A DNA stretch of 64,000 nucleotides from Acidobacteriota bacterium (GTDB lineage Bacteria; Acidobacteriota; Thermoanaerobaculia; Multivoradales; JBCCEF01). This document shows, in pieces, positions 1 to 64,000 of the stretch. Below the pieces are notes generated by a model. It worked only from the letters and a program-made list of their open reading frames with translations. It made no database searches and was not told where the DNA came from. Positions within the stretch are counted from its first letter, which is position 1. Every line of letters begins with the position of its first letter. The position numbers and the translations under genes are program-made. The stretch spans positions 1-64,000 of the forward strand of contig JBCCHV010000006.1 of assembly GCA_039028635.1 (NCBI GenBank), written 5' to 3'.

Positions 1-1
1 C

Positions 2-169
2 TACTGCCGTCGGCAGCGCTTCACCAGCTGCTACCACTCCTACCCGGACTCGCAGCCACCCTGCCAGTGGCAGAAGTGCTGCGTCACCTGGAAGCTGGAG
101 CAGACCGCCAACGGCAACAATGCCAGCACTACTGTGACCAAGATCGGTAGCTTCTGTTCCAACGGCTGA
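2..169 (+). CDS. C-terminal part of a Cys-rich protein (5' end outside window)
   Basis: An open frame runs in from the left edge and ends at a TGA. The visible 55 residues contain six cysteines (residues 2, 10, 21, 26, 27 and 52 of the visible part), including an adjacent Cys-Cys pair, plus many aromatic and polar residues and an Asn/Thr-rich stretch before the final FCSNG. This composition is typical of a disulfide-stabilised exported protein, but no family is recognisable from the tail alone and no signal peptide can be checked. A hairpin lies 12 bases after the stop. The reading rests only on frame continuity and composition. Confidence 0.55.
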   Translation, partial: YCRRQRFTSCYHSYPDSQPPCQWQKCCVTWKLEQTANGNNASTTVTKIGSFCSNG

Positions 170-180
170 CGTCGGATCGC

Positions 181-209
181 CGGGCGAGCTTCCGCCAGGG
201 GCTCGCTCG
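181..209 (+). terminator. Terminator-like hairpin after the Cys-rich gene
   Basis: Arms CGGGCGAGC and GCTCGCTCG pair over nine positions with one G-T wobble around an 11-base loop. No T-run follows, so it may be a weak or Rho-assisted terminator, or only mRNA 3' structure. The rest of 210-314 is leader for the receptor gene and ends in a strong ribosome binding site (GAGAGGAGG). Confidence 0.3.
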
Positions 210-314
210 GCCCGCTTCACGCTCCCTTCACGTCCACCTCACGCCGCGCCGACACACCGTTCCGTAGAACTTCCTCCCGTAACCACCGGCTCCCAGGCGG
301 AGCGAGAGGAGGAA

Positions 315-2672
315 GTGATGACAGCGACGGTCCTTCGGAAGTTGGTCCTGGCGGGGAAGGTCTTGGCTTGCCTGGCCATCCCGCTGGCACTCCAGGCCAC
401 ACCCCTCAACCTCGAGGGCGTGGTGGTCGACGCCAACGGCACTCCGGTCGCCGGAGCCCGCATCGCGGTCGTCCAGGGCGATGCCGTCGCCATCAGCGAC
501 GACGACGGTCGCTTCGTGCTGCTCACCGAGCTCGAAGCCCTCACCGCCGAGGGTTTGGCGGTGGTCGTCGAGGCGCCGGATCGTCCCGCCTTCGAGCAGA
601 TCATCGTGGGCACCGATGGCGAGATCCGCCTGCAGCTCCCGGCCGACGTCGCCAGCCTCGACGAGATCCAGGTCAGCGCCAGCTACTCCCTCGACCGTCA
701 GAATCCAATCAGCGACGCCGTCCTCGGGCGCGACCAGCTGCTCGAGCTGCCGCATTTCGGGGACGACGTGTTTCGCGCCTTGAGCTTCCTGCCCGGCGTC
801 GGCAGCAACGACGTCTCGTCGCAATTCACCATTCGCGGCTCCCTGCGGCGCGAGGTCGGCCTCCAGATCGATGGCATCGAGATCTTCGAGCCCTACCACC
901 TGAAGGACTTTCAGGGGGTGTTCAGCATCCTCGATCCGGAGATGATCGGCACCGTCGAGCTGCTCAGCGGGGGCTATCCGAGCGAGTACGGCGATCGCCT
1001 CGCCGGCGTCCTCGACATCCGGACCCAGAAGCCCAGCGGACCTCGCTCCCTCGAGCTCGGTGTCAGCTTGACCAACGGCTGGATCAACGGCCAGGGTCTG
1101 CTCGCCGGCGACCGCGGGCGCTGGCTCGGCTCCCTGCGCCGCGGCTATCTCGATCTGGTGCTCGACCTGGTGGCCGACGACGAGGAGGAAACGGAGGGCG
1201 ACGGCCCGCAGTACTGGGACGCCTTCGGCAAGCTCGAATGGGATCTCACGCCGACTCAGACCCTGAGCTTTCACGCCCTCGCCGCCGACGACACCTTCGA
1301 CGAGCAGGAGTCGGAGGTCGACGATTTCGGATTCCCCGAGCGCGAGGTGCTCGACACCAGCTATGGCAACAGCTACCTGTGGGGACGACACCAGGCCTTG
1401 ATCGGCAGTCGTGGTGTGGTCGAAACGGTGCTCTCGGCGGGCCGGGTCGATCGCGACCGGCGAGCCGAAGGGGAAGAGTTCGACGCCCGCTCCGTGATCC
1501 GCGACCAGCGGCAGCTCGACGTCTACGAGCTGCGCCAGGACTGGACCCTCCAGGCCACCGAACGGCAGCTCATCAAGTGGGGACTGGCGGCCCGCGCTTA
1601 CGATGCCGAGTACGACTACCAGTTGGACTTCAGCAACGGCGGTTTCACCGGCGACCGCGACAACAACCTCGAACGGCGATTCGCCGACGACTTCTCCTCC
1701 GAGAGCTACTCCCTCTACGCCGCCGACCGCCTGCGCCTGGGAGATCGCCTGGTGTTCGAGCTCGGCTTGCGCCACGACCGCCAGACCCTCACCGACGAAG
1801 ACCAGACCAGCCCCCGCTTCAACGCCGTCTACGACCTGCGCCGGGGCGGCATTCTGAGGGCCGCCTGGGGCCGCTTCCATCAAAGCCAGCGCCCCCACGA
1901 GCTACAGGTCGAAGACGGCGAGACCCGATTCTTCCCGAGCGAGGTCGCCGACCACCTGATCATCGGCTACCAGCGCGATCTGCGGGCCTTCGGCCAAAGG
2001 CTCGACCTGCGCCTCGACGCCTTCGATCGCCGGGTGCGCGATCCCCGGCCGCGCTACGACAACCTCTTCGATGCCTTCACGGTCAACCCCGAAGCCACCG
2101 TCGACCGCATTCGCCTCGCCCCGGAGAGCAGCCGGGCTCAGGGCATCGAGCTCTTCCTCGGCCGCCAGGACGGCGGGCGGGTGGGTTGGTGGGCCTCCTA
2201 TTCCTGGTCCCAGGTCGATGACCGCATCGACGGACGCGACGTGCCGCGCAGCAACGATCAGACCCACGCCTTCAAGGCCGACCTTTCGCTACGCCTCAGC
2301 CCACGCTGGCGCCTCAACCTCGCCGGCACCTACCGCACCGGCTGGCCGACCACCGCCATTGCCGCCGAAGCCGTCACCGGCAGCGATGGCGAGATCGAGA
2401 TCCGCCCCTTGATCGGCCCGCTGTTCGCCGAGCGCCTCGACGACTACCACCGCGTCGACCTACGGGCCAGCCGTTTCGTCGATCGCCGCAACGGCAACCG
2501 GCTCGAGATCTTCGTCGAGATCCAGAACCTCTACAATCGCGAGAACCAGGCCGGGTTCTCGGTCGACGGACGCAACTTCGTCCTGCAGCCGGACGGCAGC
2601 GTGCGCTACGACGAGATCGAGGAAACCTGGCTCGGCATCGTGCCCTCCTTCGGCGTCAGCTGGAGGTTCTGA
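315..2672 (+). CDS. TonB-dependent outer-membrane receptor with N-terminal carboxypeptidase-regulatory-like domain
   Basis: Outer-membrane receptor of 785 residues for active uptake of a bulky ligand. A signal peptide covers about residues 1-28. A CarboxypepD_reg-like beta-sandwich follows (about 33-110, VVVDANGTPVAGARI), then the segment LDEIQVSAS, which may act as a TonB box. The plug domain (about 125-245) includes LPGVGSNDVSSQFTIRG and IDGIEIFEPYHLKDFQGVF. The rest is beta-barrel ending in WRF, the terminal aromatic expected for BAM-dependent insertion. Start is GTG (315) or the next codon ATG (318), both just after GAGGAGG; ATG is at least as likely. A response regulator and a sensor kinase follow on the same strand, so the receptor may be controlled by, or feed, that two-component system. 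The ligand cannot be told from sequence. Confidence 0.93.
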   Translation: MMTATVLRKLVLAGKVLACLAIPLALQATPLNLEGVVVDANGTPVAGARIAVVQGDAVAISDDDGRFVLLTELEALTAEGLAVVVEAPDRPAFEQIIVGTDGEIRLQLPADVASLDEIQVSASYSLDRQNPISDAVLGRDQLLELPHFGDDVFRALSFLPGVGSNDVSSQFTIRGSLRREVGLQIDGIEIFEPYHLKDFQGVFSILDPEMIGTVELLSGGYPSEYGDRLAGVLDIRTQKPSGPRSLELGVSLTNGWINGQGLLAGDRGRWLGSLRRGYLDLVLDLVADDEEETEGDGPQYWDAFGKLEWDLTPTQTLSFHALAADDTFDEQESEVDDFGFPEREVLDTSYGNSYLWGRHQALIGSRGVVETVLSAGRVDRDRRAEGEEFDARSVIRDQRQLDVYELRQDWTLQATERQLIKWGLAARAYDAEYDYQLDFSNGGFTGDRDNNLERRFADDFSSESYSLYAADRLRLGDRLVFELGLRHDRQTLTDEDQTSPRFNAVYDLRRGGILRAAWGRFHQSQRPHELQVEDGETRFFPSEVADHLIIGYQRDLRAFGQRLDLRLDAFDRRVRDPRPRYDNLFDAFTVNPEATVDRIRLAPESSRAQGIELFLGRQDGGRVGWWASYSWSQVDDRIDGRDVPRSNDQTHAFKADLSLRLSPRWRLNLAGTYRTGWPTTAIAAEAVTGSDGEIEIRPLIGPLFAERLDDYHRVDLRASRFVDRRNGNRLEIFVEIQNLYNRENQAGFSVDGRNFVLQPDGSVRYDEIEETWLGIVPSFGVSWRF

Positions 2673-2693
2673 GAACCGACCCCGAGCCCGTCC

Positions 2694-3362
2694 ATGCGCA
2701 TCCTCGTCGTCGAAGACCACCGCGACCTCGCCGAAACCATCGGCGACTACCTCGAGAGTCGGGGGCACCGCATCGACTACGCCATGGACGGTCTCGTCGG
2801 CCTCCATCTCGCGGTCACCGAGACCTACGACGCCCTGGTTCTCGACGTCATGCTGCCGGGCCTCGACGGCCTCGCCCTGTGCGAGAAGCTGCGCGCCGCC
2901 GAGCGCGACGTGCCGGTGCTCATGCTGACCGCCCGCGACACCCTGCCGGACAAGCTCGCCGGCTTCCAGGCCGGCAGCGACGACTATCTGGTGAAGCCCT
3001 TCGCCCTGCCCGAGCTCGAGGCCCGTCTCCTCGCCCTGATGCGGCGCGGCCGGGGCGAAGCCCGAACTCTCCGCGTCGACGACCTCGAGCTCGACACGGG
3101 CACCCTGCAGGTGCGCCGCGCGGGTCAGCCGGTGAACCTCAACCGAACCTCCCTCCGGCTGCTCGAAGCGCTCCTCAAGAGCTCCCCCCGAGTGGTGCCC
3201 CGCGCCGACCTCGAGCATGCCCTGTGGGGAGACGACCCGCCTCACAGCGACGCCCTGCGCAGCCACGTCTACTCGCTTCGTAAGCTGATCGACCGCCCCT
3301 TCGACCAACCCCTGCTGCACACCGTGCCGGGCATCGGCTATCGCCTGGCGAAAGATGACTGA
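2694..3362 (+). CDS. OmpR/PhoB-family response regulator
   Basis: A 222-residue DNA-binding response regulator. The receiver domain (about 1-115) has the acidic pair E7/D8, phospho-acceptor D51 in LVLDVMLPG, T79 and K101 in LVKPF. The winged-helix effector domain (about 128-220) ends in the usual VPGIGYRLA wing. The gene begins 21 bases after the TonB receptor, and its last codons overlap the kinase gene by 8 bases, so the three are almost certainly one operon and regulator and kinase a cognate pair. The nearest candidate target is the receptor promoter, but no binding site was identified there. Confidence 0.95.
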   Translation: MRILVVEDHRDLAETIGDYLESRGHRIDYAMDGLVGLHLAVTETYDALVLDVMLPGLDGLALCEKLRAAERDVPVLMLTARDTLPDKLAGFQAGSDDYLVKPFALPELEARLLALMRRGRGEARTLRVDDLELDTGTLQVRRAGQPVNLNRTSLRLLEALLKSSPRVVPRADLEHALWGDDPPHSDALRSHVYSLRKLIDRPFDQPLLHTVPGIGYRLAKDD

Positions 3363-4719
3363 GGTCGCCGGGCCGGATCGCGGCCCGAACCTGCGTCAGC
3401 GGGCCGTTCGCGCCTTCTGGCTGTTCGGGGCCAGCCTCATCACGGCCTACGCCGGCCTCGCCGTCTGGACCTTCACGGGCCTCGAAGACCGAGTGCTCGA
3501 ACGCCAGCTCGAAGTCGAGGTCGAAGGTCTCTTCGAATCCGCCCTTGTGGCCGACCCCGCAAACACCGAGCTCGCCACCAACTCGCGCTGGATGACCGCC
3601 AGCGTCGGAACCCAGGGGCTGCCGGCCGAGCTCAGGGCGTCGGCCGAGAAGCTCCCGGAAGGCATCCACGAGAACGACCACGTCCCCTTTTTCGGTGGCG
3701 GCGACCGCCTGTTGGCCGTTCGCGAGCTGCCGAATCGCCAAGAGCGCCTCTACGTGCTGTTCGACATCTCCGAGCTCGAAACCGAAGACGAGAGCCTCTT
3801 CGCCCTCGCCGTGCTGGTCCTCGGCGCCCTCCTCACGGTGCTCCTGGGGCTGTGGTGGGGCAACCGGCTCGCCCACCGCCTGACCGCCCAGCTCACCACC
3901 CTCAGCCGAACCCTCGAGGCCTCGCCACCGGAGGATTTGCGCCATCGCCTGGCGACGAGGACCTTCGAGGGCGAAGTCGCCACCGTCGCCTCCGCCCTCG
4001 ATCAATCCCTGGCGCGGGTCGAGCGGTTCGTCGAGCGCGAGCGCCAGTTCACCCGCGATGCCAGCCACGAGCTGCGCACTCCGGTGACCGTCCTTGGTGG
4101 CGTCAACGAGCTCCTCTTACAGCGCCTCGATCCTTCCGACCAGCGGGGACGTCACCTCCTCGAACGCCAGAAACGCTCCATCACCCAGATGGAGGAACTG
4201 ATCGAGGCCTTCTTGTGGCTGGCCCGCGAGGAGGGCTCCGGATTCTCGGGGGAGACCGCCGACCCGGCCGAGGTGCTTCCCGCGGTGGTCGATCGCCATC
4301 GCCATCTACTCGCCCACAAAGAGGTCGGCATCCACCTGGTCCTCGACCAGCCGGCGGCCGTCGAAGCGCCCCCGACGATCTTGGCCATCACCGCCGGCAA
4401 CCTGATCTCGAACGCCTTCCACAACACCACCCGAGGGCAGGTCGACGTGCAGCACGCAGGGCAGCGCCTCAGGGTTCGCGATACCGGACCCGGCATCCCC
4501 GCCCACCATCTGCGCTCGATCACGGAGCCCTTCGCCAGCACCCGGAGCGAACCCGGCCACGGGCTCGGGTTGGCGATCGTCAAGGATCTCTGCGAGCGCT
4601 TCGGGTGGCGCCTGACGGTGGATTCGACGCCCGGCATCGGGACCAGCATCGAGGTCGACTTCGCTCCCGCACCGAACCGCGAAAGGGTCGAGGTCGAACC
4701 TCAGAAGAGATCGAGCTGA
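3355..4719 (+). CDS. Membrane sensor histidine kinase, partner of the preceding regulator
   Basis: A 454-residue class I sensor kinase. Transmembrane segments lie at about residues 21-42 and 148-168 and enclose a periplasmic sensor of about 100 residues. A HAMP-like linker follows. The H-box FTRDASHELRTPVTVL carries phospho-His 238. The catalytic domain shows N-box NLISNAFHNT, G1 box VRDTGPGIP and G2 box GHGLGLAIV. The start lies inside the regulator gene (8-base overlap), which supports translational coupling. The 3' end overlaps the convergent DUF488 gene by 19 bases. The periplasmic part has no recognisable ligand-binding motif. Confidence 0.95.
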   Translation: MTEVAGPDRGPNLRQRAVRAFWLFGASLITAYAGLAVWTFTGLEDRVLERQLEVEVEGLFESALVADPANTELATNSRWMTASVGTQGLPAELRASAEKLPEGIHENDHVPFFGGGDRLLAVRELPNRQERLYVLFDISELETEDESLFALAVLVLGALLTVLLGLWWGNRLAHRLTAQLTTLSRTLEASPPEDLRHRLATRTFEGEVATVASALDQSLARVERFVERERQFTRDASHELRTPVTVLGGVNELLLQRLDPSDQRGRHLLERQKRSITQMEELIEAFLWLAREEGSGFSGETADPAEVLPAVVDRHRHLLAHKEVGIHLVLDQPAAVEAPPTILAITAGNLISNAFHNTTRGQVDVQHAGQRLRVRDTGPGIPAHHLRSITEPFASTRSEPGHGLGLAIVKDLCERFGWRLTVDSTPGIGTSIEVDFAPAPNRERVEVEPQKRSS

Positions 4720-5246
4720 CGTTCTTCCGGTCCCGGATAGAGCAGCCCGCCATCCTCCGTCACCGCCAGATCCGGGTGGCGCTCATGGACCTGCTCGCGG
4801 CCGCCACCGAGGAGGTGCACGACCCGCCATCGGCGCACCGTCATGGCATCGGCGATCAGTTGCCGATGACAGCGCGTCGGCAGCGCTTCCGCGCACAGGA
4901 TGGCGGCGCGACAACGGCCGGCCTGCGCCTCGAGGTGCTCCAGGGCAAGGCTGAACTCCGGGCTCGCCATGTGATCCGCATAGGCGCGCAGAGAGGCCTC
5001 TCGCCAGGCCGTGTTGCGGCTCTCCGGGCTGCCCCGACGGTGGCCTCCGAGGGCCGGCGCATGCTCGTAGTCGAGGCCGACATCGGCGAGAGCCGGGGCC
5101 AGCGCCTGGGCGGCGAAATGGGGATGGCGGCGTGATCCAGGAAAGCGCCGCACATCCACCACCCGCTCGATCTCGGCCGCCTTCAGCAGGTCGAGGAGCT
5201 CCGTCAGCTCGCGATTGGAATGACCGACGGTCCACAGGGTAGACAC
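4701..5246 (-). CDS. DUF488 family protein
   Basis: A 181-residue soluble protein of the DUF488 family, whose role is not established. Family features visible are the N-terminal WTVGHSNRE, the VVDVRRFPGSRRHPHF block, LGGHRRG and the late CAEALPTRCHRQLIA segment with a conserved Cys and His. Start is GTG. The bases directly upstream of that GTG form a 17-bp palindrome where a Shine-Dalgarno sequence would be expected. The 3' end overlaps the sensor kinase gene tail to tail, so antisense interference between the transcripts is possible. No partner gene is adjacent on the same strand. Confidence 0.85.
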   Translation of the reverse strand: MSTLWTVGHSNRELTELLDLLKAAEIERVVDVRRFPGSRRHPHFAAQALAPALADVGLDYEHAPALGGHRRGSPESRNTAWREASLRAYADHMASPEFSLALEHLEAQAGRCRAAILCAEALPTRCHRQLIADAMTVRRWRVVHLLGGGREQVHERHPDLAVTEDGGLLYPGPEERQLDLF

Positions 5247-5263
5247 TCGAGTAGTCTACTCGA
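5247..5263. promoter_or_regulatory. 17-bp palindrome abutting the DUF488 start codon
   Basis: Perfect 8-1-8 inverted repeat, arms TCGAGTAG and CTACTCGA, touching the GTG start of the DUF488 gene. It replaces the usual ribosome binding site, which fits an operator covering a leaderless transcript start, or an mRNA hairpin that hides the start. No regulator gene is adjacent that could be assigned to it. Confidence 0.4.
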
Positions 5264-5444
5264 ATTGCCTCTAAACCCTCAGAACAAGGCACTTTCCCTG
5301 GGCCAGGCGAAGTGCCCGCGGTGCTTCCTGGGCGTCGATTCGTTGTCGACCATTCGATCCGTCCCGCTTTCTCGCTGTTGGGGATAAGACACCGGTCGTC
5401 TTGAACAATTTGATGAGTTTCCACGGACCTCGAAAGGAAAGACT

Positions 5445-6557
5445 ATGGGAACGAAAACTCTGGTTTGCTTGCTGGCCCTGGCCTTGCTGACGCCGCTCGC
5501 GGCTTCGGCTCAGTTCACCACCACGACGACCGTGACGCCGGTGAGTCCGGCACCGGCGCCGGTCCCCGTGCCGCTAACCATCGACGTCAAGGCTGGCGAC
5601 GATGGCTGGACCACGACCAACGATGGCAACACCCAACTGCGCTACGACATCAACCCGATTCCGGCCGGTTTCTTCGGCTTCGGTTCTGACGCGGTGACCA
5701 ACCCGGTCAGCCTGTTCGGCAAGCAGATCGCCAACAGCGGCGGCCTGGGCGCCAGCACCGACACCATCGTGCGCCGCATGGCGGGCACCGGTCCGCTGAC
5801 CAACGGCTCCTGCGCCGACGTGCCGATCGACTTCAAGGCCTTGCACCTCGAGTCCAACACATTCACCGTCAGCTACTCCGGCGGCGCCACCGAGACCTGG
5901 AAGATCGTCGCCGGCCTCAGCCTGTCGGCGGCCCAGCCGATCGGCTCGATGACCATCTGCCGGACCTGCGGCACCGGCGGCACCTTCGACGCCGACCTCA
6001 AGGCCCTCTTCCTGCTCAACTACATCCGCGTCAGCCCGCTGCCGGCGATCCAGCTACAGCAGGACTGCGGCGTCGGCGACTGCCCCGAGGTGCTGTTCCA
6101 GACCAAGGGCGCCGCCTGGTCCCTGCCGTCCGCCATCGGTGGCCTCAACATCGACGCCCTGCCGCCGAACGTCGCCCTCGATGTCGACGCCGACGGCGTG
6201 CCGGACGGCGTCACCACCATCGGCAAGTCGAACTTCCAGACCGCCATCAAGACCTGTGACGACAACGGTGGTGGCGGCGGTGGCGGGGCTCCCGAGTGCG
6301 CTCCGGTGGACCACGTGGCCAATGACTCCGGCCCCAAGGACCACAGCCGCAGCAGTCACTCCAACTACGCCGCCGGCGGCGACTCCAACGGCGACGGCCT
6401 GCCCGACCACTGCGCCTGCGAAGACGCCAACGGTGACGGCGTCGACGACGACGGCGGCGGCCACCCCTGCCCGCAGCCGCCGATCTGGGAAGAGCCCTAC
6501 GACTGCATCGAGTGTGACGGCCGGGGCGACACCTTCGACCGCAACCACCGCGGCTAG
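5445..6557 (+). CDS. Secreted hypothetical protein with calcium-binding type DxDxDG repeats
   Basis: A 370-residue exported protein. The signal peptide is residues 1 to about 23 (LLALALLTPLAASAQ). A Thr/Pro/Val-rich linker follows, then a globular region of about 240 residues with paired cysteines and no family I recognise. The C-terminal third has a poly-Gly stretch and three acidic motifs (DVDADGVPDG, DSNGDGLPDH, DANGDGVDDD) resembling thrombospondin type-3 or dockerin-like calcium loops. It ends without a sorting tail. The AAAGGA ribosome binding site precedes ATG. A terminator-like hairpin follows, so the gene is probably monocistronic. An extracellular or surface role is inferred from the signal peptide only. 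Confidence 0.85.
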   Translation: MGTKTLVCLLALALLTPLAASAQFTTTTTVTPVSPAPAPVPVPLTIDVKAGDDGWTTTNDGNTQLRYDINPIPAGFFGFGSDAVTNPVSLFGKQIANSGGLGASTDTIVRRMAGTGPLTNGSCADVPIDFKALHLESNTFTVSYSGGATETWKIVAGLSLSAAQPIGSMTICRTCGTGGTFDADLKALFLLNYIRVSPLPAIQLQQDCGVGDCPEVLFQTKGAAWSLPSAIGGLNIDALPPNVALDVDADGVPDGVTTIGKSNFQTAIKTCDDNGGGGGGGAPECAPVDHVANDSGPKDHSRSSHSNYAAGGDSNGDGLPDHCACEDANGDGVDDDGGGHPCPQPPIWEEPYDCIECDGRGDTFDRNHRG

Positions 6558-6631
6558 GTCTCACCCGGAGTCGTCCGCCGCAGGGCTCTCCAGCACTGCG
6601 GCAGCAACGCTCCTCCAGGGCTCCTCGCGCC

Positions 6632-6672
6632 GGCCTCCCCTGGGGCCACCGCCGGCGCGGGGGGCCGTTTTT
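6632..6672 (+). terminator. Rho-independent terminator candidate
   Basis: The outer stem pairs GGCCTCCCC with GGGGGGCC and is followed at once by GTTTTT. A competing inner stem, CGCGCCGG with CCGGCGCG (6626-6659), is also perfect. Either would end transcription of the secreted protein gene before it reaches the convergent hutH gene. Confidence 0.6.
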
Positions 6673-6698
6673 GGTGTTGGACGGCTGCTGGTTGACGA

Positions 6699-8222
6699 CT
6701 AACGGGAAACGAATGCCTGCACCAAGTCCCCAAAGGCCCCTTCGGCCACCAGGTCCGCTACGGCTTCGATGTCCGGGGCCATGAGGCGGTCTTCGTCGAG
6801 ACGGGTCGCCACCTGGCGAATCTTGGCGAAGGCCTGCTCAAGGGGCTCGCTGGTGGTCAGGGGGCGGCAGAAGTCGATGCCCTGGGCGGCGGCGAGGAGC
6901 TCGATGGCGACGATGCGGCCGCTGTTGGCGGCCCTCGCCGCCAGACGCCGGCCGGCGTGGGTGGCCATGCTGACGTGGTCTTCCTGGTTGGCCGAGGTCG
7001 GCAGGCTGTCGACGCTCGCCGGATGGGCCAGGCCTTTGTTCTCGCTCGCCAGAGCGGCGGCGGTGACGTGGGCGATCATGAATCCCGAGTGGAGACCGGC
7101 TCGCGGCGTCAGAAAGGCCGGGAGCTGGCTGAGGGAGGAGTCGATGAGCAGGGCGATGCGACGCTCCGAGATGGCGCCGATCTCGGCGATGGCGAGGGCC
7201 AGGCCATCGGCCGCCAGAGCCACCGGCTCGGCGTGGAAGTTGCCGCCGGACAGGATCTCGTCGGCAGCGGCGAAGATCAGCGGATTGTCCGACACGGCAT
7301 TGGCCTCGCGGCCGAGGACTTCGGCGGCGAAGCGCATCTGGTCGAGGCAGGCCCCCATCACCTGCGGCTGGCAGCGCAAGGAGTACGGGTCCTGCACCCG
7401 GTCGCACTGCGCATGGGAGCGACCGATGTCGCTCTCCGCCAGCAGCCGGCGAAGGATCTCGGCGGCGGCGATCTGGCCGCGTTGACCGCGGACTTCGTGG
7501 ATGCGAGAGTCGAATGGGGTCCGGCTGCCTTTGGCGGCCTCGACGGAGAGGGCTCCCGCCACCAGGGCGGCCGAGGCGCAGCGCTCAGCGGCGAACAGGC
7601 CGGCGAGGGCGAGGGCCGTCGAGACCTGGGTGCCGTTGAGCAACGCCAGCCCTTCCTTGGCCTCGAGGACGAGGGGCTCGCGACCGATGGCGCGCAGCGC
7701 TGCGGCTCCGGAGTGGATCTCGCCGCGCCAGCGCGCCGCGCCCTCACCGATCAACGGCAGGCTGAGATGAGCCAAGGGAGCCAGGTCGCCGGAAGCCCCC
7801 ACCGACCCCTGAGCCGGGATCACCGGCAGCAGATCGTGCTCGAGCATGGCGAGCAAGGTGTCCACGATCTCGACCCGCACCCCGGAATAGCCACGCGCCA
7901 AGGCGTTGGCCTTGAGCAGCAGTATCATCCGCACCACGCCTTCGTCGAGAGGCTCTCCGACGCCGGTGGCGTGGGACAGCAGGAGGTTGCGCTGCAGCGC
8001 CCCGAGCTCGTCGGCGGCGATGCGAGTTTGCGCCAGCCGGCCGAAACCGGTGTTGATCCCATAGGTCACCTGGCCCGATTCGAGGTTCGCGACCACCGCT
8101 CGGCGCGCCTCATCGAGGGCCAGGCGGGCGGCCGCGTCGAGAGCGACTCTCGCAGAGCCGGCCTGCACCCGGCGCAGGTCGTCGAGAGTCACAGTGCCAG
8201 CAGAGAGGGTCCAAGGGGTCAT
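6699..8222 (-). CDS. hutH: Histidine ammonia-lyase
   Basis: A 507-residue cytosolic enzyme removing ammonia from L-histidine to give urocanate, the first step of histidine degradation. The triad Ala143-Ser144-Gly145 in [12 protein letters not shown] would cyclise to the MIO cofactor, and Tyr54 in YGINTGFG is the usual active-site tyrosine. Length matches the family. The frame stays open about 110 codons upstream, but that part is Arg/Pro-rich shadow of hutF. The ATG chosen here starts the recognisable enzyme and overlaps the hutF stop by four bases (ATGA). It is the distal gene of the hutF-hutH arm, probably controlled by HutC. Confidence 0.97.
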
Positions 8223-9589
8223 GGCGATTCCTTCCTCAAACGGTCGAGGGCGGAGCGATAGCGCGCCGCCACCGCCGAGCGGGAGACGTGGCGTCCGGCG
8301 GTCACCAGCGGGAGACCACCGACGATCACCTCGCGCACTAGCGGAGCGTTGCCGGAGAAGGTCCAGGCATCGAGCCAATCGTCGTCGGTCCGGCCGTAGA
8401 GCAACGGATGATCGGTGTCGAGGGCGACGAAGTCTGCCCGGCGGCCAGGCTCGAGGGCGCCGATGGGACGACCCAGAGCCTGGGCTCCGCCGTCCAGCAC
8501 GGCAGTCAACAGGCGTCGGCCGGTGCTGGTCCGGGGGCCACCGGCCAGGCAATTGCGCTGCTCGCGCCGCAGACGCTGGCCGTACTCGAGCCAGCGCAGC
8601 TCTTCGACCGGGCTGATCGAGCTGTGGCTATCGGAGCCGATGGCGATGGCGCCGCCGGCGGCGAGATAGGGCACCGCCCGGAAGAAGCCATCGCCGAGAT
8701 TGGCCTCGGTGGTCGGGCAGAGGCCGGCGACGGCACCGCTCGCCGCCAAACGCTGGACTTCGTCGTCATCCAGGTGGGTGCTGTGGATCAGGCACCAGCG
8801 CTCGTCCACCGGCGCCGCATCGAGCAGCCAGGCGACGGGACGAGCGCCGCTCCAGGCCAAGCAGTCTGCGACTTCCCGCTGCTGCTCGGCGACGTGAAGG
8901 TGAATCGGCCCGCGCCCGGCGAAGGCCGACACCAGGCTGGCGAGGGACTCCGCATCGACAGCGCGCAGGGAGTGCGGTGCCACGCCGACGGCGTGCTGCG
9001 GTGAGGCCTCGCCTTCGAGCCCCTCGACCAGGCGGAGGAAGGTCTCGACATCGTTGACGAAGCGTCGCTGCCCGGGCTGCGGTGGCTGTCCCCCGAAGCC
9101 CCCGCTGCAGTAGAGCACCGGCAGGCTGGTGAGGCCGATGCCGGTCTGCTCCGCCGCGGCCAAGCACCGCCGGGAGAGCTCCGCCAGATCGGCATAGGGG
9201 CGACCGGCTGGATCGTGGTGGAGATACTGGAACTCCCCCACCGCCGTGTAGCCCGCCTCGAGCATCTCGACGTAGAGCATGGCGGCCACCGCTTCGAGCT
9301 CCTCGGGACCCATGCGACTGGCGTGGCGATACATCACTTCACGCCAGGTCCAGAAAGAGTCGTCGCCCGGGCCCGAACGCTCGGCGAAACCGGCCATGGC
9401 GCGCTGATGGGCGTGGGAGTGGGCGTTCGGCACGCCGGGCACGACACAGCCCGCCACCGGCCGGTCTGCGGGACGCGGCGGCGCCACCTCCAGATCGGCG
9501 ATGAAACCCGCGGTATCGACTTCGAGGCGCACCCCGGCGAGCCATTGGCTGCCGGTGAAGAGGTGATCGCAGTAAAAGCTGCTGGTCAT
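8219..9589 (-). CDS. hutF: Formimidoylglutamate deiminase
   Basis: A 456-residue amidohydrolase turning N-formimino-L-glutamate into N-formyl-L-glutamate and ammonia. Metal ligands are visible in the N-terminal [12 protein letters not shown] (H57, H59, H61), then HLHVAEQ and the late [11 protein letters not shown]. The [12 protein letters not shown] and GEFQYLHHD segments distinguish HutF from other amidohydrolases. It implies the branch of the hut pathway that ends with HutG, which is not in the window. The ATG is preceded by GGGGAG. The gene is divergent from hutI with a HutC-type operator between them, and its stop overlaps the hutH start. Confidence 0.95.
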
Positions 9590-9663
9590 GGTCGCTCGGG
9601 ACTCCCCAAGGGGAATCGACTGGCTTTCAACGGACGGTTGACTTGAATCGGGCGGCTGACTTA

Positions 9664-9679
9664 ACTTGTATAGACAAGT
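9664..9679. promoter_or_regulatory. HutC-type operator
   Basis: The near-palindrome ACTTGTATAGACAAGT carries CTTGT and ACAAG arms matching the operator recognised by GntR-family HutC repressors (CTTGTATATACAAG-like). It lies between divergent hutF and hutI, 21 bases before the hutI ATG. A possible hutI -35 TTGACT is at 9638. One site could control both arms, with urocanate as expected inducer from the known family. Confidence 0.75.
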
Positions 9680-9700
9680 CTAGCGAGGAGCTCGATCCCG

Positions 9701-10945
9701 ATGCAAGACCTCTCCCACTGCGACCTTTTGCTGCGCCACGCCCGCCTCGCCACCATGGCCGGACCACGGCCCTATGGCCTGATCGACGACGGGGCGCTGG
9801 CCGTGCGTGGGGGGCAGATTCTCTGGGTCGGTGGCGACGACGAGCGACCACCGGAGCTCGTCGCCGCCAACGAGCGCGACTGCGGTTCGCGCCTGGTGAC
9901 CCCCGGCCTGATCGACTGCCACACCCATTTGGTGTGGGGCGGTGATCGCCTCGACGAATTCGAGCAGCGCCTTTCGGGCGTGCCCTATGCCGAGATCGCC
10001 CGCCGCGGCGGCGGCATCAACTCGACCGTCGAGGCCACCCGACGCGCCAGCTTCGACGAGCTCTTGGCGGGCGCCCGCGGACGCCTCGAAGGTCTGCTGC
10101 GGGAAGGGGTGACGCGGGTCGAGATCAAGAGCGGCTACGGCCTCGAAATGGACACCGAAAAACGCATGCTGGAGGTCGCCCGGCGCCTCGGCGAGGAGCT
10201 CCCGGTGTCCGTCCACACCAGCTTCCTCGGCGCCCACGCGGTGCCGCCGGAGCTCGCCGGCGACGGCGACGCCTACCTCGAACGGGTGATCGCAGAGACG
10301 CTGCCGGCAGTGGCTGCGGCCGGTTTGGCCGACGCCGTCGACGGCTTTCTCGAGCACATCGCCTTCTCGCCCGAGCAAATCGAGCGCCTGTTCCGGGCCG
10401 CGGCGGACCTCGGCCTGCCGGTCAAGCTCCACGCCGAGCAGCTCAGCAATCAGGGCGGAGCCGCCCTGGCGGCCCGCTTCGGGGCGCTCTCGGCGGACCA
10501 CCTCGAGTATCTCGACGAAGCCGGCGTCGCCTCCATGGCGGCCGCCGGCACCGTGGCCGTGCTGCTCCCCGGAGCCTTCTTCTTCCTGCGCGAGAGTCAG
10601 CGACCGCCGGTCGCCGAGCTGCGGCGCCGGGGCGTCGCCATCGCCCTGGCGACGGATCTCAACCCCGGCAGCTCGCCCCTCCACTCGCTGCTCGCCGCCG
10701 CCAGCCTGGGCACGGTGCTCTTTCACCTGACTCCCGAGGAGGCCCTCGCCGGCATCACCCGCCACGCCGCGGCGGCCCTCGGGGTGGCCCATCAAGCCGG
10801 CACCCTCGAGGTCGGCAAGAGCGCCGACCTCGCCCTCTGGGACTGCTCGAAGCCCGCCGCCCTGGTGGCCAACCTCGGCGCCAATCCCTGCGTCGGCCGC
10901 TACCTCGCCGGCGAGTGGCACCCCGGCCGGGAGCGACCGGCATGA
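9701..10945 (+). CDS. hutI: Imidazolonepropionase
   Basis: A 414-residue cytosolic metalloenzyme hydrolysing 4-imidazolone-5-propanoate to N-formimino-L-glutamate, the third hut step. The metal-binding motif [10 protein letters not shown] (H74, H76) follows the typical TPGLIDC. Further hallmarks are [16 protein letters not shown] and [11 protein letters not shown]. Start is ATG after GAGGAG at 10-base spacing. The stop overlaps the hutC start (ATGA), so hutI-hutC-hutU are coupled. Confidence 0.97.
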
Positions 10946-11711
10946 GCCTGGCCCCCGTCGAGGCCGATTCGCCGGTTCCCCTCTACCAACAGATCAAGGA
11001 CCGCATCCGCGGCCGGATTCGCGCCGGTCATTGGTCGCCGGGACGACGCATTCCTTCCGAGAACCAGCTGGTTCGGGCCCTCGACGTCAGCCGCATGACG
11101 GTCAACAGGGCCCTCACCGAGCTCAGCCAGGAGGGCATCCTCGAACGGGTCGCCGGCCGCGGCACCTTCGTCGCCGAGCCACCGCGCCACGCCAGCCTGC
11201 TGGAGCTCCGCAACATCGCCGACGAGATCGCCGCCGGCGGCGGCCGCCACCGCTCGCGAGAGGTGCTGCGGCGCTCGGTCGCGGCGGACGACGAGCTCGC
11301 CGCCCGCCTCGAGCTCGACGCCGGCAGCGCCGTCTTCCAGGTGATCCTGGTCCACCTCGACGACGAAGTACCGATCCAGCTCGAGGAGCGCTGGGTCAAC
11401 CCGCGATTCTCGCCGACCTTCCTCGACATCGATTTCGCCCAGATCACCCCGTCGGAGCACCTCCTCGACCTGATCGAGCCCGAAGAGATGGAGCACATCG
11501 TGCAGGCGGTCACCCCCGACGGCGAAACCGCTGCGCTCCTCGCCCTCGACCCGACCGAGCCCTGTCTGCGACTGCTGCGGCGTACCTGGAACGGTGGCGA
11601 GGTGGTCACCGCCGCCACCCTCACCTACCCCAGCAGCCGCTACGACCTCGGTGCCCGCTACCGTGTGGTGCCACCGATCGATGCCCCTCGACCTGCCGGA
11701 AGGAGCAACCG

Positions 11712-11715
<4 letters not shown>
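10942..11715 (+). CDS. hutC: Histidine-utilisation repressor, GntR/HutC family
   Basis: A 257-residue transcription factor. The N-terminal GntR winged helix (about 8-75) includes [30 protein letters not shown] and GRGTFVAE. The C-terminal UTRA effector domain (about 90-250) would bind urocanate. The frame opens 9 codons earlier, but ATG at the hutI stop gives the normal N-terminus. Position between hutI and hutU, and the CTTGT...ACAAG site upstream of hutI, indicate autoregulation. Confidence 0.95.
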
Positions 11716-13379
<1,664 letters not shown>

Positions 13380-13392
13380 CTCCCCCGCCGCC

Positions 13393-13797
13393 GTGATCGC
13401 GCTGCTGCACGCCGGTGCCACCGTCGCCATGGCGGGGCTGATCTGGTTCGTACAGATCGTCCACTACCCGCTCTTCGGGGCCGTGCCGGCGGAGGCCTCG
13501 CGCCGCTATGCGGTCGAGCATCAGCGGCGCACCGGCTGGGTCGTCGGTCCGCTGATGCTGCTCGAGCTGGGCACCGCCATCGCCCTCGTCGTCGCCGCCC
13601 CGGGTGACCCGCTGCACTGGCTCGGCGCCGGCCTGCTGGCGCTGATCTGGGGCTCGACGGCGGTGGTCCAGATCCCGCTCCATCGCCAGCTCATCCTCGG
13701 CCACGATCGCGCGACCGTCGATCGCCTGGTGACCAGCAACTGGCTCCGCACCCTCGCCTGGTCGCTTCGCGCCCCGCTCGCCCTGAGCTTTCTCTGA
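13393..13797 (+). CDS. Small integral membrane protein, function unknown
   Basis: About 134 residues with four predicted transmembrane helices and the motif WFVQIVHYPLF near the first helix, followed by a histidine-containing loop (EHQRRTGWVVGP). GTG at 13393 is the most plausible start, 14 bases after hutU, with no clear Shine-Dalgarno, so translation may be coupled to hutU. I do not recognise a characterised family. The histidines in or near helices could hint at a cofactor site, but that is speculation. It may be co-transcribed with hut without belonging to the pathway. Confidence 0.7.
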   Translation: MIALLHAGATVAMAGLIWFVQIVHYPLFGAVPAEASRRYAVEHQRRTGWVVGPLMLLELGTAIALVVAAPGDPLHWLGAGLLALIWGSTAVVQIPLHRQLILGHDRATVDRLVTSNWLRTLAWSLRAPLALSFL

Positions 13798-13911
13798 GCC
13801 GCGCCGCGACCGCAAACGTCGACTGCATCCGTTGTCGCCCCATCAGCGAAACCAAGTGATAGCCGGAACCCTCGCGCCGGTCATCCCATTGCCAACCCTC
13901 GGAGAACTGCC

Positions 13912-14658
13912 ATGAACACGGCGGACGAAACCCCGATCTACTTCATCCTCGGCGCCACCGGAGCTGTCGGTCGTGCCCTCGCCCACCGCCTGTCGCGAGA
14001 CGGCGCCCACGTCGTGGTCGCCGGACGAAATCTCGCCGAGCTCGAAGAGTTGGCGGACGAGGTCGCCGGCGTTCCCCTACGCGTCGACGGTCGCGACTTC
14101 GATCAGGTCGCGGCCGCCTTCGAAGAAGCCCAGAACCTCCCCGGCAACTTCGTCGGCGCCGCCAACTGCGCCGGCTCGATCCTCCTCAAGCCCGCCCACC
14201 TGACCACCGCCCGCGATCTCGACGACACCCTCGCCACCAATCTCGGCACCGCCTTCGCCGTCGTCCGCGCCGCCGGCCGCGCCTTCCGTCGCGGTGGCGG
14301 CTCGGTCGTCCTGGTGTCCTCCGCCGCCGCCTCCATCGGCCTCGCCAACCACGAAGCGATCGCCGCCGCCAAGGCCGGCATCGAGGGATTGACACGCTCC
14401 GCCGCCGCCACCTACGCCACCAGCGGGATTCGCTTCAACGCCGTCGCTCCAGGCCTGGTCGATTCGAAGATGAGCCGCCGCATCGTCGACAATCCCAAAG
14501 CCCTCGAAGCCTCCCTCGCCCTGCACCCGGTGGGCCGGGTCGGTCGGCCGGAAGAGATCGCCGATGTGATGGCCTGGCTGCTGTCGCCGGCGGGCTCCTG
14601 GGTGAGCGGTCAGGTGTGGGGTATCGACGGCGGCCTCGGGCGCCTCAAGACGCGCTGA
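13912..14658 (+). CDS. SDR-family protein with an altered YxxxK motif
   Basis: A 248-residue Rossmann-fold protein. It has the cofactor motif GATGAVGRALA (residues 14-24), NCAGS in place of NNAG, and SSAAAS for the catalytic serine strand. The YxxxK position reads NHEAIAAAKAGIEGL: Lys is kept, but the residue four before it is Ile (ATC) rather than Tyr. The end, SPAGSWVSGQVWGIDGG, is normal for SDRs. The frame is intact and codon use normal, so this looks like a real variant subfamily and not a damaged gene. Reductase activity by the standard mechanism is doubtful. The start has a CGGAGAA ribosome binding site. Confidence 0.88.
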   Translation: MNTADETPIYFILGATGAVGRALAHRLSRDGAHVVVAGRNLAELEELADEVAGVPLRVDGRDFDQVAAAFEEAQNLPGNFVGAANCAGSILLKPAHLTTARDLDDTLATNLGTAFAVVRAAGRAFRRGGGSVVLVSSAAASIGLANHEAIAAAKAGIEGLTRSAAATYATSGIRFNAVAPGLVDSKMSRRIVDNPKALEASLALHPVGRVGRPEEIADVMAWLLSPAGSWVSGQVWGIDGGLGRLKTR

Positions 14659-14711
14659 TCGCGCCCCCCGGACGGCAGCTCCTCAGGCGACGGACTGGTA
14701 GCCTGGCGGCG

Positions 14712-16697
14712 ATGCTTCGCACCCTCCTCCCGGTCGCCATCGCCCTCTCTTGTCTGGCCTGTTTGGCCTGCGGTGGCAGCCCGTCGCGGGTGCTGGTCCT
14801 CGGCCTCGACGGCATGGATCCGGAGGTCGTCGACTTGCTGATCCCCGAAGGCGAGCTGCCCCACTTCGCCGAGCTGCGCCGGAACGGCGCTGCCGGTTCC
14901 CTGCGCAGCCAGAGGCCCTTGCTCTCGCCGATCCTCTGGACCACCATCGCCACCGGTCGCGAGCCGGTGGATCACGGCATCGGCCACTTCGTCGCCAGTG
15001 ACTCCCGCGGCCGCGAAATCCCGGCGAGCTCGCGCCTGCGACGGGTCGAGGCGCTGTGGAACATCGCCTCCCGCAACGAACGCCCGGTCGCCACCGTCGG
15101 CTGGTGGGCGACCTGGCCGCCGGAGCCCATCGAAGGCACCATGATCAGCGATCACGTGGCCTATCACTTCCTCTTCGGAGGCGGCTTCGCCGGCGGCCGG
15201 AGAAGCAACCCGGGATTGCCGCAAGAATCGGCGCGAGACAAGACCTGGCCGCCGGACGCCGCCGACCGGATGGCTCCCTTCTTGCGCCGGCCGGGAGATC
15301 TCGGCCTTGAGGATCTGGCGCCCTTCGTCGACGTCAGCGCCGAGGACCTCGCCGCCAGCTTCGACTTCAGCAACGATTTGGCCCATTTCCGCTGGGCCCT
15401 CGCCACCGCCCAGAGCTATCGCGACATCGGCCTCGACCTGTGGCGCCGCGAACGGCCCGCCCTGGCGATGATCTATATCGAGGGTGTCGACTCGACGTCC
15501 CATCTCTTCGGTCACCTGTTCCGCGCCGAGGGCCTCGCCGGCGAACTCGCCGAGCAGCAGGCGAAGTACGGCCGGGCGGTGGAAGGCATGTACCGCTTCG
15601 CCGACGAGCTGGTCGGCGAATACCTCGCGGCGATGGATGAAGACACCACCCTGGTGGTGCTCTCGGACCACGGTTTCGAGCTCGGTACGCTCCACGACGA
15701 CCCCTCGAAGACCCGCGACCTGCGGCGCGTCTCGGAGCGCTTCCACCGCCTCGAAGGAATCCTCTATCTCTACGGCCATCGGGTCGTCCCGGGCAGCCGC
15801 TTCGATGGCGCTTCGATTCTCGACATCGCGCCGACGGTCCTCGCACTCCTCGACCTGCCGGCGGCGGAAAAAATGCCGGGACGGGTGCTCAGCGAGGGCC
15901 TGGCGGAGTTGCAGGTGAAAAGCCGCATCGCCACCTGGGAGCCGGCGGAAGGACGCCGCCAGGACGACTCACCCGACACCGAGACGTCGCGCGTTCAGCA
16001 GGCCCAGCGCGAGCACCTCGCCAACCTGGGCTACCTCGCCGGCGCCAGCCCTGCGGCCGAGGAGATTCACGACACGGCGGTCAGTGAGCGCAACCTCGCC
16101 GCCATCGACTTTCGCGCCGGGCGCTACCGCGAGGCCGCCAACCGCTACGCCCGGCTGGTCGCCGAAGAGCCCGACAACGCCGCGCTACGCGCCAGCTTCG
16201 CCGGCGCCCTCGGCTCGCTGGGGCGCCACGAAGAGGCCCTCCGGGAGCTCGACCGAGCCCTCGAGCTCGAGCCTCTCAACGTCGAGGCTTACCACAATCG
16301 GGCGGTCCTCTTCGAGCTCCGCGAGGAGGTCGATGCGGCGATCGCCGACTATCGCACGGCGCTGCGCTACGACCCGCAGTACGAACCCTCGGCCGAAGCT
16401 CTCCTTCGATTGACCGGCCGCCGCGATCCGCGACCGGCCGCCGAGCCGGCCGTCGCCCGCCTGATCGAGGGCGCCAGCGAAGCCGCTCGGCGGGGCGACT
16501 ATCCGGCGGCCCTGCACCTCCTTGCCACGGCCGAGGGCCAAGCTCCGAACGAAGTGCTGATCTACCAGTACCGCTCGAACGTCGCCTACTTGATGGGCGA
16601 TCGTGCCGGCGCCATCGCCGCCCTCGAGCGCGCCTTGGAGCTCGAGCCCGACAATGCCCTCTTCAAGAGCAACCTCGAGCGCCTGACCGACGAGTGA
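14712..16697 (+). CDS. Type I phosphodiesterase / alkaline-phosphatase-fold lipoprotein with C-terminal TPRs
   Basis: A 661-residue exported protein, probably lipid-anchored: the N-terminus MLRTLLPVAIALSC is followed by several Cys ending ACLACGG. The N-terminal two thirds show the alkaline phosphatase superfamily metal sites: LGLDGMD (D33), PLLSPILWTTIATG with the likely nucleophile Ser72, HGIGHF, IEGVDSTSHLFG and LSDHGFE. From about residue 450 there are at least three tetratricopeptide repeats. The substrate is unknown; relatives act on phosphodiesters, nucleotides or lipid head groups. The frame extends 32 codons upstream, but the ATG chosen starts the signal peptide. A 22-bp palindrome follows the stop. 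Confidence 0.87.
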   Translation: MLRTLLPVAIALSCLACLACGGSPSRVLVLGLDGMDPEVVDLLIPEGELPHFAELRRNGAAGSLRSQRPLLSPILWTTIATGREPVDHGIGHFVASDSRGREIPASSRLRRVEALWNIASRNERPVATVGWWATWPPEPIEGTMISDHVAYHFLFGGGFAGGRRSNPGLPQESARDKTWPPDAADRMAPFLRRPGDLGLEDLAPFVDVSAEDLAASFDFSNDLAHFRWALATAQSYRDIGLDLWRRERPALAMIYIEGVDSTSHLFGHLFRAEGLAGELAEQQAKYGRAVEGMYRFADELVGEYLAAMDEDTTLVVLSDHGFELGTLHDDPSKTRDLRRVSERFHRLEGILYLYGHRVVPGSRFDGASILDIAPTVLALLDLPAAEKMPGRVLSEGLAELQVKSRIATWEPAEGRRQDDSPDTETSRVQQAQREHLANLGYLAGASPAAEEIHDTAVSERNLAAIDFRAGRYREAANRYARLVAEEPDNAALRASFAGALGSLGRHEEALRELDRALELEPLNVEAYHNRAVLFELREEVDAAIADYRTALRYDPQYEPSAEALLRLTGRRDPRPAAEPAVARLIEGASEAARRGDYPAALHLLATAEGQAPNEVLIYQYRSNVAYLMGDRAGAIAALERALELEPDNALFKSNLERLTDE

Positions 16698-16702
16698 GGT
16701 CA

Positions 16703-16724
16703 GGCCATCGGCCGGCCGATGGCC
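16703..16724. repeat. Perfect 22-bp palindrome
   Basis: Each 11-base arm is GGCCATCGGCC with no spacer. It begins six bases after the phosphodiesterase stop and 58 bases before the ThuA-like gene start. No T-run follows. It could be a dyad operator for the downstream gene or a cruciform or Rho-associated 3' structure. Confidence 0.55.
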
Positions 16725-16782
16725 GCATCGACTTCACATCGGTAAAATATGCGCCGAAATGAATATTTCTGCCGGAGGTTTC

Positions 16783-17619
16783 ATGCTTCGTAAGCTCTCT
16801 TTGCCGCTCTTCGCCGTCGTCGTGCTCGCCATCGCGGCGACCACCGTGGCCGCTCCCCTCGACGTTCTGGTCTTCACCCGTACCGAAGGCTTCGCCCATC
16901 CCTCGATCGCCGACGGCGTCACCATGATCCAGCAGATCGCCAGCGAGGAAGGACACAGCGTCACGGTCACCGACCAGACCACCGTTTTCACCCCCGTGGG
17001 CCTCGGCGCCTTCGATGTCGTGGTGTGGCTTTCGACCACCGGCGATGTTCTCGATGCTCCCGAGCAGGCGGCCTTCGAGGGCTTCATCCAGAGCGGCGGC
17101 GGCTATGTCGGCATCCATGCCGCCGCCGATTGCGAGTACGGTTGGCCGTGGTACGGCGAGCTGCTCGGCAACGGCGCCTGGTTTCTCTCCCATCCGGCGA
17201 TTCAGACCGCCACCCTCGAGCTCGAGGCGCCGACCCACCCCGGGGCGGGCTTCACCGCCCCAACCACCTCCTTCGAGGACGAGTGGTACAACTTCCGCGC
17301 CAACCCGCGCTCCGTGGTGGAAGTCGTCCTGACCCTCGACGAAGACTCCTACAATCCCGGCAGCGGCGCGATGGGCGATGACCACCCGATCGCCTGGGCG
17401 CACGATTTCGATGGCGGCCGCGCCTTCTACACCGCCCTCGGGCATCGCTCCGAGACCTTCCAGGACAGTCGCTTCAAGGAGCAGATTCGCGGCGCCCTCG
17501 CCTGGGCCGCCGGCGAGCTCTTCCTCGACGGCTTCGAGGCCGGCAACACCAGCGCCTGGGACAGCACCGTCCAGCGACAGGGCAAAGCCGCCGCCGGGGC
17601 CCAACCCGGCGACGGCTAA
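16783..17619 (+). CDS. Secreted ThuA-fold protein with DGFE-type tail
   Basis: About 278 residues with a signal peptide ending near TTVAA, then a ThuA-like (glutamine-amidotransferase-like) domain: VLVFTRTEGFAHPSI, GGGYVGIHAAADC and GGRAFYTALGHRSETF are typical. ThuA-domain proteins have poorly known roles, often in sugar metabolism. Near the end is LFLDGFEAGNTSAWDSTV, matching the tails of three other secreted proteins in this window; here 15 further residues follow it. An upstream in-frame ATG exists at 16759, but GGAGG sits just before 16783, which also gives the better signal peptide. Expression may depend on the palindrome upstream. Confidence 0.87.
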   Translation: MLRKLSLPLFAVVVLAIAATTVAAPLDVLVFTRTEGFAHPSIADGVTMIQQIASEEGHSVTVTDQTTVFTPVGLGAFDVVVWLSTTGDVLDAPEQAAFEGFIQSGGGYVGIHAAADCEYGWPWYGELLGNGAWFLSHPAIQTATLELEAPTHPGAGFTAPTTSFEDEWYNFRANPRSVVEVVLTLDEDSYNPGSGAMGDDHPIAWAHDFDGGRAFYTALGHRSETFQDSRFKEQIRGALAWAAGELFLDGFEAGNTSAWDSTVQRQGKAAAGAQPGDG

Positions 17620-17629
17620 CGTACACCTC

Positions 17630-20600
17630 CTACGATCGCTGCCGCCGCAGCACCCGGACACCGACCGCCGCCAGCAGCAGGAAGGTGAGGAGCAGGCCCC
17701 ACTGGCCGAGGGTCGGGATATCGGCGATCAGACCGACCACCGCCTCGGCCTGGTTGTCGGCCGGCTCGGCATCGTCGCCGTTGTTGCCGTCGTCGGCGAT
17801 GAAGGCCTGGTTGCTGATGCTGTCTCCGGCCCCGCCGCCGATCACCTCGACCACGAAGAGGGCGCTGCCGGACTCACCGGCCGCCACCGTGCCGAGGTCG
17901 AGATCGCAGTCACTGCCGGCGGTCTCGTCCGGCAGGCAAACCCAGCCGGCGGTGCTGCTGGCGGCGACGAAGACCGTCAGGTCCGGCACCCTCTCGGTCA
18001 GGATCACGCCGGTCGCCTCGCGGCTGCCAACGTTCTCGTAGTCGAGGGTGTAAGTGATGAATTCACCGATCCGCACCGAGCCAAGATCGCTGGTCTTGGT
18101 CAGCCGGAGATCCGGCGCATCCACCACCACCCGGTCGCTGCAGTCGTTGTTGTCTTCGGCGAGCTCGGCGGCGACGTTCGCCGGATCGACCGCGCAGACA
18201 CCTCCGTCCGCCGGGTTTTCGAGGGCCCCCGCGGCGGTCGGCGTCGCCATCCCGCGCACGGCGACGTGGGCTCCTGGAGCCAACTCCACCGCGCCGCCGG
18301 TGGCGACACAGGTGAGCACCTGGGCACTCACCCCACAGACCAGGTTGGCGGCTCCGGTCACTCCTGTGATGGCGTCGATGGCGAAGGTACCGTAGGTCGC
18401 GCCGGACGGCAGATCGTCCCGCAAGAACACCTCACCGGAGGCGAAAACCGCCACTCCCGGCCCGTCATTGAGGACGTCCAGGGTCCACTCGAAAGGCACT
18501 CCCAAGCTGCCCATGCCAAGGTTGTCGTTGAGCTTCTCGACGATCAGATCCGGCCCCTGGGCCACCACCGTGTCGCCACAGCCGTTGTTGCCTTCGTCGG
18601 TCTCCGCCTCGACGCCATCGGGATCGACGGCGCAAACCTCGCCGGTGCGCGGATTGACCAACGAACCGATCGCCGTCGGGGTGACCACGACGGCCACCGT
18701 GAAGCTGCCGCCGTCGGCGAGATCGACGTTGCCACCGTCCGCCGTGCACTCCAGATCGCCGCTGGCGATGGCGCAGCTCACGGTGCCGCTGCCGGAGAGA
18801 CCGCTCGAGGCAGTCACCGCCGGCGTACCGTAGGTGACGTTGCCGGTCGGCAGGGCATCGAGGAGGATGCGAGACGCCGCCGGGAAGCTGGCGACGGCGC
18901 CGCCGTTGCTGACCGTGATCGACCAGTCGAAGGGCACCCCGACGCCGCCACTGCCGGAGGTGTCGTTGATCTTGCTCGAGGTCAAGTCCGGTGATGCCGC
19001 CACGACGACGCTGTCGGAGCAGGTGTTGTTGGTCTCGTCCTCTTCTTCCAGGGCACCGCCCGGGTCGACGGCGCAGGCACCGCCGGCGCGCGGATTGTCG
19101 AAGGTGCCGGCGCCGCTCGGATCGGCCGTCAACTCGACCGTGAAGGTGCCGCTGCCGGCGGCGATCACCACGTCTCCGCCGCTCGCCTGACACAACAGGT
19201 CGATGGAGCTTAGCGTGCAGTCGATGGTGCCGCTGCCGGAGATCCCGGCCTGGGCACCGACGGTCGCGCCGGAGTAGCTGATCGCGCCGCCCGGCAGGCT
19301 GTCGCCGAGAATCGCCTGACCGTCGAGGTAGGTGGCGTCGCCCGCACCGCCGTTGGTGACCGTCAGCGACCAGGTCCAGGTCGCCGCCTCCTCCGTCGCG
19401 CCACCGACATCGTTGCTCTTCACCACCGCCAGGTCCGGCAGGGCCACCACGTCGACCACATTGCCGCAGCCGTTGTTGCCTTCGGCGGTCTCGAGCTCAG
19501 CGTCATCCGGATCGACCGCACAGACGCCGCCGGAACGCGGATTGACGAAGCTGGCCTCGGCCTGCGGCGTGGCGTCGAAGCTCACCGTGAAGGTGCCGCC
19601 GACGGCGAAGTCGACCCCACCGCCGCTCGCCGTACAGGTGAGATCCGAGCCGGCGATGGCGCAGGCGATGGTGCCCGCTCCCGAGACCCCCGACTGGGCC
19701 GAAACCGCCGCCGTGCCGTAGGTCATGTCCGTATCCGGAAGCTGATCGAGCAGGATCCGGGCAGCGCTCGGGAAGCTCGCTGCAGCGCCGCCGTTGGTCA
19801 CCACCAGAGACCACTCGAAGGGCGCCCCGACGACGCCCGAGCCGGTCAGGTCGTTGCTCTTCACCACCGTCAGGTCCGGCGAGGCCGCGACATCGACCGA
19901 GTTCGAGCAGCCGTTGTTGCTTTCGTCCGCCTCGTCGATCACCGCCCCCGGGTCGACGGCACAGGTACCGCCGGAGCGCGGGTTGGCAAACGTTCCCGCC
20001 ATCGACGGATCGACCGAGAAGCTCACCGTGAAGCTGCCGGTGGTCGCCGCCAGCACGACATCACCGCCGCTGGCGCTGCAGGTCAGCACAGCGGTGGCGA
20101 TGGTGCAGGCGACGGTACCGCCACCGGAGACGCCGGTGACCGCACCCACCGACGCCGTGCCGTAGGCGAGATCGCTCGCCGGCAGCTCATCCGTGAGGAT
20201 GGTCTCGCCGGCGGCGAAGGTCGTCGCCACCGCCCCCTGATTGGCGACCGTCACCGACCAGGTCCAGGTCGCCGCCTCCTCCGTCGAGCCGGAGACGTCG
20301 TTGCTCTTGGTCGCCGTCAGATCAGGCAGCTCGAAGACCTCCACCGAATCCGAGCAGCCGTTGTTGCCCTCGGCGTTCTCGAGCTCGGCGTCGTCCGGAT
20401 CGACCGCACAGGTGCCGCCGGAACGCGGATTGTCGTAGGTCGCGGCGCTCGTCGCCGTGGCGTCGAAGGTCACCGTGAAGGTGCCACCGTCACCGAAGTC
20501 GACGTTGCCGCCGCTCGCCGTGCAGGTGAGCACCGAGGTGGCGATAGCGCAGGCGACGGTGCCACTGCCGGAGAGCCCCGACGTCGCCGAGACGGCGGCG

Positions 20601-23539
20601 GAACCATAGGTGATGTCCGTCGTCGGCAGCTCGTCGAGCAGGATGCGCGCACCGCTGGCGAAGCTCGCTACGCCGCCGCCGTTGCTGACCACCAGGCTCC
20701 ACTGGAAGGTCTCGTTGACGACGCCGGTGCCGCCGACATCGTTGCTCTTGGCAACGGTCAGATCCGGCGACGCCACCACCGCCACCGAATCGCTGCAGGC
20801 GTTGTTGGTTTCGTTGGCCTCGGTGATCAAGGCGGAAGGATCGATGGCGCAGGCGCCACCGGAACGCGGATTGTCGTAGGTCGCGGCCGCCGAAGGGTCG
20901 ACCGTCACGGTCACCGTGAAGGCGACCCCGCTGCCGAGGATGGCCGTACCGCCGCTCGCCGTGCAGGTGAGGTCGCCGCTGACGATGCCGCAGCTCACCG
21001 ATCCGGTGCCCGACAGCGCCGCCCCGGGGGTCACCACCGGGGTGCCGTAGGCCAGACCGGAAGCCGGCAGGTTGTCGCTCAGGATGAGCTCGCCGGCATC
21101 GAAGGTCGCCGTCCCGAGGCCGCCGTTGGCCACCTGCAGCGACCAGGTCCAGGTCGCCGCTTCTTCCGTCGCGCCGCCGACGTCGTTGCTCTTCACCACC
21201 GTCAGGTCCGGCAGCGGCGGCGGCACGCTCACCGAATCGGAGCAGGTGTTGTTGCTCTCGTCGATTTCGAAGGCCTGGTTGGTCGGGTCGGTGATGCAGT
21301 TGCCGCTGCTACGCGGGTTGTCGAAGGTGCCGAAGGTGGTCGGTGTCGCCGCGACCTCGACCGTGAAGAAGCCGTTGACGGCGATGATCGCGTTGCCGGC
21401 GTCGGGCACGCAGGACAGCACGTCCGAGGCCACCGAACAGTCGATGGCGGTGCCTCCGGCCGAGTAGGTGATACCGCTCTCGGAGGTGATCGACGGTGTC
21501 CCGTAGGTCATGCCGCTGTCCGGCAGGGTGTCGAGCAGCAAGAACCCACCGGTGCCGACGGTAGCCGCGGCGGTGCCCCCGTTGCGCACCGTGATCGACC
21601 AGGTGAACGGCGTCCCGACGCTACCGGTGCCGGAGGTGTCGTTGCTCTTGATCGCCGTCAGATCCGGCGAAGGCGTCACCATCACCGAGTTGCTGCAGGC
21701 GTTGTTGCCTTCGTCGCCCTCGCTGATCACCCCTCCCGGGTCGACGCTGCAAGCCCCCCCGGAGCGCGGGTTGTCGAAGGTGCCGAAGGTGGTCGGAGTG
21801 ACCGGCAAGGTCACCAGGAAGCTACCGCTGCCGGCGGCGAGGACCACAGTGCCGCCGCTGGCACTGCAGGTCAGGTCCGAGCCGATCACGCCGCAACTGA
21901 TGCTGCCGGTACCGCTGATGCCGACCTGCGAGCCCACCACCGGCGAGCCGTAGGTCAGACCACTGGCCGGCAAGTTGTCGCTCAGGATCGCATCACCGGC
22001 AGAGAAAGTCGCCGGCTGGGTGCCACCATTGGCCACCTGGAAGGTCCAATCCCAGTCGCCACCCTGGCCGACGGTGCCACCGACATCGTTGGTCTTGCCG
22101 ACGGTCAGATCCGGCCCCACGACGGCGGTGCCGACGACCACCGAGTTGGAGCACTGATTGTTGCTCTCATCGGACTCGGTCACGGTGTTGTTGCCGTCGA
22201 CCGTACAAGCCCCGCCGGAGCGCGGATTGTCGAAGGTGCCGGCCACCGAGGCGGTAGCCGCGAAGGTCACCGTGAAGGTGCCGTTGGGAGCGATGGTCAA
22301 ACCGCCTCCGGCGGTCGTGCAGGTCAAGAGCGCGGTGGTGATCGAGCACGAGATGGAAGCTCCGACATCGAAGGTGACGCCACTCACCGCGCCCACCGAT
22401 GGCGAGCCGTAGGTCATGCTGGCGTCCGGCAGGGCATCGAGCAGCAGAAACGCTGCCGAGGGAACGACGGCATCGACAGTCCCCTGATTGCGCACCGTGA
22501 TCGACCAGTTGAAGGGCGTGCCGACGAGGGCGCTCCCGCCCGCGTCGTTGGATTTCGTCGCCACCAGATCCGGCGACGGGTTGACCACCATCGAGTCGCT
22601 GCAGGAGTTGTTGGTCTCGTTGCCCTCGGTGATCGCGCCATCGGGATCGATCGCACAGACGCCGCCGCTGCGCGGGTTGTCGAAGGTGCCGGTCACGGTG
22701 GCGTCGACCCTGACGGAGACGGTGAAGCCACCGGTCGCCGCCGCCAGGTTGACGTTGCCTGCGGAGGCGATGCAAGTGAGCACCGAGGTCGCAACGGCGC
22801 AAGAGATCGTGCCGCTGCCGGTGATGTCGGTCTGGGAGCTCACCGAGACCATGCCGTAGGTGAGACCGCTGTCGGGCAGGCTGTCACGCAGGATGACCTC
22901 GCCGGAAGCGAAGTCGGCGGCCGCCGAGCCGCCGTTGGCGACCTGAAGGGACCAGTCCCAATCGACACCAAGCAGGACCGAGCCGAGGCGGTTGTTGCTC
23001 TTCACCACCGTCAAGTCCGGACCGACCGCTCCGGTGGTCACGGTCACCGAATCGGAACAAAGATTGTTGGTGTCGTCCGTTTCGGGGATGGCGTTGACCA
23101 GATCGGCTATGCAAATGCCGCTGGTGCGCGGGTTGTCGAAGGTGCCCGCCGTGGTCGGCGTCACCGGGATCGTCACCGTGAAGGATCCGCCGGCCGAGAT
23201 GTCGACATTGCCGGTGGCCGGCGTGCACTGCAGCACAAAGGCCGCCGAGATGGTGCAAGAGATGGCACTGCCGGTCACCCCGGATTGACTCACCGAAGGT
23301 GTGCCGTAGGTGAGGCCGGCATTGGGGAGGACGTCGGTCAGCATGAAGCCGCCGAAGCCGAAGGTGGCGGTGGCATCGCCGCCATTCGCCACCACGATGG
23401 ACCAGTTGAAGGGCGTGCCGACGGTGCCGTTGCCGGTGAGGTCGTTGCTCTTGGTGGCGGTGAGATCAGGCTGAGCCCAGAGCGGGGTGCCCAACATCGA
23501 GACCAACAACAGAAGCGCGAACGGAAAACGCTGCCGCAT
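17630..23539 (-). CDS. Giant secreted repeat protein with DUF11-like domain and IPTL-CTERM sorting signal
   Basis: A 1969-residue exported protein. The signal peptide is residues 1-23 (ends PLWAQ). Twelve tandem CARDB-like beta-sandwich repeats of about 148 residues follow. Each begins PDLTxxKSND, contains a WS.xVxNGG core and a FDNPRSGG turn, and ends NNxCSDSV, with four conserved cysteines that could form two disulfides. Most repeats alternate between two kinds (PFxWS and TWTWS/DWDW). A DUF11-like domain then carries TSDLGSVRIGEFITYTL, and the protein ends with IPTLGQWG, a hydrophobic helix and RRQR, the IPTL-CTERM sorting signal. ATG was chosen over an upstream in-frame start because GGGGAGG precedes it and the signal peptide begins there. 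Probably a surface adhesin or structural protein; that role is inferred from architecture. Confidence 0.93.
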   Translation of the reverse strand: MRQRFPFALLLLVSMLGTPLWAQPDLTATKSNDLTGNGTVGTPFNWSIVVANGGDATATFGFGGFMLTDVLPNAGLTYGTPSVSQSGVTGSAISCTISAAFVLQCTPATGNVDISAGGSFTVTIPVTPTTAGTFDNPRTSGICIADLVNAIPETDDTNNLCSDSVTVTTGAVGPDLTVVKSNNRLGSVLLGVDWDWSLQVANGGSAAADFASGEVILRDSLPDSGLTYGMVSVSSQTDITGSGTISCAVATSVLTCIASAGNVNLAAATGGFTVSVRVDATVTGTFDNPRSGGVCAIDPDGAITEGNETNNSCSDSMVVNPSPDLVATKSNDAGGSALVGTPFNWSITVRNQGTVDAVVPSAAFLLLDALPDASMTYGSPSVGAVSGVTFDVGASISCSITTALLTCTTAGGGLTIAPNGTFTVTFAATASVAGTFDNPRSGGACTVDGNNTVTESDESNNQCSNSVVVGTAVVGPDLTVGKTNDVGGTVGQGGDWDWTFQVANGGTQPATFSAGDAILSDNLPASGLTYGSPVVGSQVGISGTGSISCGVIGSDLTCSASGGTVVLAAGSGSFLVTLPVTPTTFGTFDNPRSGGACSVDPGGVISEGDEGNNACSNSVMVTPSPDLTAIKSNDTSGTGSVGTPFTWSITVRNGGTAAATVGTGGFLLLDTLPDSGMTYGTPSITSESGITYSAGGTAIDCSVASDVLSCVPDAGNAIIAVNGFFTVEVAATPTTFGTFDNPRSSGNCITDPTNQAFEIDESNNTCSDSVSVPPPLPDLTVVKSNDVGGATEEAATWTWSLQVANGGLGTATFDAGELILSDNLPASGLAYGTPVVTPGAALSGTGSVSCGIVSGDLTCTASGGTAILGSGVAFTVTVTVDPSAAATYDNPRSGGACAIDPSALITEANETNNACSDSVAVVASPDLTVAKSNDVGGTGVVNETFQWSLVVSNGGGVASFASGARILLDELPTTDITYGSAAVSATSGLSGSGTVACAIATSVLTCTASGGNVDFGDGGTFTVTFDATATSAATYDNPRSGGTCAVDPDDAELENAEGNNGCSDSVEVFELPDLTATKSNDVSGSTEEAATWTWSVTVANQGAVATTFAAGETILTDELPASDLAYGTASVGAVTGVSGGGTVACTIATAVLTCSASGGDVVLAATTGSFTVSFSVDPSMAGTFANPRSGGTCAVDPGAVIDEADESNNGCSNSVDVAASPDLTVVKSNDLTGSGVVGAPFEWSLVVTNGGAAASFPSAARILLDQLPDTDMTYGTAAVSAQSGVSGAGTIACAIAGSDLTCTASGGGVDFAVGGTFTVSFDATPQAEASFVNPRSGGVCAVDPDDAELETAEGNNGCGNVVDVVALPDLAVVKSNDVGGATEEAATWTWSLTVTNGGAGDATYLDGQAILGDSLPGGAISYSGATVGAQAGISGSGTIDCTLSSIDLLCQASGGDVVIAAGSGTFTVELTADPSGAGTFDNPRAGGACAVDPGGALEEEDETNNTCSDSVVVAASPDLTSSKINDTSGSGGVGVPFDWSITVSNGGAVASFPAASRILLDALPTGNVTYGTPAVTASSGLSGSGTVSCAIASGDLECTADGGNVDLADGGSFTVAVVVTPTAIGSLVNPRTGEVCAVDPDGVEAETDEGNNGCGDTVVAQGPDLIVEKLNDNLGMGSLGVPFEWTLDVLNDGPGVAVFASGEVFLRDDLPSGATYGTFAIDAITGVTGAANLVCGVSAQVLTCVATGGAVELAPGAHVAVRGMATPTAAGALENPADGGVCAVDPANVAAELAEDNNDCSDRVVVDAPDLRLTKTSDLGSVRIGEFITYTLDYENVGSREATGVILTERVPDLTVFVAASSTAGWVCLPDETAGSDCDLDLGTVAAGESGSALFVVEVIGGGAGDSISNQAFIADDGNNGDDAEPADNQAEAVVGLIADIPTLGQWGLLLTFLLLAAVGVRVLRRQRS
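18116..23470 (-). repeat. Twelve tandem coding repeats of about 445 bp
   Basis: Internal repeats of the IPTL-CTERM protein. Each unit encodes about 148 residues. Units 1-11 alternate in type, giving a higher-order unit of about 890 bp. Conserved blocks such as those coding for DNPRSGG recur with silent and replacement differences, so the array grew by duplication and has since diverged. Confidence 0.85.
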
Positions 23540-23910
23540 GACGGTTCCTCCCCAAATCCTGCCGAAATCAAAGGAAATAGCCGGTACTGGCCCCGAAAAA
23601 AACCTAGCACAGGGGCGCACCAGGAGCCTTCCGGGCTCGACCTGCGATTTCACCCCGCCGGGGGCTATCGGCCGGACCGCTAGCGGGAGCTGGGAGCCGA
23701 AGTGATGCGATCCGGTCAAGAATCGGCAAAAAGACGTCAAATCCGAATCGGCCGACTCCTTCGGCCCGCCCCGAGATCGTCACATTGGTGGCAGCACCGG
23801 ATGCCACCGCCTCCCCGGAAGGTGGGAGGCGGCGGTAATCCGACGATTGCGAAGTTGGAGAGTTGAGCGAGCGGCGCCAGAGCACTGGCCGCCCGCCATC
23901 CGACAAGTTC
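23540..23910. other. Intergenic region with one strong hairpin
   Basis: No convincing gene. It holds the leader of the IPTL-CTERM gene (GGGGAGG just upstream of its start) and a 9-bp perfect stem at 23807-23832 (CCGCCTCCC with GGGAGGCGG, 8-base loop). The stem lies about 80 bases after the stop of the next minus-strand gene. It lacks a T-run, so it is at most a weak terminator. I saw no clear promoter hexamers. Confidence 0.5.
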
Positions 23911-25200
23911 CTAGGGCACCACCGCCGACCAGGCGCTGACGTCTCCAGACTCGAAGCCATCGAAAAAGATCGGCAGCTCGACACGTCGTCCGAACAGATC
24001 GAGGCTGTTGATCGCCGTTCCCGTGTCGGTCTCCCAGACCGTGAAACCGCGGCCATCGGTCCCCACGATGGGCCGCGCCACCGCCTGGTCCCCGGCGACC
24101 TCTGGGCTCAGCCGCTCGACGGCGCCGCGCAGAATGCCCTCGGCGGTGACGTGGCGTCCGACGATGGTGAGCTCGCCGCTGTCGAGGAAGTCGTCGTGCC
24201 AGGCCACCAAGAAGTCACCGCTCGGGCCGCCGGCGGCGCCCGGCAGCTCCGCACTGCCCTGGCCGTCATCGATGCGCAGATCGGACGTCATCGCCGTGCC
24301 ATCGGCGGCGAACAGGCGCCCGACGACGGCCGAGGGCCCGGGGGTGGGCGGCAACTCTTCCCACACCACCAGGAAGCGGCCGTCCGGCTGCACTACCAGC
24401 GCCGGATCGAAGTGGATGCCAGCAGACGTCGCGTTGACCGCAATCTCGCCGCCTTGGAGGGCCCCGGAGGCATCGACCCGCCGTGCCACGATGCTGTCGG
24501 GACTGGAATCCTGGTCGTCGCTCTCCCACACCAGCACGAAATTGCCGGCGCCGTCGGAGGCGACGTCGATGTCCTCCTGGTCACCGGTCAAGGTGATGTT
24601 GACCAGGAACTGGTCGGCAACCGCCGTGGCGGTGCTGTCGAACAGCCGTGCGGCGACGTTCTCGGCCGGGTTGGCCACCGGGTTGGTCTCCCAAGCGACC
24701 AGGAACCCACCATTGAGGCCGGCCGCCACCACCGGATCGTTCTGATCGCCATCGGTCACCTGATTGACCAGAAACTCACCCGTCACCGGAGCGCCGGCGG
24801 TGTCGAACAAGCGTCCGTAGACTCCCCGCTGGCTGCCGTCCTGCTGGTCACTGTCCCAGACCACCACCAGCCGGCCATCGCTGAGAAAGGCGACGTCCGG
24901 ATCGTGCTGATCGTCGTCGGTCTCGACATTGACTCTCATCTGGTCGCCGAGGGCCACCCCATCGGCCCCGAATCGGCGCAGATAAACGTTGTCCGCCGAT
25001 CCATCCTGATCGGCGCTCTCCCACAACACCGCGAAGACGCCGTCGCTGCTGACGTCGATCGCCGCGAAGTCCTGATTGCCCGCGGTCACCTGGTTGATCG
25101 CCACCTGGCCTCCCTGCACCATCACTTGGCCCTGAGCGGGAACCACGGACACCACCAGCAAGAGCAGCAAAATCCTCACAACGCTCAAATCCCTCGACAT
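23911..25200 (-). CDS. Secreted repeat protein (propeller-like) with DGFE-type tail
   Basis: A 429-residue exported protein. The signal peptide ends near VVPAQGQ. Seven or so repeats of about 50 residues follow, with the pattern NQVTxGDQxxPxVAxxxxGxFxVxWES.DxDGS...V.xRxFDxxG. The alternating hydrophobic strands suggest a beta-propeller or stacked beta-sheets. No catalytic motif is visible. It ends with IFFDGFESGDVSAWSAVVP, the tail shared with other exported proteins here. The ribosome binding site AAAGGAG is well placed. It is transcribed in the same direction as the IPTL-CTERM gene but separated by 371 bases, so may be independent. Confidence 0.85.
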   Translation of the reverse strand: MSRDLSVVRILLLLLVVSVVPAQGQVMVQGGQVAINQVTAGNQDFAAIDVSSDGVFAVLWESADQDGSADNVYLRRFGADGVALGDQMRVNVETDDDQHDPDVAFLSDGRLVVVWDSDQQDGSQRGVYGRLFDTAGAPVTGEFLVNQVTDGDQNDPVVAAGLNGGFLVAWETNPVANPAENVAARLFDSTATAVADQFLVNITLTGDQEDIDVASDGAGNFVLVWESDDQDSSPDSIVARRVDASGALQGGEIAVNATSAGIHFDPALVVQPDGRFLVVWEELPPTPGPSAVVGRLFAADGTAMTSDLRIDDGQGSAELPGAAGGPSGDFLVAWHDDFLDSGELTIVGRHVTAEGILRGAVERLSPEVAGDQAVARPIVGTDGRGFTVWETDTGTAINSLDLFGRRVELPIFFDGFESGDVSAWSAVVP

Positions 25201-25504
25201 CCCAATCTCCTTTGGATCCCGCCGAACGAACCTTCCCCTCGGAAGTGGTCAACGCCACCGACCTTTTCGTCGGTCGCGATACCAGGGCCACGGATTTCCG
25301 AGTGGAGCGGCGAAAACGTCACCGAGCGGGCTCCGAGAGCAAGTTGACAGCACCCTCCCCCGAGGAGCCAGTAGGACCCGGGCACGGGTCCGAGAACCCA
25401 TTGTAACCCTTGCAGGTCATCGCGTGCCCGGATCTCTTCGCCGGCAGCGGCCCCGCCGGCGGGCTCTCTCGGCCGATCGCCGCCGTCTCCACGGCGCAAT
25501 TTCG
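25201..25504. other. Intergenic DNA between two divergent genes
   Basis: Holds the leader of the minus-strand secreted repeat protein (ribosome binding site next to 25201). No further gene with supporting features was found in either direction. Confidence 0.4.
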
Positions 25505-25567
25505 TTGACAAAAAGGACTAAATGAGTCCAAAATAGGAAAGCCCTTATTGAGACTTCATCTCAATAA
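25505..25567 (+). promoter_or_regulatory. Putative promoter and two inverted repeats upstream of the iron-uptake cassette
   Basis: A -35-like TTGACA at 25505-25510 is followed by an AT-rich stretch with no good -10. The inverted repeat GGACT/AGTCC occupies 25515-25529. A stronger one, arms TTATTGAGA and TCTCAATAA with a 5-base spacer, occupies 25545-25567, ending 34 bases before the receptor ATG. This is unusually AT-rich for the window. An operator for a metal-responsive repressor is plausible from the downstream genes, but the sequence does not match a classic Fur box. Confidence 0.5.
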
Positions 25568-25601
25568 CCCCTCGATACGCGCAGTCCTCGGAGATCTCCC
25601 C

Positions 25602-27881
25602 ATGAAGCTCTGCTCCTTTGTCGCTGGCCTTGCCTCGCTCTTTCTAGTCGTCCCCTCCACCCTCGCCTTCGATCTCGCTTCGGAGGCTGCCGAGGCAGTG
25701 CCCAGGGAAGACGTCGAAGAGGTTTCCGAAACCGTCGAAGAGACTTCCGAAGAGGCCGCGGAGAGCTCACCGGAGGTGGTCGAGGACAGCATCGTGGTCA
25801 CCGGTAGCCTGATCCAGGACGATCTCCAGGACACGCCGGAGAGCGTCGCCGTCTGGCAGTCCGATGCCATTACCGATGCCGCCCTGCGTGAGCTGCAGGA
25901 CATCTACAACCAAACCGCCAACGTCTACCAGATCGGCAACGGCGAAGGCTTCGGCATTCGCGGCATCAACCACAACAGCGTCGGCACCGGCGGCGGCGGC
26001 GAGCTCGGCAGCTACTACATCGACGGGGTGGCCTTCACCGGCTTTTCCAAGCGCTTCGGTCCAATGCACCTGTGGGACGTCGAGCAGGTCGAGATCCTGC
26101 GTGGCCCGCAGACCACCAACGTCGGCCGCAACGCCCTCGCCGGGGCGGTGCTGATGCAGACCAAGAGCCCGACCATGACCAACGCCAGCTCCTGGCGTCT
26201 CGGCGCGGCGAGCGAGTCGACCTGGGAAGGCGCCGCAGCGGTCAATGCGCAGGTCGGCGACAATTCCGCCGTGCGCTTCACCGCCGAGTATTGGGAGACC
26301 GAGGGCTTCGTCTCCAACCCGACGCGTAACGAAGACGATTTCGATGCGCGCGAGAATCTCACGCTGCGCGGCAAGTGGCTCTACCAGCCCCAAGAGCGGG
26401 GCGATGGCGTGCAGGCTCTGTTCTCGGTGCAGTACGGCGAGACCAGCCGCGGCAACGACACCATCGATTTCGCCGATCGCGACGCGCGGCAGAACTTCTC
26501 GAACCTCGACGACTTCGAGGACAACGAGTCCCTGATGCTCGCCATGGACCTGACCTGGGCCCTCGGCGACACCTGGAGCGTGCGCTCCATCACCTCCTAC
26601 CTCGACTCCGATTACGACCGCTTCGACGACGATGACCAGTCACCCGGTGGCGGAAACTCCAATCGCGCCCGCACCGCCGTCGACCGCAACTGGGCCGAGG
26701 ACTTGCGCCTCGAGTACGCCATCGACCGGGTGCGCGGTGTCAGCGGCATCTACTACACCCAGGTGGACCTCGACAACGACACCTCCGGAGAGACCAACCT
26801 GCGGCCGATCGAGCTCGGAATCCCGGCCTTTCTCCTGCCCTTGTACCCCAACCCGATCCGGGTCGCGGGCGAGCTCCCGGCCGAGTTCGAGACCACCAAT
26901 CTCGCCGTCTTCACGCACTGGGACTGGGACGTCAACGAGCGCTGGTCGGCCTTCGCCGGCCTGCGCTGGGACAGCGAGGAACAGGACTCCGAGCAGTTCA
27001 GCCGTACCTTCCTGATCAGCACCCTGCCGGATCCCACCGCCCCGGGCCTGCCGCCGCAGCTCGCCGGCGCGATCGCCCAGGTCAACGCCCTGCTGGAGAG
27101 CCAGCTCGGCACCTCGGAGATCTCGACCTCCACCGACTACGATGCCTTCTTGCCTGAGGCGGGCATCAGCCATCAGTGGACCGACGACGTCACCTCCAGT
27201 CTGTTCTACAAGCGCGGCTACCGCGCCGGCGGCGCCGAGCTCAACCTGGTCGGCCGGCAGAACGAGTTCGATCCCGAGTTCCTCGATCTGGTCGAGCTCT
27301 CTCTCCGGGCCAACGTCGGCCGCGCCGTGGTCAATGGCAATCTCTACTTCGGCTCCTGGAACGATCAGCAGGTCAACGTGCAGCAGAGCGCCAGCACCCT
27401 CGATTTCATCACCGAGAACGCCGGCGAATCGGAGATCTACGGGGTCGAGCTGGAAACCAACTACCAGGCCGTCGGCCGCTGGAACATCTACGGCGCCCTC
27501 GGCTTCGCCCACACCGAGTTCACCGACTTCCAGAGCGCGACGGAAGGAGACCTTTCCGGCAACCGCTTCGCCGGAGCTCCGGAAGTGACCGCCGCCATCG
27601 GCGGTAACTTTCGCTTCGGCAAGGGCTGGTTCGTCCACGGCGACGTCAACTACCAGGGCGACGCCTTCGCCACCGTCGACAACGACATCGAGCTCGACGA
27701 GCGCACCATTCTCAACTTCCGCCTGGGCTACGAGACGGCGCGCTACTCGCTCATCGGCTATGTCAACAACGTCAGCGACGAGACCTACGCGGTGACCGCC
27801 TTCCAGAGCGTCGACGGCCGTGACCTCGGCAAGCTCGGAGCACCGCGGGCCGGTGGCCTGCAGTTCACCGTGCGCTTCTGA
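25602..27881 (+). CDS. TonB-dependent receptor, siderophore/iron type, with acidic N-terminal linker
   Basis: A 759-residue outer-membrane receptor. The signal peptide is about 1-22. Residues 28-62 are strongly acidic (15 of 35 are Glu or Asp), followed by a TonB-box-like DSIVVTGS. The plug (about 75-190) contains FGIRGINHNS, YYIDGVAF and VEQVEILRGPQTTNVGRNA. The barrel ends FTVRF, the expected aromatic terminus. ATG at 25602 starts the signal peptide; an upstream TTG in frame lies inside the palindrome and is rejected. Followed by DUF3325-like, DUF3649-like and PepSY genes, a grouping often found with ferric-siderophore receptors, so iron is the likely cargo (inference). Confidence 0.93.
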   Translation: MKLCSFVAGLASLFLVVPSTLAFDLASEAAEAVPREDVEEVSETVEETSEEAAESSPEVVEDSIVVTGSLIQDDLQDTPESVAVWQSDAITDAALRELQDIYNQTANVYQIGNGEGFGIRGINHNSVGTGGGGELGSYYIDGVAFTGFSKRFGPMHLWDVEQVEILRGPQTTNVGRNALAGAVLMQTKSPTMTNASSWRLGAASESTWEGAAAVNAQVGDNSAVRFTAEYWETEGFVSNPTRNEDDFDARENLTLRGKWLYQPQERGDGVQALFSVQYGETSRGNDTIDFADRDARQNFSNLDDFEDNESLMLAMDLTWALGDTWSVRSITSYLDSDYDRFDDDDQSPGGGNSNRARTAVDRNWAEDLRLEYAIDRVRGVSGIYYTQVDLDNDTSGETNLRPIELGIPAFLLPLYPNPIRVAGELPAEFETTNLAVFTHWDWDVNERWSAFAGLRWDSEEQDSEQFSRTFLISTLPDPTAPGLPPQLAGAIAQVNALLESQLGTSEISTSTDYDAFLPEAGISHQWTDDVTSSLFYKRGYRAGGAELNLVGRQNEFDPEFLDLVELSLRANVGRAVVNGNLYFGSWNDQQVNVQQSASTLDFITENAGESEIYGVELETNYQAVGRWNIYGALGFAHTEFTDFQSATEGDLSGNRFAGAPEVTAAIGGNFRFGKGWFVHGDVNYQGDAFATVDNDIELDERTILNFRLGYETARYSLIGYVNNVSDETYAVTAFQSVDGRDLGKLGAPRAGGLQFTVRF

Positions 27882-27886
27882 TCGCG

Positions 27887-28207
27887 ATGATGCCGGCCAC
27901 CATCTGCGGCGTTTTCGCCGCCTGCCTGGCCCTCGGTGGCACCATGGCGCACCAGGGTAAGGAAAGCCCGCTGGCGAGACACCCGGGCAGGCGTTCGTGG
28001 GTGCTCTTCGCGGGCTGGATTCTCCTCGCCCTGTGCTTGGCCGCCTTCATCGCCCAGCAGGGAGGTGAAGTGGGAGCCGCCTACTTCCTCATCTGGGCGG
28101 CCCTGGCCGCACTATTCGCCACCGCCTGGCTGAGCCTTTGGCCGCGATCATCGCTGTGGATCGCCGTCCTCTGGCTCACCGCCGGTGCGGTCGCCTGGAT
28201 CCTCTGA
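27887..28207 (+). CDS. Small membrane protein, DUF3325-like
   Basis: 106 residues with three hydrophobic segments (about 3-20, 37-56 and 60-104 as a pair). It starts five bases after the receptor gene; two adjacent ATGs (27887 and 27890) are possible starts. Small size, helix pattern and position beside a DUF3649-like and a PepSY gene match the DUF3325 family found in siderophore-receptor clusters. Its molecular role is unknown; helping the reductase or the inner-membrane step of iron uptake is inference. Confidence 0.68.
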   Translation: MMPATICGVFAACLALGGTMAHQGKESPLARHPGRRSWVLFAGWILLALCLAAFIAQQGGEVGAAYFLIWAALAALFATAWLSLWPRSSLWIAVLWLTAGAVAWIL

Positions 28208-28216
28208 GGAGGAGCG

Positions 28217-28543
28217 ATGACAACGGCTACCCCCTCCCCTCGCAAGACCGTGAAGGCGGCGTCGAAGGGCGCACCGACCAAGGTTCGCTGGCGCGGCCGG
28301 ATCACCGCCAGCTTGCTCGGTGGTACCCTGCTGTCGTTTGCGATCGCCGTGGCCATCACCATCTACATGCCGGGATTCGATGGCCTCGATCAGGCTTTTC
28401 AGGGCGGCCTCGCCTTGGTCCTCATCTGGCCGATGGTGATGCTGTGGATTCTCTTCGCGACCTCCACCGGACGGGCCTGGCTGAGAGCGCTGGTGCCGCT
28501 CGTCCTGTTCGTCGCCCTCGACATCGCGGGGCTCTTGCTATGA
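28217..28543 (+). CDS. Small membrane protein, DUF3649-like
   Basis: 108 residues: a basic N-terminal tail of about 30 residues, then three transmembrane helices. The segment WPMVMLWILFATSTGRAWL resembles the conserved block of DUF3649 proteins, which accompany PepSY and TonB receptors in iron-uptake loci. A GAGGAG ribosome binding site precedes the ATG, and the stop overlaps the PepSY gene start (ATGA), which implies coupled synthesis of the two membrane proteins. Confidence 0.7.
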   Translation: MTTATPSPRKTVKAASKGAPTKVRWRGRITASLLGGTLLSFAIAVAITIYMPGFDGLDQAFQGGLALVLIWPMVMLWILFATSTGRAWLRALVPLVLFVALDIAGLLL

Positions 28544-30090
28544 AGAAGACCATCGGTCCCTTTCGCCTCGACACTCGCCGCTATCGGCTGTTCTACGACA
28601 TCCATTCTTGGGTCGGGGTCATCGGCGGCCTGATCTTCTTCGTCTGCTGCTTCAGCGGCACCATCGCCCTCTTCGAGCACGACCTCATCTCCTGGGAGAA
28701 TCCCACTCTCCGGCGCACCCCGGGAGCCGAGTCCCTCGGCACCGATGCGCTGATCGAGCACGCCGAGGAGCACCTCGGTGGTTTCGAGGAGACCGTCTTC
28801 GTCGAGCTACCGTCGGAGGCCAATGCCGCCTTCCACGCCCGCACCTTCGGCGAAACCGGAGTGCGCCGGGTCAATCTCGATCCCGCCACCGGCCAGCCGA
28901 TCGCGACGAAGGAAGACAGCGCCTTCGACTTTCTCACCCATCTCCATACGGACCTGCATTTGCCACGCCCCTGGGGGCGCTACCTCGTCGGCCTCATCGG
29001 AATCTTCCTGATGATGGCGTTGATCTCCGGCGCCATGGCCCACCCGAAGGTGTTCAAAGAGCTGTTCCTGTTGCGCTGGCGCCCGAGCCTGCGGATGAGC
29101 TTCAGCGACCTCCACAAGCAAGCCGGCGTCTGGGGACTGGTCTTCGGCGGCGTGATGGCCTTCACCGGCGCCGTCATCGGCCTGCTCGGCCTGTTCGCCC
29201 CGATCATGGTGCTGAGCGCCTTCGGTGGCGATGTCGGGAAGGCGACGGAAGCGTTCTCCGGACCACCGCGAGAAGCCACCGGAAACCCGGCCATCATGCT
29301 CTCCATCGCGGAGCTCGCCGAGACCACGGAAGCGGCCAATCCCGGATTCGAGGCGCACAGCTTCCTGCTCCGCCACTACGGTGACGAGTCGGCGGAGGTC
29401 GGGCTCAACCTCGAGCCCACCCCTTACCGCAAGCTGGTGGCCGGTGAAACCCACCGCATCAGCTTGGTGAGCGGCGAGACCTTCCATCGCAGCTCCTTCA
29501 CCGGCAAGGGTGCCGGCTCCCGTCTGTTCGGCGCCATGCAGCCGGTCCACTACGCCCTTTTCGGAGGCCTCGGCCTGAAGCTGCTCTACTTCATTTCGGG
29601 CCTGGTTCTGTCCTTGGGCATCGTCAGCGGCTCGTTGATCTGGCTCGAGAAGCGCCAGCCGTCGCCACGCCAGGTCGGGGCCAAGCCGCGCCATCGTTGG
29701 CTCTCCAAGCTGACCCTCGGGGTCTGCGTGGGCCAGGTGGTGGCATCGGCCGCCGCCATCGCCGCCGGCCGTTTCATGGCGGAATCTCTCGAGCCGGTCT
29801 TCTGGAGCACCTGGGTGCTCGGCCTCATCGTGGCCTACGTGATTCCCAATGGATTCCTGGTCTGTCGCGCCGGCGGCTTCTTGACCGCCGCCCTTCTCGC
29901 CCTCACCGCCGCCGGCGACCTCACCATGTCGCCGCTGCTCACGCCGGAGGTGATCCGCATCGACCTCACCTTCCTGGCCCTCGCCGCCTGCACGCTGGCG
30001 ATCAGCGTCGTCACCCCGCGGCGCTCGAAGCGCCGCCAGCCGGCCCCGGAGCTGAGCCAGTCCCTGACGCCGTCGGAGTCCCCCAGCTAG
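28540..30090 (+). CDS. PepSY-domain membrane protein, putative ferric-chelate reductase
   Basis: A 516-residue inner-membrane protein of the PepSY_TM family. The first helix region RLFYDIHSWVGVIGGLIFF includes the conserved His of this family and is followed by CFSGTIALFEHDL. Further helices lie at about 148-170, 195-225, 340-370 and in the last 150 residues. Periplasmic PepSY segments lie between (for example LDPATGQPI). Relatives are proposed to reduce ferric siderophores in the inner membrane. The frame is open 134 codons upstream, but the ATG at the DUF3649-like stop gives the proper start. The TAG stop is the first three bases of the structured repeat that follows, so the extreme C-terminus may have been altered by it. 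Confidence 0.9.
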   Translation: MKKTIGPFRLDTRRYRLFYDIHSWVGVIGGLIFFVCCFSGTIALFEHDLISWENPTLRRTPGAESLGTDALIEHAEEHLGGFEETVFVELPSEANAAFHARTFGETGVRRVNLDPATGQPIATKEDSAFDFLTHLHTDLHLPRPWGRYLVGLIGIFLMMALISGAMAHPKVFKELFLLRWRPSLRMSFSDLHKQAGVWGLVFGGVMAFTGAVIGLLGLFAPIMVLSAFGGDVGKATEAFSGPPREATGNPAIMLSIAELAETTEAANPGFEAHSFLLRHYGDESAEVGLNLEPTPYRKLVAGETHRISLVSGETFHRSSFTGKGAGSRLFGAMQPVHYALFGGLGLKLLYFISGLVLSLGIVSGSLIWLEKRQPSPRQVGAKPRHRWLSKLTLGVCVGQVVASAAAIAAGRFMAESLEPVFWSTWVLGLIVAYVIPNGFLVCRAGGFLTAALLALTAAGDLTMSPLLTPEVIRIDLTFLALAACTLAISVVTPRRSKRRQPAPELSQSLTPSESPS

Positions 30091-30497
30091 CAGGCTGCTG
30101 AAAAAGCCGCGTGGCGGCTTCTTCAGCGCCTGCTGTCTATTTCAGGGGCGCCCGGCCAGGGGGGCTAAAAGGCGCCCCCCTCAGGCCTACGCGGCCCGGC
30201 TACGCGCATGTCGCGCGCCTTCACCCCAATCCAGGGCGGCCCCGTCCTCGGCGCCCTCGGCGCCGCCTCGCCCGCTGGGCTCGGGGTCCCACGCGGGCCG
30301 GAAGTCCTCGAACCTGAACTTTTTCAGCGCTGCTAGCTGTTTTTTCCGAGAGGGGCTGCGCGCCCCTGACTGCGCGTCCCGCTCCGGCCCAAGAAGCGCG
30401 GTTCTTGGGCCTCCTCTCCCGTCGCGGCGGCTGAGCCGCCGCCGAGCCCTTCTGGGCTCGGTCGCAGGTTGCCGATGAGTTTTTCAGCAACCTGCTA
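30088..30497. mobile_element. Structured 410-bp repeat with terminal inverted repeats (MITE-like)
   Basis: Left end TAGCAGGCTGCTGAAAAA and right end TTTTTCAGCAACCTGCTA are inverted copies matching at 17 of 18 positions, and CTAG lies at both outer edges. A third related end, CTTTTTCAGCGCTGCTAG, occurs at 30319-30336, so the element may be two joined units. Inside is a chain of stems: 30089-30134 (about 20 bp with one bulge and one mismatch), 30158-30181, 30351-30367, 30386-30411 (10 bp), 30426-30440 and 30442-30461 (8 bp, tetraloop). No protein-coding frame with support. Reads as a non-autonomous repeat or a structured RNA-forming element. Confidence 0.65.
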
Positions 30498-30510
30498 GCA
30501 GGCTGCTGAA
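30483..30510. repeat. 28-bp near-palindrome at the right end of the structured repeat
   Basis: The arms TTCAGCAACCTGC and GCAGGCTGCTGAA meet at a central TA, with one mismatched pair. It is made of two head-to-head copies of the element end and lies 18 bases after the stop of the convergent protease gene, where it could act as that gene's 3' hairpin. There is no T-run in the protease direction. Confidence 0.55.
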
Positions 30511-30527
30511 GAGCCGCAGACGCGAGT

Positions 30528-31943
30528 TCAAGGACCGCCGACGGTCGCGTCCCAGCCGCTGGTGTCGCCGGTTTCGAAGCCGTTTTCGAAGATCGTCTCG
30601 ACGAAGGCCGGTAGGCAGGAGGCAACGCTGTCGAGATAGGCCCGCATGCGCTGCGGCGCCCGCTCGCTGCGCTCGCCGTAGAATCCCGCTCGCCCCAACC
30701 ACAGGCTGACGTTGCTGGTGCCGCCGGGCTGCAGTGAGCAGTAGCTCATGATGCCCCCACCATCGACCGGCATGCTGACTGGGCCGCTGTAGCAGCCGTC
30801 CTGGCTCCCCCAACAGCGATCGATCGGCGGATCGCCCGGCTGCGGACTGTCGTTGTAGCAGTGGGTGTGGGGAGACCCGAAGGTGTGGCCGAGCTCGTGG
30901 GAGAAGGTGAACAGATCGAGCACCGCCAGCGGGTTCGAAGGCTCCCACCGGCCGCTGATCTCGCCGGTCACCCCGTAGCCCATCACGGTGTCGCACAGGC
31001 TGCCGACGAAGGCGACACCGCCCCCCATCGCCTTGCCGGTGAGGAAGTGGACCAACGAGCGCTCGACCTCGCCACGGTTGGCGAGCCAGTAGTCCCGCAC
31101 CTCGAAGACCGCCGGCACGACGCTGGTGGCGGTCCAAGGATCGGAGCTCGTGCCGCCGCTGTAGAGGTAGAGATCGCTGATCTGGGGCACGGCGTCGATA
31201 TCGCGCAAGAAGATCGCCGAAACCGCCGCCACCAAATCCGCCACATAGGCGGAGGCGGCGCTCGCGGACCCCAGGCGGTCGAAGAACTCGGCATCGGTCT
31301 CGACGGCGAGATCCGCCGCCGTCGGCCGACCGGCTCCTCGACCCGAGATCGCATTGCCTGGGGCCGCCACCGTCGACACCGAGCTCGAGCCTCGCAAGGG
31401 CGCCGGCAGGGCGCTGTTGCCGCAGCTCCAATCGGCAGCGATCGGGCCGACCGCCGCCAGCTCGATGGCGGCCGCACCGCCTCGCGGCGTGGCCAGCAGG
31501 AAGAGCTGCTCCTGGGCCGACACCAAACCCCGCCATCGACCCTCGGCGTCGACCGCCAGGAAGGCGAGAGAGTCTTCCTCTCCGGCCACCCGCCCCTGGA
31601 AGTGGCGGCGCGCGGTTGGTTTGTGGAGGGTGCGCTCGCCACCGGAACCGATCTCCGTCACCCGCGCCCCCGGCTTCCAGACCTGCATGCGCTCGAGCTG
31701 CAACCGCACCGGCACCTCGCCGGCGAAGAGAGACAGCGCAGGGATCACGAGGGTAGAGCTCTCGAACACCTCGGTCAGACTGCGATCGAGCCGCCACGGC
31801 ACGGTAGCGCCGCGAGGCCCAGTGTCCGGCTGGGCTTGGGGCACCTGGGCTGGGGCGGGAGGGACAACAAGGGCCGTGAGGCTCACCGCCGCGGCGGCGA
31901 GAGCAGCGATCGGCGCGCCACCGGCGCCTCGACGAGTCGTCAT
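30528..31943 (-). CDS. Secreted reprolysin-like zinc metalloprotease with DGFE-type tail
   Basis: A 471-residue exported protease. The signal peptide ends near PPAPAQ (about residue 33). A prodomain-like region of about 175 residues follows. The catalytic domain (about 215-440) contains the extended zinc motif HELGHTFGSPH (349-359) and the Met-turn IMSYC (M399), so it is a metzincin of the reprolysin-like (M12) kind. Several cysteines near the active site (CYND, RCWGSQDGC) suggest disulfides. It ends IFENGFETGDTSGWDATVGGP, a tail shared with three other exported proteins here. The ribosome binding site AGGAGAGG precedes ATG. A role in extracellular protein breakdown is inferred. Confidence 0.92.
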   Translation of the reverse strand: MTTRRGAGGAPIAALAAAAVSLTALVVPPAPAQVPQAQPDTGPRGATVPWRLDRSLTEVFESSTLVIPALSLFAGEVPVRLQLERMQVWKPGARVTEIGSGGERTLHKPTARRHFQGRVAGEEDSLAFLAVDAEGRWRGLVSAQEQLFLLATPRGGAAAIELAAVGPIAADWSCGNSALPAPLRGSSSVSTVAAPGNAISGRGAGRPTAADLAVETDAEFFDRLGSASAASAYVADLVAAVSAIFLRDIDAVPQISDLYLYSGGTSSDPWTATSVVPAVFEVRDYWLANRGEVERSLVHFLTGKAMGGGVAFVGSLCDTVMGYGVTGEISGRWEPSNPLAVLDLFTFSHELGHTFGSPHTHCYNDSPQPGDPPIDRCWGSQDGCYSGPVSMPVDGGGIMSYCSLQPGGTSNVSLWLGRAGFYGERSERAPQRMRAYLDSVASCLPAFVETIFENGFETGDTSGWDATVGGP

Positions 31944-32020
31944 ATCCAGCCTCTCCTGGCTTGCGGCCCCAAGCGGGATTCATCATAGGCTGAATCGACA
32001 TCCGGCGACCAGCGGAAACG

Positions 32021-32054
32021 AAAAAGGCCCCGCTCCGCAGAGCAGGGCCTTTTT
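32021..32054 (-). terminator. Bidirectional Rho-independent terminator
   Basis: The outer arms AAAAAGGCCC and GGGCCTTTTT are perfect complements, continued inward by CGCTC and GAGCA around a short loop. The T-run on both strands makes it bidirectional. It ends the DUF4097 gene 19 bases after its stop and insulates the protease promoter. Confidence 0.88.
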
Positions 32055-32073
32055 CAGCAACGGATCCGTTGGA

Positions 32074-33192
32074 TCAGCGCGGACTCAGGCGCACATTGCC
32101 GGAACCGGTGTCGACATCGATGCGGGTGTGCTGGTCGCCGCGCTCGGCCCCCACCAGCTCGCGACCGCTCTTGATCAGCTCCGCGTCGCGGTAGCCGATG
32201 GTCAGGTTACCGCTGCCCTGGTCGGAGCGAATCTTGAAGGAGGCCTCGGCATCGCCCAGGATGGTGACGTTGCCGGAGCCGGTGTCCGCCACCACCTTGC
32301 GGGCCCAGTCGAGGGGACTGTCGACAGTGATGTTGCCGGAACCGGTGTCGAAGTCCATTTCCTCGGCGTCGAAGTCTTCGACCCGGATATTGCCGGAACC
32401 GGTGTCGATCATCACGCTGCGCACCCGGCCGCTGCTCACCTGTACATTGCCAGAGCCGGTGTCGACCTCCAGCTCACCCCCGCGGACGGCGGCGATCTCG
32501 ACATCGCCGGAGCCGGTGTCGATCCCGACATCGCCATCGACGGAGCCGGTCGAAACGTTGCCAGAGCCGGTGTCGACCATCAGGTCACCTTCGAGATCGG
32601 CCAGGGTGACGTCGCCGGAGCCAGTGTCGAGGTCGTGGGACGCCTGCAACGACTCGACCTCGATCCCACCGACGAGGTTGCGCATGCCGACATCGGCACC
32701 GGACGGCACCTCGATGGTGAGGTGCGCATAGAGCACTGGAGCTCCGGAGGGCTTGCGGGTGACGGTCACCTTCTTCCCCAGGTAATAGGAGCTCGAGCTA
32801 CCGTACCGGAGGAGCCCCATGCCCTTGCGGGGATAGGAGAACTTCCGGTGCTCGTCGACGGGATAGGAGAGGGCCCACAGGTCGACCCCCTTCTTGGTGC
32901 GATACTCGATCCAATCCATGCCTTCGAGAAGCTCCTGGGTCTCGCTGTCCGAGTCCCCCTTGGCGTGGATCTCGGCGGTCACCCGAACCTCGCTCCCGGA
33001 GCCTTCGACGATCTCGACGGTCCCGGCGAGATTGGCCAGGCGGACGTCCGCCGGGAAGGTCCGCTCGAGGGTCCGGCTCTCGGTCGCCACCGGGCCGGAG
33101 ACGCCGGCTTCGATGTCATAGGTGCAGGAAACGTTGAGCATCGCCAGGGCGGCGACGCAGAGCAAGATCCAGCGGGGCGCTTGGCGCAACAT
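32074..33192 (-). CDS. DUF4097-type exported protein with DTGSGN beta-helix repeats
   Basis: A 372-residue exported protein. The N-terminus RWILLCVAALAMLNVSC suggests a lipoprotein, though the lipobox is not ideal. A mixed region of about 165 residues follows, and then a repeat domain with eight copies of DTGSG(N/D)(V/I) plus one degenerate QGSGNL, spaced about 19-20 residues apart. This is the pattern of DUF4097 and putative-adhesin beta-helices. No catalytic residues are evident. ATG was chosen over an upstream one because AGAGGAGAG precedes it and the hydrophobic leader starts there. A surface or periplasmic structural role is likely. It is monocistronic, with a strong terminator downstream. 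Confidence 0.88.
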   Translation of the reverse strand: MLRQAPRWILLCVAALAMLNVSCTYDIEAGVSGPVATESRTLERTFPADVRLANLAGTVEIVEGSGSEVRVTAEIHAKGDSDSETQELLEGMDWIEYRTKKGVDLWALSYPVDEHRKFSYPRKGMGLLRYGSSSSYYLGKKVTVTRKPSGAPVLYAHLTIEVPSGADVGMRNLVGGIEVESLQASHDLDTGSGDVTLADLEGDLMVDTGSGNVSTGSVDGDVGIDTGSGDVEIAAVRGGELEVDTGSGNVQVSSGRVRSVMIDTGSGNIRVEDFDAEEMDFDTGSGNITVDSPLDWARKVVADTGSGNVTILGDAEASFKIRSDQGSGNLTIGYRDAELIKSGRELVGAERGDQHTRIDVDTGSGNVRLSPR

Positions 33193-33239
33193 GATTCTCT
33201 CCTCTCGCGAGTGTCCGTCCATTCCAACCTTCCTAGCCC

Positions 33240-33794
33240 CTACGGAATCTTCTCCGAGAAAGTTCCAGATTGGCTCTGCCGCCGACCATAGCGCAGGTGC
33301 TGAACGCCGTTCGAGTAGCTCTTGCTGGCCTCGAGCAGAAGATCCTCGGAAGTCGCGATCGCCTCGAAGAGGGGCACCCCTCGGCCGAGCAACCGAGGCA
33401 TCAAAAAGAGCTCGTAGCGGTCGATGCGGCCGAGCCGTCGGAAGGAGGTGGCGAGGGCCGTGCCGCCGACCAGCCAGGCCCGGCGGTGGCCCCCTGCGGC
33501 AAGCTCCTCGAGAACCGGCCCGATGGCCCGCGCGGTCACCTCGACGCCGGCGACGTCACTTGCCGGCAGCCGGGACGAGAACACCACGCTAGGTTGTTCA
33601 TAGGGCCACGCTCCGAAGCCCAAGACCTGCTCATAGGTTCGGCTGCCCATCAACAGCACATCGATGCCGGCGATGAAGCGGCCGTAGCCGTAGTCTTCGT
33701 CGGGCCCCTGAAACGGGCTCAGCCAGTCGACGCCGCCATCGGCCGTCGCGATGAAGCCATCGACACTGGCTGCCACGTAGTAGACGACTTCCAC
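33240..33794 (-). CDS. RibD C-terminal domain / dihydrofolate-reductase-like protein
   Basis: A 184-residue cytosolic protein of the RibD_C reductase fold, usually NADPH-dependent. Family features: VYYVAASVDGFIATADGGVDWL at the start, VLLMGSRTYEQVL, VVFSSRLP, LVGGTALATSF and the late LFLMPRLLGRGVPLFE. The GTG at 33794, behind AAGGGAG, gives the normal N-terminus; longer in-frame extensions are not conserved in style. The substrate is unknown, because many members of this family act in neither riboflavin nor folate synthesis. Divergent from the SLC12 gene, leaving about 255 bases of shared upstream DNA. Confidence 0.87.
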   Translation of the reverse strand: MEVVYYVAASVDGFIATADGGVDWLSPFQGPDEDYGYGRFIAGIDVLLMGSRTYEQVLGFGAWPYEQPSVVFSSRLPASDVAGVEVTARAIGPVLEELAAGGHRRAWLVGGTALATSFRRLGRIDRYELFLMPRLLGRGVPLFEAIATSEDLLLEASKSYSNGVQHLRYGRRQSQSGTFSEKIP

Positions 33795-34049
33795 GGATCT
33801 CCCTTCGGAGTGCAGTTGTTCGACCCAGCCCGACCAAGGCTCGCGACCACCTCGGCCGAGAGCCGATTTCCGACACCAGCGGTCGCGAAAGGCTAAGATA
33901 GCGCGGTTGTCTCGATGGCGGGGTCCCTCGGGAGGGGCCGACCGGACCCTGCCAGGAATCGATGTGATGATTGTCGATCGTTCTGTTCCCATCCGCGCCG
34001 GACTTTTTGCGGGCGCACTCCCGGCCTCCCGTCTCTCCTTTCTCTAGTC

Positions 34050-36242
34050 ATGGCCCTCGGCAGCAACGGCGGCGCAGCGGCGCGGAACGCCGGCCTGAGC
34101 ACCTTCTACGGCGTCTTCACGCCGTCGATCCTGACCATTCTCGGCGTCGTCCTGTTCCTCCGCACCGGCTGGGTGGTCGCCAATGTCGGCCTGATGGGGG
34201 CTCTGGCGATCGTCCTGCTGGCCCATATCATCACCGTCAGCACGGCCCTCTCGGTCTCGGCCATCGCCACCAACATGCAGGTCGGCGCCGGCGGCGCCTA
34301 CTTCATGATCTCGCGCTCCCTCGGACTCGAGATCGGCGGCGCCATCGGCATTCCGCTGTTCCTCGCCCAGACCTTTTCGGTCACCCTCTACTCCTTCGGC
34401 CTGGCCGAAAGTCTGCGCCTGTTCTGGCCCGAGCTGCCGATGCGACCGGTGGCCGCCGCCACCGTGTTGGTCGTCTCCTTGCTGGCCGGCAAGAGCGCCC
34501 ATCTCGCCCTCAAGGCGCAGGTGCCGATCATGGTGGCCATCGCCCTCGCCCTGATCTCGCTGTTCATCGGCGCCGCCGGGCGAGTGTCCGAGAGCGTCCC
34601 CCTGTGGAGCGGCCTGGACTCGGGAGCGGTGGGTTTCTGGCAGGTGTTCGCGGTGTTCTTCCCGGCAGTGACCGGCCTGATGGCGGGCATCAGCCTTTCC
34701 GGGGACCTCGCCAATCCGACGCGCAGCATCGTCCGCGGCACCCTCTACGCCGTCGGTGTCGGATTCGCCGTCTACCTCACCGTCCCCTTCGCCCTCGCCG
34801 CCGCGGCGGACCCGCAGAGTCTCGCCGAAGACAACCTCATCTGGTTCAAGCTGGCGGCGGTCCCGGTGCTGATCTTCCCGGGCCTCTTCGGCGCCATCCT
34901 GTCGTCGGCCCTCGGCAGCATTCTGGGTGCGCCGCGCACCCTCGACGCGCTGGCCGGCGACCGCGTGGTTCCGGCCATGCCGCCCAAGATCCTCGGCCTA
35001 CCGATCGGCAAACAGCTTCCCCACCTGCTGTCGACGGCCGTCGCCCTCGCCGCCGTCGGCCTCGGCGGCCTCAACGCCGTCGCCCCGATCCTCACCATGT
35101 TCTTCCTCACCACCTACGGCGTCATCAATCTGGTGGCCGGCATCGAGAAGATCAGTCGCTCGCCGTCCTTCCGCCCCACCATCTCGGTGCCGTGGGTGAT
35201 CTCACTGCTCGGCGCTTTCGGTTGCGTCTGGGTGATGATCCTGATCAATCCGCTGGCCGCCGCCGTCGCCATCGTGGTCGAAACCGCCGTCTACCTGGCC
35301 CTGCGCCGCCGCTCCCTCGGCGCTTCCTGGGGGGACCTGCGCTACGGCGCCCTGATGTCCCTGGTGCGCACCACCCTGCTGCGCCTGCGCCGCCTGCCGA
35401 TGGATCCGCGCAACTGGCGACCCCACATCCTGGTCTTCGCCGACGACGCCCAGCGCCGCCTGGAGCTCATCCGCTTCTCCTCCTGGCTGAATCAAAACCG
35501 CGGCATCCTGACCGTCTCGGAGCTCCTCATCGGCGACCTCGAAGAGCTGGCGCCGGCAATCCCCGAGCACAATCAACGCACCAACGAGTTCCTCCACCGA
35601 CACGGCATCGTGGCCTTCGCCGAGGTCGAGATCGCGCGCGACTTCGAGTCCGGCGCCCTCAACATCTGCCAGGCAAACGGCATCGCCGGCCTGGCGTCCA
35701 ACACCATCATGTTCGGCTGGAGCGACCAGCTCGAGCGTCTGACCAAGATGCTGCGCATCGCCCGCGGCGCCGCCTCCCTCGGCAAGTCGACGATTCTGTG
35801 CCGCATCGCCAAGCGCAAGTGGGCCCGCCGCCAGCGCCGCATCGACATTTGGTGGGGCGGCCTCGAGAACAACGGCGACATGCTGCTGCTGTTCGCCTAC
35901 CTGGTGTCCCTCAACCGCGAGTGGTCCGGCGTTCAGCTCGCCGTCAAGACGGTGGCCTCGAACCAGATGACCCTCGACCAGACCCAACGCGGCCTCACCG
36001 CCCTCATCGAGCGTTGCCGGATCAAGGCCCACACCAAGGTCATCGAGCGCTCCAACGGCGAGACCGTGCGCAGCATCATCGAGCGCGAGTCCTACAACGC
36101 CGACGCCGTCTTCCTGGGCTTGAAGACCGTCAAGGCCGGTGAGGAAGAGGCCTACGCGCGCCGCCTGATGGAGCTCGTCGGCGACCTGCCGACGGTGGTT
36201 CTGGTGCGCGCCGCCGGGCCCTTCACCGGACAGCTCCTGTAG
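34050..36242 (+). CDS. SLC12-type cation-chloride cotransporter / APC-superfamily permease
   Basis: A 730-residue inner-membrane transporter. About 12 transmembrane helices (residues 15-430) begin with the family signature FYGVFTPSILTILGVVLFLRTGWVVANVG and continue with VGAGGAYFMISRSLGLEIGGAIG. The cytosolic C-terminal domain (about 445-730) opens with NWRPHILVFADD, as in Na-K-Cl cotransporters. This makes a bacterial SLC12 relative more likely than a plain amino-acid permease; the ions moved are unknown. ATG at 34050 is chosen from the start of homology-like sequence; no good Shine-Dalgarno is visible, so the start is less sure than the identity. Confidence 0.88.
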   Translation: MALGSNGGAAARNAGLSTFYGVFTPSILTILGVVLFLRTGWVVANVGLMGALAIVLLAHIITVSTALSVSAIATNMQVGAGGAYFMISRSLGLEIGGAIGIPLFLAQTFSVTLYSFGLAESLRLFWPELPMRPVAAATVLVVSLLAGKSAHLALKAQVPIMVAIALALISLFIGAAGRVSESVPLWSGLDSGAVGFWQVFAVFFPAVTGLMAGISLSGDLANPTRSIVRGTLYAVGVGFAVYLTVPFALAAAADPQSLAEDNLIWFKLAAVPVLIFPGLFGAILSSALGSILGAPRTLDALAGDRVVPAMPPKILGLPIGKQLPHLLSTAVALAAVGLGGLNAVAPILTMFFLTTYGVINLVAGIEKISRSPSFRPTISVPWVISLLGAFGCVWVMILINPLAAAVAIVVETAVYLALRRRSLGASWGDLRYGALMSLVRTTLLRLRRLPMDPRNWRPHILVFADDAQRRLELIRFSSWLNQNRGILTVSELLIGDLEELAPAIPEHNQRTNEFLHRHGIVAFAEVEIARDFESGALNICQANGIAGLASNTIMFGWSDQLERLTKMLRIARGAASLGKSTILCRIAKRKWARRQRRIDIWWGGLENNGDMLLLFAYLVSLNREWSGVQLAVKTVASNQMTLDQTQRGLTALIERCRIKAHTKVIERSNGETVRSIIERESYNADAVFLGLKTVKAGEEEAYARRLMELVGDLPTVVLVRAAGPFTGQLL

Positions 36243-36373
36243 TCGATCGAGCCACGACGGCAGCGATCACGATCGCGCCGCCAGCCTTCCGAGTCGCGCC
36301 CCGGGGCGAGCCGGCCGGCAGCCGATAGAATGCCGGCTCCCGTAGACCCGCACCCACACGAGGAGATCTCCCG

Positions 36374-38548
36374 ATGGTTCCGAGAATCGCTGCTACTGCC
36401 GCCATCACCTGCCTGGCGCTGTCGATCACCCTTCCCCTCGGCGCGCAAGACAGTCGTCGACTCGAGCTCGACGATGTCTTCCCGGCGGAGCGTCCTTCCC
36501 GCGGCGCGACCAGCATTACCTGGTCTCCGGACGGTCAGACGCTGGCCTTCGTCGAGTCCGACGAGAGCGGCGAAGCCCTCTGGCTGCTCGCCATGGCCGA
36601 TGGCCAGCGGCAGGCGGCGCTACGGCCCGGCTCCCTGGGCGAAGAGGAGGGGGCGAAGGAGCTCGATCTCGAGGCCTTCCACTGGTCCCCGGACAGCCAG
36701 AGCCTGCTCTTCGCGACCGAGGAAGACCTCTTCTGGTGGCAGGTCGGCAGCGCTTCGCCGCGGCGCCTGACGACGCCGGACGGTGCAGTCGAAGATCCCA
36801 AGATCTCACCGAACGGCCAGCACGTCGGTTTCGTGCACGACTTCGACCTCTACGTCTTGCCGGTCGCGGCCGGCGCCGAGGCCAAGCGCCTGACCTTCGA
36901 CGGACGCGAAAACGTCATTCTCAACGGCACCACCGATTGGGTCTACTGGGAAGAGATCTGGGGGCGCGCAGGGACTGGATTCTGGTGGGGGCCGGAGAGT
37001 CGTCGCGTCGCCTTCTACCGCTTCGATGAGACCGATGTGCCGACCTACACCCTGCTCGACTCTCAACCGCACTATCCCGAGGTCACGCTGCAGAAGTATC
37101 CCAAGGCCGGCGAGACCAATCCCCGGGTGCGGGTCGGCGTGGTCGACGTCGACAGCGGTGAGACCAGCTGGATGCAAACCGGCGAGGACGATCGCGAATA
37201 CCTGGCGCGGATCTACTGGCGGCCCGACGGCAAGAGCCTCACCATCCGCAAGATGAACCGCGAGCAGAACCATTTTCAGACCCTCGCCTGCGCTCCCGGC
37301 GAAGGCACCTGCTCAGAGCTCCACAGCGAGCGCTGGCCGACCTGGATCAACATCGAGAACGACTTCTTCTTTCTCGCCGACGGCGGCTTCCTGCGCGGCT
37401 CCGAGGCAAGCGGCCGACGCCACCTCTATCGCCACGACGCCTCCGGCCGTCAGGTGGCGACACTGACCTCCGGCGAATGGGCCGTGGCCGGCGTCGAAAC
37501 GGTCGACGAAGAGCGCGGCATCGCCGTCGTCTCGGCCTACGGTGAGGGCCCCGTCGGCGCGCAGGAGCGGCGGGTTCTGGCCGTCGCCCTCGATGGCAGC
37601 GGCATCACCGAGCTGACCAGCGGCGGCGGTTGGCACAGCGCCCAGGTGGCGCCCTCCGGGGGCCATTGGGTGCACTCCCACAGCACCGCCAACCGGCCGC
37701 AGCAGCGACGCGTCTTGAGTCCCGACGGCCAGGTGGTGGCCGACCTTTCGGCCGCCGAGATCCCGCTCGACGCCTCGACCCTGCCAAGCTGGGAGTTCCT
37801 CACCATCCCGGGTCCCGAGGGCTCGCGCCTGCCGGCCCGCATGATCCGTCCGCCGGGCACCGACGACACCACCCCGAGGCCGGTGATCATGTACCACTAT
37901 GGTGGCCCGGCGTCGCAGGTGGTGCGCAACGGCTGGGGGCGGCGCGACCTGTGGCACAAGATGATGGCGAGCCGCGGCTTCGTCGTCTTCAGCGTCGACA
38001 ACCAGGCGTCGGTCTTCTTCGGCAAGGCCGGTGAGGATCGAGTGCATCGCAATTTCGGGCCGACCAACCTGGCGGCCCAGCTCGCCGCCGTCGACTACCT
38101 GCGAGAGCAACCCTGGGTGGATGGCGATCGCATCGGCCTGTGGGGCTGGTCCGGTGGCGGCAGCAACACCCTCTACTGCCTGTTCAACAGCCCTGGAACC
38201 TGGAAGGCCGGTGTGGCCGGGGCTCCGGTGACGCGCTGGGACCTCTACGACACCATCTGGACCGAGCGCTACATGGATCACCCGCAGGACAACGGCGACG
38301 GCTACGAGCAGTCCTCACCGGTGACCCATGCCGGCAACCTGGAGGACACCCTGTTGGTGATCCACGGCGTCGCCGACGACAACGTCCACCCGCAGAACAC
38401 GCTGATCTTGAGCCAGGCCCTGATCGCCGCCGACAAGGCCTTCGAACAAGGCATCTACCCGGAGCAGAAGCACGGCTTCCGGGGCCAAGCGGCGCGCCAT
38501 TTCTACGCCCGCATGACGCAATTCTTCGAGCGCGAGCTGGCGGAGTAG
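36374..38548 (+). CDS. S9 family prolyl peptidase, DPP-IV type
   Basis: A 724-residue exported serine peptidase. The signal peptide is about residues 1-25 (ends LPLGAQ). An eight-bladed-type beta-propeller domain spans about 40-440. It carries DWVYWEEIW (Glu193/Glu194), equivalent to the double-Glu motif that holds the substrate N-terminus in dipeptidyl peptidases. The alpha/beta-hydrolase domain follows, with Ser593 in GWSGGG, Asp668 in DDNVH and His700 in KHGFRG. It should release N-terminal dipeptides, probably in the periplasm, complementing the secreted proteases. GAGGAG precedes ATG. An upstream inverted repeat GAGCCGGC/GCCGGCTC (36308-36339) encloses a -10-like TAGAAT. Confidence 0.94.
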   Translation: MVPRIAATAAITCLALSITLPLGAQDSRRLELDDVFPAERPSRGATSITWSPDGQTLAFVESDESGEALWLLAMADGQRQAALRPGSLGEEEGAKELDLEAFHWSPDSQSLLFATEEDLFWWQVGSASPRRLTTPDGAVEDPKISPNGQHVGFVHDFDLYVLPVAAGAEAKRLTFDGRENVILNGTTDWVYWEEIWGRAGTGFWWGPESRRVAFYRFDETDVPTYTLLDSQPHYPEVTLQKYPKAGETNPRVRVGVVDVDSGETSWMQTGEDDREYLARIYWRPDGKSLTIRKMNREQNHFQTLACAPGEGTCSELHSERWPTWINIENDFFFLADGGFLRGSEASGRRHLYRHDASGRQVATLTSGEWAVAGVETVDEERGIAVVSAYGEGPVGAQERRVLAVALDGSGITELTSGGGWHSAQVAPSGGHWVHSHSTANRPQQRRVLSPDGQVVADLSAAEIPLDASTLPSWEFLTIPGPEGSRLPARMIRPPGTDDTTPRPVIMYHYGGPASQVVRNGWGRRDLWHKMMASRGFVVFSVDNQASVFFGKAGEDRVHRNFGPTNLAAQLAAVDYLREQPWVDGDRIGLWGWSGGGSNTLYCLFNSPGTWKAGVAGAPVTRWDLYDTIWTERYMDHPQDNGDGYEQSSPVTHAGNLEDTLLVIHGVADDNVHPQNTLILSQALIAADKAFEQGIYPEQKHGFRGQAARHFYARMTQFFERELAE

Positions 38549-38560
38549 GCCCACGAGAAA

Positions 38561-38587
38561 GGGCGGCCCGGCACACCCGGACCGCCC
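38561..38587 (+). terminator. Terminator-like hairpin after the S9 peptidase gene
   Basis: Arms GGGCGGCCCGG and CCGGACCGCCC pair with one internal mismatch around a 5-base loop, 12 bases after the stop. No T-run follows, so termination efficiency is uncertain. Confidence 0.4.
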
Positions 38588-38745
38588 GCGGTCTTCAGGC
38601 ATCGCCCTCGTCGGCTGACGCGCCGAAGGCCCGATCTCCCAGGGCGCGGAGCCTTCCGAAGAAGACCTTGCCTTGCTTAGGGGCAGCCGGCAGCGATTCG
38701 TTGCACCGCAGATCCGGCGAGCCCCTGGACTGCTACGATCCGATC

Positions 38746-39702
38746 GTGAAGGCCGTCCTCTACCGCAGCTACGGCGAGGCGAAGGTTCTCGAGATCGGCA
38801 CCGTCGAGGCGCCGTTACCGCGACGGACCGAAGTTCTCGTGCGGGTGGCGGCCGCCGCCCTCAACCCCAAGGACATCCTGACCCGCAAGGGCAAGTTCAA
38901 GCTCTTCACCGGACGTCGATTCCCGATGGTTCCGGGCCTCGACATCGCCGGTGAGGTCATCGCCAAGGGCTCGGCGGTAGCCACCTACGACATCGGCCAG
39001 CGGGTTCACGGCATGCTCAACGGCTGGCGCGGCGGGGGCTGTGCCGAGCAAGCCGTGGCCGGCGAGTCGGAGCTCGCTCCCATACCGACCGAAATGAGCG
39101 TTGTTCAGGCCGCGGCCCTGCCCTTGGCGGGTATGACCGCACTGCAGGCCCTGCGCGACCTTTTGAGGGTGAAGGAAGGCGAGAGGGTCTGTATCAACGG
39201 CGCTTCGGGAGGAGTCGGAACCCTCGCGGTGCAGATCGCCAAACTCCTGGGTGCCCAGGTCGTTGCCGTCTGTAGCGGTCGCAACGCCGCGCTGGTGGCG
39301 GGACTCGGGGCCGACGAAGTCGTCGACTACACGCACACCGATGTCACCCGCTCCGGCCCCTACGATGCCTTTTTCGACGTCTTCGGCAATTGCCCACCGG
39401 CCCGGGTTTCGCGAGCCTTGCCTTCCGGCCGCCACTGCACGACCGTTCCCTCGCCCGGAGCCATCCTGCGCGAGCTCCAGGGGCGGCTCCTCGGGCGCCC
39501 CCGGCGCATGGTGATCGTGCGCGGCAACGGCGCCGACCTGCGCCAGCTCGACCAGTGGTACGCCGCCCGTGGGCTCGACATCGTCGTCGACCGCGTGCTG
39601 CCGTTTTCTCAGGCCGCCGAAGCCCACCGTTACCTCGAAACCAAGCGCGCCCGCGGCAAGGTGGTGCTGGTTCCGGATCCGCTGTTCGACCACCAGGCCT
39701 GA
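38746..39702 (+). CDS. Medium-chain dehydrogenase/reductase, quinone-oxidoreductase-like
   Basis: A 318-residue NAD(P)-dependent oxidoreductase of the MDR superfamily. The N-terminal GroES-like part reads MKAVLYRSYGEAKVLE (GTG start) with LNPKDILTRKG, FPMVPGLDIAGEV and DIGQRVHG. The nucleotide-binding motif is NGASGGVGTLAVQIAK (151-166), and the end, AAEAHRYLETKRARGKVVL, is normal. No structural zinc Cys cluster is seen, so it belongs to the zinc-independent quinone oxidoreductase group. The GTG lacks a clear ribosome binding site. The frame is open far upstream but there only mirrors the peptidase gene in another frame. Substrate unknown. Confidence 0.87.
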   Translation: MKAVLYRSYGEAKVLEIGTVEAPLPRRTEVLVRVAAAALNPKDILTRKGKFKLFTGRRFPMVPGLDIAGEVIAKGSAVATYDIGQRVHGMLNGWRGGGCAEQAVAGESELAPIPTEMSVVQAAALPLAGMTALQALRDLLRVKEGERVCINGASGGVGTLAVQIAKLLGAQVVAVCSGRNAALVAGLGADEVVDYTHTDVTRSGPYDAFFDVFGNCPPARVSRALPSGRHCTTVPSPGAILRELQGRLLGRPRRMVIVRGNGADLRQLDQWYAARGLDIVVDRVLPFSQAAEAHRYLETKRARGKVVLVPDPLFDHQA

Positions 39703-39711
39703 ACCCAACGA

Positions 39712-39752
39712 CCGATCGGGCCGAAGCTCGAAAAGAGCTCCAACCCGATCGG
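39712..39752. terminator. Two-tier hairpin between convergent genes
   Basis: The outer arms CCGATCGGG and CCCGATCGG are perfect; inside, AGCTC and GAGCT pair around GAAAA. It starts 10 bases after the MDR stop and ends 29 bases before the stop of the minus-strand protease gene. Symmetry suggests use in both directions, but neither side has a T-run. Confidence 0.55.
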
Positions 39753-39780
39753 CCTTGAGGGGAAGCCGCCTTTCCCAGAC

Positions 39781-42180
39781 TCAGGGCACCTGGTCCGTCC
39801 AGGAAGACGCGTCACCGGACTCGAAGCCATCGGCGAAGATGTCCTTCGACTGGACATCCATGGTCAGCCGGACCTCGTCGATGTCCTGCCCGGCGAGACC
39901 CGGAAAGATGATGCTCAATCGGCCGTCGAAGGGATTCGAGAAGGACGACGTGATGTCGATAGGTCCTCCAAAGAGCCCGGTGCCGTCGTTGAAGAACTCG
40001 ACCATCGCCGAGCTCACCAGCACCTCTTCGTCGCTGTCCAGGGTGTCGTCGATCCCGATCTCGATGCATGCGGCATCGAGAGGCGTTCCGCTGTCGGGAT
40101 CCTCGAAGCCGTCCGGGAAGAGGTCCTCGCCGTTGTCCGACTTGGCGGTGATTTCGCCCGTAAAGCCGTCCGAGTCGTTGGCGTCGGTCTCGAACTCGAA
40201 GACGAAGGGCTGAGTACCGTTGGTGTAAGGATCGAGCAGCTCGTCGAGACCGTCGAACAAGACTTCGTTGTCCCCGGTTCCGGAAGTATGAGGCGACGAG
40301 CAGTTTCCGTTCTCCCCCAGCTTCAGCAAAAAGTCGAAAATGTCCTCATCGAAGCCTTGAGCGCCATCGAGCACGTCGGTACCGATCGGCAAACCGACTC
40401 CAGTGAGGTTGTCCATGCCCGGGCTCTCGATATCCGCCGAACCTTCCTTCACCCGGTTCTCGGCCCCCTCGCTGTTGAGAGACGGCATGAGCTCCTTGAG
40501 CAGAGCCGCCAAGCCGGCGACATGGGGCGCCGAGGCCGACGAGCCGAAGAACGGGTTGAATCCCGGGGTTGCGGTGGATACTCCGTCGGCAGCAGAGACG
40601 TCCGGCTTCTGGCGCACCTCCGGCATCGGAGCTCCGAGCGGCTCATCGCCCGGATCGACGGCGGTCGCGACGGCGGGAGCCACCGGCGTGCCATCGGCTT
40701 CGAAGAAAATCCGGCGCGGGCCATCGGAGCTGAAGGTCTGAACCGGATTGGCAGGGCCGCCGGTGAAGACACCACCACCAGCGGTGGCGACGTTGACGGC
40801 TCCCACTGCCATCGCCCCTTCGGCCGCCGGGTGGCCGAAGACCTGACCATCGGTACCGCTGGCCAGGCGGCCGCGATGGGTGTTGACGTGGATGAAGCGG
40901 CTGACGCCGTCGAACAGCACCACCACCACCCGGTTGCCGGTGTCGTCATCGGCGATGCTGTCGACTGCCTCGACCGGATTCTGAGTGCCGTTCTGAGTGT
41001 TGGTCGAAGCATCGAGCACGTTGGCCAGGGCAGCATCGAGAATGAACAGGTCGTAGTCGTTGCTGGCGGCGCCGAAGGGGTCGGCCCACTGCAGGGTCAC
41101 CAGGCTCGGCGAATCGAAGGTGATCTCGTTGTTGTTGGTGCCGCCGCCGAAATCGTGGGCCGACTGGCCATTGCCAGCGAGCGGACCGGGCAGTGCGATG
41201 CCCGAGTAGTCGCCTTCCCAGACGCCGGCCGTGCCGGAGTCGAGATTGCCGGAGTTGCCGGCCGACGAGTAGTAGAAGACACCCGCCGCCGCCACCTCGT
41301 TCACCGCCTGGGCGATGATGCCGTCCTGGAACACCGGCTCCGTGAGGTAGAGCACATCGTCGACGATGACGTTGCAGCCGGCGGCGGCGAGGTCGAGAAT
41401 GTTCTGCGCCATCTGGGCCTGTCCGCCGGCGCCGGTGGCGAAGAAGAGATCCGCCCCCGGCGCCATGTCGTGGACGATCTCGAGCAAGGCCGTGCCTTCG
41501 CTGGTGCCGGGATTGCCGCTCTGGCCCGGCAGCACCGTGACACCCGCCGGAAGATCTCCGGAACCCTGCAGCGATACCAGCGCATCGACGCTGTCGGACA
41601 TGGCGCCCACCCGCACGCCACTGCCGTCGACCCCGAAGTCGAGGCGGGCCGTGTCGGTGCCGTGGGCGACATCGCCCTCGGTGGTGTTGATCATCTGGGT
41701 GATCATCACGTCCGCTGGCCGGACCGAGCGCACCGCGGGCATCCCGGCGAGGGCCTCCAAAGCTTCCAGCGGGAGATCGGCCCGCACCGCCTCGAAGCGC
41801 GGATGCGAGCTCAGCACGCGGCCGCCGAGCTCGGCGATGCGCGACAGAAGCTGCGGCGAGACCTGCGCCGCCAGGTCGACCCGGACCGTGCCGTCGGCCT
41901 GCACCCGGGCGCCCATGCGGAGCTGCGGCAAGCGGCCGCGCAGGCCCTCCCCGCGGCGCTGCCGCAGCTCCATCAGCAGTCGCGAATCGATTTTGTGCTG
42001 CGCCGCCGTACGACTGCGCTTGAGGGTCAATATCTGGTCGATCTGGCGCAGCGCCTCGACCTTGAGCTCTTGCGCCATCAGCGGCAGAGCCGGCGCGGCG
42101 AGGAGCAGAATCATGAGCAGGTTCAACCAGCGCATCGGCTTGCGGAGCCGGTCGCGGGAGCTTGAATGGTTCGAGCGCAT
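39781..42180 (-). CDS. Secreted S8-type serine protease with Glu at the usual His position and a DGFE-type tail
   Basis: A 799-residue exported protein of subtilase fold. The signal peptide is about residues 1-37 (LLAAPALPLMAQ). A prodomain of about 130 residues precedes the core. The core shows the Asp motif VRVGAMSDSVD (D196), then GTSEGTALLEIVHDMAPGA. The canonical HGTHVAG His is here Glu228, though the following APGADLFF is normal. The oxyanion motif is SSAGNSG (N309) and the Ser motif FGSSASAPHVAGLAALL (S548). A C-terminal beta-rich part ends IFADGFESGDASSWTDQVP. An Asp-Glu-Ser triad, reminiscent of sedolisins, is possible. ATG at 42180 is preceded by AAGGAG. It is divergent from a winged-helix regulator. 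Confidence 0.88.
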   Translation of the reverse strand: MRSNHSSSRDRLRKPMRWLNLLMILLLAAPALPLMAQELKVEALRQIDQILTLKRSRTAAQHKIDSRLLMELRQRRGEGLRGRLPQLRMGARVQADGTVRVDLAAQVSPQLLSRIAELGGRVLSSHPRFEAVRADLPLEALEALAGMPAVRSVRPADVMITQMINTTEGDVAHGTDTARLDFGVDGSGVRVGAMSDSVDALVSLQGSGDLPAGVTVLPGQSGNPGTSEGTALLEIVHDMAPGADLFFATGAGGQAQMAQNILDLAAAGCNVIVDDVLYLTEPVFQDGIIAQAVNEVAAAGVFYYSSAGNSGNLDSGTAGVWEGDYSGIALPGPLAGNGQSAHDFGGGTNNNEITFDSPSLVTLQWADPFGAASNDYDLFILDAALANVLDASTNTQNGTQNPVEAVDSIADDDTGNRVVVVLFDGVSRFIHVNTHRGRLASGTDGQVFGHPAAEGAMAVGAVNVATAGGGVFTGGPANPVQTFSSDGPRRIFFEADGTPVAPAVATAVDPGDEPLGAPMPEVRQKPDVSAADGVSTATPGFNPFFGSSASAPHVAGLAALLKELMPSLNSEGAENRVKEGSADIESPGMDNLTGVGLPIGTDVLDGAQGFDEDIFDFLLKLGENGNCSSPHTSGTGDNEVLFDGLDELLDPYTNGTQPFVFEFETDANDSDGFTGEITAKSDNGEDLFPDGFEDPDSGTPLDAACIEIGIDDTLDSDEEVLVSSAMVEFFNDGTGLFGGPIDITSSFSNPFDGRLSIIFPGLAGQDIDEVRLTMDVQSKDIFADGFESGDASSWTDQVP

Positions 42181-42302
42181 ATCCCACACTCCTTCGTCGA
42201 GTCGATCGGTCCATGGGGCCGGCCGGGTTACCGGTCGCGACCAGTCCCTCCTCCGGGTTGATGACCTGACTCTAGGGAAATTCGCCACGCAAAGCCTGAG
42301 AG

Positions 42303-42354
42303 TACGGTTACGACTCCATGTTCTCGCCGCCAAACCGTTAGAATACGGTTAGAA
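42303..42354. promoter_or_regulatory. Tandem 11-bp sites between the S8 protease and its divergent regulator
   Basis: Two adjacent 11-base units, AACCGTTAGAA (42333-42343) and TACGGTTAGAA (42344-42354), share CxGTTAGAA. A third partial copy, TACGGTTA, lies at 42303-42310. An 11-bp period is one helix turn and is how OmpR-type winged helices bind direct repeats. The neighbouring regulator has such a domain, so these are its likely binding sites. Binding itself is inferred. Confidence 0.5.
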
Positions 42355-42357
42355 GTC

Positions 42358-45300
42358 TTGCCGTCGGCTGTTTGTTGGACTGTTGGTCGCCTAATTTGGG
42401 GTTGGTCTGAGAGGTCGAATATCTCCTCTGTTCGCTTCGCAAGCTTTCGCCTGGACTCGACCGCCGGGCGCCTCTTCGAGCTGGCGACGGAAGAACGTCC
42501 CGTCGCCCTGACGCCGAAGGCCTACGATCTTCTCGCCCTCTTTCTGCGCCATCCCGGCGAGCTCCTCACCAAGAACCATCTGCTCGACACCGTCTGGGAA
42601 GGACGGAGTGTCACCGAAGGGGTCCTCAAGGTCACCATTCGCGAGCTGCGCAAGGTGCTGGGCGACGACGCTCGTCATCCCACCTACATCGAAACCGCTC
42701 ACCGCAAGGGGTATCGCTTCATCGCGCCGGTCGAGCGCGGGCCCTCGCCGCTGCGGCTGTCGGCGGAGGTTCCAGGGCGCCGCGAGCTGATCGGACGAGA
42801 GCACGAGCTGGCGGTGCTCGACCAGGCGTTCCAGGAATGCCTGACGGCCCAGCGCCGCACCTGTTTTCTCTCCGGCGGCGCCGGGATCGGCAAGACCCGC
42901 TTGGTGGAGTCGTTTCTCGAAGGCCTCGGCGACCCCTGGGTGATTCGGGGCCATTGCCTCGAGCACTATGGCGCCGGCGAGCCCTACCTGCCCCTGCTCG
43001 AGGCTCTCGGACGCCTCTGTCGCTCTCCCCGCGGCACTTCCCTGGTCCCCTTGCTGCGCCGCTTCGCTCCCACCTGGCTGCTGCAGATGTCTTCGCTGGT
43101 CCAGGAGTCGGAGTGGCAAGCCCTCCACCGCGAAACGGTCGGCGCCACTCCGGAGCGCATGCTGCGGGAAATGGCAGAAGCCCTCGAGGCCCTGAGCCAA
43201 GAATCGCCGGTAGTGCTGGTGCTCGAGGACCTCCACTGGAGCGACCGCTCCACCCTCGACCTGGTCTCGCTGCTGGCGCGCCGACCGGACCGCGCCCGCC
43301 TGCTCACCGTCGCCACCTTTCGACCGAGCGATCCCGGCGACGACGACCCGCCCCTCGAGCAGTTGAGCAGCGACCTCGAGGCGCGACGCCAAGGTCAGCT
43401 CCTCGAGCTCCAGGAGCTCGACAGCGGCCAGGTGGCGGCGCTGCTCGACAAGCGCTTCTCGCCGCACCGGTTTCCCCGCGACACTCCCCGCCGCCTGCTG
43501 CGCCATACGGGCGGCAATCCGCTGTTTCTCACCCTGCTGCTGGATGATCTGGTCGCCGAGGGCCGCATTCACCGCGACGGCGAGTCCTGGGTGCTCGATC
43601 AGGAGGCCCGCGGCATCGCTGTGCCGGATGAGATTCGCCAGCTCATCATGCGGCGTTTCGAAGGCTCCGGCGACCGCACCATCCTCGAGACCGCCGCCGT
43701 CGCCGGGGCCGAGTTCAGTGCCGCCGCCGTCGCCGCCGGCCTCGACCACACCGCCCTCGGCGTCGAAGAGACTTGTGAGCGCTGGGTACAGCGCGGCGTG
43801 CTGGTTCCGGCCGGCATCGAAGAGAGCGGTCAGGGCGCCCTCACGGCCCGTTACGGCTTCGCCCACGCTCTCTACCAGCAGGTGCTCTACGAAGCCCTAC
43901 CGTCGGCGCGACGCTCCCGCCTCCACCACCATCTCGGCCGCTTCCTCGAGCAAACCCACGGCGAGCGCGCCGATGCCGTGGCGAGCGAGCTGGCCAATCA
44001 CTTCGAGCGTGCCCTCGACCGCCCTCGAGCGATTCGCTACCTGCGCCGGGCGGCGGCCACGGCGGCCCGCCGCACCGCCAATCGTGAGGCCGTCGACCAC
44101 CTCGGGCAGGCCCTGGCCCTGCTCGGCGAGGACGAGTCGGCCCTCCGCCTCGAGCTGCTCAAGGAGCGGGGCCTGATCCACCGCGCCCGCGGCGACATGC
44201 CCTCGGCCGTTGCCGACTTCGAGAGCCTGGCGGCACTGGCGGCGCGCAGCGGCGCCCACGAGCAGGAGATCGAGGGCCTGCTCTACCTGGTGAGCGCCCT
44301 CTACTGGTTTCGGCGTGAGCGCTGCTTGACCCTGATCGACGACATCGAGCAGCGGGCCGCGGTCCTCGACGATCCTCTGCTGCAGACCCATGTGCGCGGT
44401 TACTGCGGTCACTGGAACCTCAACCTGCGCGGCTGGCGGGCGCAGGACGAAGCGGCCTTCCTGGCCGCCGTCGAGGCCGCCGAGAGCAGCGGTGATCGCG
44501 GCCTGGTGCGCCAACACACGGTCCGCCACGTCTACCTGAGCTGCCTGAAAGGCGACTACTCCGCCGCCGACCATCAGGGCGCCGCGGGCATGAGCCTGGC
44601 CCTCGACGAGGCCGATGCCTTCGACTACTTCGTGTGCCTTTTCTTCCGCGTCTGGGCTCGGCTCCACAACGGCCGCTGGGACGGCCTTGGCCCGATGATC
44701 CGCGACGGCATCACGATGGCCGAGAAGAATGGACACGAGACCTGGGCTCTGTTGCTGCGCATCGCCCTCGGTTGGCGCCACCAACAGGCGCGCGACCTCG
44801 AGACCGCCCGCCGCCTCTGCGAGCCCGCCCTGAGCCGCGCCCGGGAAGCCTATGGCGACACCGGTCAGCTGCTGTTCAAGAGTCTGATCGTCGCCGCCTG
44901 GGTCGACCTCGCGGGGGGCGATCCGTCGGCAGCCCTCGCCAAGCTCGCCGAAGTCCAGCGCCGACGCAGCGGCGATGCCGGGTTGATGGACTGGATTCTG
45001 CTCCTACCGCTCTCCCTCGGGAAGGCTCGCGCCGAGCTCGCCCAAGGGTCACCGGAGGTGGCCCAGCGCGCCGCCGAGGAGCTCCACAGCCTCGCCGTCG
45101 GCCCCGGAGAAAGCTCCTATCGCGCCCACGCCGCCACCCTGGTGATCGAAGCCGCCTTGGCTCAGGGAAGGCACGAAGGACTCGAAGAATGGGCGCGCGA
45201 GCTCGCTGGCGACCTCGCACCCCCGGTGGCCTGGGCCGGCGGACGCACCCTCGAACGGTTGCGGCGCCTGCAGGGACGGCCCGAGGAGGCCGCCGCCGCC

Positions 45301-45438
45301 CAACGGCAGGCTGCCCATGCGGTAGCGGTGCTCGATCAGCGGCTGAGCGACGACCTCGAGCTGCGGGCGACCTTTCGCGCCGACCGCGAGGTCGCCGAGC
45401 TCCTCGCCAACGGCGTCACCAGCTCTCAGGGGCGCTAA
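42358..45438 (+). CDS. Winged-helix / AAA ATPase / TPR signal-integrating regulator
   Basis: About 1026 residues. The N-terminal OmpR-type DNA-binding domain (about 25-125) has no receiver domain and ends HRKGYRFIAPVE. An AAA ATPase domain follows, with Walker A GGAGIGKTRL (173-182) and Walker B VVLVLEDLHWSD. A winged-helix-like segment and a long alpha-helical TPR region (about 560-1000) complete it. This is the build of large STAND-like transcription activators. Start is uncertain: TTG at 42358 lacks a ribosome binding site, while ATC at 42421 has GAGAGG seven bases upstream and leaves a tight N-terminus. It is divergent from an S8 protease. The 3' end overlaps fabF by four bases tail to tail. 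Confidence 0.88.
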   Translation: MPSAVCWTVGRLIWGWSERSNISSVRFASFRLDSTAGRLFELATEERPVALTPKAYDLLALFLRHPGELLTKNHLLDTVWEGRSVTEGVLKVTIRELRKVLGDDARHPTYIETAHRKGYRFIAPVERGPSPLRLSAEVPGRRELIGREHELAVLDQAFQECLTAQRRTCFLSGGAGIGKTRLVESFLEGLGDPWVIRGHCLEHYGAGEPYLPLLEALGRLCRSPRGTSLVPLLRRFAPTWLLQMSSLVQESEWQALHRETVGATPERMLREMAEALEALSQESPVVLVLEDLHWSDRSTLDLVSLLARRPDRARLLTVATFRPSDPGDDDPPLEQLSSDLEARRQGQLLELQELDSGQVAALLDKRFSPHRFPRDTPRRLLRHTGGNPLFLTLLLDDLVAEGRIHRDGESWVLDQEARGIAVPDEIRQLIMRRFEGSGDRTILETAAVAGAEFSAAAVAAGLDHTALGVEETCERWVQRGVLVPAGIEESGQGALTARYGFAHALYQQVLYEALPSARRSRLHHHLGRFLEQTHGERADAVASELANHFERALDRPRAIRYLRRAAATAARRTANREAVDHLGQALALLGEDESALRLELLKERGLIHRARGDMPSAVADFESLAALAARSGAHEQEIEGLLYLVSALYWFRRERCLTLIDDIEQRAAVLDDPLLQTHVRGYCGHWNLNLRGWRAQDEAAFLAAVEAAESSGDRGLVRQHTVRHVYLSCLKGDYSAADHQGAAGMSLALDEADAFDYFVCLFFRVWARLHNGRWDGLGPMIRDGITMAEKNGHETWALLLRIALGWRHQQARDLETARRLCEPALSRAREAYGDTGQLLFKSLIVAAWVDLAGGDPSAALAKLAEVQRRRSGDAGLMDWILLLPLSLGKARAELAQGSPEVAQRAAEELHSLAVGPGESSYRAHAATLVIEAALAQGRHEGLEEWARELAGDLAPPVAWAGGRTLERLRRLQGRPEEAAAAQRQAAHAVAVLDQRLSDDLELRATFRADREVAELLANGVTSSQGR

Positions 45439-46682
45439 AGACCGTACGTCGACATCACCAACGAGCCGTTGGTGCCACCGAAACCGAAGGAATTGGTGAC
45501 CGCCACTTCAAGGTTGGTGACCTCTCGCGCCGAATGGGGCACGAAGTCGAGGTCACAGCCCTCGCCCGGCTCGTCGAGGTTGAGGGTCGGGGGAAGGGTG
45601 CGGTGGCGCAGCGCGAGGGCGAGGATGCCCGCCTCGAGACCACCGGCAGCTCCCAGGAGATGTCCCGTGGAGCTCTTGGTCGAAGAGACCGCCAAGGCAT
45701 TGGCATGGTCCCCGAAGACGCGATGGATGGCCCGCACCTCGCCGAGGTCGCCGAGCGACGTCGAGGTGCCATGGGCATTGATGTAACCCACCCGGGTGGG
45801 CTCGATCGCCGCATCGTCGAGCGCCGCCTGCATCGCCCGGGCCGCACCGTCGCCATCGGGCAGCGGTGCCGAGATGTGGTAAGCGTCACCGCTCATGCCA
45901 TAACCCAGAATCTCGCAGTAGATCTCGGCACCACGACGGCGAGCCGACTCGAGCTCTTCGAGAATCAACAGGCCGGAGCCTTCGCCGATGACGAAGCCAT
46001 CGCGATCTTTGTCCCACGGCCGCGATGCCTTCTCAGGCTCGTCATTGCGGGTGGACAGGGCCTTCATGGCGGCGAAGCCACCGAGGGTGAGGGGCGTGAT
46101 CACCGCCTCCGTGCCGCCGGCGCACATGGCGTCGGCGTCGCCCCGCTGGATCAACCGGAAGGCATCTCCCACCGCATGAAGGCCCGTCGTACAGGCGGTG
46201 CAAGGGGCCGAGTTCGGCCCCCGCAGGCCATAACGGATCGAAACCTGGCCTGCCGCCATGTTGACGATCAGGCCCGGGATGAAGAACGGAGAGATGCGCT
46301 TCGGCCCGCGGTTGAGCAGGGTCTCGTGCATCTTCTCGATCAGCGGCAAGCCGCCGATTCCGGATCCCACCAGAGCACCGATGCGGTCGCGATTGCCGTC
46401 GTCGACCACCAGCCCCGAGTCCTCCATGGCGAAATCCGCCGCCGCCAAGGCGTAGTGGATGAAGGTGTCACTCTTCTTGACTTCCTTTTTGTCGAGAAAG
46501 TCCGTCGGATCGAAACCTTCGACCTCGCCGGCGATGCGCGACGGGTAGTCGTCCGTCACCTCGAAGCGGGTGATCGGTCCGATACCGCTGCGCCCGGCCA
46601 GCAGGCCGTCCCAGTTCACCGCCGTGCCGACGCCCAGCGGTGAAAGGAGACCCACTCCGGTGATGACCACTCGGCGACTCAT
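45435..46682 (-). CDS. fabF: Beta-ketoacyl-ACP synthase II
   Basis: A 415-residue cytosolic condensing enzyme that extends acyl-ACP with malonyl-ACP. The catalytic triad is visible: Cys164 in CTACTTGLHAVG, His304 in NAHGTSTSLGD and His341 in KSSTGHLLGAAGG. Length and the SFGFGGTNGSLV end are normal. It is the last gene of the DUF177-rpmF-plsX-fabD-fabG-acpP-fabF series, 57 bases after acpP. The ribosome binding site GAGGA precedes ATG. The stop overlaps the convergent regulator gene. Confidence 0.97.
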   Translation of the reverse strand: MSRRVVITGVGLLSPLGVGTAVNWDGLLAGRSGIGPITRFEVTDDYPSRIAGEVEGFDPTDFLDKKEVKKSDTFIHYALAAADFAMEDSGLVVDDGNRDRIGALVGSGIGGLPLIEKMHETLLNRGPKRISPFFIPGLIVNMAAGQVSIRYGLRGPNSAPCTACTTGLHAVGDAFRLIQRGDADAMCAGGTEAVITPLTLGGFAAMKALSTRNDEPEKASRPWDKDRDGFVIGEGSGLLILEELESARRRGAEIYCEILGYGMSGDAYHISAPLPDGDGAARAMQAALDDAAIEPTRVGYINAHGTSTSLGDLGEVRAIHRVFGDHANALAVSSTKSSTGHLLGAAGGLEAGILALALRHRTLPPTLNLDEPGEGCDLDFVPHSAREVTNLEVAVTNSFGFGGTNGSLVMSTYGL

Positions 46683-46739
46683 GGCTGGTCCTCGGGGAAG
46701 TTTGGTGCTCGGGTGGGCCGATAAGCCCGGGAGGGGGGT

Positions 46740-46982
46740 CTAGTTCTCTTTTTCGGCGTTGCTGTCGATGTAGCTGACGGCGTCCTGGACAGTGGCGATC
46801 TTCTCGGCGTCGTCGTCCGGGATCTCGATTCCGAACTCTTCCTCGAAGGCCATCACGAGCTCCACGATATCGAGCGAATCGGCGCCCAGATCGTCCGTGA
46901 AGCTGGCCTTGTCGGTGACTTCGTCACCGCCGACTCCGAGCTGCTCGACGATGATCGCCTTGACTTTGTCAGAAGTAGACAT
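46740..46982 (-). CDS. acpP: Acyl carrier protein
   Basis: An 80-residue acidic carrier protein holding growing acyl chains on a 4'-phosphopantetheine arm. The attachment site is Ser36 in [12 protein letters not shown]. The gene has a strong AAGGAGG ribosome binding site, fitting its need for high expression, and lies between fabG and fabF as in many bacteria. Confidence 0.98.
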
Positions 46983-47078
46983 GGTTCAATCCTCCTTCAG
47001 GTCTTCGTCTACGAACCCCGCGGTTCTAGCACAAAGGCCGCCCCAAGGTCTACGCAGGGCGGCGAGCGGGATGGGTCC

Positions 47079-47813
<735 letters not shown>

Positions 47814-47830
47814 GATGATTCTCCGCCCGG

Positions 47831-48760
47831 TCAGCCTTCGAGGCCCCGGTAGCTGTCCGCAGTGTTCAAGCTGATCTGGCGGGTACCGCGGGCGATGCGC
47901 CGGATGAGACCGGCGAGAACCTTGCCGGCCCCGATCTCGACGAAGCCCTCGACGCCGCCCTCGGTCGCCATCCAAGACACCGACTCGACCCAGCGCACCG
48001 GATTGTCGATCTGGCGGATGAGCGCATCGCGCGCGGCGTCCCCCCGGGTCACCGGCACAGCATCGACATTGACCACCACCGGCACCCGCGGATCGCGAAA
48101 TTCGGTGTTGTCGAGGAGCTCCGCCATCGCCTCCCGCGCCGGCGCCATCAACGAGCAGTGGAAGGGCGCCGAGACCGGCAGCGCCACCGCCTTGCGGGCG
48201 CCGCGCTCACGCGCCAGCTCGACCGCCCGCTCGACCGCCGCGCTGGCGCCGGCCAGTACCGTCTGACCGGGGGCGTTGTAGTTGGCCACGGCGCAGACCT
48301 GGTCGCCGGCCGCTTCCGCCGCCACCGCCTCGACGTCGGCAGCATCGAGGCCGAGGACAGCCGCCATCGCTCCCTCCCCTTCGGGCACCGCATCCTGCAT
48401 CAGCTCACCGCGGCGGCGAACCAGGCGCACCGCATCGCCAAAGGAAAGCACGTCCGCAGCGACCAGGGCCGAGTACTCGCCCAGGCTGTGACCGGCCATC
48501 GCCACCGCCGACAGGCGACCTTCCTGCGCCACTACCCGGTGGATGGCGGTAGACACGGTAAGCAGTGCCGGCTGCGTGTTGGCGGTGCGCCGCAGATCTT
48601 CTTCCGGGCCCTGCCAGCAAAGCTGCGACAGGCTGTAACCGAGCACCTCGTCGGCTTCGGCGAAGACCTCGCGGGCGACACTCCAGCCCTCCGCCCAGTC
48701 CTGCCCCATGCCGACCTTCTGGGACCCCTGCCCAGGAAAGACGAACGCCGTTTGACTCAT
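47831..48760 (-). CDS. fabD: Malonyl-CoA:ACP transacylase
   Basis: A 309-residue enzyme moving malonyl groups from CoA to acyl carrier protein. Start MSQTAFVFPGQGSQKVGMG is canonical. The nucleophile is Ser92 in GHSLGEYSALV and the catalytic His is 201 in VSAPFHCSLM. The start overlaps the plsX stop by four bases (ATGA), with GGGAGGA upstream inside plsX. In many bacteria fabH stands between plsX and fabD; here there is no room for it. Confidence 0.97.
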   Translation of the reverse strand: MSQTAFVFPGQGSQKVGMGQDWAEGWSVAREVFAEADEVLGYSLSQLCWQGPEEDLRRTANTQPALLTVSTAIHRVVAQEGRLSAVAMAGHSLGEYSALVAADVLSFGDAVRLVRRRGELMQDAVPEGEGAMAAVLGLDAADVEAVAAEAAGDQVCAVANYNAPGQTVLAGASAAVERAVELARERGARKAVALPVSAPFHCSLMAPAREAMAELLDNTEFRDPRVPVVVNVDAVPVTRGDAARDALIRQIDNPVRWVESVSWMATEGGVEGFVEIGAGKVLAGLIRRIARGTRQISLNTADSYRGLEG

Positions 48761-49797
48761 GCTCCCGCTTCCTCCCGATCGCCCAGGAGACGAGCCTCCT
48801 GGCTGTGCAGCTCCGCGATCTTGTCGCGGATCTTGTGGTGCAGGTTCGCGCCGCAAAACTCGACGGCCCGCCGGATGGCGCTCAACACCGCGCGCTCGTT
48901 GGATCGGCCGTGGGCGATGAAGCATCCGCCTTCGACCCCGAGCAGCGGCGCCGCGCCGTACTCGCGATAATCGGTTCGCCGGCGCAGGTTGTCGAAGGCC
49001 GGTTTGGCCATCAGATAACCGAGCCGGGTCCGCACTCCTTTCACCAGCTCTTCGCGCATCATGCGCCCGAGGAGCTGGGCCAGCGATTCGGCGCTCTTGA
49101 GCACCGCGTTGCCGACGAAGCCATCGCAAACGATGACGTCGACGGCACCATTGAACACGTCGCTGCCCTCGACATTGCCGACGAAGTTGAGGCCAGTGGT
49201 CTGCAAGACCTTGAAGACCTCGCGGGTGAGGTCGGTGCCCTTGCCCTCTTCCTCACCGATCGACAGCAGCCCGACCTTGGGAGCCCGCGTGCCGATCAAC
49301 TCTTGGGCATAGAAGTGGCCCATCACGGCGAACTGACGCAGGTGACCGGGCCGGGTGTCGACGTTGGCTCCGACGTCGAGGAGCACCGTTCGCCCGGTGC
49401 CGTTGGGAAGAATCGCCGCCAACGCCGGACGATCGACGCCGCGGACCGTGCCGATGACCATTTTGGCGACGATCATCGCGGCGCCGGTGTTGCCGGCGGA
49501 GACCATGCCCTGGGCTCGGCCTTCCCGCACCAGCTCGCCACAGCGGCGAATCGAGGAACGGCGTTTCTTGCGGATCGGCGAGATCGCCGGTTCGTCCATG
49601 CCGACGACCTGGTCTGCATGGACGATCTCGAGGCGATTGCCGGCGCCGGGGCCGAGGCTCGAGAGCTCTTGCCGCAGCACCGATTCCTCACCCACCAGGT
49701 AGATGGAAGTGCGATCTTCGCGCGCCGCCCGGAACGCACCGCGCACTACTGCCCGCGGTGCGTGATCTCCTCCCATGGCATCGACGGCGATCCACAT
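48757..49797 (-). CDS. plsX: Phosphate acyltransferase PlsX
   Basis: A 346-residue peripheral membrane enzyme forming acyl-phosphate from acyl-ACP for phospholipid synthesis. Recognised by IAVDAMGGDHAP at the start, VSAGNTGAAMIVAK, LDVGANVDTRPGHL, IGEEEGKGTDL and VCDGFVGNAVLKS. ATG start. The 170-base gap before it, after rpmF, leaves room for an extra promoter or an attenuator. Confidence 0.97.
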   Translation of the reverse strand: MWIAVDAMGGDHAPRAVVRGAFRAAREDRTSIYLVGEESVLRQELSSLGPGAGNRLEIVHADQVVGMDEPAISPIRKKRRSSIRRCGELVREGRAQGMVSAGNTGAAMIVAKMVIGTVRGVDRPALAAILPNGTGRTVLLDVGANVDTRPGHLRQFAVMGHFYAQELIGTRAPKVGLLSIGEEEGKGTDLTREVFKVLQTTGLNFVGNVEGSDVFNGAVDVIVCDGFVGNAVLKSAESLAQLLGRMMREELVKGVRTRLGYLMAKPAFDNLRRRTDYREYGAAPLLGVEGGCFIAHGRSNERAVLSAIRRAVEFCGANLHHKIRDKIAELHSQEARLLGDREEAGA

Positions 49798-49922
49798 GGC
49801 ACTGAACCGCGGTGATCCCCGACGGGGAGCCGCATTGGTTGGGCCGAATATTAGAGGTTCCTGCAGGGCGGCGGCGACCGCGCCATCACCGCCGGTACGG
49901 TCAACTCGTCAAGAGCAGGAGC

Positions 49923-49943
49923 CGCCGCCACCCCATGGCGGCG
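49923..49943 (-). other. Hairpin between rpmF and plsX
   Basis: Perfect 7-bp stem, CGCCGCC with GGCGGCG, and a 7-base loop, 25 bases after the rpmF stop. No T-run. It could set the ratio of ribosomal protein to PlsX transcript by partial termination or by protecting the 3' end of an rpmF mRNA. Confidence 0.28.
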
Positions 49944-49967
49944 AGCCGGCTCCACCCTCGCCCAGAA

Positions 49968-50153
49968 TCAGAGGGCGTCCTTGGGCTCGATGATGTCGCG
50001 GCCGCGGTAGGTTCCGCAGGACAGGCAGACGCGGTGCGGACGCTTCACCTCGCCGCAATCGGGGCAGAGGGACGAGCCCGGTCGGACCAGCGCATCGTGA
50101 GCCCGGCGGCGATTCCGGCGGGCCTTGGACGTACGTCGCTTCGGATTGGCCAT
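49968..50153 (-). CDS. rpmF: Ribosomal protein bL32
   Basis: A 61-residue large-subunit ribosomal protein. Start MANPKRRTSKARRNRRRAH is diagnostic. It is the zinc-binding form: Cys30/Cys33 (CPDC) and Cys43/Cys46 (CLSC). It lies between the DUF177 gene and plsX, the usual order linking ribosome and lipid synthesis genes. Confidence 0.97.
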   Translation of the reverse strand: MANPKRRTSKARRNRRRAHDALVRPGSSLCPDCGEVKRPHRVCLSCGTYRGRDIIEPKDAL

Positions 50154-50210
50154 TTCTTCAACCTCGTCGGCGGCGGTACCACCGCCTCGCTTGTGACTGG
50201 AGCCAGCAGG

Positions 50211-50738
50211 TCAGCCTTCCGGAAGGCGTCCCTTGAGCTCCCCGAGGGCCGCCCAACGAGGGTCGGGCGAAGACCCCTCGCAGGAACAGCTCCCGTCGTT
50301 CAAATCCGCCCCGCAGCCGGCACAAAGGCCCTGGCATTCGGAACGGCAAATCGGTTTCATCGGCACCCCGAGCTGAAGGTGCTCGAGCATCAGCGGCTGG
50401 GTGTCCAAGAACTCACCTTCGACATACAGCAGCCCGAGATCATCGGCCCTGAGCTCTACTTCGAGATCCGGCTCTTCGTCCTGCGCCACCACCATCAGCT
50501 CGATGTCGCTGATCAGCTCGTGATCGAAGGTCGTGAGACAGCGATCACATTGCAGGCCTTGGGAGGTTTCGAGGCGAGCTCGCAGCAAGAATCCTCCCTC
50601 GACCGCAAACACCCGCCCCCGCCAGATCACCGGCTCGAGGGACAAGAGCTCGGAGCGTCCGAGAGAAGCTGCCGGAATATCGACAGCGGTTTCCCACGTG
50701 ACAGGCTCGTTGCTGGCTTCTTCGAGGCGTATCTTCAC
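50211..50738 (-). CDS. DUF177 (YceD-like) protein
   Basis: A 175-residue protein of the DUF177 family, found directly upstream of rpmF in most bacteria. Cysteine pairs are typical: C64/C67 (CDRC) and C131, C135, C139, C142 in CRSECQGLCAGCGADLN, probably a metal site. Relatives are linked to 23S rRNA accumulation; the exact role is not settled. Start is GTG behind a GGGGGA stretch. First gene of the rpmF-plsX-fab operon; the gene before it on this strand is a glycosyltransferase 53 bases away, so an own promoter is likely. Confidence 0.92.
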   Translation of the reverse strand: MKIRLEEASNEPVTWETAVDIPAASLGRSELLSLEPVIWRGRVFAVEGGFLLRARLETSQGLQCDRCLTTFDHELISDIELMVVAQDEEPDLEVELRADDLGLLYVEGEFLDTQPLMLEHLQLGVPMKPICRSECQGLCAGCGADLNDGSCSCEGSSPDPRWAALGELKGRLPEG

Positions 50739-50791
50739 TTCGAGATCCCCCGAGGCGGAAGGCGGAGCCTACGCCATCGGTCGGAGGCCTG

Positions 50792-52171
50792 TCAATCTTC
50801 CCCGACTTCCGGCTCGGCCCGCGCCCCGAGCTCCACCAGATGCTCGCAGACGCCGGCGATCAGATCCTCCTGCCCCTCCTCGATCCCGAGGTCGGCGAGG
50901 TGTCGACCGATGCGCTCGAACCACTCGCTGTCGAGATCCGCGACCGGATAGGAGAGCAACGGGGGACGCGGCCGGAAGGGTGCCGCCGGCCGCGACCCAA
51001 AGCGCTCGAGGGCGGTGCCGTAGGCGTCGGCGGCATGACCCACCGTGTGAGCTTCCGCCATGTAGCGCCGGGCGTTGCGCCCCAGCCGCCGGCGCAGGTC
51101 GCGGTCCGCGGCCAGCAAGACCAGGGCGCGGGCGATCAGCTCTACCTCGCCGGCGCCCGGTTCGACCTTGAAGCAGCATCCTTCGGGGATCTCGGCGAAG
51201 GAGCCACCATCGCTCACCACCACCGCTTTGCCGAGGGCCAGCAGTCGCATCAGGGCCGCCGAGGTTTCGCCGGCGGTGGGGTGGCGTAGGTTGAGGGCGA
51301 TGTCGGCGGCCCGCATCCAGCGCTGGAAGTCGGCCATCGGCGTTCGTCCGAGCCAGCGCACGCCACAGCCGAGCTCGCCGGCCAGCAGGCGGTCGAGATC
51401 GAGCTGGGGATCGGCATCGCCGGCGAGCACGAAAAGCGCCTCGGGGTGGGCTCGACGGAGCCGTTGAAACGCCCGCAGACAGATCTCGATGCGCTTCGGT
51501 CGAGACAGGAAGCCAAAGGTCGCCACCACCAGTGTGTCGGGATCGAGGTCTAGCTGCTGGCGTGCGCCGGCCTTCCCACCGGCTTCCCCTGCGGTCTCCT
51601 CAGGGCGCAGGTGGAAGTGCTGCCGCACCACCTCCACCGCCGCCGCCGGACGGCTGGCGAGGATTCGTCGGCGCGCCGCCTCGCTGTGCACGATCACCCC
51701 CCGGGAGCGATCGACCAGACGCTCGAAGAGGGGGTAGCGAAAGGGATCCACCGGCAGCCCGCTGGTCACCATCCGCCGGCCGAGGCGGTAGCCCGTCGGG
51801 CCGCAGCAGTAGCGCAGGGTTTCGAGATAGGCCGCGATGTTTCCGGCCACGACGGTGCGTTCCCGCACCATGTGGTGCAACACCACCTCGTGCAGCACCA
51901 CCGTCCCGGGTATCTCGAGGGCGCAGTCGTAGAGCGCGCCGTGGAAATGCGGGTGGTTGCCGATCTGATAGACGACTGCATCGTAGTCGCCCGCCCGCCG
52001 CCGAAATTCCGCCACCGAGGGAGCCTCCTCCCAGGGCGCCGCCGGTCGGTAATCGGCCTCGGTGTAGACGTCGACGGCCCAGCGCCGGGCGAGCTCCGGT
52101 AGGAGCTCGGCGCTGTAGTCGGCGATCCCGGAGGGACGCGGTGGCAGCGGGCTGAGATAGGCGACGCGCAT
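50792..52171 (-). CDS. GT4-type glycosyltransferase
   Basis: A 459-residue retaining glycosyltransferase of GT-B fold. The N-terminal acceptor domain starts MRVAYLSPLPPRPSGIADYS. The donor domain shows VVATFGFLSRPKRIE and the sugar-nucleotide motif HPTAGETSAALMRLLALGKAVVVSD; the first Glu of the usual E-x7-E lies in GETSAAL, with the second position changed. A C-terminal extension of about 60 residues, rich in Pro/Arg and then acidic, is unusual. ATG at 52171 starts the conserved N-terminus. It is the last gene of the minus-strand half of the polysaccharide locus. Sugar specificity unknown. Confidence 0.88.
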   Translation of the reverse strand: MRVAYLSPLPPRPSGIADYSAELLPELARRWAVDVYTEADYRPAAPWEEAPSVAEFRRRAGDYDAVVYQIGNHPHFHGALYDCALEIPGTVVLHEVVLHHMVRERTVVAGNIAAYLETLRYCCGPTGYRLGRRMVTSGLPVDPFRYPLFERLVDRSRGVIVHSEAARRRILASRPAAAVEVVRQHFHLRPEETAGEAGGKAGARQQLDLDPDTLVVATFGFLSRPKRIEICLRAFQRLRRAHPEALFVLAGDADPQLDLDRLLAGELGCGVRWLGRTPMADFQRWMRAADIALNLRHPTAGETSAALMRLLALGKAVVVSDGGSFAEIPEGCCFKVEPGAGEVELIARALVLLAADRDLRRRLGRNARRYMAEAHTVGHAADAYGTALERFGSRPAAPFRPRPPLLSYPVADLDSEWFERIGRHLADLGIEEGQEDLIAGVCEHLVELGARAEPEVGED

Positions 52172-52173
52172 CG

Positions 52174-53205
52174 CTACTCGGTCAAGCGGGCGATAACGTG
52201 ATCCCAATCGATCTCGGCGACGGTGCTCCGGCCGTTGGCCCCGAGGCGCCGGGCGAGGGCACGATCTTGGTCCAGGGACCGCAGGCGCGCACCGAGGACC
52301 TCGGGGGCACAGACGTAGCCGTTTTCGCCGTCGACCACGAACTCGAGCACGCCGCCGGCATCGGGAGTGGTGAGCATCGCCTTGCCGGCCTTGAAGGCTT
52401 CCACCGTGACGTAGCCGTAGTCTTCATCGTAGGGGGCATAGAACACCGCCATAGCGCCGCGGTAGAGGCGCACCAGATCATCGTCCGAAACCCACCCCGG
52501 CAGCTCCACCCGGTCGGCGACGCCGAGGCGATCGGCCAGGGCCAGCAAGGATTCCCGCTCGGGGCCGCGACCGGCGATCACGGCGCGCACACCAGGAGCC
52601 TGGGGCAGGGCGCGGATCAGCAGATCGAAGCGCTTCGGCTCGACCAGCCGGCCGGCGCTGAGCACGTAGTCACCGAGCTCGTGGTCGCCGCCGGCGAGCT
52701 CCGGCGCCAGCTTCGAGGGCGGGTAGAGGCAGTCGGCGGACAGACCGAGGAAGCTCTCCAGGCGGCCGGCGACATTGCGCGAAATGGTGAACCGCCGAGC
52801 TTCGGCGAGGCTGCGCCGGTCCATCGTCTGCACCATCTCCACCAACCGTGGATCCCGGGGATCGCTGTCGATGTCGCTGTAGCTGGTGCCCCGCAAATCG
52901 TAGACCTGGCGTAGCTGGTGCACCAGCCAGACCACCTTGCGCGGGTGGCGCACCAGGTAGGACGGAAAGCGGGTGCAGATGACCCGGTCGACGGGCCGAC
53001 CCTCGACCTTGGTGACGTCCAGCAGGCGCCAGGCGAGGGCGCTCTCGAGCAACGCCCGCCGACTCGCCATGCTGAAAGGCAAGCGCACCTGGTCGACCTC
53101 GAAGCCGCGCACACGCAGCTCGTCGCTCAGGCTGTCGGCGAGAATTTCGGCCCCACCGTGGAGGAAGGGCATCTGGCTGTTGCACACCAGAATGCGCTGG
53201 CTCAT
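52174..53205 (-). CDS. GT4-type glycosyltransferase
   Basis: A 343-residue GT-B glycosyltransferase. It begins SQRILVCNSQMPFLHGGAE, the acceptor-domain glycine loop. The donor domain has LSAGRLVEPKRFDLLIRAL and DEDYGYVTVEAFKAGKAML, with the conserved Glu pair E-x7-E. Start ATG overlaps the preceding coiled-coil gene by four bases, and the stop is two bases before the next glycosyltransferase start, so these genes are translated together. Acceptor and sugar unknown. Confidence 0.92.
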   Translation of the reverse strand: MSQRILVCNSQMPFLHGGAEILADSLSDELRVRGFEVDQVRLPFSMASRRALLESALAWRLLDVTKVEGRPVDRVICTRFPSYLVRHPRKVVWLVHQLRQVYDLRGTSYSDIDSDPRDPRLVEMVQTMDRRSLAEARRFTISRNVAGRLESFLGLSADCLYPPSKLAPELAGGDHELGDYVLSAGRLVEPKRFDLLIRALPQAPGVRAVIAGRGPERESLLALADRLGVADRVELPGWVSDDDLVRLYRGAMAVFYAPYDEDYGYVTVEAFKAGKAMLTTPDAGGVLEFVVDGENGYVCAPEVLGARLRSLDQDRALARRLGANGRSTVAEIDWDHVIARLTE

Positions 53206-53609
53206 CGCTCCGGCTCGTCCTCGGCGAGGCGCTCTTCGAGGGCTCGCAAGCGCTTGTCGAGGCTGTCGAGGGACTCCGCCAGCCGCTCCTGCGAGCTGGT
53301 CAGCTCGTCGAGTAGCTGCCCGGCAACGCGATTGAAGCCGTTCTGCTGCTCGAGGACCGGGCGCGCGAACCACTTGCCGAAGAGGTGAAAAAAGGCCTTG
53401 CGCAGGAAGATCAGGGGCCGACCGAGGAAGGGCCGGGGCGAGATCGGCATGGGTTCGTCGACGAACTCCCGCCGGCGCAGCTCGGCGAGCTGCAGGCGGG
53501 CCTCCTCGCGGCCTTCGCCGAGGCTGGCGAGCTCGCCCTGGCGCATTCGGATGCCGGCCTTGACGCGCTCGAAGACCTCGGCGACCTCCTGGCGCTCCCG
53601 GTCGCTCAT
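53202..53609 (-). CDS. Small coiled-coil protein of the polysaccharide locus
   Basis: A 135-residue soluble protein. Helical N-terminus (about 1-45) is followed by PISPRPFLGRPLIFLRKAFFHLFGKWFARPVLEQQ, a basic amphipathic segment, and then a heptad-rich coiled coil (about 90-132, LAESLDSLDKRLRALEERL). The EQQNGFN segment resembles the N-terminal part of some methyltransferases and glycosyltransferases in polysaccharide loci; here it stands alone with no catalytic domain. It overlaps its neighbours by four bases on each side, which argues for a stoichiometric scaffold or membrane-docking role. That role is inference. Confidence 0.72.
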   Translation of the reverse strand: MSDRERQEVAEVFERVKAGIRMRQGELASLGEGREEARLQLAELRRREFVDEPMPISPRPFLGRPLIFLRKAFFHLFGKWFARPVLEQQNGFNRVAGQLLDELTSSQERLAESLDSLDKRLRALEERLAEDEPER

Positions 53610-55384
53610 GGAGCGTCTCCGGAAAAGCTCAGGAAGACGCTCAGGTACCGCATGTCCCGGCTCTTGCCCGGCGCCATCCGCGCCGGCACCCAGCCGTCGG
53701 TGGTCTCGAGGGTGAAGCGGTAGTAGTAGTCTGGTGGACCGGCCGGATAGAAGCCGAGGTTGCGCGCCACCGGCTTGACCGGCAACTCCACCGGCACGCC
53801 TTGGCGCTTGGCCTCGCTGTCGAAGCGAATCACCTGACGATGGCTGCCCGAATCGAGAGTGAGAACGTTCTCCGGCAATGGCGAGATGACCTTGAAGCGC
53901 AGCGCCTCGAGCGGTTCCTGGGACACCACTACCACCTCCGTTTTGGAATCGCCTCGCACCCAGATGCCCTCCGGGTGCTTCTCCTGAGCGAAGAAGTTGT
54001 CGCGCCGCAGAACCCAGGTTCCCTGTCCCCAGTTGCGCTGCCAGTAGCCCGGGATACGACCACTCGGCAGCAGCGTCAGCTCGAGGGGCAGGGCCTGAAA
54101 GGGCCGCGAGCGGACGTGGGTCTGGAGGGTGAACTCGGGAGCGATCTGCATCACCGGAACGGCGACCACGGACGCCGTCCACAGACCGGCGGCGGCGAAC
54201 GGCAGCCACAGCGCCCGGCGGGCGCGCAGCGGCCCGGCGACGAGCAGCAAGACCGGATAGATGGAGGCGAAGTAGCGATTGCCGATGAAGCCTGCCCCGC
54301 CGTGGTAGTTGCCCGGCCGCAGCAGGAACAAGAGGCCGCAGTAGGCGACCACCGAGAGCAGCACCAGCCAACGGTAGCGATTGCGGGGGGCGAAGCAGAA
54401 CATCACCAGGCAGGCCAGGCCGAAGGGGAAGTAAGGCAGCAGGCCGGTGTGGCGACCGATCAGGAAGTAGACCGCGTTGCGCGCCAGCACCGGCAGGGTG
54501 GAGCTCGGCCGAACGCCGGACCAGGAGCCGAAGCTGGTGCCCTTGTAGAGGCTCCACAGGTCTTCTTCGACCTCCAAAGGGAAGGTCGCCTCGAAGGAGC
54601 GCCGCTGCACGTCGCGGTAGGGACTCCAGTGATCGCTGAGCTTCCACTGCAGACCGATCAACAGGCCGGCGCCGAGGGCCGCGCCGAGGGCAAGGGCCGC
54701 CAGGCCGCGAAAACGCCGCCGCCAGAGCAAATCGATGCCGAGCGGCGCCCCGAGCAGAATCAGGGGCTCCTTGGAGACGAAAGCCGCCGCCAGCAAAGCT
54801 CCGGCGGCGACCAGGGCGAGCAGGTGCCGACGCCCGAGGCTGGGGAGCTGCCGCAGGCTCCAGCCGAGGGCCAGGGGCAGAAAGACGCAGGCCATGTTGA
54901 ACACTTCCGGCTGCATCCAAAAGACATAGACCAGACCGGCCGACGCAAAGAAGAAACCACCGACCCACAGGCCGACGGCGGCTCCCTCCGGCGCCTCCCG
55001 GCGCACCAGGGCCAGGGCGATGGCGAGCATCGCCAGATACAGCGCCATGTTGAGGATCACCAAGCCCTGGGGACCGAAGACCGCATAGAACGGCACCGCC
55101 GCCGCCGAGTAGGCCAAAGGCTTGCCGAAGTACATCGTTTCGCCGCCGTCGTCGGTGAACAGGATCAGGCCGTAGGGGCCTTGATCCCAGATCCGGTAGG
55201 AGCGCCGCAGATCGCGATGATCGTAGGTCAGATCGTGGTCGTGCCACAGGCTCTGGGTGATCATCAGGTAGGCGGCTTCGTCGGCCACCGGCCCGGGCGG
55301 AAAGTGGATCTTGTAGAGGGTTGCCGACAGTCCCAACAGGAGAACGGCCAGGCAGGCGGCGTGGAGCGGTCGTAGGGATCTCAT
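53606..55384 (-). CDS. Multi-span membrane protein, probable lipid-linked-sugar glycosyltransferase (GT-C type)
   Basis: A 592-residue inner-membrane protein with about ten transmembrane helices in the first 420 residues and a soluble C-terminal domain of about 170. Loop 1 carries PGPVADEAAYLMITQSLWHD, an acidic Asp-Glu as in PMT/ArnT-type GT-C enzymes that use polyprenyl-linked sugars. The C-terminal domain is beta-rich and may bind the acceptor. It overlaps the coiled-coil gene by four bases. ATG begins the first helix; a longer frame upstream is not supported. It is divergent from the plus-strand glycosyltransferases with 84 bases between. Confidence 0.82.
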   Translation of the reverse strand: MRSLRPLHAACLAVLLLGLSATLYKIHFPPGPVADEAAYLMITQSLWHDHDLTYDHRDLRRSYRIWDQGPYGLILFTDDGGETMYFGKPLAYSAAAVPFYAVFGPQGLVILNMALYLAMLAIALALVRREAPEGAAVGLWVGGFFFASAGLVYVFWMQPEVFNMACVFLPLALGWSLRQLPSLGRRHLLALVAAGALLAAAFVSKEPLILLGAPLGIDLLWRRRFRGLAALALGAALGAGLLIGLQWKLSDHWSPYRDVQRRSFEATFPLEVEEDLWSLYKGTSFGSWSGVRPSSTLPVLARNAVYFLIGRHTGLLPYFPFGLACLVMFCFAPRNRYRWLVLLSVVAYCGLLFLLRPGNYHGGAGFIGNRYFASIYPVLLLVAGPLRARRALWLPFAAAGLWTASVVAVPVMQIAPEFTLQTHVRSRPFQALPLELTLLPSGRIPGYWQRNWGQGTWVLRRDNFFAQEKHPEGIWVRGDSKTEVVVVSQEPLEALRFKVISPLPENVLTLDSGSHRQVIRFDSEAKRQGVPVELPVKPVARNLGFYPAGPPDYYYRFTLETTDGWVPARMAPGKSRDMRYLSVFLSFSGDAP

Positions 55385-55468
55385 GGCGTGGCGTGGCCCG
55401 GGGCGACCGCGCGGCGGTCGAAAGGCGCTGAAGGCGCGGGTATCATACCGATCTCCAGCCCCCCGACC

Positions 55469-56770
55469 ATGCGCTCCCTGCTCAAGAAGATTCCGCCCCT
55501 GGTGTGGGCCGTCCGACTCGGTCGGCGGCTGGCCCATCGGTTGGGGCCGGCGCGCTGGCGCCGCACCTGGCAGTGGCGGAGGTCGATCCGCGCCGCCAGC
55601 CAGCGCCGGCGCCGCGAGACCCGGCTCACCGTCGGGGTCGACATCGCCGCCTTCTGGGAGCCCCTCACCGGCATCGGCTGGTACCTCTACGAAGTTCTCC
55701 AGGCCCTGGCGTCGCGCGACGATCTGCGGTTGCGCCTCTACGGCGCGGCGCTACCCCGCGGGCCGGAAGTGCCGCCCCCAGAGGTCGAGATCCCGACAGG
55801 ACCGGCCCTCGAGTGGGTGACCTACGAGGTGCCGGACGACCTCCTGCTGCCGCGCTCGCTGCTCTTCCGCTGGCTGCGCCGCCGCGAGGCCCGTTTGCTG
55901 GCGGCGGACCGCAACCGGGTGCTCTTCGGTCCCAACTTCCTGCTCGCCCCGAAGTTCGAGCGGGCGCCCGGCGCCCGCGTGGTCACCGTCCACGACCTCA
56001 GCCTGCATCGCCTGCCCTGGGCGGTTCGGCCGGACACCCGCAACGCCCTCGCCGCCTCCCTCGCCCTCACCCTGCGCCAGGCGCAGCGCGTCATCACGCC
56101 CAGCCATGCGGTGCGCCAGGACATCGCCGACGCCGGCTGGTTCGACCCGCTGCGGGTCGAAGCGATCCACCACGGCCTCGGCCACCGCGCCAGCGCCACC
56201 CGGCGCCCGGCGGGCACGCCGCCCCGCTACCTGCTGTCGGTCGGCACCCTCGAGCCGCGCAAGAACCTCTCGACGCTGCTCGCCGCCTGCCGTCAGGGCA
56301 CCCTGCCGCTGGTCCTCGCCGGCCGCTTCGGCTGGGGCACGGAGGAGCTTCGGCCGCAGGTGGAAGCCGGCGTCGAGGAGGGCTGGCTACACCACTTCGG
56401 GTACGTCGAGGAAGGCGAGCTGGCGGCCCTTTACGAGGGCGCGACGGCCGTCGCCCTGCCCTCCCTCTACGAGGGCTTCGGCCTGCCAGCGGTGGAGGCG
56501 ATGGCCGCCGGCAAGGCACTTCTCTTGTCGGACATTCCGGTCTTTCGCGAGGTCGCCGCCGACGCCGCCCGCTACCTCGGAACGGAAGACGTCGCAGCCT
56601 GGCGCCAGGCGATTCAAGAGCTGGTGCAGAACGAGGCGCTCCGCCGCGACCTCGCCGAGCGCGCCCTGCGACGCAGCCGAGAGTTCACCTGGCAGCGCTC
56701 GGCGGAAGAGCACGCCCGGGTCTTCGCCGTGACTGCCGAGGCGCAGCGCCCGAAGGACGCCGCGCCATGA
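55469..56770 (+). CDS. GT4-type glycosyltransferase
   Basis: A 433-residue glycosyltransferase. A basic amphipathic N-terminal stretch (KKIPPLVWAVRLGRRLAHRL) may hold it at the membrane. The acceptor domain has ITGIGWYLYEVLQAL-like LTGIGWYLYEVL, and the donor domain VGTLEPRKNLSTLL, YVEEGELAALYEGA and LYEGFGLPAVEAMAAGK with the Glu pair. ATG at 55469 was chosen; an upstream in-frame ATG adds a sequence without family character. First gene of the plus-strand half of the locus; its stop overlaps the next start (ATGA). Confidence 0.92.
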   Translation: MRSLLKKIPPLVWAVRLGRRLAHRLGPARWRRTWQWRRSIRAASQRRRRETRLTVGVDIAAFWEPLTGIGWYLYEVLQALASRDDLRLRLYGAALPRGPEVPPPEVEIPTGPALEWVTYEVPDDLLLPRSLLFRWLRRREARLLAADRNRVLFGPNFLLAPKFERAPGARVVTVHDLSLHRLPWAVRPDTRNALAASLALTLRQAQRVITPSHAVRQDIADAGWFDPLRVEAIHHGLGHRASATRRPAGTPPRYLLSVGTLEPRKNLSTLLAACRQGTLPLVLAGRFGWGTEELRPQVEAGVEEGWLHHFGYVEEGELAALYEGATAVALPSLYEGFGLPAVEAMAAGKALLLSDIPVFREVAADAARYLGTEDVAAWRQAIQELVQNEALRRDLAERALRRSREFTWQRSAEEHARVFAVTAEAQRPKDAAP

Positions 56771-57882
56771 GATCTCGCCCAACCGTCGCCGTCGACCTGC
56801 GGGCCGTGGTGCGAGAACCGACCGGCATCGGGATCTACACCACCGAGCTCCTGCGGGCCCTCGGCGGCCGCGACAACTTCGCGCTCCTCGGCCTCGCTCA
56901 CCGGCCGCCGAGCAATCTCGCCGAGCTGGCGGACTACGGCGTGCGGGTCGAGCACCAACCGGCTCCTCTGGGCGTCCTCTGGCAGCAGCTTCGGCTACCG
57001 CGGCGGCTGGCCCGGGGCGACATCGACCTTTTCTGGTCACCGCTCTTCACCCTGCCGCTGCGCACCCCGGTACCGGCGGTGGTCACGGTCCACGACATGA
57101 CCGCCTTCCTGTTTCCCGAAGCCCATCACTGGAAGGTGCGCTGGAGCCTCAAGCCCTTCCTGCGCCCTTCGCTGCGCCGTGCCCGCCGCATCGTGACGCC
57201 CTCGCGGTCGGCGGCGGACGACCTCGCCGCCTTCGACCCGGCGAGCAGCGAGCGTCTGCGGGTGGTGCCGGAAGGCGTCGACGCGGCGTTTCGCCCGGCC
57301 TCGCCGGCGCAGGTCGCCGCCATCCGCCGGGAGCTCGGCGCCCCCGAGGGCTATCTCTTCGCCGCCGGCACCCTCGAGCCGCGCAAGAACCTCGGCGCCC
57401 TGCTCGACGCCTGGCAGCGGCTGCGGCACGAGAACCCCGACTGTCCTCCCCTGGTGATCGCCGGTGGCTACGGTTGGGGCAGCCGCGACCTCGTCGCCCG
57501 CCTCGAAAGGCTGCGCGATGAAGGCGTCTTTCTGCTCGGCCGGGTGTCCCGCCAGCGCCTCATCGAGCTCTTCCAGGCGGCCACCGTGTTCGTCTACCCC
57601 TCCCTCTACGAAGGCTTCGGCCTGCCGCCCCTCGAGGCCATGGCCTGCGCCGTGCCGGTGGTGGTGGCGAACCGCTCGAGCCTGCCGGAGGTGGTGGGCG
57701 ATGCCGGCCGCCGCTTCGATCCCGACGACGGCGACGGCCTCTACCGCGCCCTCGGCGAGCTATTGGCCGCCCCGGAAGCGGCTACCGCCCTCGGACGGGC
57801 CGGTCTCGAACGCTCCCGCGGCTTCACCTGGGAAAAGGCGGCCCAAGCGATGGAGGAGATCTTCCGCGAAGCGCTAGAATGA
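56767..57882 (+). CDS. GT4-type glycosyltransferase
   Basis: A 371-residue GT-B glycosyltransferase related in layout to its upstream neighbour: DLRAVVREPTGIGIYTTELL at the start, AAGTLEPRKNLGALLDAWQ and LYEGFGLPPLEAMACAVPVVV with the Glu pair. The two genes probably arose by duplication and later divergence. Start overlaps the previous stop by four bases. An 86-base gap follows, the largest in this half of the locus. Confidence 0.93.
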   Translation: MRSRPTVAVDLRAVVREPTGIGIYTTELLRALGGRDNFALLGLAHRPPSNLAELADYGVRVEHQPAPLGVLWQQLRLPRRLARGDIDLFWSPLFTLPLRTPVPAVVTVHDMTAFLFPEAHHWKVRWSLKPFLRPSLRRARRIVTPSRSAADDLAAFDPASSERLRVVPEGVDAAFRPASPAQVAAIRRELGAPEGYLFAAGTLEPRKNLGALLDAWQRLRHENPDCPPLVIAGGYGWGSRDLVARLERLRDEGVFLLGRVSRQRLIELFQAATVFVYPSLYEGFGLPPLEAMACAVPVVVANRSSLPEVVGDAGRRFDPDDGDGLYRALGELLAAPEAATALGRAGLERSRGFTWEKAAQAMEEIFREALE

Positions 57883-57968
57883 CGGCTCGGACGGCAACTG
57901 CTCCGTGATGACCTTCTCCACCGCCGCCAATCTGCCCTCGGACACCGCGGGCGCGGACTGAATCAGCC

Positions 57969-59120
57969 TTGCCCTACACCATCGCCATCGACGCGCGAAA
58001 GGTGCACGATTTCGGCATCGGCACCTACATTCGCAACCTGATCTTCGGCCTCGCCGAGATCGACGACGAGAACCGCTACCTGCTGCTCACCCGCACCGCC
58101 CAGGGGCGCGACGCCCTCGCCGACCTGCCGGAGAACTTCCAGGTCGTGCAGGAGCGCTCGCCGGTCTACTCGCTGCGCGAGCTGGTGGCCCTTTCCTGGC
58201 GCCTCTTCCGCCTCGACCTCGATCTGTTCCACGCCACCCACTACGTGTTGCCGGCGGTGGTGCCCTGCAAGGTGGTAGTCACCATCCACGACATCATCCA
58301 CTTGCTCTACCCGGAGTTCCTGCCCAGCCGGCTGGCCTTCCTCTACGCCCAGCGGATGATTCGGCGCAGCCTCTCCCGCGGCGACGCCATCATCGCCGTG
58401 TCGCGCAATACCCGCGCCGATCTGATGAGCTATTTCGATGTCGGCGGCGAGAAGATCCACGTCATCTACAACGGGGTCGATGACACCTTCCGCCAGCACC
58501 TCGGCAGCGAGGAGCTCGAAGTCGCCCTCCGCGCCCTCGAGATCAAGCAACCCTACGTCCTCTTCGTCGGCAACGCGGCCAAGAAGCACAAGAACCTCGA
58601 CAACGTCGTCCAGGCCTACGCCCGGGCGCGCCGAATCCACGATTTCGATGCCCCGCTGGTGTGCGTCGGCGATCGCTCCGGGGCCGAGTTCAAGCTCCGC
58701 CAGCGGGCCGAGAGCCTCGGAATCGCCGACAGCGTCCATCTCCTCGGCCACGTCGCGGCGGAGGCCTTGCCGGCGATCTACCAAGGGGCGGCACTGTTCG
58801 TCTACCCCACCCTTTACGAAGGCTTCGGCCTGCCGGTGGTCGAGGCGATGGCCTCCGGTGTCGCCATCGTGACTTCGAACACCTCCTCCCTCAAGGAGAT
58901 CGCCGAAGGTTACGGCCACCTCGTCGACCCCCTCGACGTCGAAGCCATGGCCCGCGCCATCGCCCGCTGCATGTCCGACCAGGAGCACCGCGAAGCCCTC
59001 GCCAAGCTCGGTCAGCGAAGGGCCGACGACTTTCACTGGAAGCGCACCGCCGAGCTCACCCTCGACCTCTACCGGCAGGCGATCGAGAACGGCCGCGGCC
59101 GGCGCTCCGGCCGCCCATGA
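57969..59120 (+). CDS. GT4-type glycosyltransferase
   Basis: A 383-residue glycosyltransferase, third of the same GT4 group: IDARKVHDFGIGTYIRNL at the start, the acceptor-side HDIIHLLYPEF, VGNAAKKHKNLDNVV and LYEGFGLPVVEAMASGVAIV. Start is TTG without a strong Shine-Dalgarno; it fits the expected N-terminus closely. The stop overlaps the next gene (ATGA). Confidence 0.92.
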   Translation: MPYTIAIDARKVHDFGIGTYIRNLIFGLAEIDDENRYLLLTRTAQGRDALADLPENFQVVQERSPVYSLRELVALSWRLFRLDLDLFHATHYVLPAVVPCKVVVTIHDIIHLLYPEFLPSRLAFLYAQRMIRRSLSRGDAIIAVSRNTRADLMSYFDVGGEKIHVIYNGVDDTFRQHLGSEELEVALRALEIKQPYVLFVGNAAKKHKNLDNVVQAYARARRIHDFDAPLVCVGDRSGAEFKLRQRAESLGIADSVHLLGHVAAEALPAIYQGAALFVYPTLYEGFGLPVVEAMASGVAIVTSNTSSLKEIAEGYGHLVDPLDVEAMARAIARCMSDQEHREALAKLGQRRADDFHWKRTAELTLDLYRQAIENGRGRRSGRP

Positions 59121-60319
59121 GCCGAACCCCCTCCTCGACGCCACCGCCGGCAGCGGCCGCCTCGGCGAGCTCCGACCGCGCGCCAGCGGCGGTCTCGGGA
59201 GCGCCCGCGCGGGTCGCCCTGGTGCACGACTGGCTGACCGGCATGCGCGGCGGCGAAAAGGTCCTCGAAGCCCTCGCCGCGCTCTTTCCGGAAGCCCCCA
59301 TCTACACCCTGTTCCACTTCCCGGGAAGCGTCTCCGAGGCCCTCGAGAGCCACCCCATCCACACCAGCTTCCTGCAGCGAGCGCCGGGCCTGCGGCGCCA
59401 CTACCGGCGCTTCCTGCCGCTGTTTCCGGCCGCCATCGAGGATCTCGACCTGGCGCCCTACGATCTGGTGATCAGCTCGAGCCACTGCGTCGCCAAGGGC
59501 ATCGTGCCGGCTCCGGACGCCCTCCACCTGTGCTACTGCCACACCCCGATGCGCTACGCCTGGGACCAGGAGCATGCCTACTTTCCGCGCCGCCGGGGAT
59601 TGACCGCCCGGCTGCGGGGCCTGGCCTTGACCCGCCTGCGGACCTGGGACGTGGCCTCGGCACCGCGCGTCGACGCCTACTTCGCCAACTCGACCTTCGT
59701 CGCCCGGCGCATCCGGCGCTACTACGGCCGCGAGGCCGAGATCCTGCACCCGCCGGTCGACGTCGACTTCTACCGCCTGCCACCGGAAGCTCCCGGCGAG
59801 CGGCCCTATGCCCTGGTGGTCACCGCCCTGGCGCCCTACAAACGGGTCGACCTGGCGATCACCGCCTGCCAGCGCCTCGGTCTCGATCTCGAGATCATCG
59901 GAACCGGTCCGGAGCTCGATCGCCTGCGCACCCTCGCCGGGTCCAACACCCGCTTTCTGGGTCGCGTACCGGCGGAGACCCTGCGCGCCAAGCTACAGGG
60001 CGCCCGCTGCCTGGTGCAGCCGGGAATCGAGGACTTCGGCATCGCTCCGGTCGAGGCCCTGGCCTGCGGCACACCGGTGGTCGCGCTCGGTCGCGGTGGG
60101 GTTCTCGACATCGTCGAGAACGGTGTTCACGGGGTTCTTTACGAGCCCCCGGACGATGCCGAGGCCCTCGCCGCGGCGATTGACAAGTCGAGTCGGATCA
60201 GGTTCAATACATTGAACCTTCGCGCCCGGGCGGAGGCCTTTTCCACTGTCGTTTTTGTCGATCGTTTCGCCTCCTCATGCGAGGCCCTGCTCTCCGCCCG
60301 GTGGGAGAAAGCTCCTTGA
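59117..60319 (+). CDS. GT4-type glycosyltransferase, WbaZ/mannosyltransferase-like
   Basis: A 400-residue glycosyltransferase. After an Ala/Ser/Pro-rich tail of about 30 residues the enzyme opens with VHDWLTGMRGGEKVLEAL, then HLCYCHTPMRYAWD, VTALAPYKRVDLAI and GIEDFGIAPVEALACGTPVVA. This set is typical of WbaZ-like mannosyltransferases of O-antigen and capsule loci; the sugar assignment is by family only. Coupled on both sides by four-base overlaps. The disordered N-terminal tail is unusual for the family. Confidence 0.91.
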   Translation: MSRTPSSTPPPAAAASASSDRAPAAVSGAPARVALVHDWLTGMRGGEKVLEALAALFPEAPIYTLFHFPGSVSEALESHPIHTSFLQRAPGLRRHYRRFLPLFPAAIEDLDLAPYDLVISSSHCVAKGIVPAPDALHLCYCHTPMRYAWDQEHAYFPRRRGLTARLRGLALTRLRTWDVASAPRVDAYFANSTFVARRIRRYYGREAEILHPPVDVDFYRLPPEAPGERPYALVVTALAPYKRVDLAITACQRLGLDLEIIGTGPELDRLRTLAGSNTRFLGRVPAETLRAKLQGARCLVQPGIEDFGIAPVEALACGTPVVALGRGGVLDIVENGVHGVLYEPPDDAEALAAAIDKSSRIRFNTLNLRARAEAFSTVVFVDRFASSCEALLSARWEKAP

Positions 60320-61746
60320 TCCGAAAGCGACATCGCACGACAGCGGCTCTGTATCTGGCGACCGACCTGGTCGCGACGATGGCGGCCTTCTTCGCCGCCT
60401 GGGCGCTGCGCTTCGAAGCCCAGATCGTCCCGCTGACCAAGACTGCGCCGGCCTTCGGGCCCTACTTGATGCTGCTGCCGTTCATCGCAGTGGTCTGGCC
60501 GGTGGCCTTCTATTTCCACGGCCTCTACCAGGTACGGCGCGGCCGCAGCCGAGTAGACGAGATCTTGACCCTCGCCATGGCGGTGCTGGTCGGCACGGTG
60601 TTGCTCTCGGTGTTGATCACCTGGTACCGACCGACGGTCGGCCCCGAGAGCGTCGAGTACTTCACCTTCAGCCGCGCCTTCATCGCGCTGTTCGCCCTGG
60701 TCGACCTGGTGCTGGTCTCCGGCGCCCGCATGCTGCTGCGCTCTTCGCTGCGGCGCCTGCGCCTGCGCGGTCACAACCTGCAGCGCATCCTGGTGGTCGG
60801 TGCCGGCGCCCTCGGTCGCGAGATCACCACCAAGCTGCTCGCCCACCGCGAGCTCGGCTTCGAGGTCATCGGCTTCCTCGACGACGACCCTGGCAAGGCC
60901 GGACGCAAGATCGACGAAATCCCAGTGCTCGGCAATCTGCGTGAGATCGACGAGGTGCTCGCCGCCAACGCCGTCGACCAGGTCTTCGTGGCCCTCCCCC
61001 TGGAAGCCCACCGCAAGATGATGCGGGTGCTACAGCGCATCGGGCGGGAGTGTGTCGAGGTGCGGTTGGTTCCGGACATTTTGCAGTACGCCACCCTCAA
61101 CGCCACCCTCGAGGATGTCGACGGCACCCCGGTCATCAATCTGTCGCAGGTGCCGCTGCAGGGCTTCAGCAGCCTGGTCAAGCGCGCCATGGACATCGCC
61201 ATCGCCCTCGTCGGCATGGCCCTCCTGCTGCCCCTGCTGCCGCTCGTCGCCCTCGCCATCTGGATCGAAGATCACGGTCCGATCTTCTACCGCCAGGAGC
61301 GCATGGGCCTCGACGGCAAGTCATTCATGATTTTGAAGCTGCGCTCCATGCGAGTGAATGCCGAAGCCTCGAGCGGCCCGGTTTGGGCGGTGCGCGACGA
61401 TCCCCGGCGGACCCGCATCGGCGAGTTCATTCGCCGCTGGTCGATCGATGAGCTGCCTCAGCTTTGGAACGTCCTGACCGGCGACATGTCGCTGATCGGA
61501 CCGCGCCCGGAGCGGCCCGCCTTCGTGCACGAGTTCAAGCACAAGCTGCCGCAGTACATGGTGCGTCACCGGGTCAAGGCGGGCATCACCGGCTGGGCTC
61601 AGGTCCACGGCTGGCGCGGCAATACCTCGATCAAGAAGCGCCTCCAGTACGACCTCTACTACATCGAGAATTGGTCCCTGATGCTGGACCTCAAGATTCT
61701 CTGGATGACCCTGCGCCACGGCATTCGCCAGACCAACGCCTATTAG
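60316..61746 (+). CDS. Undecaprenyl-phosphate glycosyl-1-phosphate transferase (WcaJ/WbaP type)
   Basis: A 476-residue inner-membrane enzyme that starts polysaccharide synthesis by placing a hexose-1-phosphate on undecaprenyl phosphate. Four N-terminal helices, then a Rossmann-like domain (VVGAGALGREI) and a membrane-hairpin helix near KRAMDIAIALVGMALL. The catalytic part shows GPIFYRQERMGLDGK, KLRSM, DELPQLWNVLTGDMSLIGPR and YYIENWSLMLDLKI. A TTG start at 60316 overlaps the upstream stop (TTGA) and follows GGGAG. An ATG at 60277 would give a longer overlap and is less likely. It defines the cluster as an exo- or capsular polysaccharide or O-antigen locus; no flippase or polymerase gene is in the window. 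Confidence 0.95.
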   Translation: MIRKRHRTTAALYLATDLVATMAAFFAAWALRFEAQIVPLTKTAPAFGPYLMLLPFIAVVWPVAFYFHGLYQVRRGRSRVDEILTLAMAVLVGTVLLSVLITWYRPTVGPESVEYFTFSRAFIALFALVDLVLVSGARMLLRSSLRRLRLRGHNLQRILVVGAGALGREITTKLLAHRELGFEVIGFLDDDPGKAGRKIDEIPVLGNLREIDEVLAANAVDQVFVALPLEAHRKMMRVLQRIGRECVEVRLVPDILQYATLNATLEDVDGTPVINLSQVPLQGFSSLVKRAMDIAIALVGMALLLPLLPLVALAIWIEDHGPIFYRQERMGLDGKSFMILKLRSMRVNAEASSGPVWAVRDDPRRTRIGEFIRRWSIDELPQLWNVLTGDMSLIGPRPERPAFVHEFKHKLPQYMVRHRVKAGITGWAQVHGWRGNTSIKKRLQYDLYYIENWSLMLDLKILWMTLRHGIRQTNAY

Positions 61747-61749
61747 CGG

Positions 61750-64000
61750 CTACTCTTGGCCGTAGCCGTGGTTGAGCAGCAGCCCTTCGAAGCGCCGCAG
61801 GGCACTGGCGATGACCGGCCAGCGGTGGCGACGGGCGGCCTGCTCGAGGTCTGCCCCGATGGCGCTGATCTCCGGTATACCGAAGGACCCACCGCTACCC
61901 TTGAGGGCATGGCCGATGGCACGGATGGGTGCCAGATCGCGCGCCTTCACCGCCTGCTGAAGCTGTTCGTAGTCGTGCTGGCAGCGCGCCAGGAACTCCG
62001 GCAGCATGGCGCGGATCTCGGGATCGTCCTGCGGCAGCGACATCGGCGGCGGGCCGGTCAGCACTCGGTGTACCGCCGTCATCAGCGCCTCCTCCCCCAT
62101 CGGCTTGTTGAGGCAGAGGTTGCAGCCGACCTCGCCGGCGCGCGCATCCTCCGGATCGATCACCCCCAGGATGGCGAGATCGGCGGTCCGTGGATCGTTG
62201 CGCAGACGCCGCACCAGGGCAACGCCGCCGGGCTCCGCCATCTCCAGGTCGAGGAGGGCCAGAGCGACGCTACCGCCGCAGGCATGTCGCCAGGCTTCGT
62301 CGGGGTCGTCGTGGGGAACGATCCGGAAGCGTCCGGTGAGGTCGCCGAGATAGAGCGAATAGAGATCCCGCAAGGCCGAAGACTCGTCGACCACCAAAAT
62401 CGCGGGACGACGATCGATGACGCTTGCCACCCGGTCGATCAACCGGTGGCGGTCAAAGGGTTTGACCAGCACGTCGTTCATGCCAGCCTCCTTGCATTGC
62501 GCGGCGATCGCCTCGCCACCGTGGCCGGTGAGCGCCAGAATGGGCACCGGAGGCCTCCCGGCCCGCTGCTCCCGTTGCCGTAGAACGCGCGCCGCCTCGA
62601 GGCCGGCGAGGCCGGGAACCTCGAGATCCATCAGAACCAGGTCGAAGACCTCGGCGGTCGCCCGCCGCAGGGCGACATCGCCGCGGCGCTCCCATTCCAC
62701 CTCGAGACCGGCCGAGCTCAGGTGACGCCGCGCCAGCTCACCGACCGCCGGATGGTCCTCGACCAGCAGCACGCGTCCCTGGGCGAAGCGGCGGAGGGGC
62801 CGATCATCCGCTTCCTCGCGGGGCGGCACGAAGCGTTGGAAGCTGAGCTCGAAGTGAAATCGGCTCCCGCTCCCCGGCTGACTCTCGACCCAGATGCGCC
62901 CTCCCATCATCTCGACCAGGGTGCGGGCGATGCTGAGACCGAGGCCAGTTCCCTCCTGCTCGCCGGAGCCACCGCGCACGAAGCGATCGAAGATTCGGCG
63001 CAGATCTCGGCGCGCGATACCGACTCCGGTGTCGGCGACCGCGAAGTGCAGTCCGAGCTCGCCGGGAGCCTGCGCCGTCGTCGGTCTCAGGGCCACCGAC
63101 ACCCTGCCCCGGGAGGTGAACTTGATGCCGTTGTTGACCAGGTTGACCAGCACCTGACGCAGGTGTGCCGGCTCCCCGACGAGGGTCGCCTCGATGCCGG
63201 GAGCGATCTCGCAGGCCAGATCGAGATTCTTCTTGCGAGCCTCCGGGGTCAGGCTTTCGATCACCTCTCGAACCACCTTCGCCGGCTCGAAGGGCAATTC
63301 CTCGAACTCGAGCTCGCCGGCCTCGATGCGAGAGAACTGCAGCAGCTCCTTGATCAAACGCAGAACCGCCTGGGCGTTGACCGCGATCAGGGAAAGGAAC
63401 TCGCGCTGCTCGTCCGAGACCTCCGTACCGAGGGCCAGCTCGGTCATCCCCAGGATGACGTTGAGAGGCGAGCGGACCTCGTGGCTGACCGCCGCCAGAA
63501 ACTGGCCCTTGGCCTCGTTGGCGGTCTCCGCCAGGCGGCGAGCTTCGACCAGCTCACGGCGTGCCTGGCGCCGCTCGGTGACGTCGAGAGCATGGCCGAG
63601 GACGTAGGGCGGCCTGCCGGACTCTTCCCAGTGGGAGTTGGAGTAGGCCCATTCGCGCTCCTCGCCAAAGCGGGTCAGTACCCGCATGATGCCTTGCGCC
63701 ACCCCCTCGTCCCGCAGCATCTGGAGATAAGAGGCCATCTGGTCGCGCACCCGCGGCGCCAACAGCTCCGCCAGCGGCACGCCCCGCAGGTCCTCCGGCA
63801 GGTAGCCGAGGGCGGCCGCCGCCGCCGGGTTGACGGACAGCAGGCGCCCGTCGAGGTCGTGAGTGCAGATCAGCCCCTGACTGTGCTCGACGATATGGCG
63901 ATTGCGGCGCTCGCTTTCCTCGAGGCGCTGCTCGATGAGCTTGGTCTCGGTGATGTCGCGCGCCACCGCCGCGACGTGACTCACCCGCACCCCGTCCGCC
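61750..64000 (-). CDS. Hybrid sensor histidine kinase with two receivers and Hpt (5' end outside window)
   Basis: At least 749 residues; the frame stays open to the right edge. The first visible residues (VSHVAAVARDITETK) are the end of a PAS domain, so at least one PAS lies beyond the edge. A second PAS follows (HSQGLICTHDLDGRLLSV). The kinase core has H-box FLAAVSHEVRSPLNVILG, N-box LVNLVNNGIKF, VADTGVGIA and GTGLGLSIA. Then come receiver 1 (LLVEDHPAVGEL, LVLMDLEVPG, LVKPF), receiver 2 (ILVVDESSALR, LALLDLEM, NKPM) and an Hpt domain with GHALKGSGGSFG. A complete internal phosphorelay is implied. No signal or partner can be named. It ends three bases after the polysaccharide operon, tail to tail. 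Confidence 0.93.
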   Translation of the reverse strand, partial: ADGVRVSHVAAVARDITETKLIEQRLEESERRNRHIVEHSQGLICTHDLDGRLLSVNPAAAAALGYLPEDLRGVPLAELLAPRVRDQMASYLQMLRDEGVAQGIMRVLTRFGEEREWAYSNSHWEESGRPPYVLGHALDVTERRQARRELVEARRLAETANEAKGQFLAAVSHEVRSPLNVILGMTELALGTEVSDEQREFLSLIAVNAQAVLRLIKELLQFSRIEAGELEFEELPFEPAKVVREVIESLTPEARKKNLDLACEIAPGIEATLVGEPAHLRQVLVNLVNNGIKFTSRGRVSVALRPTTAQAPGELGLHFAVADTGVGIARRDLRRIFDRFVRGGSGEQEGTGLGLSIARTLVEMMGGRIWVESQPGSGSRFHFELSFQRFVPPREEADDRPLRRFAQGRVLLVEDHPAVGELARRHLSSAGLEVEWERRGDVALRRATAEVFDLVLMDLEVPGLAGLEAARVLRQREQRAGRPPVPILALTGHGGEAIAAQCKEAGMNDVLVKPFDRHRLIDRVASVIDRRPAILVVDESSALRDLYSLYLGDLTGRFRIVPHDDPDEAWRHACGGSVALALLDLEMAEPGGVALVRRLRNDPRTADLAILGVIDPEDARAGEVGCNLCLNKPMGEEALMTAVHRVLTGPPPMSLPQDDPEIRAMLPEFLARCQHDYEQLQQAVKARDLAPIRAIGHALKGSGGSFGIPEISAIGADLEQAARRHRWPVIASALRRFEGLLLNHGYGQE

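Follow-up and report, generated by a model that had tools for sequence, protein, structure and literature searches.

A short C-terminal tag of secreted Acidobacteriota and Xanthomonadales proteins as the putative missing first strand of a separate jelly-roll adaptor

The window, a stretch of 64,000 nucleotides from the genome of an Acidobacteriota bacterium, encodes four secreted proteins, each of which carries a short tail of the DGFE-x-G type at or close to its C-terminus (Table 1). That the four tails lie on proteins with nothing else in common had been claimed in the first-pass annotation, and is confirmed by their positions in the sequence and by a Pfam search of the four carriers, in which no domain was common to them. 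In the ThuA protein, 30 residues separate the tag Asp from the stop. The start codon of the S8 subtilase was picked by its signal peptide, and its reading frame is open to 42333. This protease has a second, internal copy of the motif, DLFPDGFEDPDSG, ~94 residues before the C-terminal tag (about 40113 of the window, minus strand). Just 3' of the stop in several tag genes there is a palindromic repeat (AGCAGCCTGCTAGCAGG / CAGGCTGCTGAAAAA), which is found at about 30495-30527 of the window and after tag genes in L014, L017, L029 and L043, and which resembles a REP element or terminator of this genome.

Table 1. Tag carriers and tags in the window, and the catcher gene of the same genome (positions are those of the window except for the catcher)
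Feature	Position	Strand	Basis or remark
ThuA-domain secreted protein with tag	16759..17619	+	Pfam ThuA 3.9e-66; non-tagged homologs end at the tag border
C-terminal tag of ThuA protein	17518..17616	+	LFLDGFEAGNTSAWDSTV plus 15-residue extension
Propeller-like secreted protein with tag	23911..25200	-	ORF; Pfam: nothing above cut-off
C-terminal tag of propeller-like protein	23914..23970	-	IFFDGFESGDVSAWSAVVP, ends at stop
Reprolysin-like (M12) zinc metalloprotease with tag	30528..31943	-	Pfam Reprolysin_5 4.3e-16
C-terminal tag of reprolysin-like metalloprotease	30531..30593	-	IFENGFETGDTSGWDATVGGP, ends at stop
S8 subtilase with tag	39781..42180	-	Pfam Peptidase_S8 2.7e-9
C-terminal tag of S8 protease	39784..39840	-	IFADGFESGDASSWTDQVP, ends at stop
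Catcher gene, outside the window	G000:C61:3290-3931	+	catcher-model match, read as L299:2291-2929

The tag recurs throughout the window's genome (G000; 6.28 Mb in 117 contigs). The back-translated DGFE-x-G pattern, GAYGGNTTYGARNSNGG, has 85 matches there against 3 for the reversed pattern, so the recurrence is not a matter of chance. Tail positions read from the 1.47 Mb retrieved around these matches, with C-terminal copies counted by eye, place about 78 copies at the C-termini of unrelated secreted proteins, and the Asp lies exactly 16 residues before the stop in 63 of them. D, G, F, E and W do not vary across 57 aligned tails, in which Glu and Trp are spaced by 6 residues and the end is WSATVP-like. 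The carriers belong, by Pfam, to the beta-helix, lactonase, M28, GSDH, S8, DUF1501, Spond_N and many other families. Since the Ser codons of the tag are of both the TCN and the AGY type and the DNA 3' of the stops is not conserved, selection acts on the level of the protein. Spread of the tag by mobile DNA was rejected on the same two observations.

The first-pass annotation had proposed to test the tails for enrichment on proteins with signal peptides. By a crude rule of our own, a signal peptide was called in 56 of 71 tailed proteins and in 409 of 992 others (p 6e-10), an enrichment on the tailed proteins. Among the 15 tailed proteins with no called signal, some have a clear one by inspection, and several are cut at a contig end or have a mis-called start. 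Mid-protein copies, which had been named as counting against a sorting signal, do exist at four places (L012:8771, L066:9160, L051:834 and L040:9444); about 78 are C-terminal. One of the four directly follows a signal peptide, another is in the middle part of a metallopeptidase, a third belongs to an RHS-like protein, and the last precedes a long C-terminal stretch that is unrelated, and could possibly reflect a lost stop codon.

The tag does not resemble the usual C-terminal sorting signals. Ending in WSATVP, WS or GFE directly before the stop, tags have neither a C-terminal hydrophobic helix nor a basic cluster, and are thus unlike PEP-CTERM and IPTL-CTERM, as had been noted before. No LPXTG-like motif with a helix, as used by sortases, is present in the 61 listed tails. 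The C-terminal domain of the T9SS is a folded one of ~80 residues with a curated model, and no T9SS model is among the 25 most often matched of the 88 NCBIfam families matched by 65 tailed proteins. Searched alone against Pfam and NCBIfam, the tags had no match even at E 10; the first-pass annotation, too, could name no described system that uses them.

Tags are spread patchily over other genomes. Genomes of the same class have from 0 to 154 matches to the DGFE-x-G pattern each, and near 0 to 3 to the controls. Families f1, f2, f5, f7, f8 and f9 and parts of f3, f4 and f13 are rich in tags, and genus g4 of f4 and families f10, f14 and f18 are empty. The position and length of the tag are strict in f1; in f7, many tags extend 0 to 5 residues past the Trp, and the length after the Trp varies widely. 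Outside the phylum, a Lysobacteraceae MAG has a ThuA homolog with a related end. In its relatives, here called Xanthomonadales, the form F-x-[DN]-GFE-stop is found 0 to 56 times per genome (controls 0 to 1), and nearly all examples that were read are true protein ends. In Xanthomonadales genomes with 1-4 tags, a conserved neighbour gene was also looked for, and the tag genes had none in common. ThuA homologs from other bacteria end precisely at the point where the tag would start, so that the tag is an added module.

Where the module comes from is suggested by genomes of family f3 with few tags, in which the motif opens a C-terminal domain of ~190 residues that is not in Pfam. A tag HMM scored up to 40.7 bits, in register, on the N-termini of the whole domains, against 4.2 at most for shuffles; as the whole-domain set was partly picked by a loose motif rule, the score speaks for register and not for independent discovery. 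The Glu-to-Trp spacing of the tags is kept in 21 of 22 whole domains. The AF2 model of one whole domain, built with 71 sequences, has a pLDDT of 97.1 and a pTM of 0.92 (pLDDT 55 with 5 sequences only) and predicts a concanavalin-like jelly roll, in which the motif is strand 1 and the next loop. Its best structural matches are PL20 glucuronan lyase (2zzj, Z 18.9) and Cip1 (3zyp, Z 17.6), in alignments of 181-193 residues that start at model residue 1 to 3 and reach the C-terminus, and X122 domains are also close in fold (Z 16-19 for the Cip1/X122/PL20 group). Nothing significant was found in a PDB sequence search with the domain profile, and Foldseek against viral proteins gave general concanavalin-like matches only. 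Sequence comparison and the predicted model together show the tag to be strand 1, with the loop next to it, of a jelly-roll domain of ~200 residues that is whole in some relatives. The position of the tag, its secreted carriers, its lack of a helix or basic end and of a Pfam or NCBIfam model all lend good support to the original idea of a C-terminal sorting or attachment tag; that the tag is an isolated signal does not hold, as it is one strand of a Cip1-like domain. Whole-domain copies (IFADGFETGDTSAW...), with a second partial motif (IFSDGFEPFDFAS) in front, were also seen on two adjacent secreted proteins (L242 and L264) of a Xanthomonadales genome with one GFE-stop tag (G171).

The remainder of the domain, we then find, is encoded as a protein of its own. 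The domain without its motif, run against the class, matched whole domains and also, in tag-rich genomes, small secreted proteins in which strand 2 comes immediately after the signal peptide. We call these proteins catchers; a catcher model was built from Acidobacteriota catchers only. The window's genome has one, of 213 residues (~190 when mature), whose signal ends in VPASA and is followed by NSLNVNAAAALSG..., and whose end is the last strand of the domain. The mature N-terminus of the catcher begins where the tag stops. In about 29 tag-rich genomes of the class, catchers were read out and seen to have no motif. None of the catchers and whole domains matched an NCBIfam model, save for one match over the SLH part of L228.

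Some catchers carry further modules. Dockerin-like repeats are found on catchers of Xanthomonadales and of G105, with a best Pfam Dockerin_1 value of 1.5e-8 (L253, L260 and L236 above cut-off, L244 and L256 below), and they are on the catchers and not on the cargo. SLH repeats are found on catchers of families f6 and f9 (L228, L225 and L241; best 7.8e-17). These three SLH-bearing catchers have Cys residues close to the domain N-terminus and recurring ones in the SLH repeats, which seems unusual for SLH proteins. No anchor domain is present on the catcher of the window's genome or on many others.

The first-pass annotation had proposed to look for a gene whose presence follows the number of tailed proteins, and the catcher is one that co-occurs with tags. 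Taking genomes with 10 or more pattern matches as tag-rich, a match to the catcher model was present in 39 of the 44 tag-rich and 17 of the 104 tag-poor genomes of the class, a count over 148 genomes that includes whole-domain (cis) copies, for which the absence of the motif was read in part of the matched genomes, and of which the Fisher value (5e-17) overstates independence because the genomes are related. The same Acidobacteriota-built model was positive in 15 of 17 tag-rich and 4 of 17 tagless Xanthomonadales (p 0.0004, to be read with the same reserve), nearly always with one match per genome. The association extends to genera. In f4, genus g4 has neither tags nor catcher and g21, g27 and g28 have both; in f13, both are present in g43, g44, g47 and part of g52 and both are absent from g45, g46, g49 and g51, the exceptions being g48 (G103), tag-rich with no match, and g50 (G105), tag-poor with a match. 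No convincing catcher was found in the tag-rich class genomes G024, G035, G081, G093 and G103 or the tag-rich Xanthomonadales G161 and G169, perhaps because of incomplete assemblies or too narrow a model. Tagless genomes with catchers are G078, G170, G188, G195 and G201. The secretin GspD was considered as a tracking gene and dropped: its profile matches in all 148 genomes with no correlation to tags. Within f4, 2-3 secretins, with weaker GspD scores, are found in the tagless genus g4 and 4-6 in the tagged genera, and g4 may have lost a type II-like secretin along with its tags.

The strongest argument for physical complementation, in our view, comes from how the two phyla divide the domain in sequence. 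In Acidobacteriota, the tag runs past the Trp and the catcher lacks it. In Xanthomonadales, the tag ends at GFE and the mature N-terminus of the catcher provides Cys-x4-Trp (e.g. ACAISAWSS); this piece follows GFE in the whole domain and is therefore just what a tag stopping at GFE does not contain. A Trp lies within the first 14 mature residues of 14 of 15 Xanthomonadales catchers compared with 1 of 36 Acidobacteriota catchers, and the one exception on either side seems to come from a misplaced signal cut. Whole domains usually have 8 to 10 residues between the Trp and strand 2; in f1, the tag contributes 5 and the catcher about 2 to 3, in a comparison of tag and catcher lengths that covers part of the families. 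By the matched Trp positions and spacing, the domain is thus divided at a different point in each of the two phyla, and in each the pieces sum to the domain.

The related structures also suggest how the pieces could be held together. In Cip1, calcium is bound by Glu7 and the Asp5 backbone, both in the strand 1-2 loop, together with Asp206 of the last strand and a third loop (PMC3764139), and X122 domains have calcium in the same site (PMC10916295). The Asp matching Asp206 is invariant in all 71 sequences of the domain alignment. Ligands of the Cip1/PL20 type, assigned here by sequence position, are thus present on both partners, with the Glu invariant in the tags and the last-strand Asp in the catcher domain. 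A structural calcium probably bridges the Glu of GFE and adjacent backbone of the tag with the last-strand Asp of the catcher. An isopeptide bond is unlikely, since no Lys is invariant or nearly so in 12 aligned catchers.

Sequence and model show that the tag corresponds to strand 1, that the catcher corresponds to the domain without strand 1, that the two co-occur, and that their breaks are complementary; we infer that they bind, that calcium takes part and that anchoring can result. We put the probability at roughly three in four that tag and catcher form a natural docking system for secreted proteins, one that works by completing a domain with strand 1 supplied in trans. Strand 1 and the calcium loop of a Cip1-like jelly roll would have been detached as a C-terminal tag, and the catcher would be made apart and secreted, with a signal peptide, strand 2 onward and, in some lineages, dockerin or SLH repeats. 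After export of both, the tag of any carrier could slot into the catcher and complete the fold non-covalently, bridged by calcium. Dozens of different enzymes could dock in this way on one adaptor and be anchored to the surface or matrix, or be carried outward; such a split domain would not need cleavage of the tag. As dockerin and SLH repeats are found on catchers, the sequences suggest that an adaptor bearing them fixes its cargo to a structure of the cell surface or matrix. Since the catcher in the window's lineage has no anchor module, the outcome there could equally be assisted secretion or cell-free complexes. The wider proposition seems likely to us as well, if slightly less so: a sorting system of two phyla, in which dozens to about 150 proteins per genome carry a tag of 7-20 residues and complete an adaptor, probably non-covalently and with the aid of calcium, and in which the dockerin or SLH repeats set the destination of the cargo.

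The same complementation could serve another end. If the catcher were a secretion pilot or folding partner, the fold would be completed in the periplasm and the pair then exported by, for example, type II secretion, with anchoring a secondary matter limited to the dockerin and SLH lineages. The many catchers with no anchor, that of the window's genome included, and the lower secretin number of genus g4 fit this proposal, but the tagless families f10, f14 and f18 are rich in secretins, so that secretins do not track tags, and the dockerin and SLH repeats indicate attachment. We regard it as possible and clearly the less probable use of the catcher.

That complementation takes place at all would be denied if the tag were, as first proposed, a linear signal for a sorting enzyme or outer-membrane machine, with a catcher that shares its ancestry and is merely co-inherited. 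The strict C-terminal position and length of the tag in f1 and the many-to-one distribution, as in CTERM systems, could be read in this way. Such a signal would leave unexplained why catchers lack exactly the piece that the tag supplies and why the break point shifts jointly in both partners between the phyla, and the variable length past the Trp in f7 suits a break in a loop more than an enzyme site; we consider it unlikely. It is more improbable still, to a degree that makes it hard to credit, that the tags are functionless remnants of whole C-terminal jelly rolls shortened by stop codons. Whole domains with the same motif do occur in relatives, and one protein of the window's genome has two degenerate copies. 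Against decay are the five positions invariant in 57 unrelated proteins, the up to 154 copies per genome, the dedicated catcher alongside the tags, and the tagless homologs that end cleanly at the tag border.

We would like to point out that docking by a strand supplied in trans, if true, would explain the destination of a large secreted proteome in the little-studied Acidobacteriota and in Xanthomonadales, and one annotation rule would mark dozens of proteins per genome as cargo. It would also offer an evolved, many-to-one tag/catcher pair usable in protein engineering. As the split differs between the two phyla, short peptides and one small protein would suffice for a direct test of the partnership. 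The system appears to be undescribed so far: neither piece has a model in Pfam or NCBIfam, and no paper on the tag or the catcher was found in the open-access literature, and a description outside that scope is possible.

Several known systems are alike in part. PEP-CTERM/exosortase, GlyGly-CTERM/rhombosortase (PMC3237569) and MYXO-CTERM/myxosortase (PMC11980579) also put a short tag at the C-terminus of dozens of unrelated secreted proteins, with a single partner in each genome and a patchy distribution. They differ in that the tag described here has no transmembrane helix, basic end or protease, and that its partner would be a secreted beta-sandwich completed by the tag. The principle would be that of donor-strand complementation in chaperone-usher pili, where an incomplete beta-sandwich is completed by a strand from another protein; here, the fold is a jelly roll and not the Ig-fold of pilins, the tag is C-terminal, and one catcher would serve many unrelated cargoes. 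SpyTag/SpyCatcher and other engineered split domains likewise derive tag and catcher from one beta-sandwich split near a terminal strand, whereas the present pair is natural and genome-wide, has no conserved Lys in the catcher and is probably bridged by calcium. Like cohesin-dockerin, it would give many enzymes a common C-terminal module for one partner, and some catchers bear dockerins; here, the dockerin is on the adaptor, and the cargo has only 7-20 residues. Cip1, X122 and PL20 share the fold, the N-terminal Asp-Phe-Glu...Trp calcium loop and the C-terminal Asp with no match at the level of sequence, and are single chains, whereas the first strand is here found on another protein.

Follow-up and report, generated by a model that had tools for sequence, protein, structure and literature searches.

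The 64,000-nucleotide stretch of acidobacterial DNA analysed here (the window) contains a gene-less element at 30087-30510, the intergenic span of a convergent gene pair. Gene calls were made throughout with our own codon-usage script and not with a standard gene finder. By these calls, the left gene ends in a TAG stop codon (30088-30090), and the right gene, on the minus strand, ends at 30528. No gene is called inside the element, and the overlap of open reading frames with it is mechanical. A preliminary description of the locus had placed here, between convergent genes and without a coding frame, a string of hairpins bounded by inverted ends, and this picture holds. The inverted ends (30083-30105 and 30480-30502) are 23 nt long and 91% complementary. 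The predicted RNA fold of 30087-30499 has a free energy of -230.9 kcal/mol, compared with -195.5 +/- 6.3 for 100 dinucleotide shuffles, none of which is as low (z = -5.6), in keeping with the earlier impression that such dense pairing exceeds chance. The additional head-to-head copy of the end reported at the right is also present, forming a palindrome at 30483-30510 with 17-nt arms (94%), as is a third end-like sequence, CTGAACTTTTTCAGCGCTG-CTAG, at 30314-30336.

All features of the element are described on the plus strand. The left CTAG (30087-30090), a putative target copy, contains the TAG of the upstream stop codon and is followed by the left terminal inverted repeat CAGGCTGCTGAAAAA (30091-30105), which is identical to the ends of IS5-family insertion sequences in other phyla (vide infra). 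The first hairpin, H1 (30088-30135; 21 pairs in the fold), begins within the stop codon, and is succeeded by a T-rich tract, TCTATTTC (30136-30143), that is terminator-like on the basis of its sequence and the T statistic of the family. The structured core of the first unit (type B) extends from 30144 to 30313, and its degenerate right end, which is also the junction with the second unit, occupies 30314-30336, with CTAG at 30333-30336 and the H1 of the second unit missing. The second unit (type A) comprises a T-rich tract, CTGTTTTTTCC (30337-30347), and a structured core (30348-30463) with stems in the fold at 30350-30367, 30386-30411, 30426-30440 and 30443-30460. The last hairpin, H5 (30464-30495), has as its right arm the right terminal inverted repeat TTTTTCAGCAACCTG (30480-30494). 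Finally, the right CTAG, the second putative target copy, lies at 30495-30498, and an isolated extra end, CAGGCTGCTGAA (30499-30510), is a remnant of a neighbouring unit.

Two separate matches were obtained with a covariance model (R1) derived from 44 other copies, at 30151-30293 (E 6.3e-7) and at 30342-30470 (E 5.9e-11), and the rest of the window is without a match below E 0.007. The suggestion that two units are joined here is thus upheld: a gene-less dispersed element is present as two fused units, first type B and then type A, the latter without its own H1. The fused form recurs elsewhere in the genome, with two copies covering almost the whole query (C10, 87% identity; C11, 80%) and two covering most of it (C63 and C26). 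A complete unit consists of the TAG within CTAG, H1, the T-rich tract, a four-stem core of ~110 nt, H5 and CTAG, and the two-unit form may have arisen when a type-B and a type-A unit recombined through their CTTTTTCAGC arms.

Other repetitive sequences were observed in the window. About a dozen tandem repeats of ~444 bp each, with 60-80% identity, are found at 18137-23479 and probably represent a large repetitive protein. Six direct repeats of 54-63 bp are found at 32267-32601, within a minus-strand ORF (32074-33222), and correspond to DTGSGNV peptide repeats. An Rfam search of 28000-33000 returned nothing even at E 1, except for two sub-threshold Thr_leader matches outside the element, on opposite strands at 31967-32056 (E 0.0064) and 32018-32070 (E 0.48).

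The element is present in well over a hundred places of the genome. The 14-mer AGCAGGCTGCTGAA, allowing at most one mismatch, occurs at 142 forward and 146 reverse positions (288 near-exact matches in 6.28 Mb), compared with two and two for a control in which the same letters are reversed. With the whole stretch as query, at least 79 matches were obtained at E <= 0.001 when the best 40 of 440 first-look candidates were scored, and many contigs terminate within a copy. Alignment of the copies with their flanks defines type A (GTCCGCT at the left, GATGAG at the right) and type B (GCCGCGT and CCTGAAC, respectively), and most aligned copies of these types carry CTAG on both sides. A sample of 101 stretches (2.064 Mb), with positions fixed beforehand and the window included, contains 102 ends and 26 paired units of 165-404 bp. 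CTAG flanks 65 of these ends; within the first 1.264 Mb sampled, 9 of 16 units have it at both ends. Paired units occur in two orientations, and insertion at CTAG is junction-precise. Solo first hairpins of ~50 bp without a core (L257 5174-5219, L088 and L093) were also observed, with CTAG or a near match on either side, and are possibly the smallest mobile form. In one type-B copy (L061; G000 C54, ~33030-33647), an IS4-type insertion splits the element.

The ends (CTAG-CAGGCTGCTGAAAAA...) are the terminal inverted repeats of IS5-family (NF033581-type) insertion sequences, and the same ends are found on CTAG-flanked miniature elements in many phyla. When one genome per species was searched with CTAGCAGGCTGCTGAAAAA, at least 119 stretches were detected, with eight in IMG/VR; the matches listed include Acidobacteria, Proteobacteria, Nitrospira, Planctomycetes, Chloroflexi, Gemmatimonadales, Rokubacteria and others. 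Among the matches listed, the two ends are mostly 105-230 bp apart, and 30 of 65 pairs have CTAG at each side, one of the two being CTAG by design of the search. Identical flanks other than CTAG, which would be a clean sign of target duplication, were seen in a single one of these 65 pairs (TTAG/TTAG), and this scarcity is counted against the explanation favoured below. A transposase lies beside the end in 13 of 127 listed loci that were fetched by the end pattern alone, its start being 460 nt from the end in L230 and ~220 nt or less in the other 12. Complete insertion sequences were found in Gemmatimonadales (L140; 1.30 kb, 371 aa) and Terriglobia (L141; 1.28 kb, 367 aa), with proteins that combine DUF772 with a DDE domain and match the NCBIfam IS5-family model NF033581 at 251 and 277 bits, respectively (cut-off 140).

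Proteins of the NF033581 type occur in 16 of 98 relatives, and in two (G009 and G093) the gene adjoins the sole end found there. The search detected no NF033581/IS5-type transposase in this genome (G000) or in the same-genus genome G001. Given IS5-type ends and no such transposase in the genome, the element is classified as non-autonomous and MITE-like, and is an orphan of an IS5-type transposon; its multiple copies, transposon-type ends and CTAG on either side support the MITE-like reading offered in the preliminary description. The shared ends suggest transposition by an NF033581-type transposase: an IS5-family enzyme of this type, now absent here, would recognise the 15-19-bp ends and insert the element into CTAG, duplicating it. 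Two more distant genomes have their own 220-400-bp families with the same ends and unrelated interiors (L089, L107 and L111 in G082; L090 and L095 in G091). Other candidate parents were rejected, including an IS701-type transposase (PF13546 has no match in the genome) and the sole DDE_Tnp_1 gene, that of the IS4-type insertion in L061, which has different ends and lies inside the element.

It is also conceivable, if improbable, that a REP-associated tyrosine (HUH, Y1) transposase moves the element as single-stranded DNA, recognising H1 and H5, with CTAG as the cleaved tetranucleotide and not a DDE-type duplication. Two Y1_Tnp genes are present in the genome, one of which matches the NCBIfam REP-transposase model below cut-off; hairpins adjoin TAG at both ends of the element, and the ~50-bp solo H1 copies are compatible with such a mechanism. 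The portion of PMC3733652 available describes GTAG REPs that often supply TAG stops and have complementary stem variants, as well as acidobacterial Y1 transposases associated with TIR repeats. However, neither Y1 gene has end-like sequences or the core within ~1.5 kb, and both were rejected as parents for this lack of linkage. Moreover, the ends are full inverted repeats that agree letter for letter with those of IS5-type insertion sequences in other phyla, and the REP tag is unpaired in the same portion of that source, whereas TAG here sits in a stem. Downstream of a REP-type Y1 gene, a cluster of repeated GGGTGGCACCTGTGTGCC hairpins (L062 2520-2920) probably represents that gene's own REP family.

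The coincidence of CTAG with a stop codon is not confined to the window. Among TAG-flanked ends in the sample, that TAG terminates a predicted gene in 33 of 71 cases; the corresponding figure for other CTAG sites is 175 of 764 (odds ratio 2.9, p = 4e-5). At least one stop is touched by 18 of the 26 units, and two stops by three of the 26, where each of two convergent genes terminates in the CTAG. The tetranucleotide is itself rare, with those 764 other sites in the 2.064-Mb sample compared to 6,292 expected from base composition. Across phyla, the TAG flank closes an open frame of 450 nt or more at 52 of 167 ends, compared with 66 of 815 control CTAG sites (p = 8e-14, with loci that are not fully independent, as some genomes contribute more than one). 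Provided that CTAG is the target, the stop codon predates the insertion. Statistically, CTAG, scarce in this GC-rich genome, frequently includes a TAG stop, so that insertions fall at gene ends and leave the protein intact. Comparison of orthologues between G001 and G000 agrees with this, as the last residue is the same with or without the element (for example, TAG plus the element versus TGA). In the search for empty sites that had been recommended, orthologues in the sister genome lack the element and keep the same protein end, and no exact empty site was found at the DNA level in the genus.

A stop codon, a GC-rich hairpin and a T-rich tract constitute the anatomy of an intrinsic terminator placed right behind a gene, as H1 and its tract form a stable hairpin and then a T-rich stretch after the stop; the earlier proposal of a termination element is supported to this extent. 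The fold of H1 has z < -3 in 31 of 49 core-bearing copies, most of the others being without a clear H1, and the 12 nt between H1 and the core are 46% T in both G000 and G001. A simple terminator scan of the window left H1 unflagged and returned only 30458-30475 (one found versus 0.4 expected). Of 49 copies, 36 have a gene ending on the H1 side and 16 have one ending on the opposite side, a count that is indicative only and for which the distance windows differ between the two sides. From its sequence, then, the element may carry its own end-of-transcript signal: RNA of H1 and the T-rich tract would act as an intrinsic terminator at the gene end, and termination would keep an insertion harmless or useful and the stems paired despite sequence drift.

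The stems do remain paired as their sequences change. In G001, the first hairpin varies (TAGCAGGACTGAGAAA, TAGCAGGGCTGGAAGG, TAGCAGGTTGATGCC, TAGCAATCAGAGAGCG and others) and the second arm always matches; G000 too has copies with such varying first hairpins. Core sequences were compared in an alignment of 44 (19 and 25) hand-picked from 76 non-redundant hits in G000 and 41 in G001, respectively. In this alignment, 96.7% of cells pair, both sides have changed in 14 of 23 pairs, and double-change cells number 103, compared with 25.8 after shuffling and 10-21 with a slid partner. The 28 type-A units analysed (of 29 found) are 93.6% paired, with 37 double-change cells versus 11.1. By eye, the length of one G run within the core changes together with that of two C runs. 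The structured-RNA reading of the preliminary description is thus borne out by covariation; that description had held that a single copy with stems not conserved in relatives would weaken it and the mobile reading alike, and the element is multi-copy, with stems that covary.

We infer that selection caused this covariation, and template switching is a serious alternative. Template switching at quasi-palindromes is an established process in replication, and would likewise yield compensatory changes. The element could then be mobile and have no terminator function, with stems perfected by quasi-palindrome correction and not by selection, which would account for loops and stems that vary freely. 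This nevertheless seems unlikely, as it fails to predict either the conserved T-rich tract between H1 and the core or the excess of genes that end towards H1.

The core was detected with its covariance model (E <= 0.001) in five of 98 genomes: at least 38 hits each in G000 and G001, 20 each in G016 and G023, and one in G040. G016 and G023 belong to a different family of the same order, and neither is matched by the end pattern. The core is combined with unrelated H1 and H5 hairpins, in place of the IS5-type ends, in many copies of G001 and in some of G000. Core and ends therefore have partly separate histories, and the core may have been carried by more than one set of ends. Outside the family, the core is absent from all 63 distinct elements that have these ends. 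No contig in IMG/VR has the exact core pattern, which was sought as an indication of phage carriage.

The distribution of the core also bears on whether it is a structured RNA or 3'-UTR element passed on vertically, with a cellular role and seldom copied, on which transposon-like ends are a later overlay. That the core, but not the ends, is conserved across two families of the order would fit this, as would the strong covariation and the one position common to both species (L284 and L358). Positions turn over, however: seven array genes of G001 have an orthologue in the G000 sample, and at none of these orthologues is an array present, the L358/L284 pair being excluded from this count because it was found through the G000 copy. 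A vertical cis-regulatory element was rejected on this ground, and the two orientations and the junction-precise insertion at CTAG are likewise contrary to vertical inheritance, which we consider very doubtful. Rather, presence in another family and positions that are not kept indicate that the core is older than the genus, and that it moves.

Several known systems resemble parts of this element. MITEPsy1 of Pseudomonas syringae, as described in the available part of PMC3189936, is a non-autonomous element with demonstrated transposition, 18-nt terminal repeats containing CTGAAAAAGCC and a 4-bp duplication of CTAG or YTAA, and is thought to derive from ISPsy2 (family given as 'IS5?'). It is similar in its end letters, lack of autonomy and CTAG target, but is 100 nt long, uniform and present in few copies, and that part of the source reports no multi-hairpin core, stop-codon association or covariation. 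In the accessible portion of PMC3049150, the pneumococcal BOX repeats are likewise modular, dispersed and strongly folded, and the SPRITE repeats are terminator-like and enriched near gene 3' ends; no CTAG target or IS5-type ends are named there for either, and SPRITE is AT-rich with AAAA/TTTT ends. The GTAG REP/BIME and TIR repeats are also dispersed palindromes that frequently supply TAG stops and have complementary stem variants, but GTAG REP/BIME differ in their 20-40-bp size, unpaired tag and association with a Y1 gene, which is absent for the element here (PMC3733652, in part). NF033581-type insertion sequences share the ends and CTAG flanks, but are ~1.29 kb long with a 367-371-aa DUF772 and DDE transposase, and none is present in this genome. 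The parts of PMC2229807 and PMC5896051 available contain nothing decisive for the comparison. Within the literature searched, mostly outside subscription journals, no paper with the end sequence was found, and titles and abstracts did not tie CTAG-targeted MITEs to stop codons. Precedents thus exist for every feature; no instance of their combination was found in this literature.

Taken together, the sequence evidence points most likely to a mobile structured element that would serve as a stop-codon-associated terminator, with mobility deduced from the ends and a putative terminator function. The best explanation, to which we assign a confidence of 0.62, is that a non-autonomous, structured mobile element is present in the window as two fused units, shaped by IS5-type insertion, siting at stop codons, putative termination and recombination. 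Counted against it, besides the scarcity of identical non-CTAG flanks, are the lack of an IS5-type transposase in G000 and G001, the partly separate histories of core and ends, the absence of the core from the 63 elements outside the family, and the terminator scan that left H1 unflagged. A more specific form can be put forward only tentatively: a mobile terminator whose lineage homes to stops via the CTAG target and fires after the stop, with stems under selection, and whose cargo passes between sets of ends and evolves separately. If true, this would be a simple route to a harmless transposon in a compact genome, by means of an uncommon tetranucleotide that is often retained as a stop, plus a supplied terminator. 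Because the end sequence occurs in many bacterial phyla, the principle is testable widely. The core further provides a large natural collection of terminator-like hairpins that covary, and is a case in which selection and template switching may be told apart as the cause of perfect palindromes.
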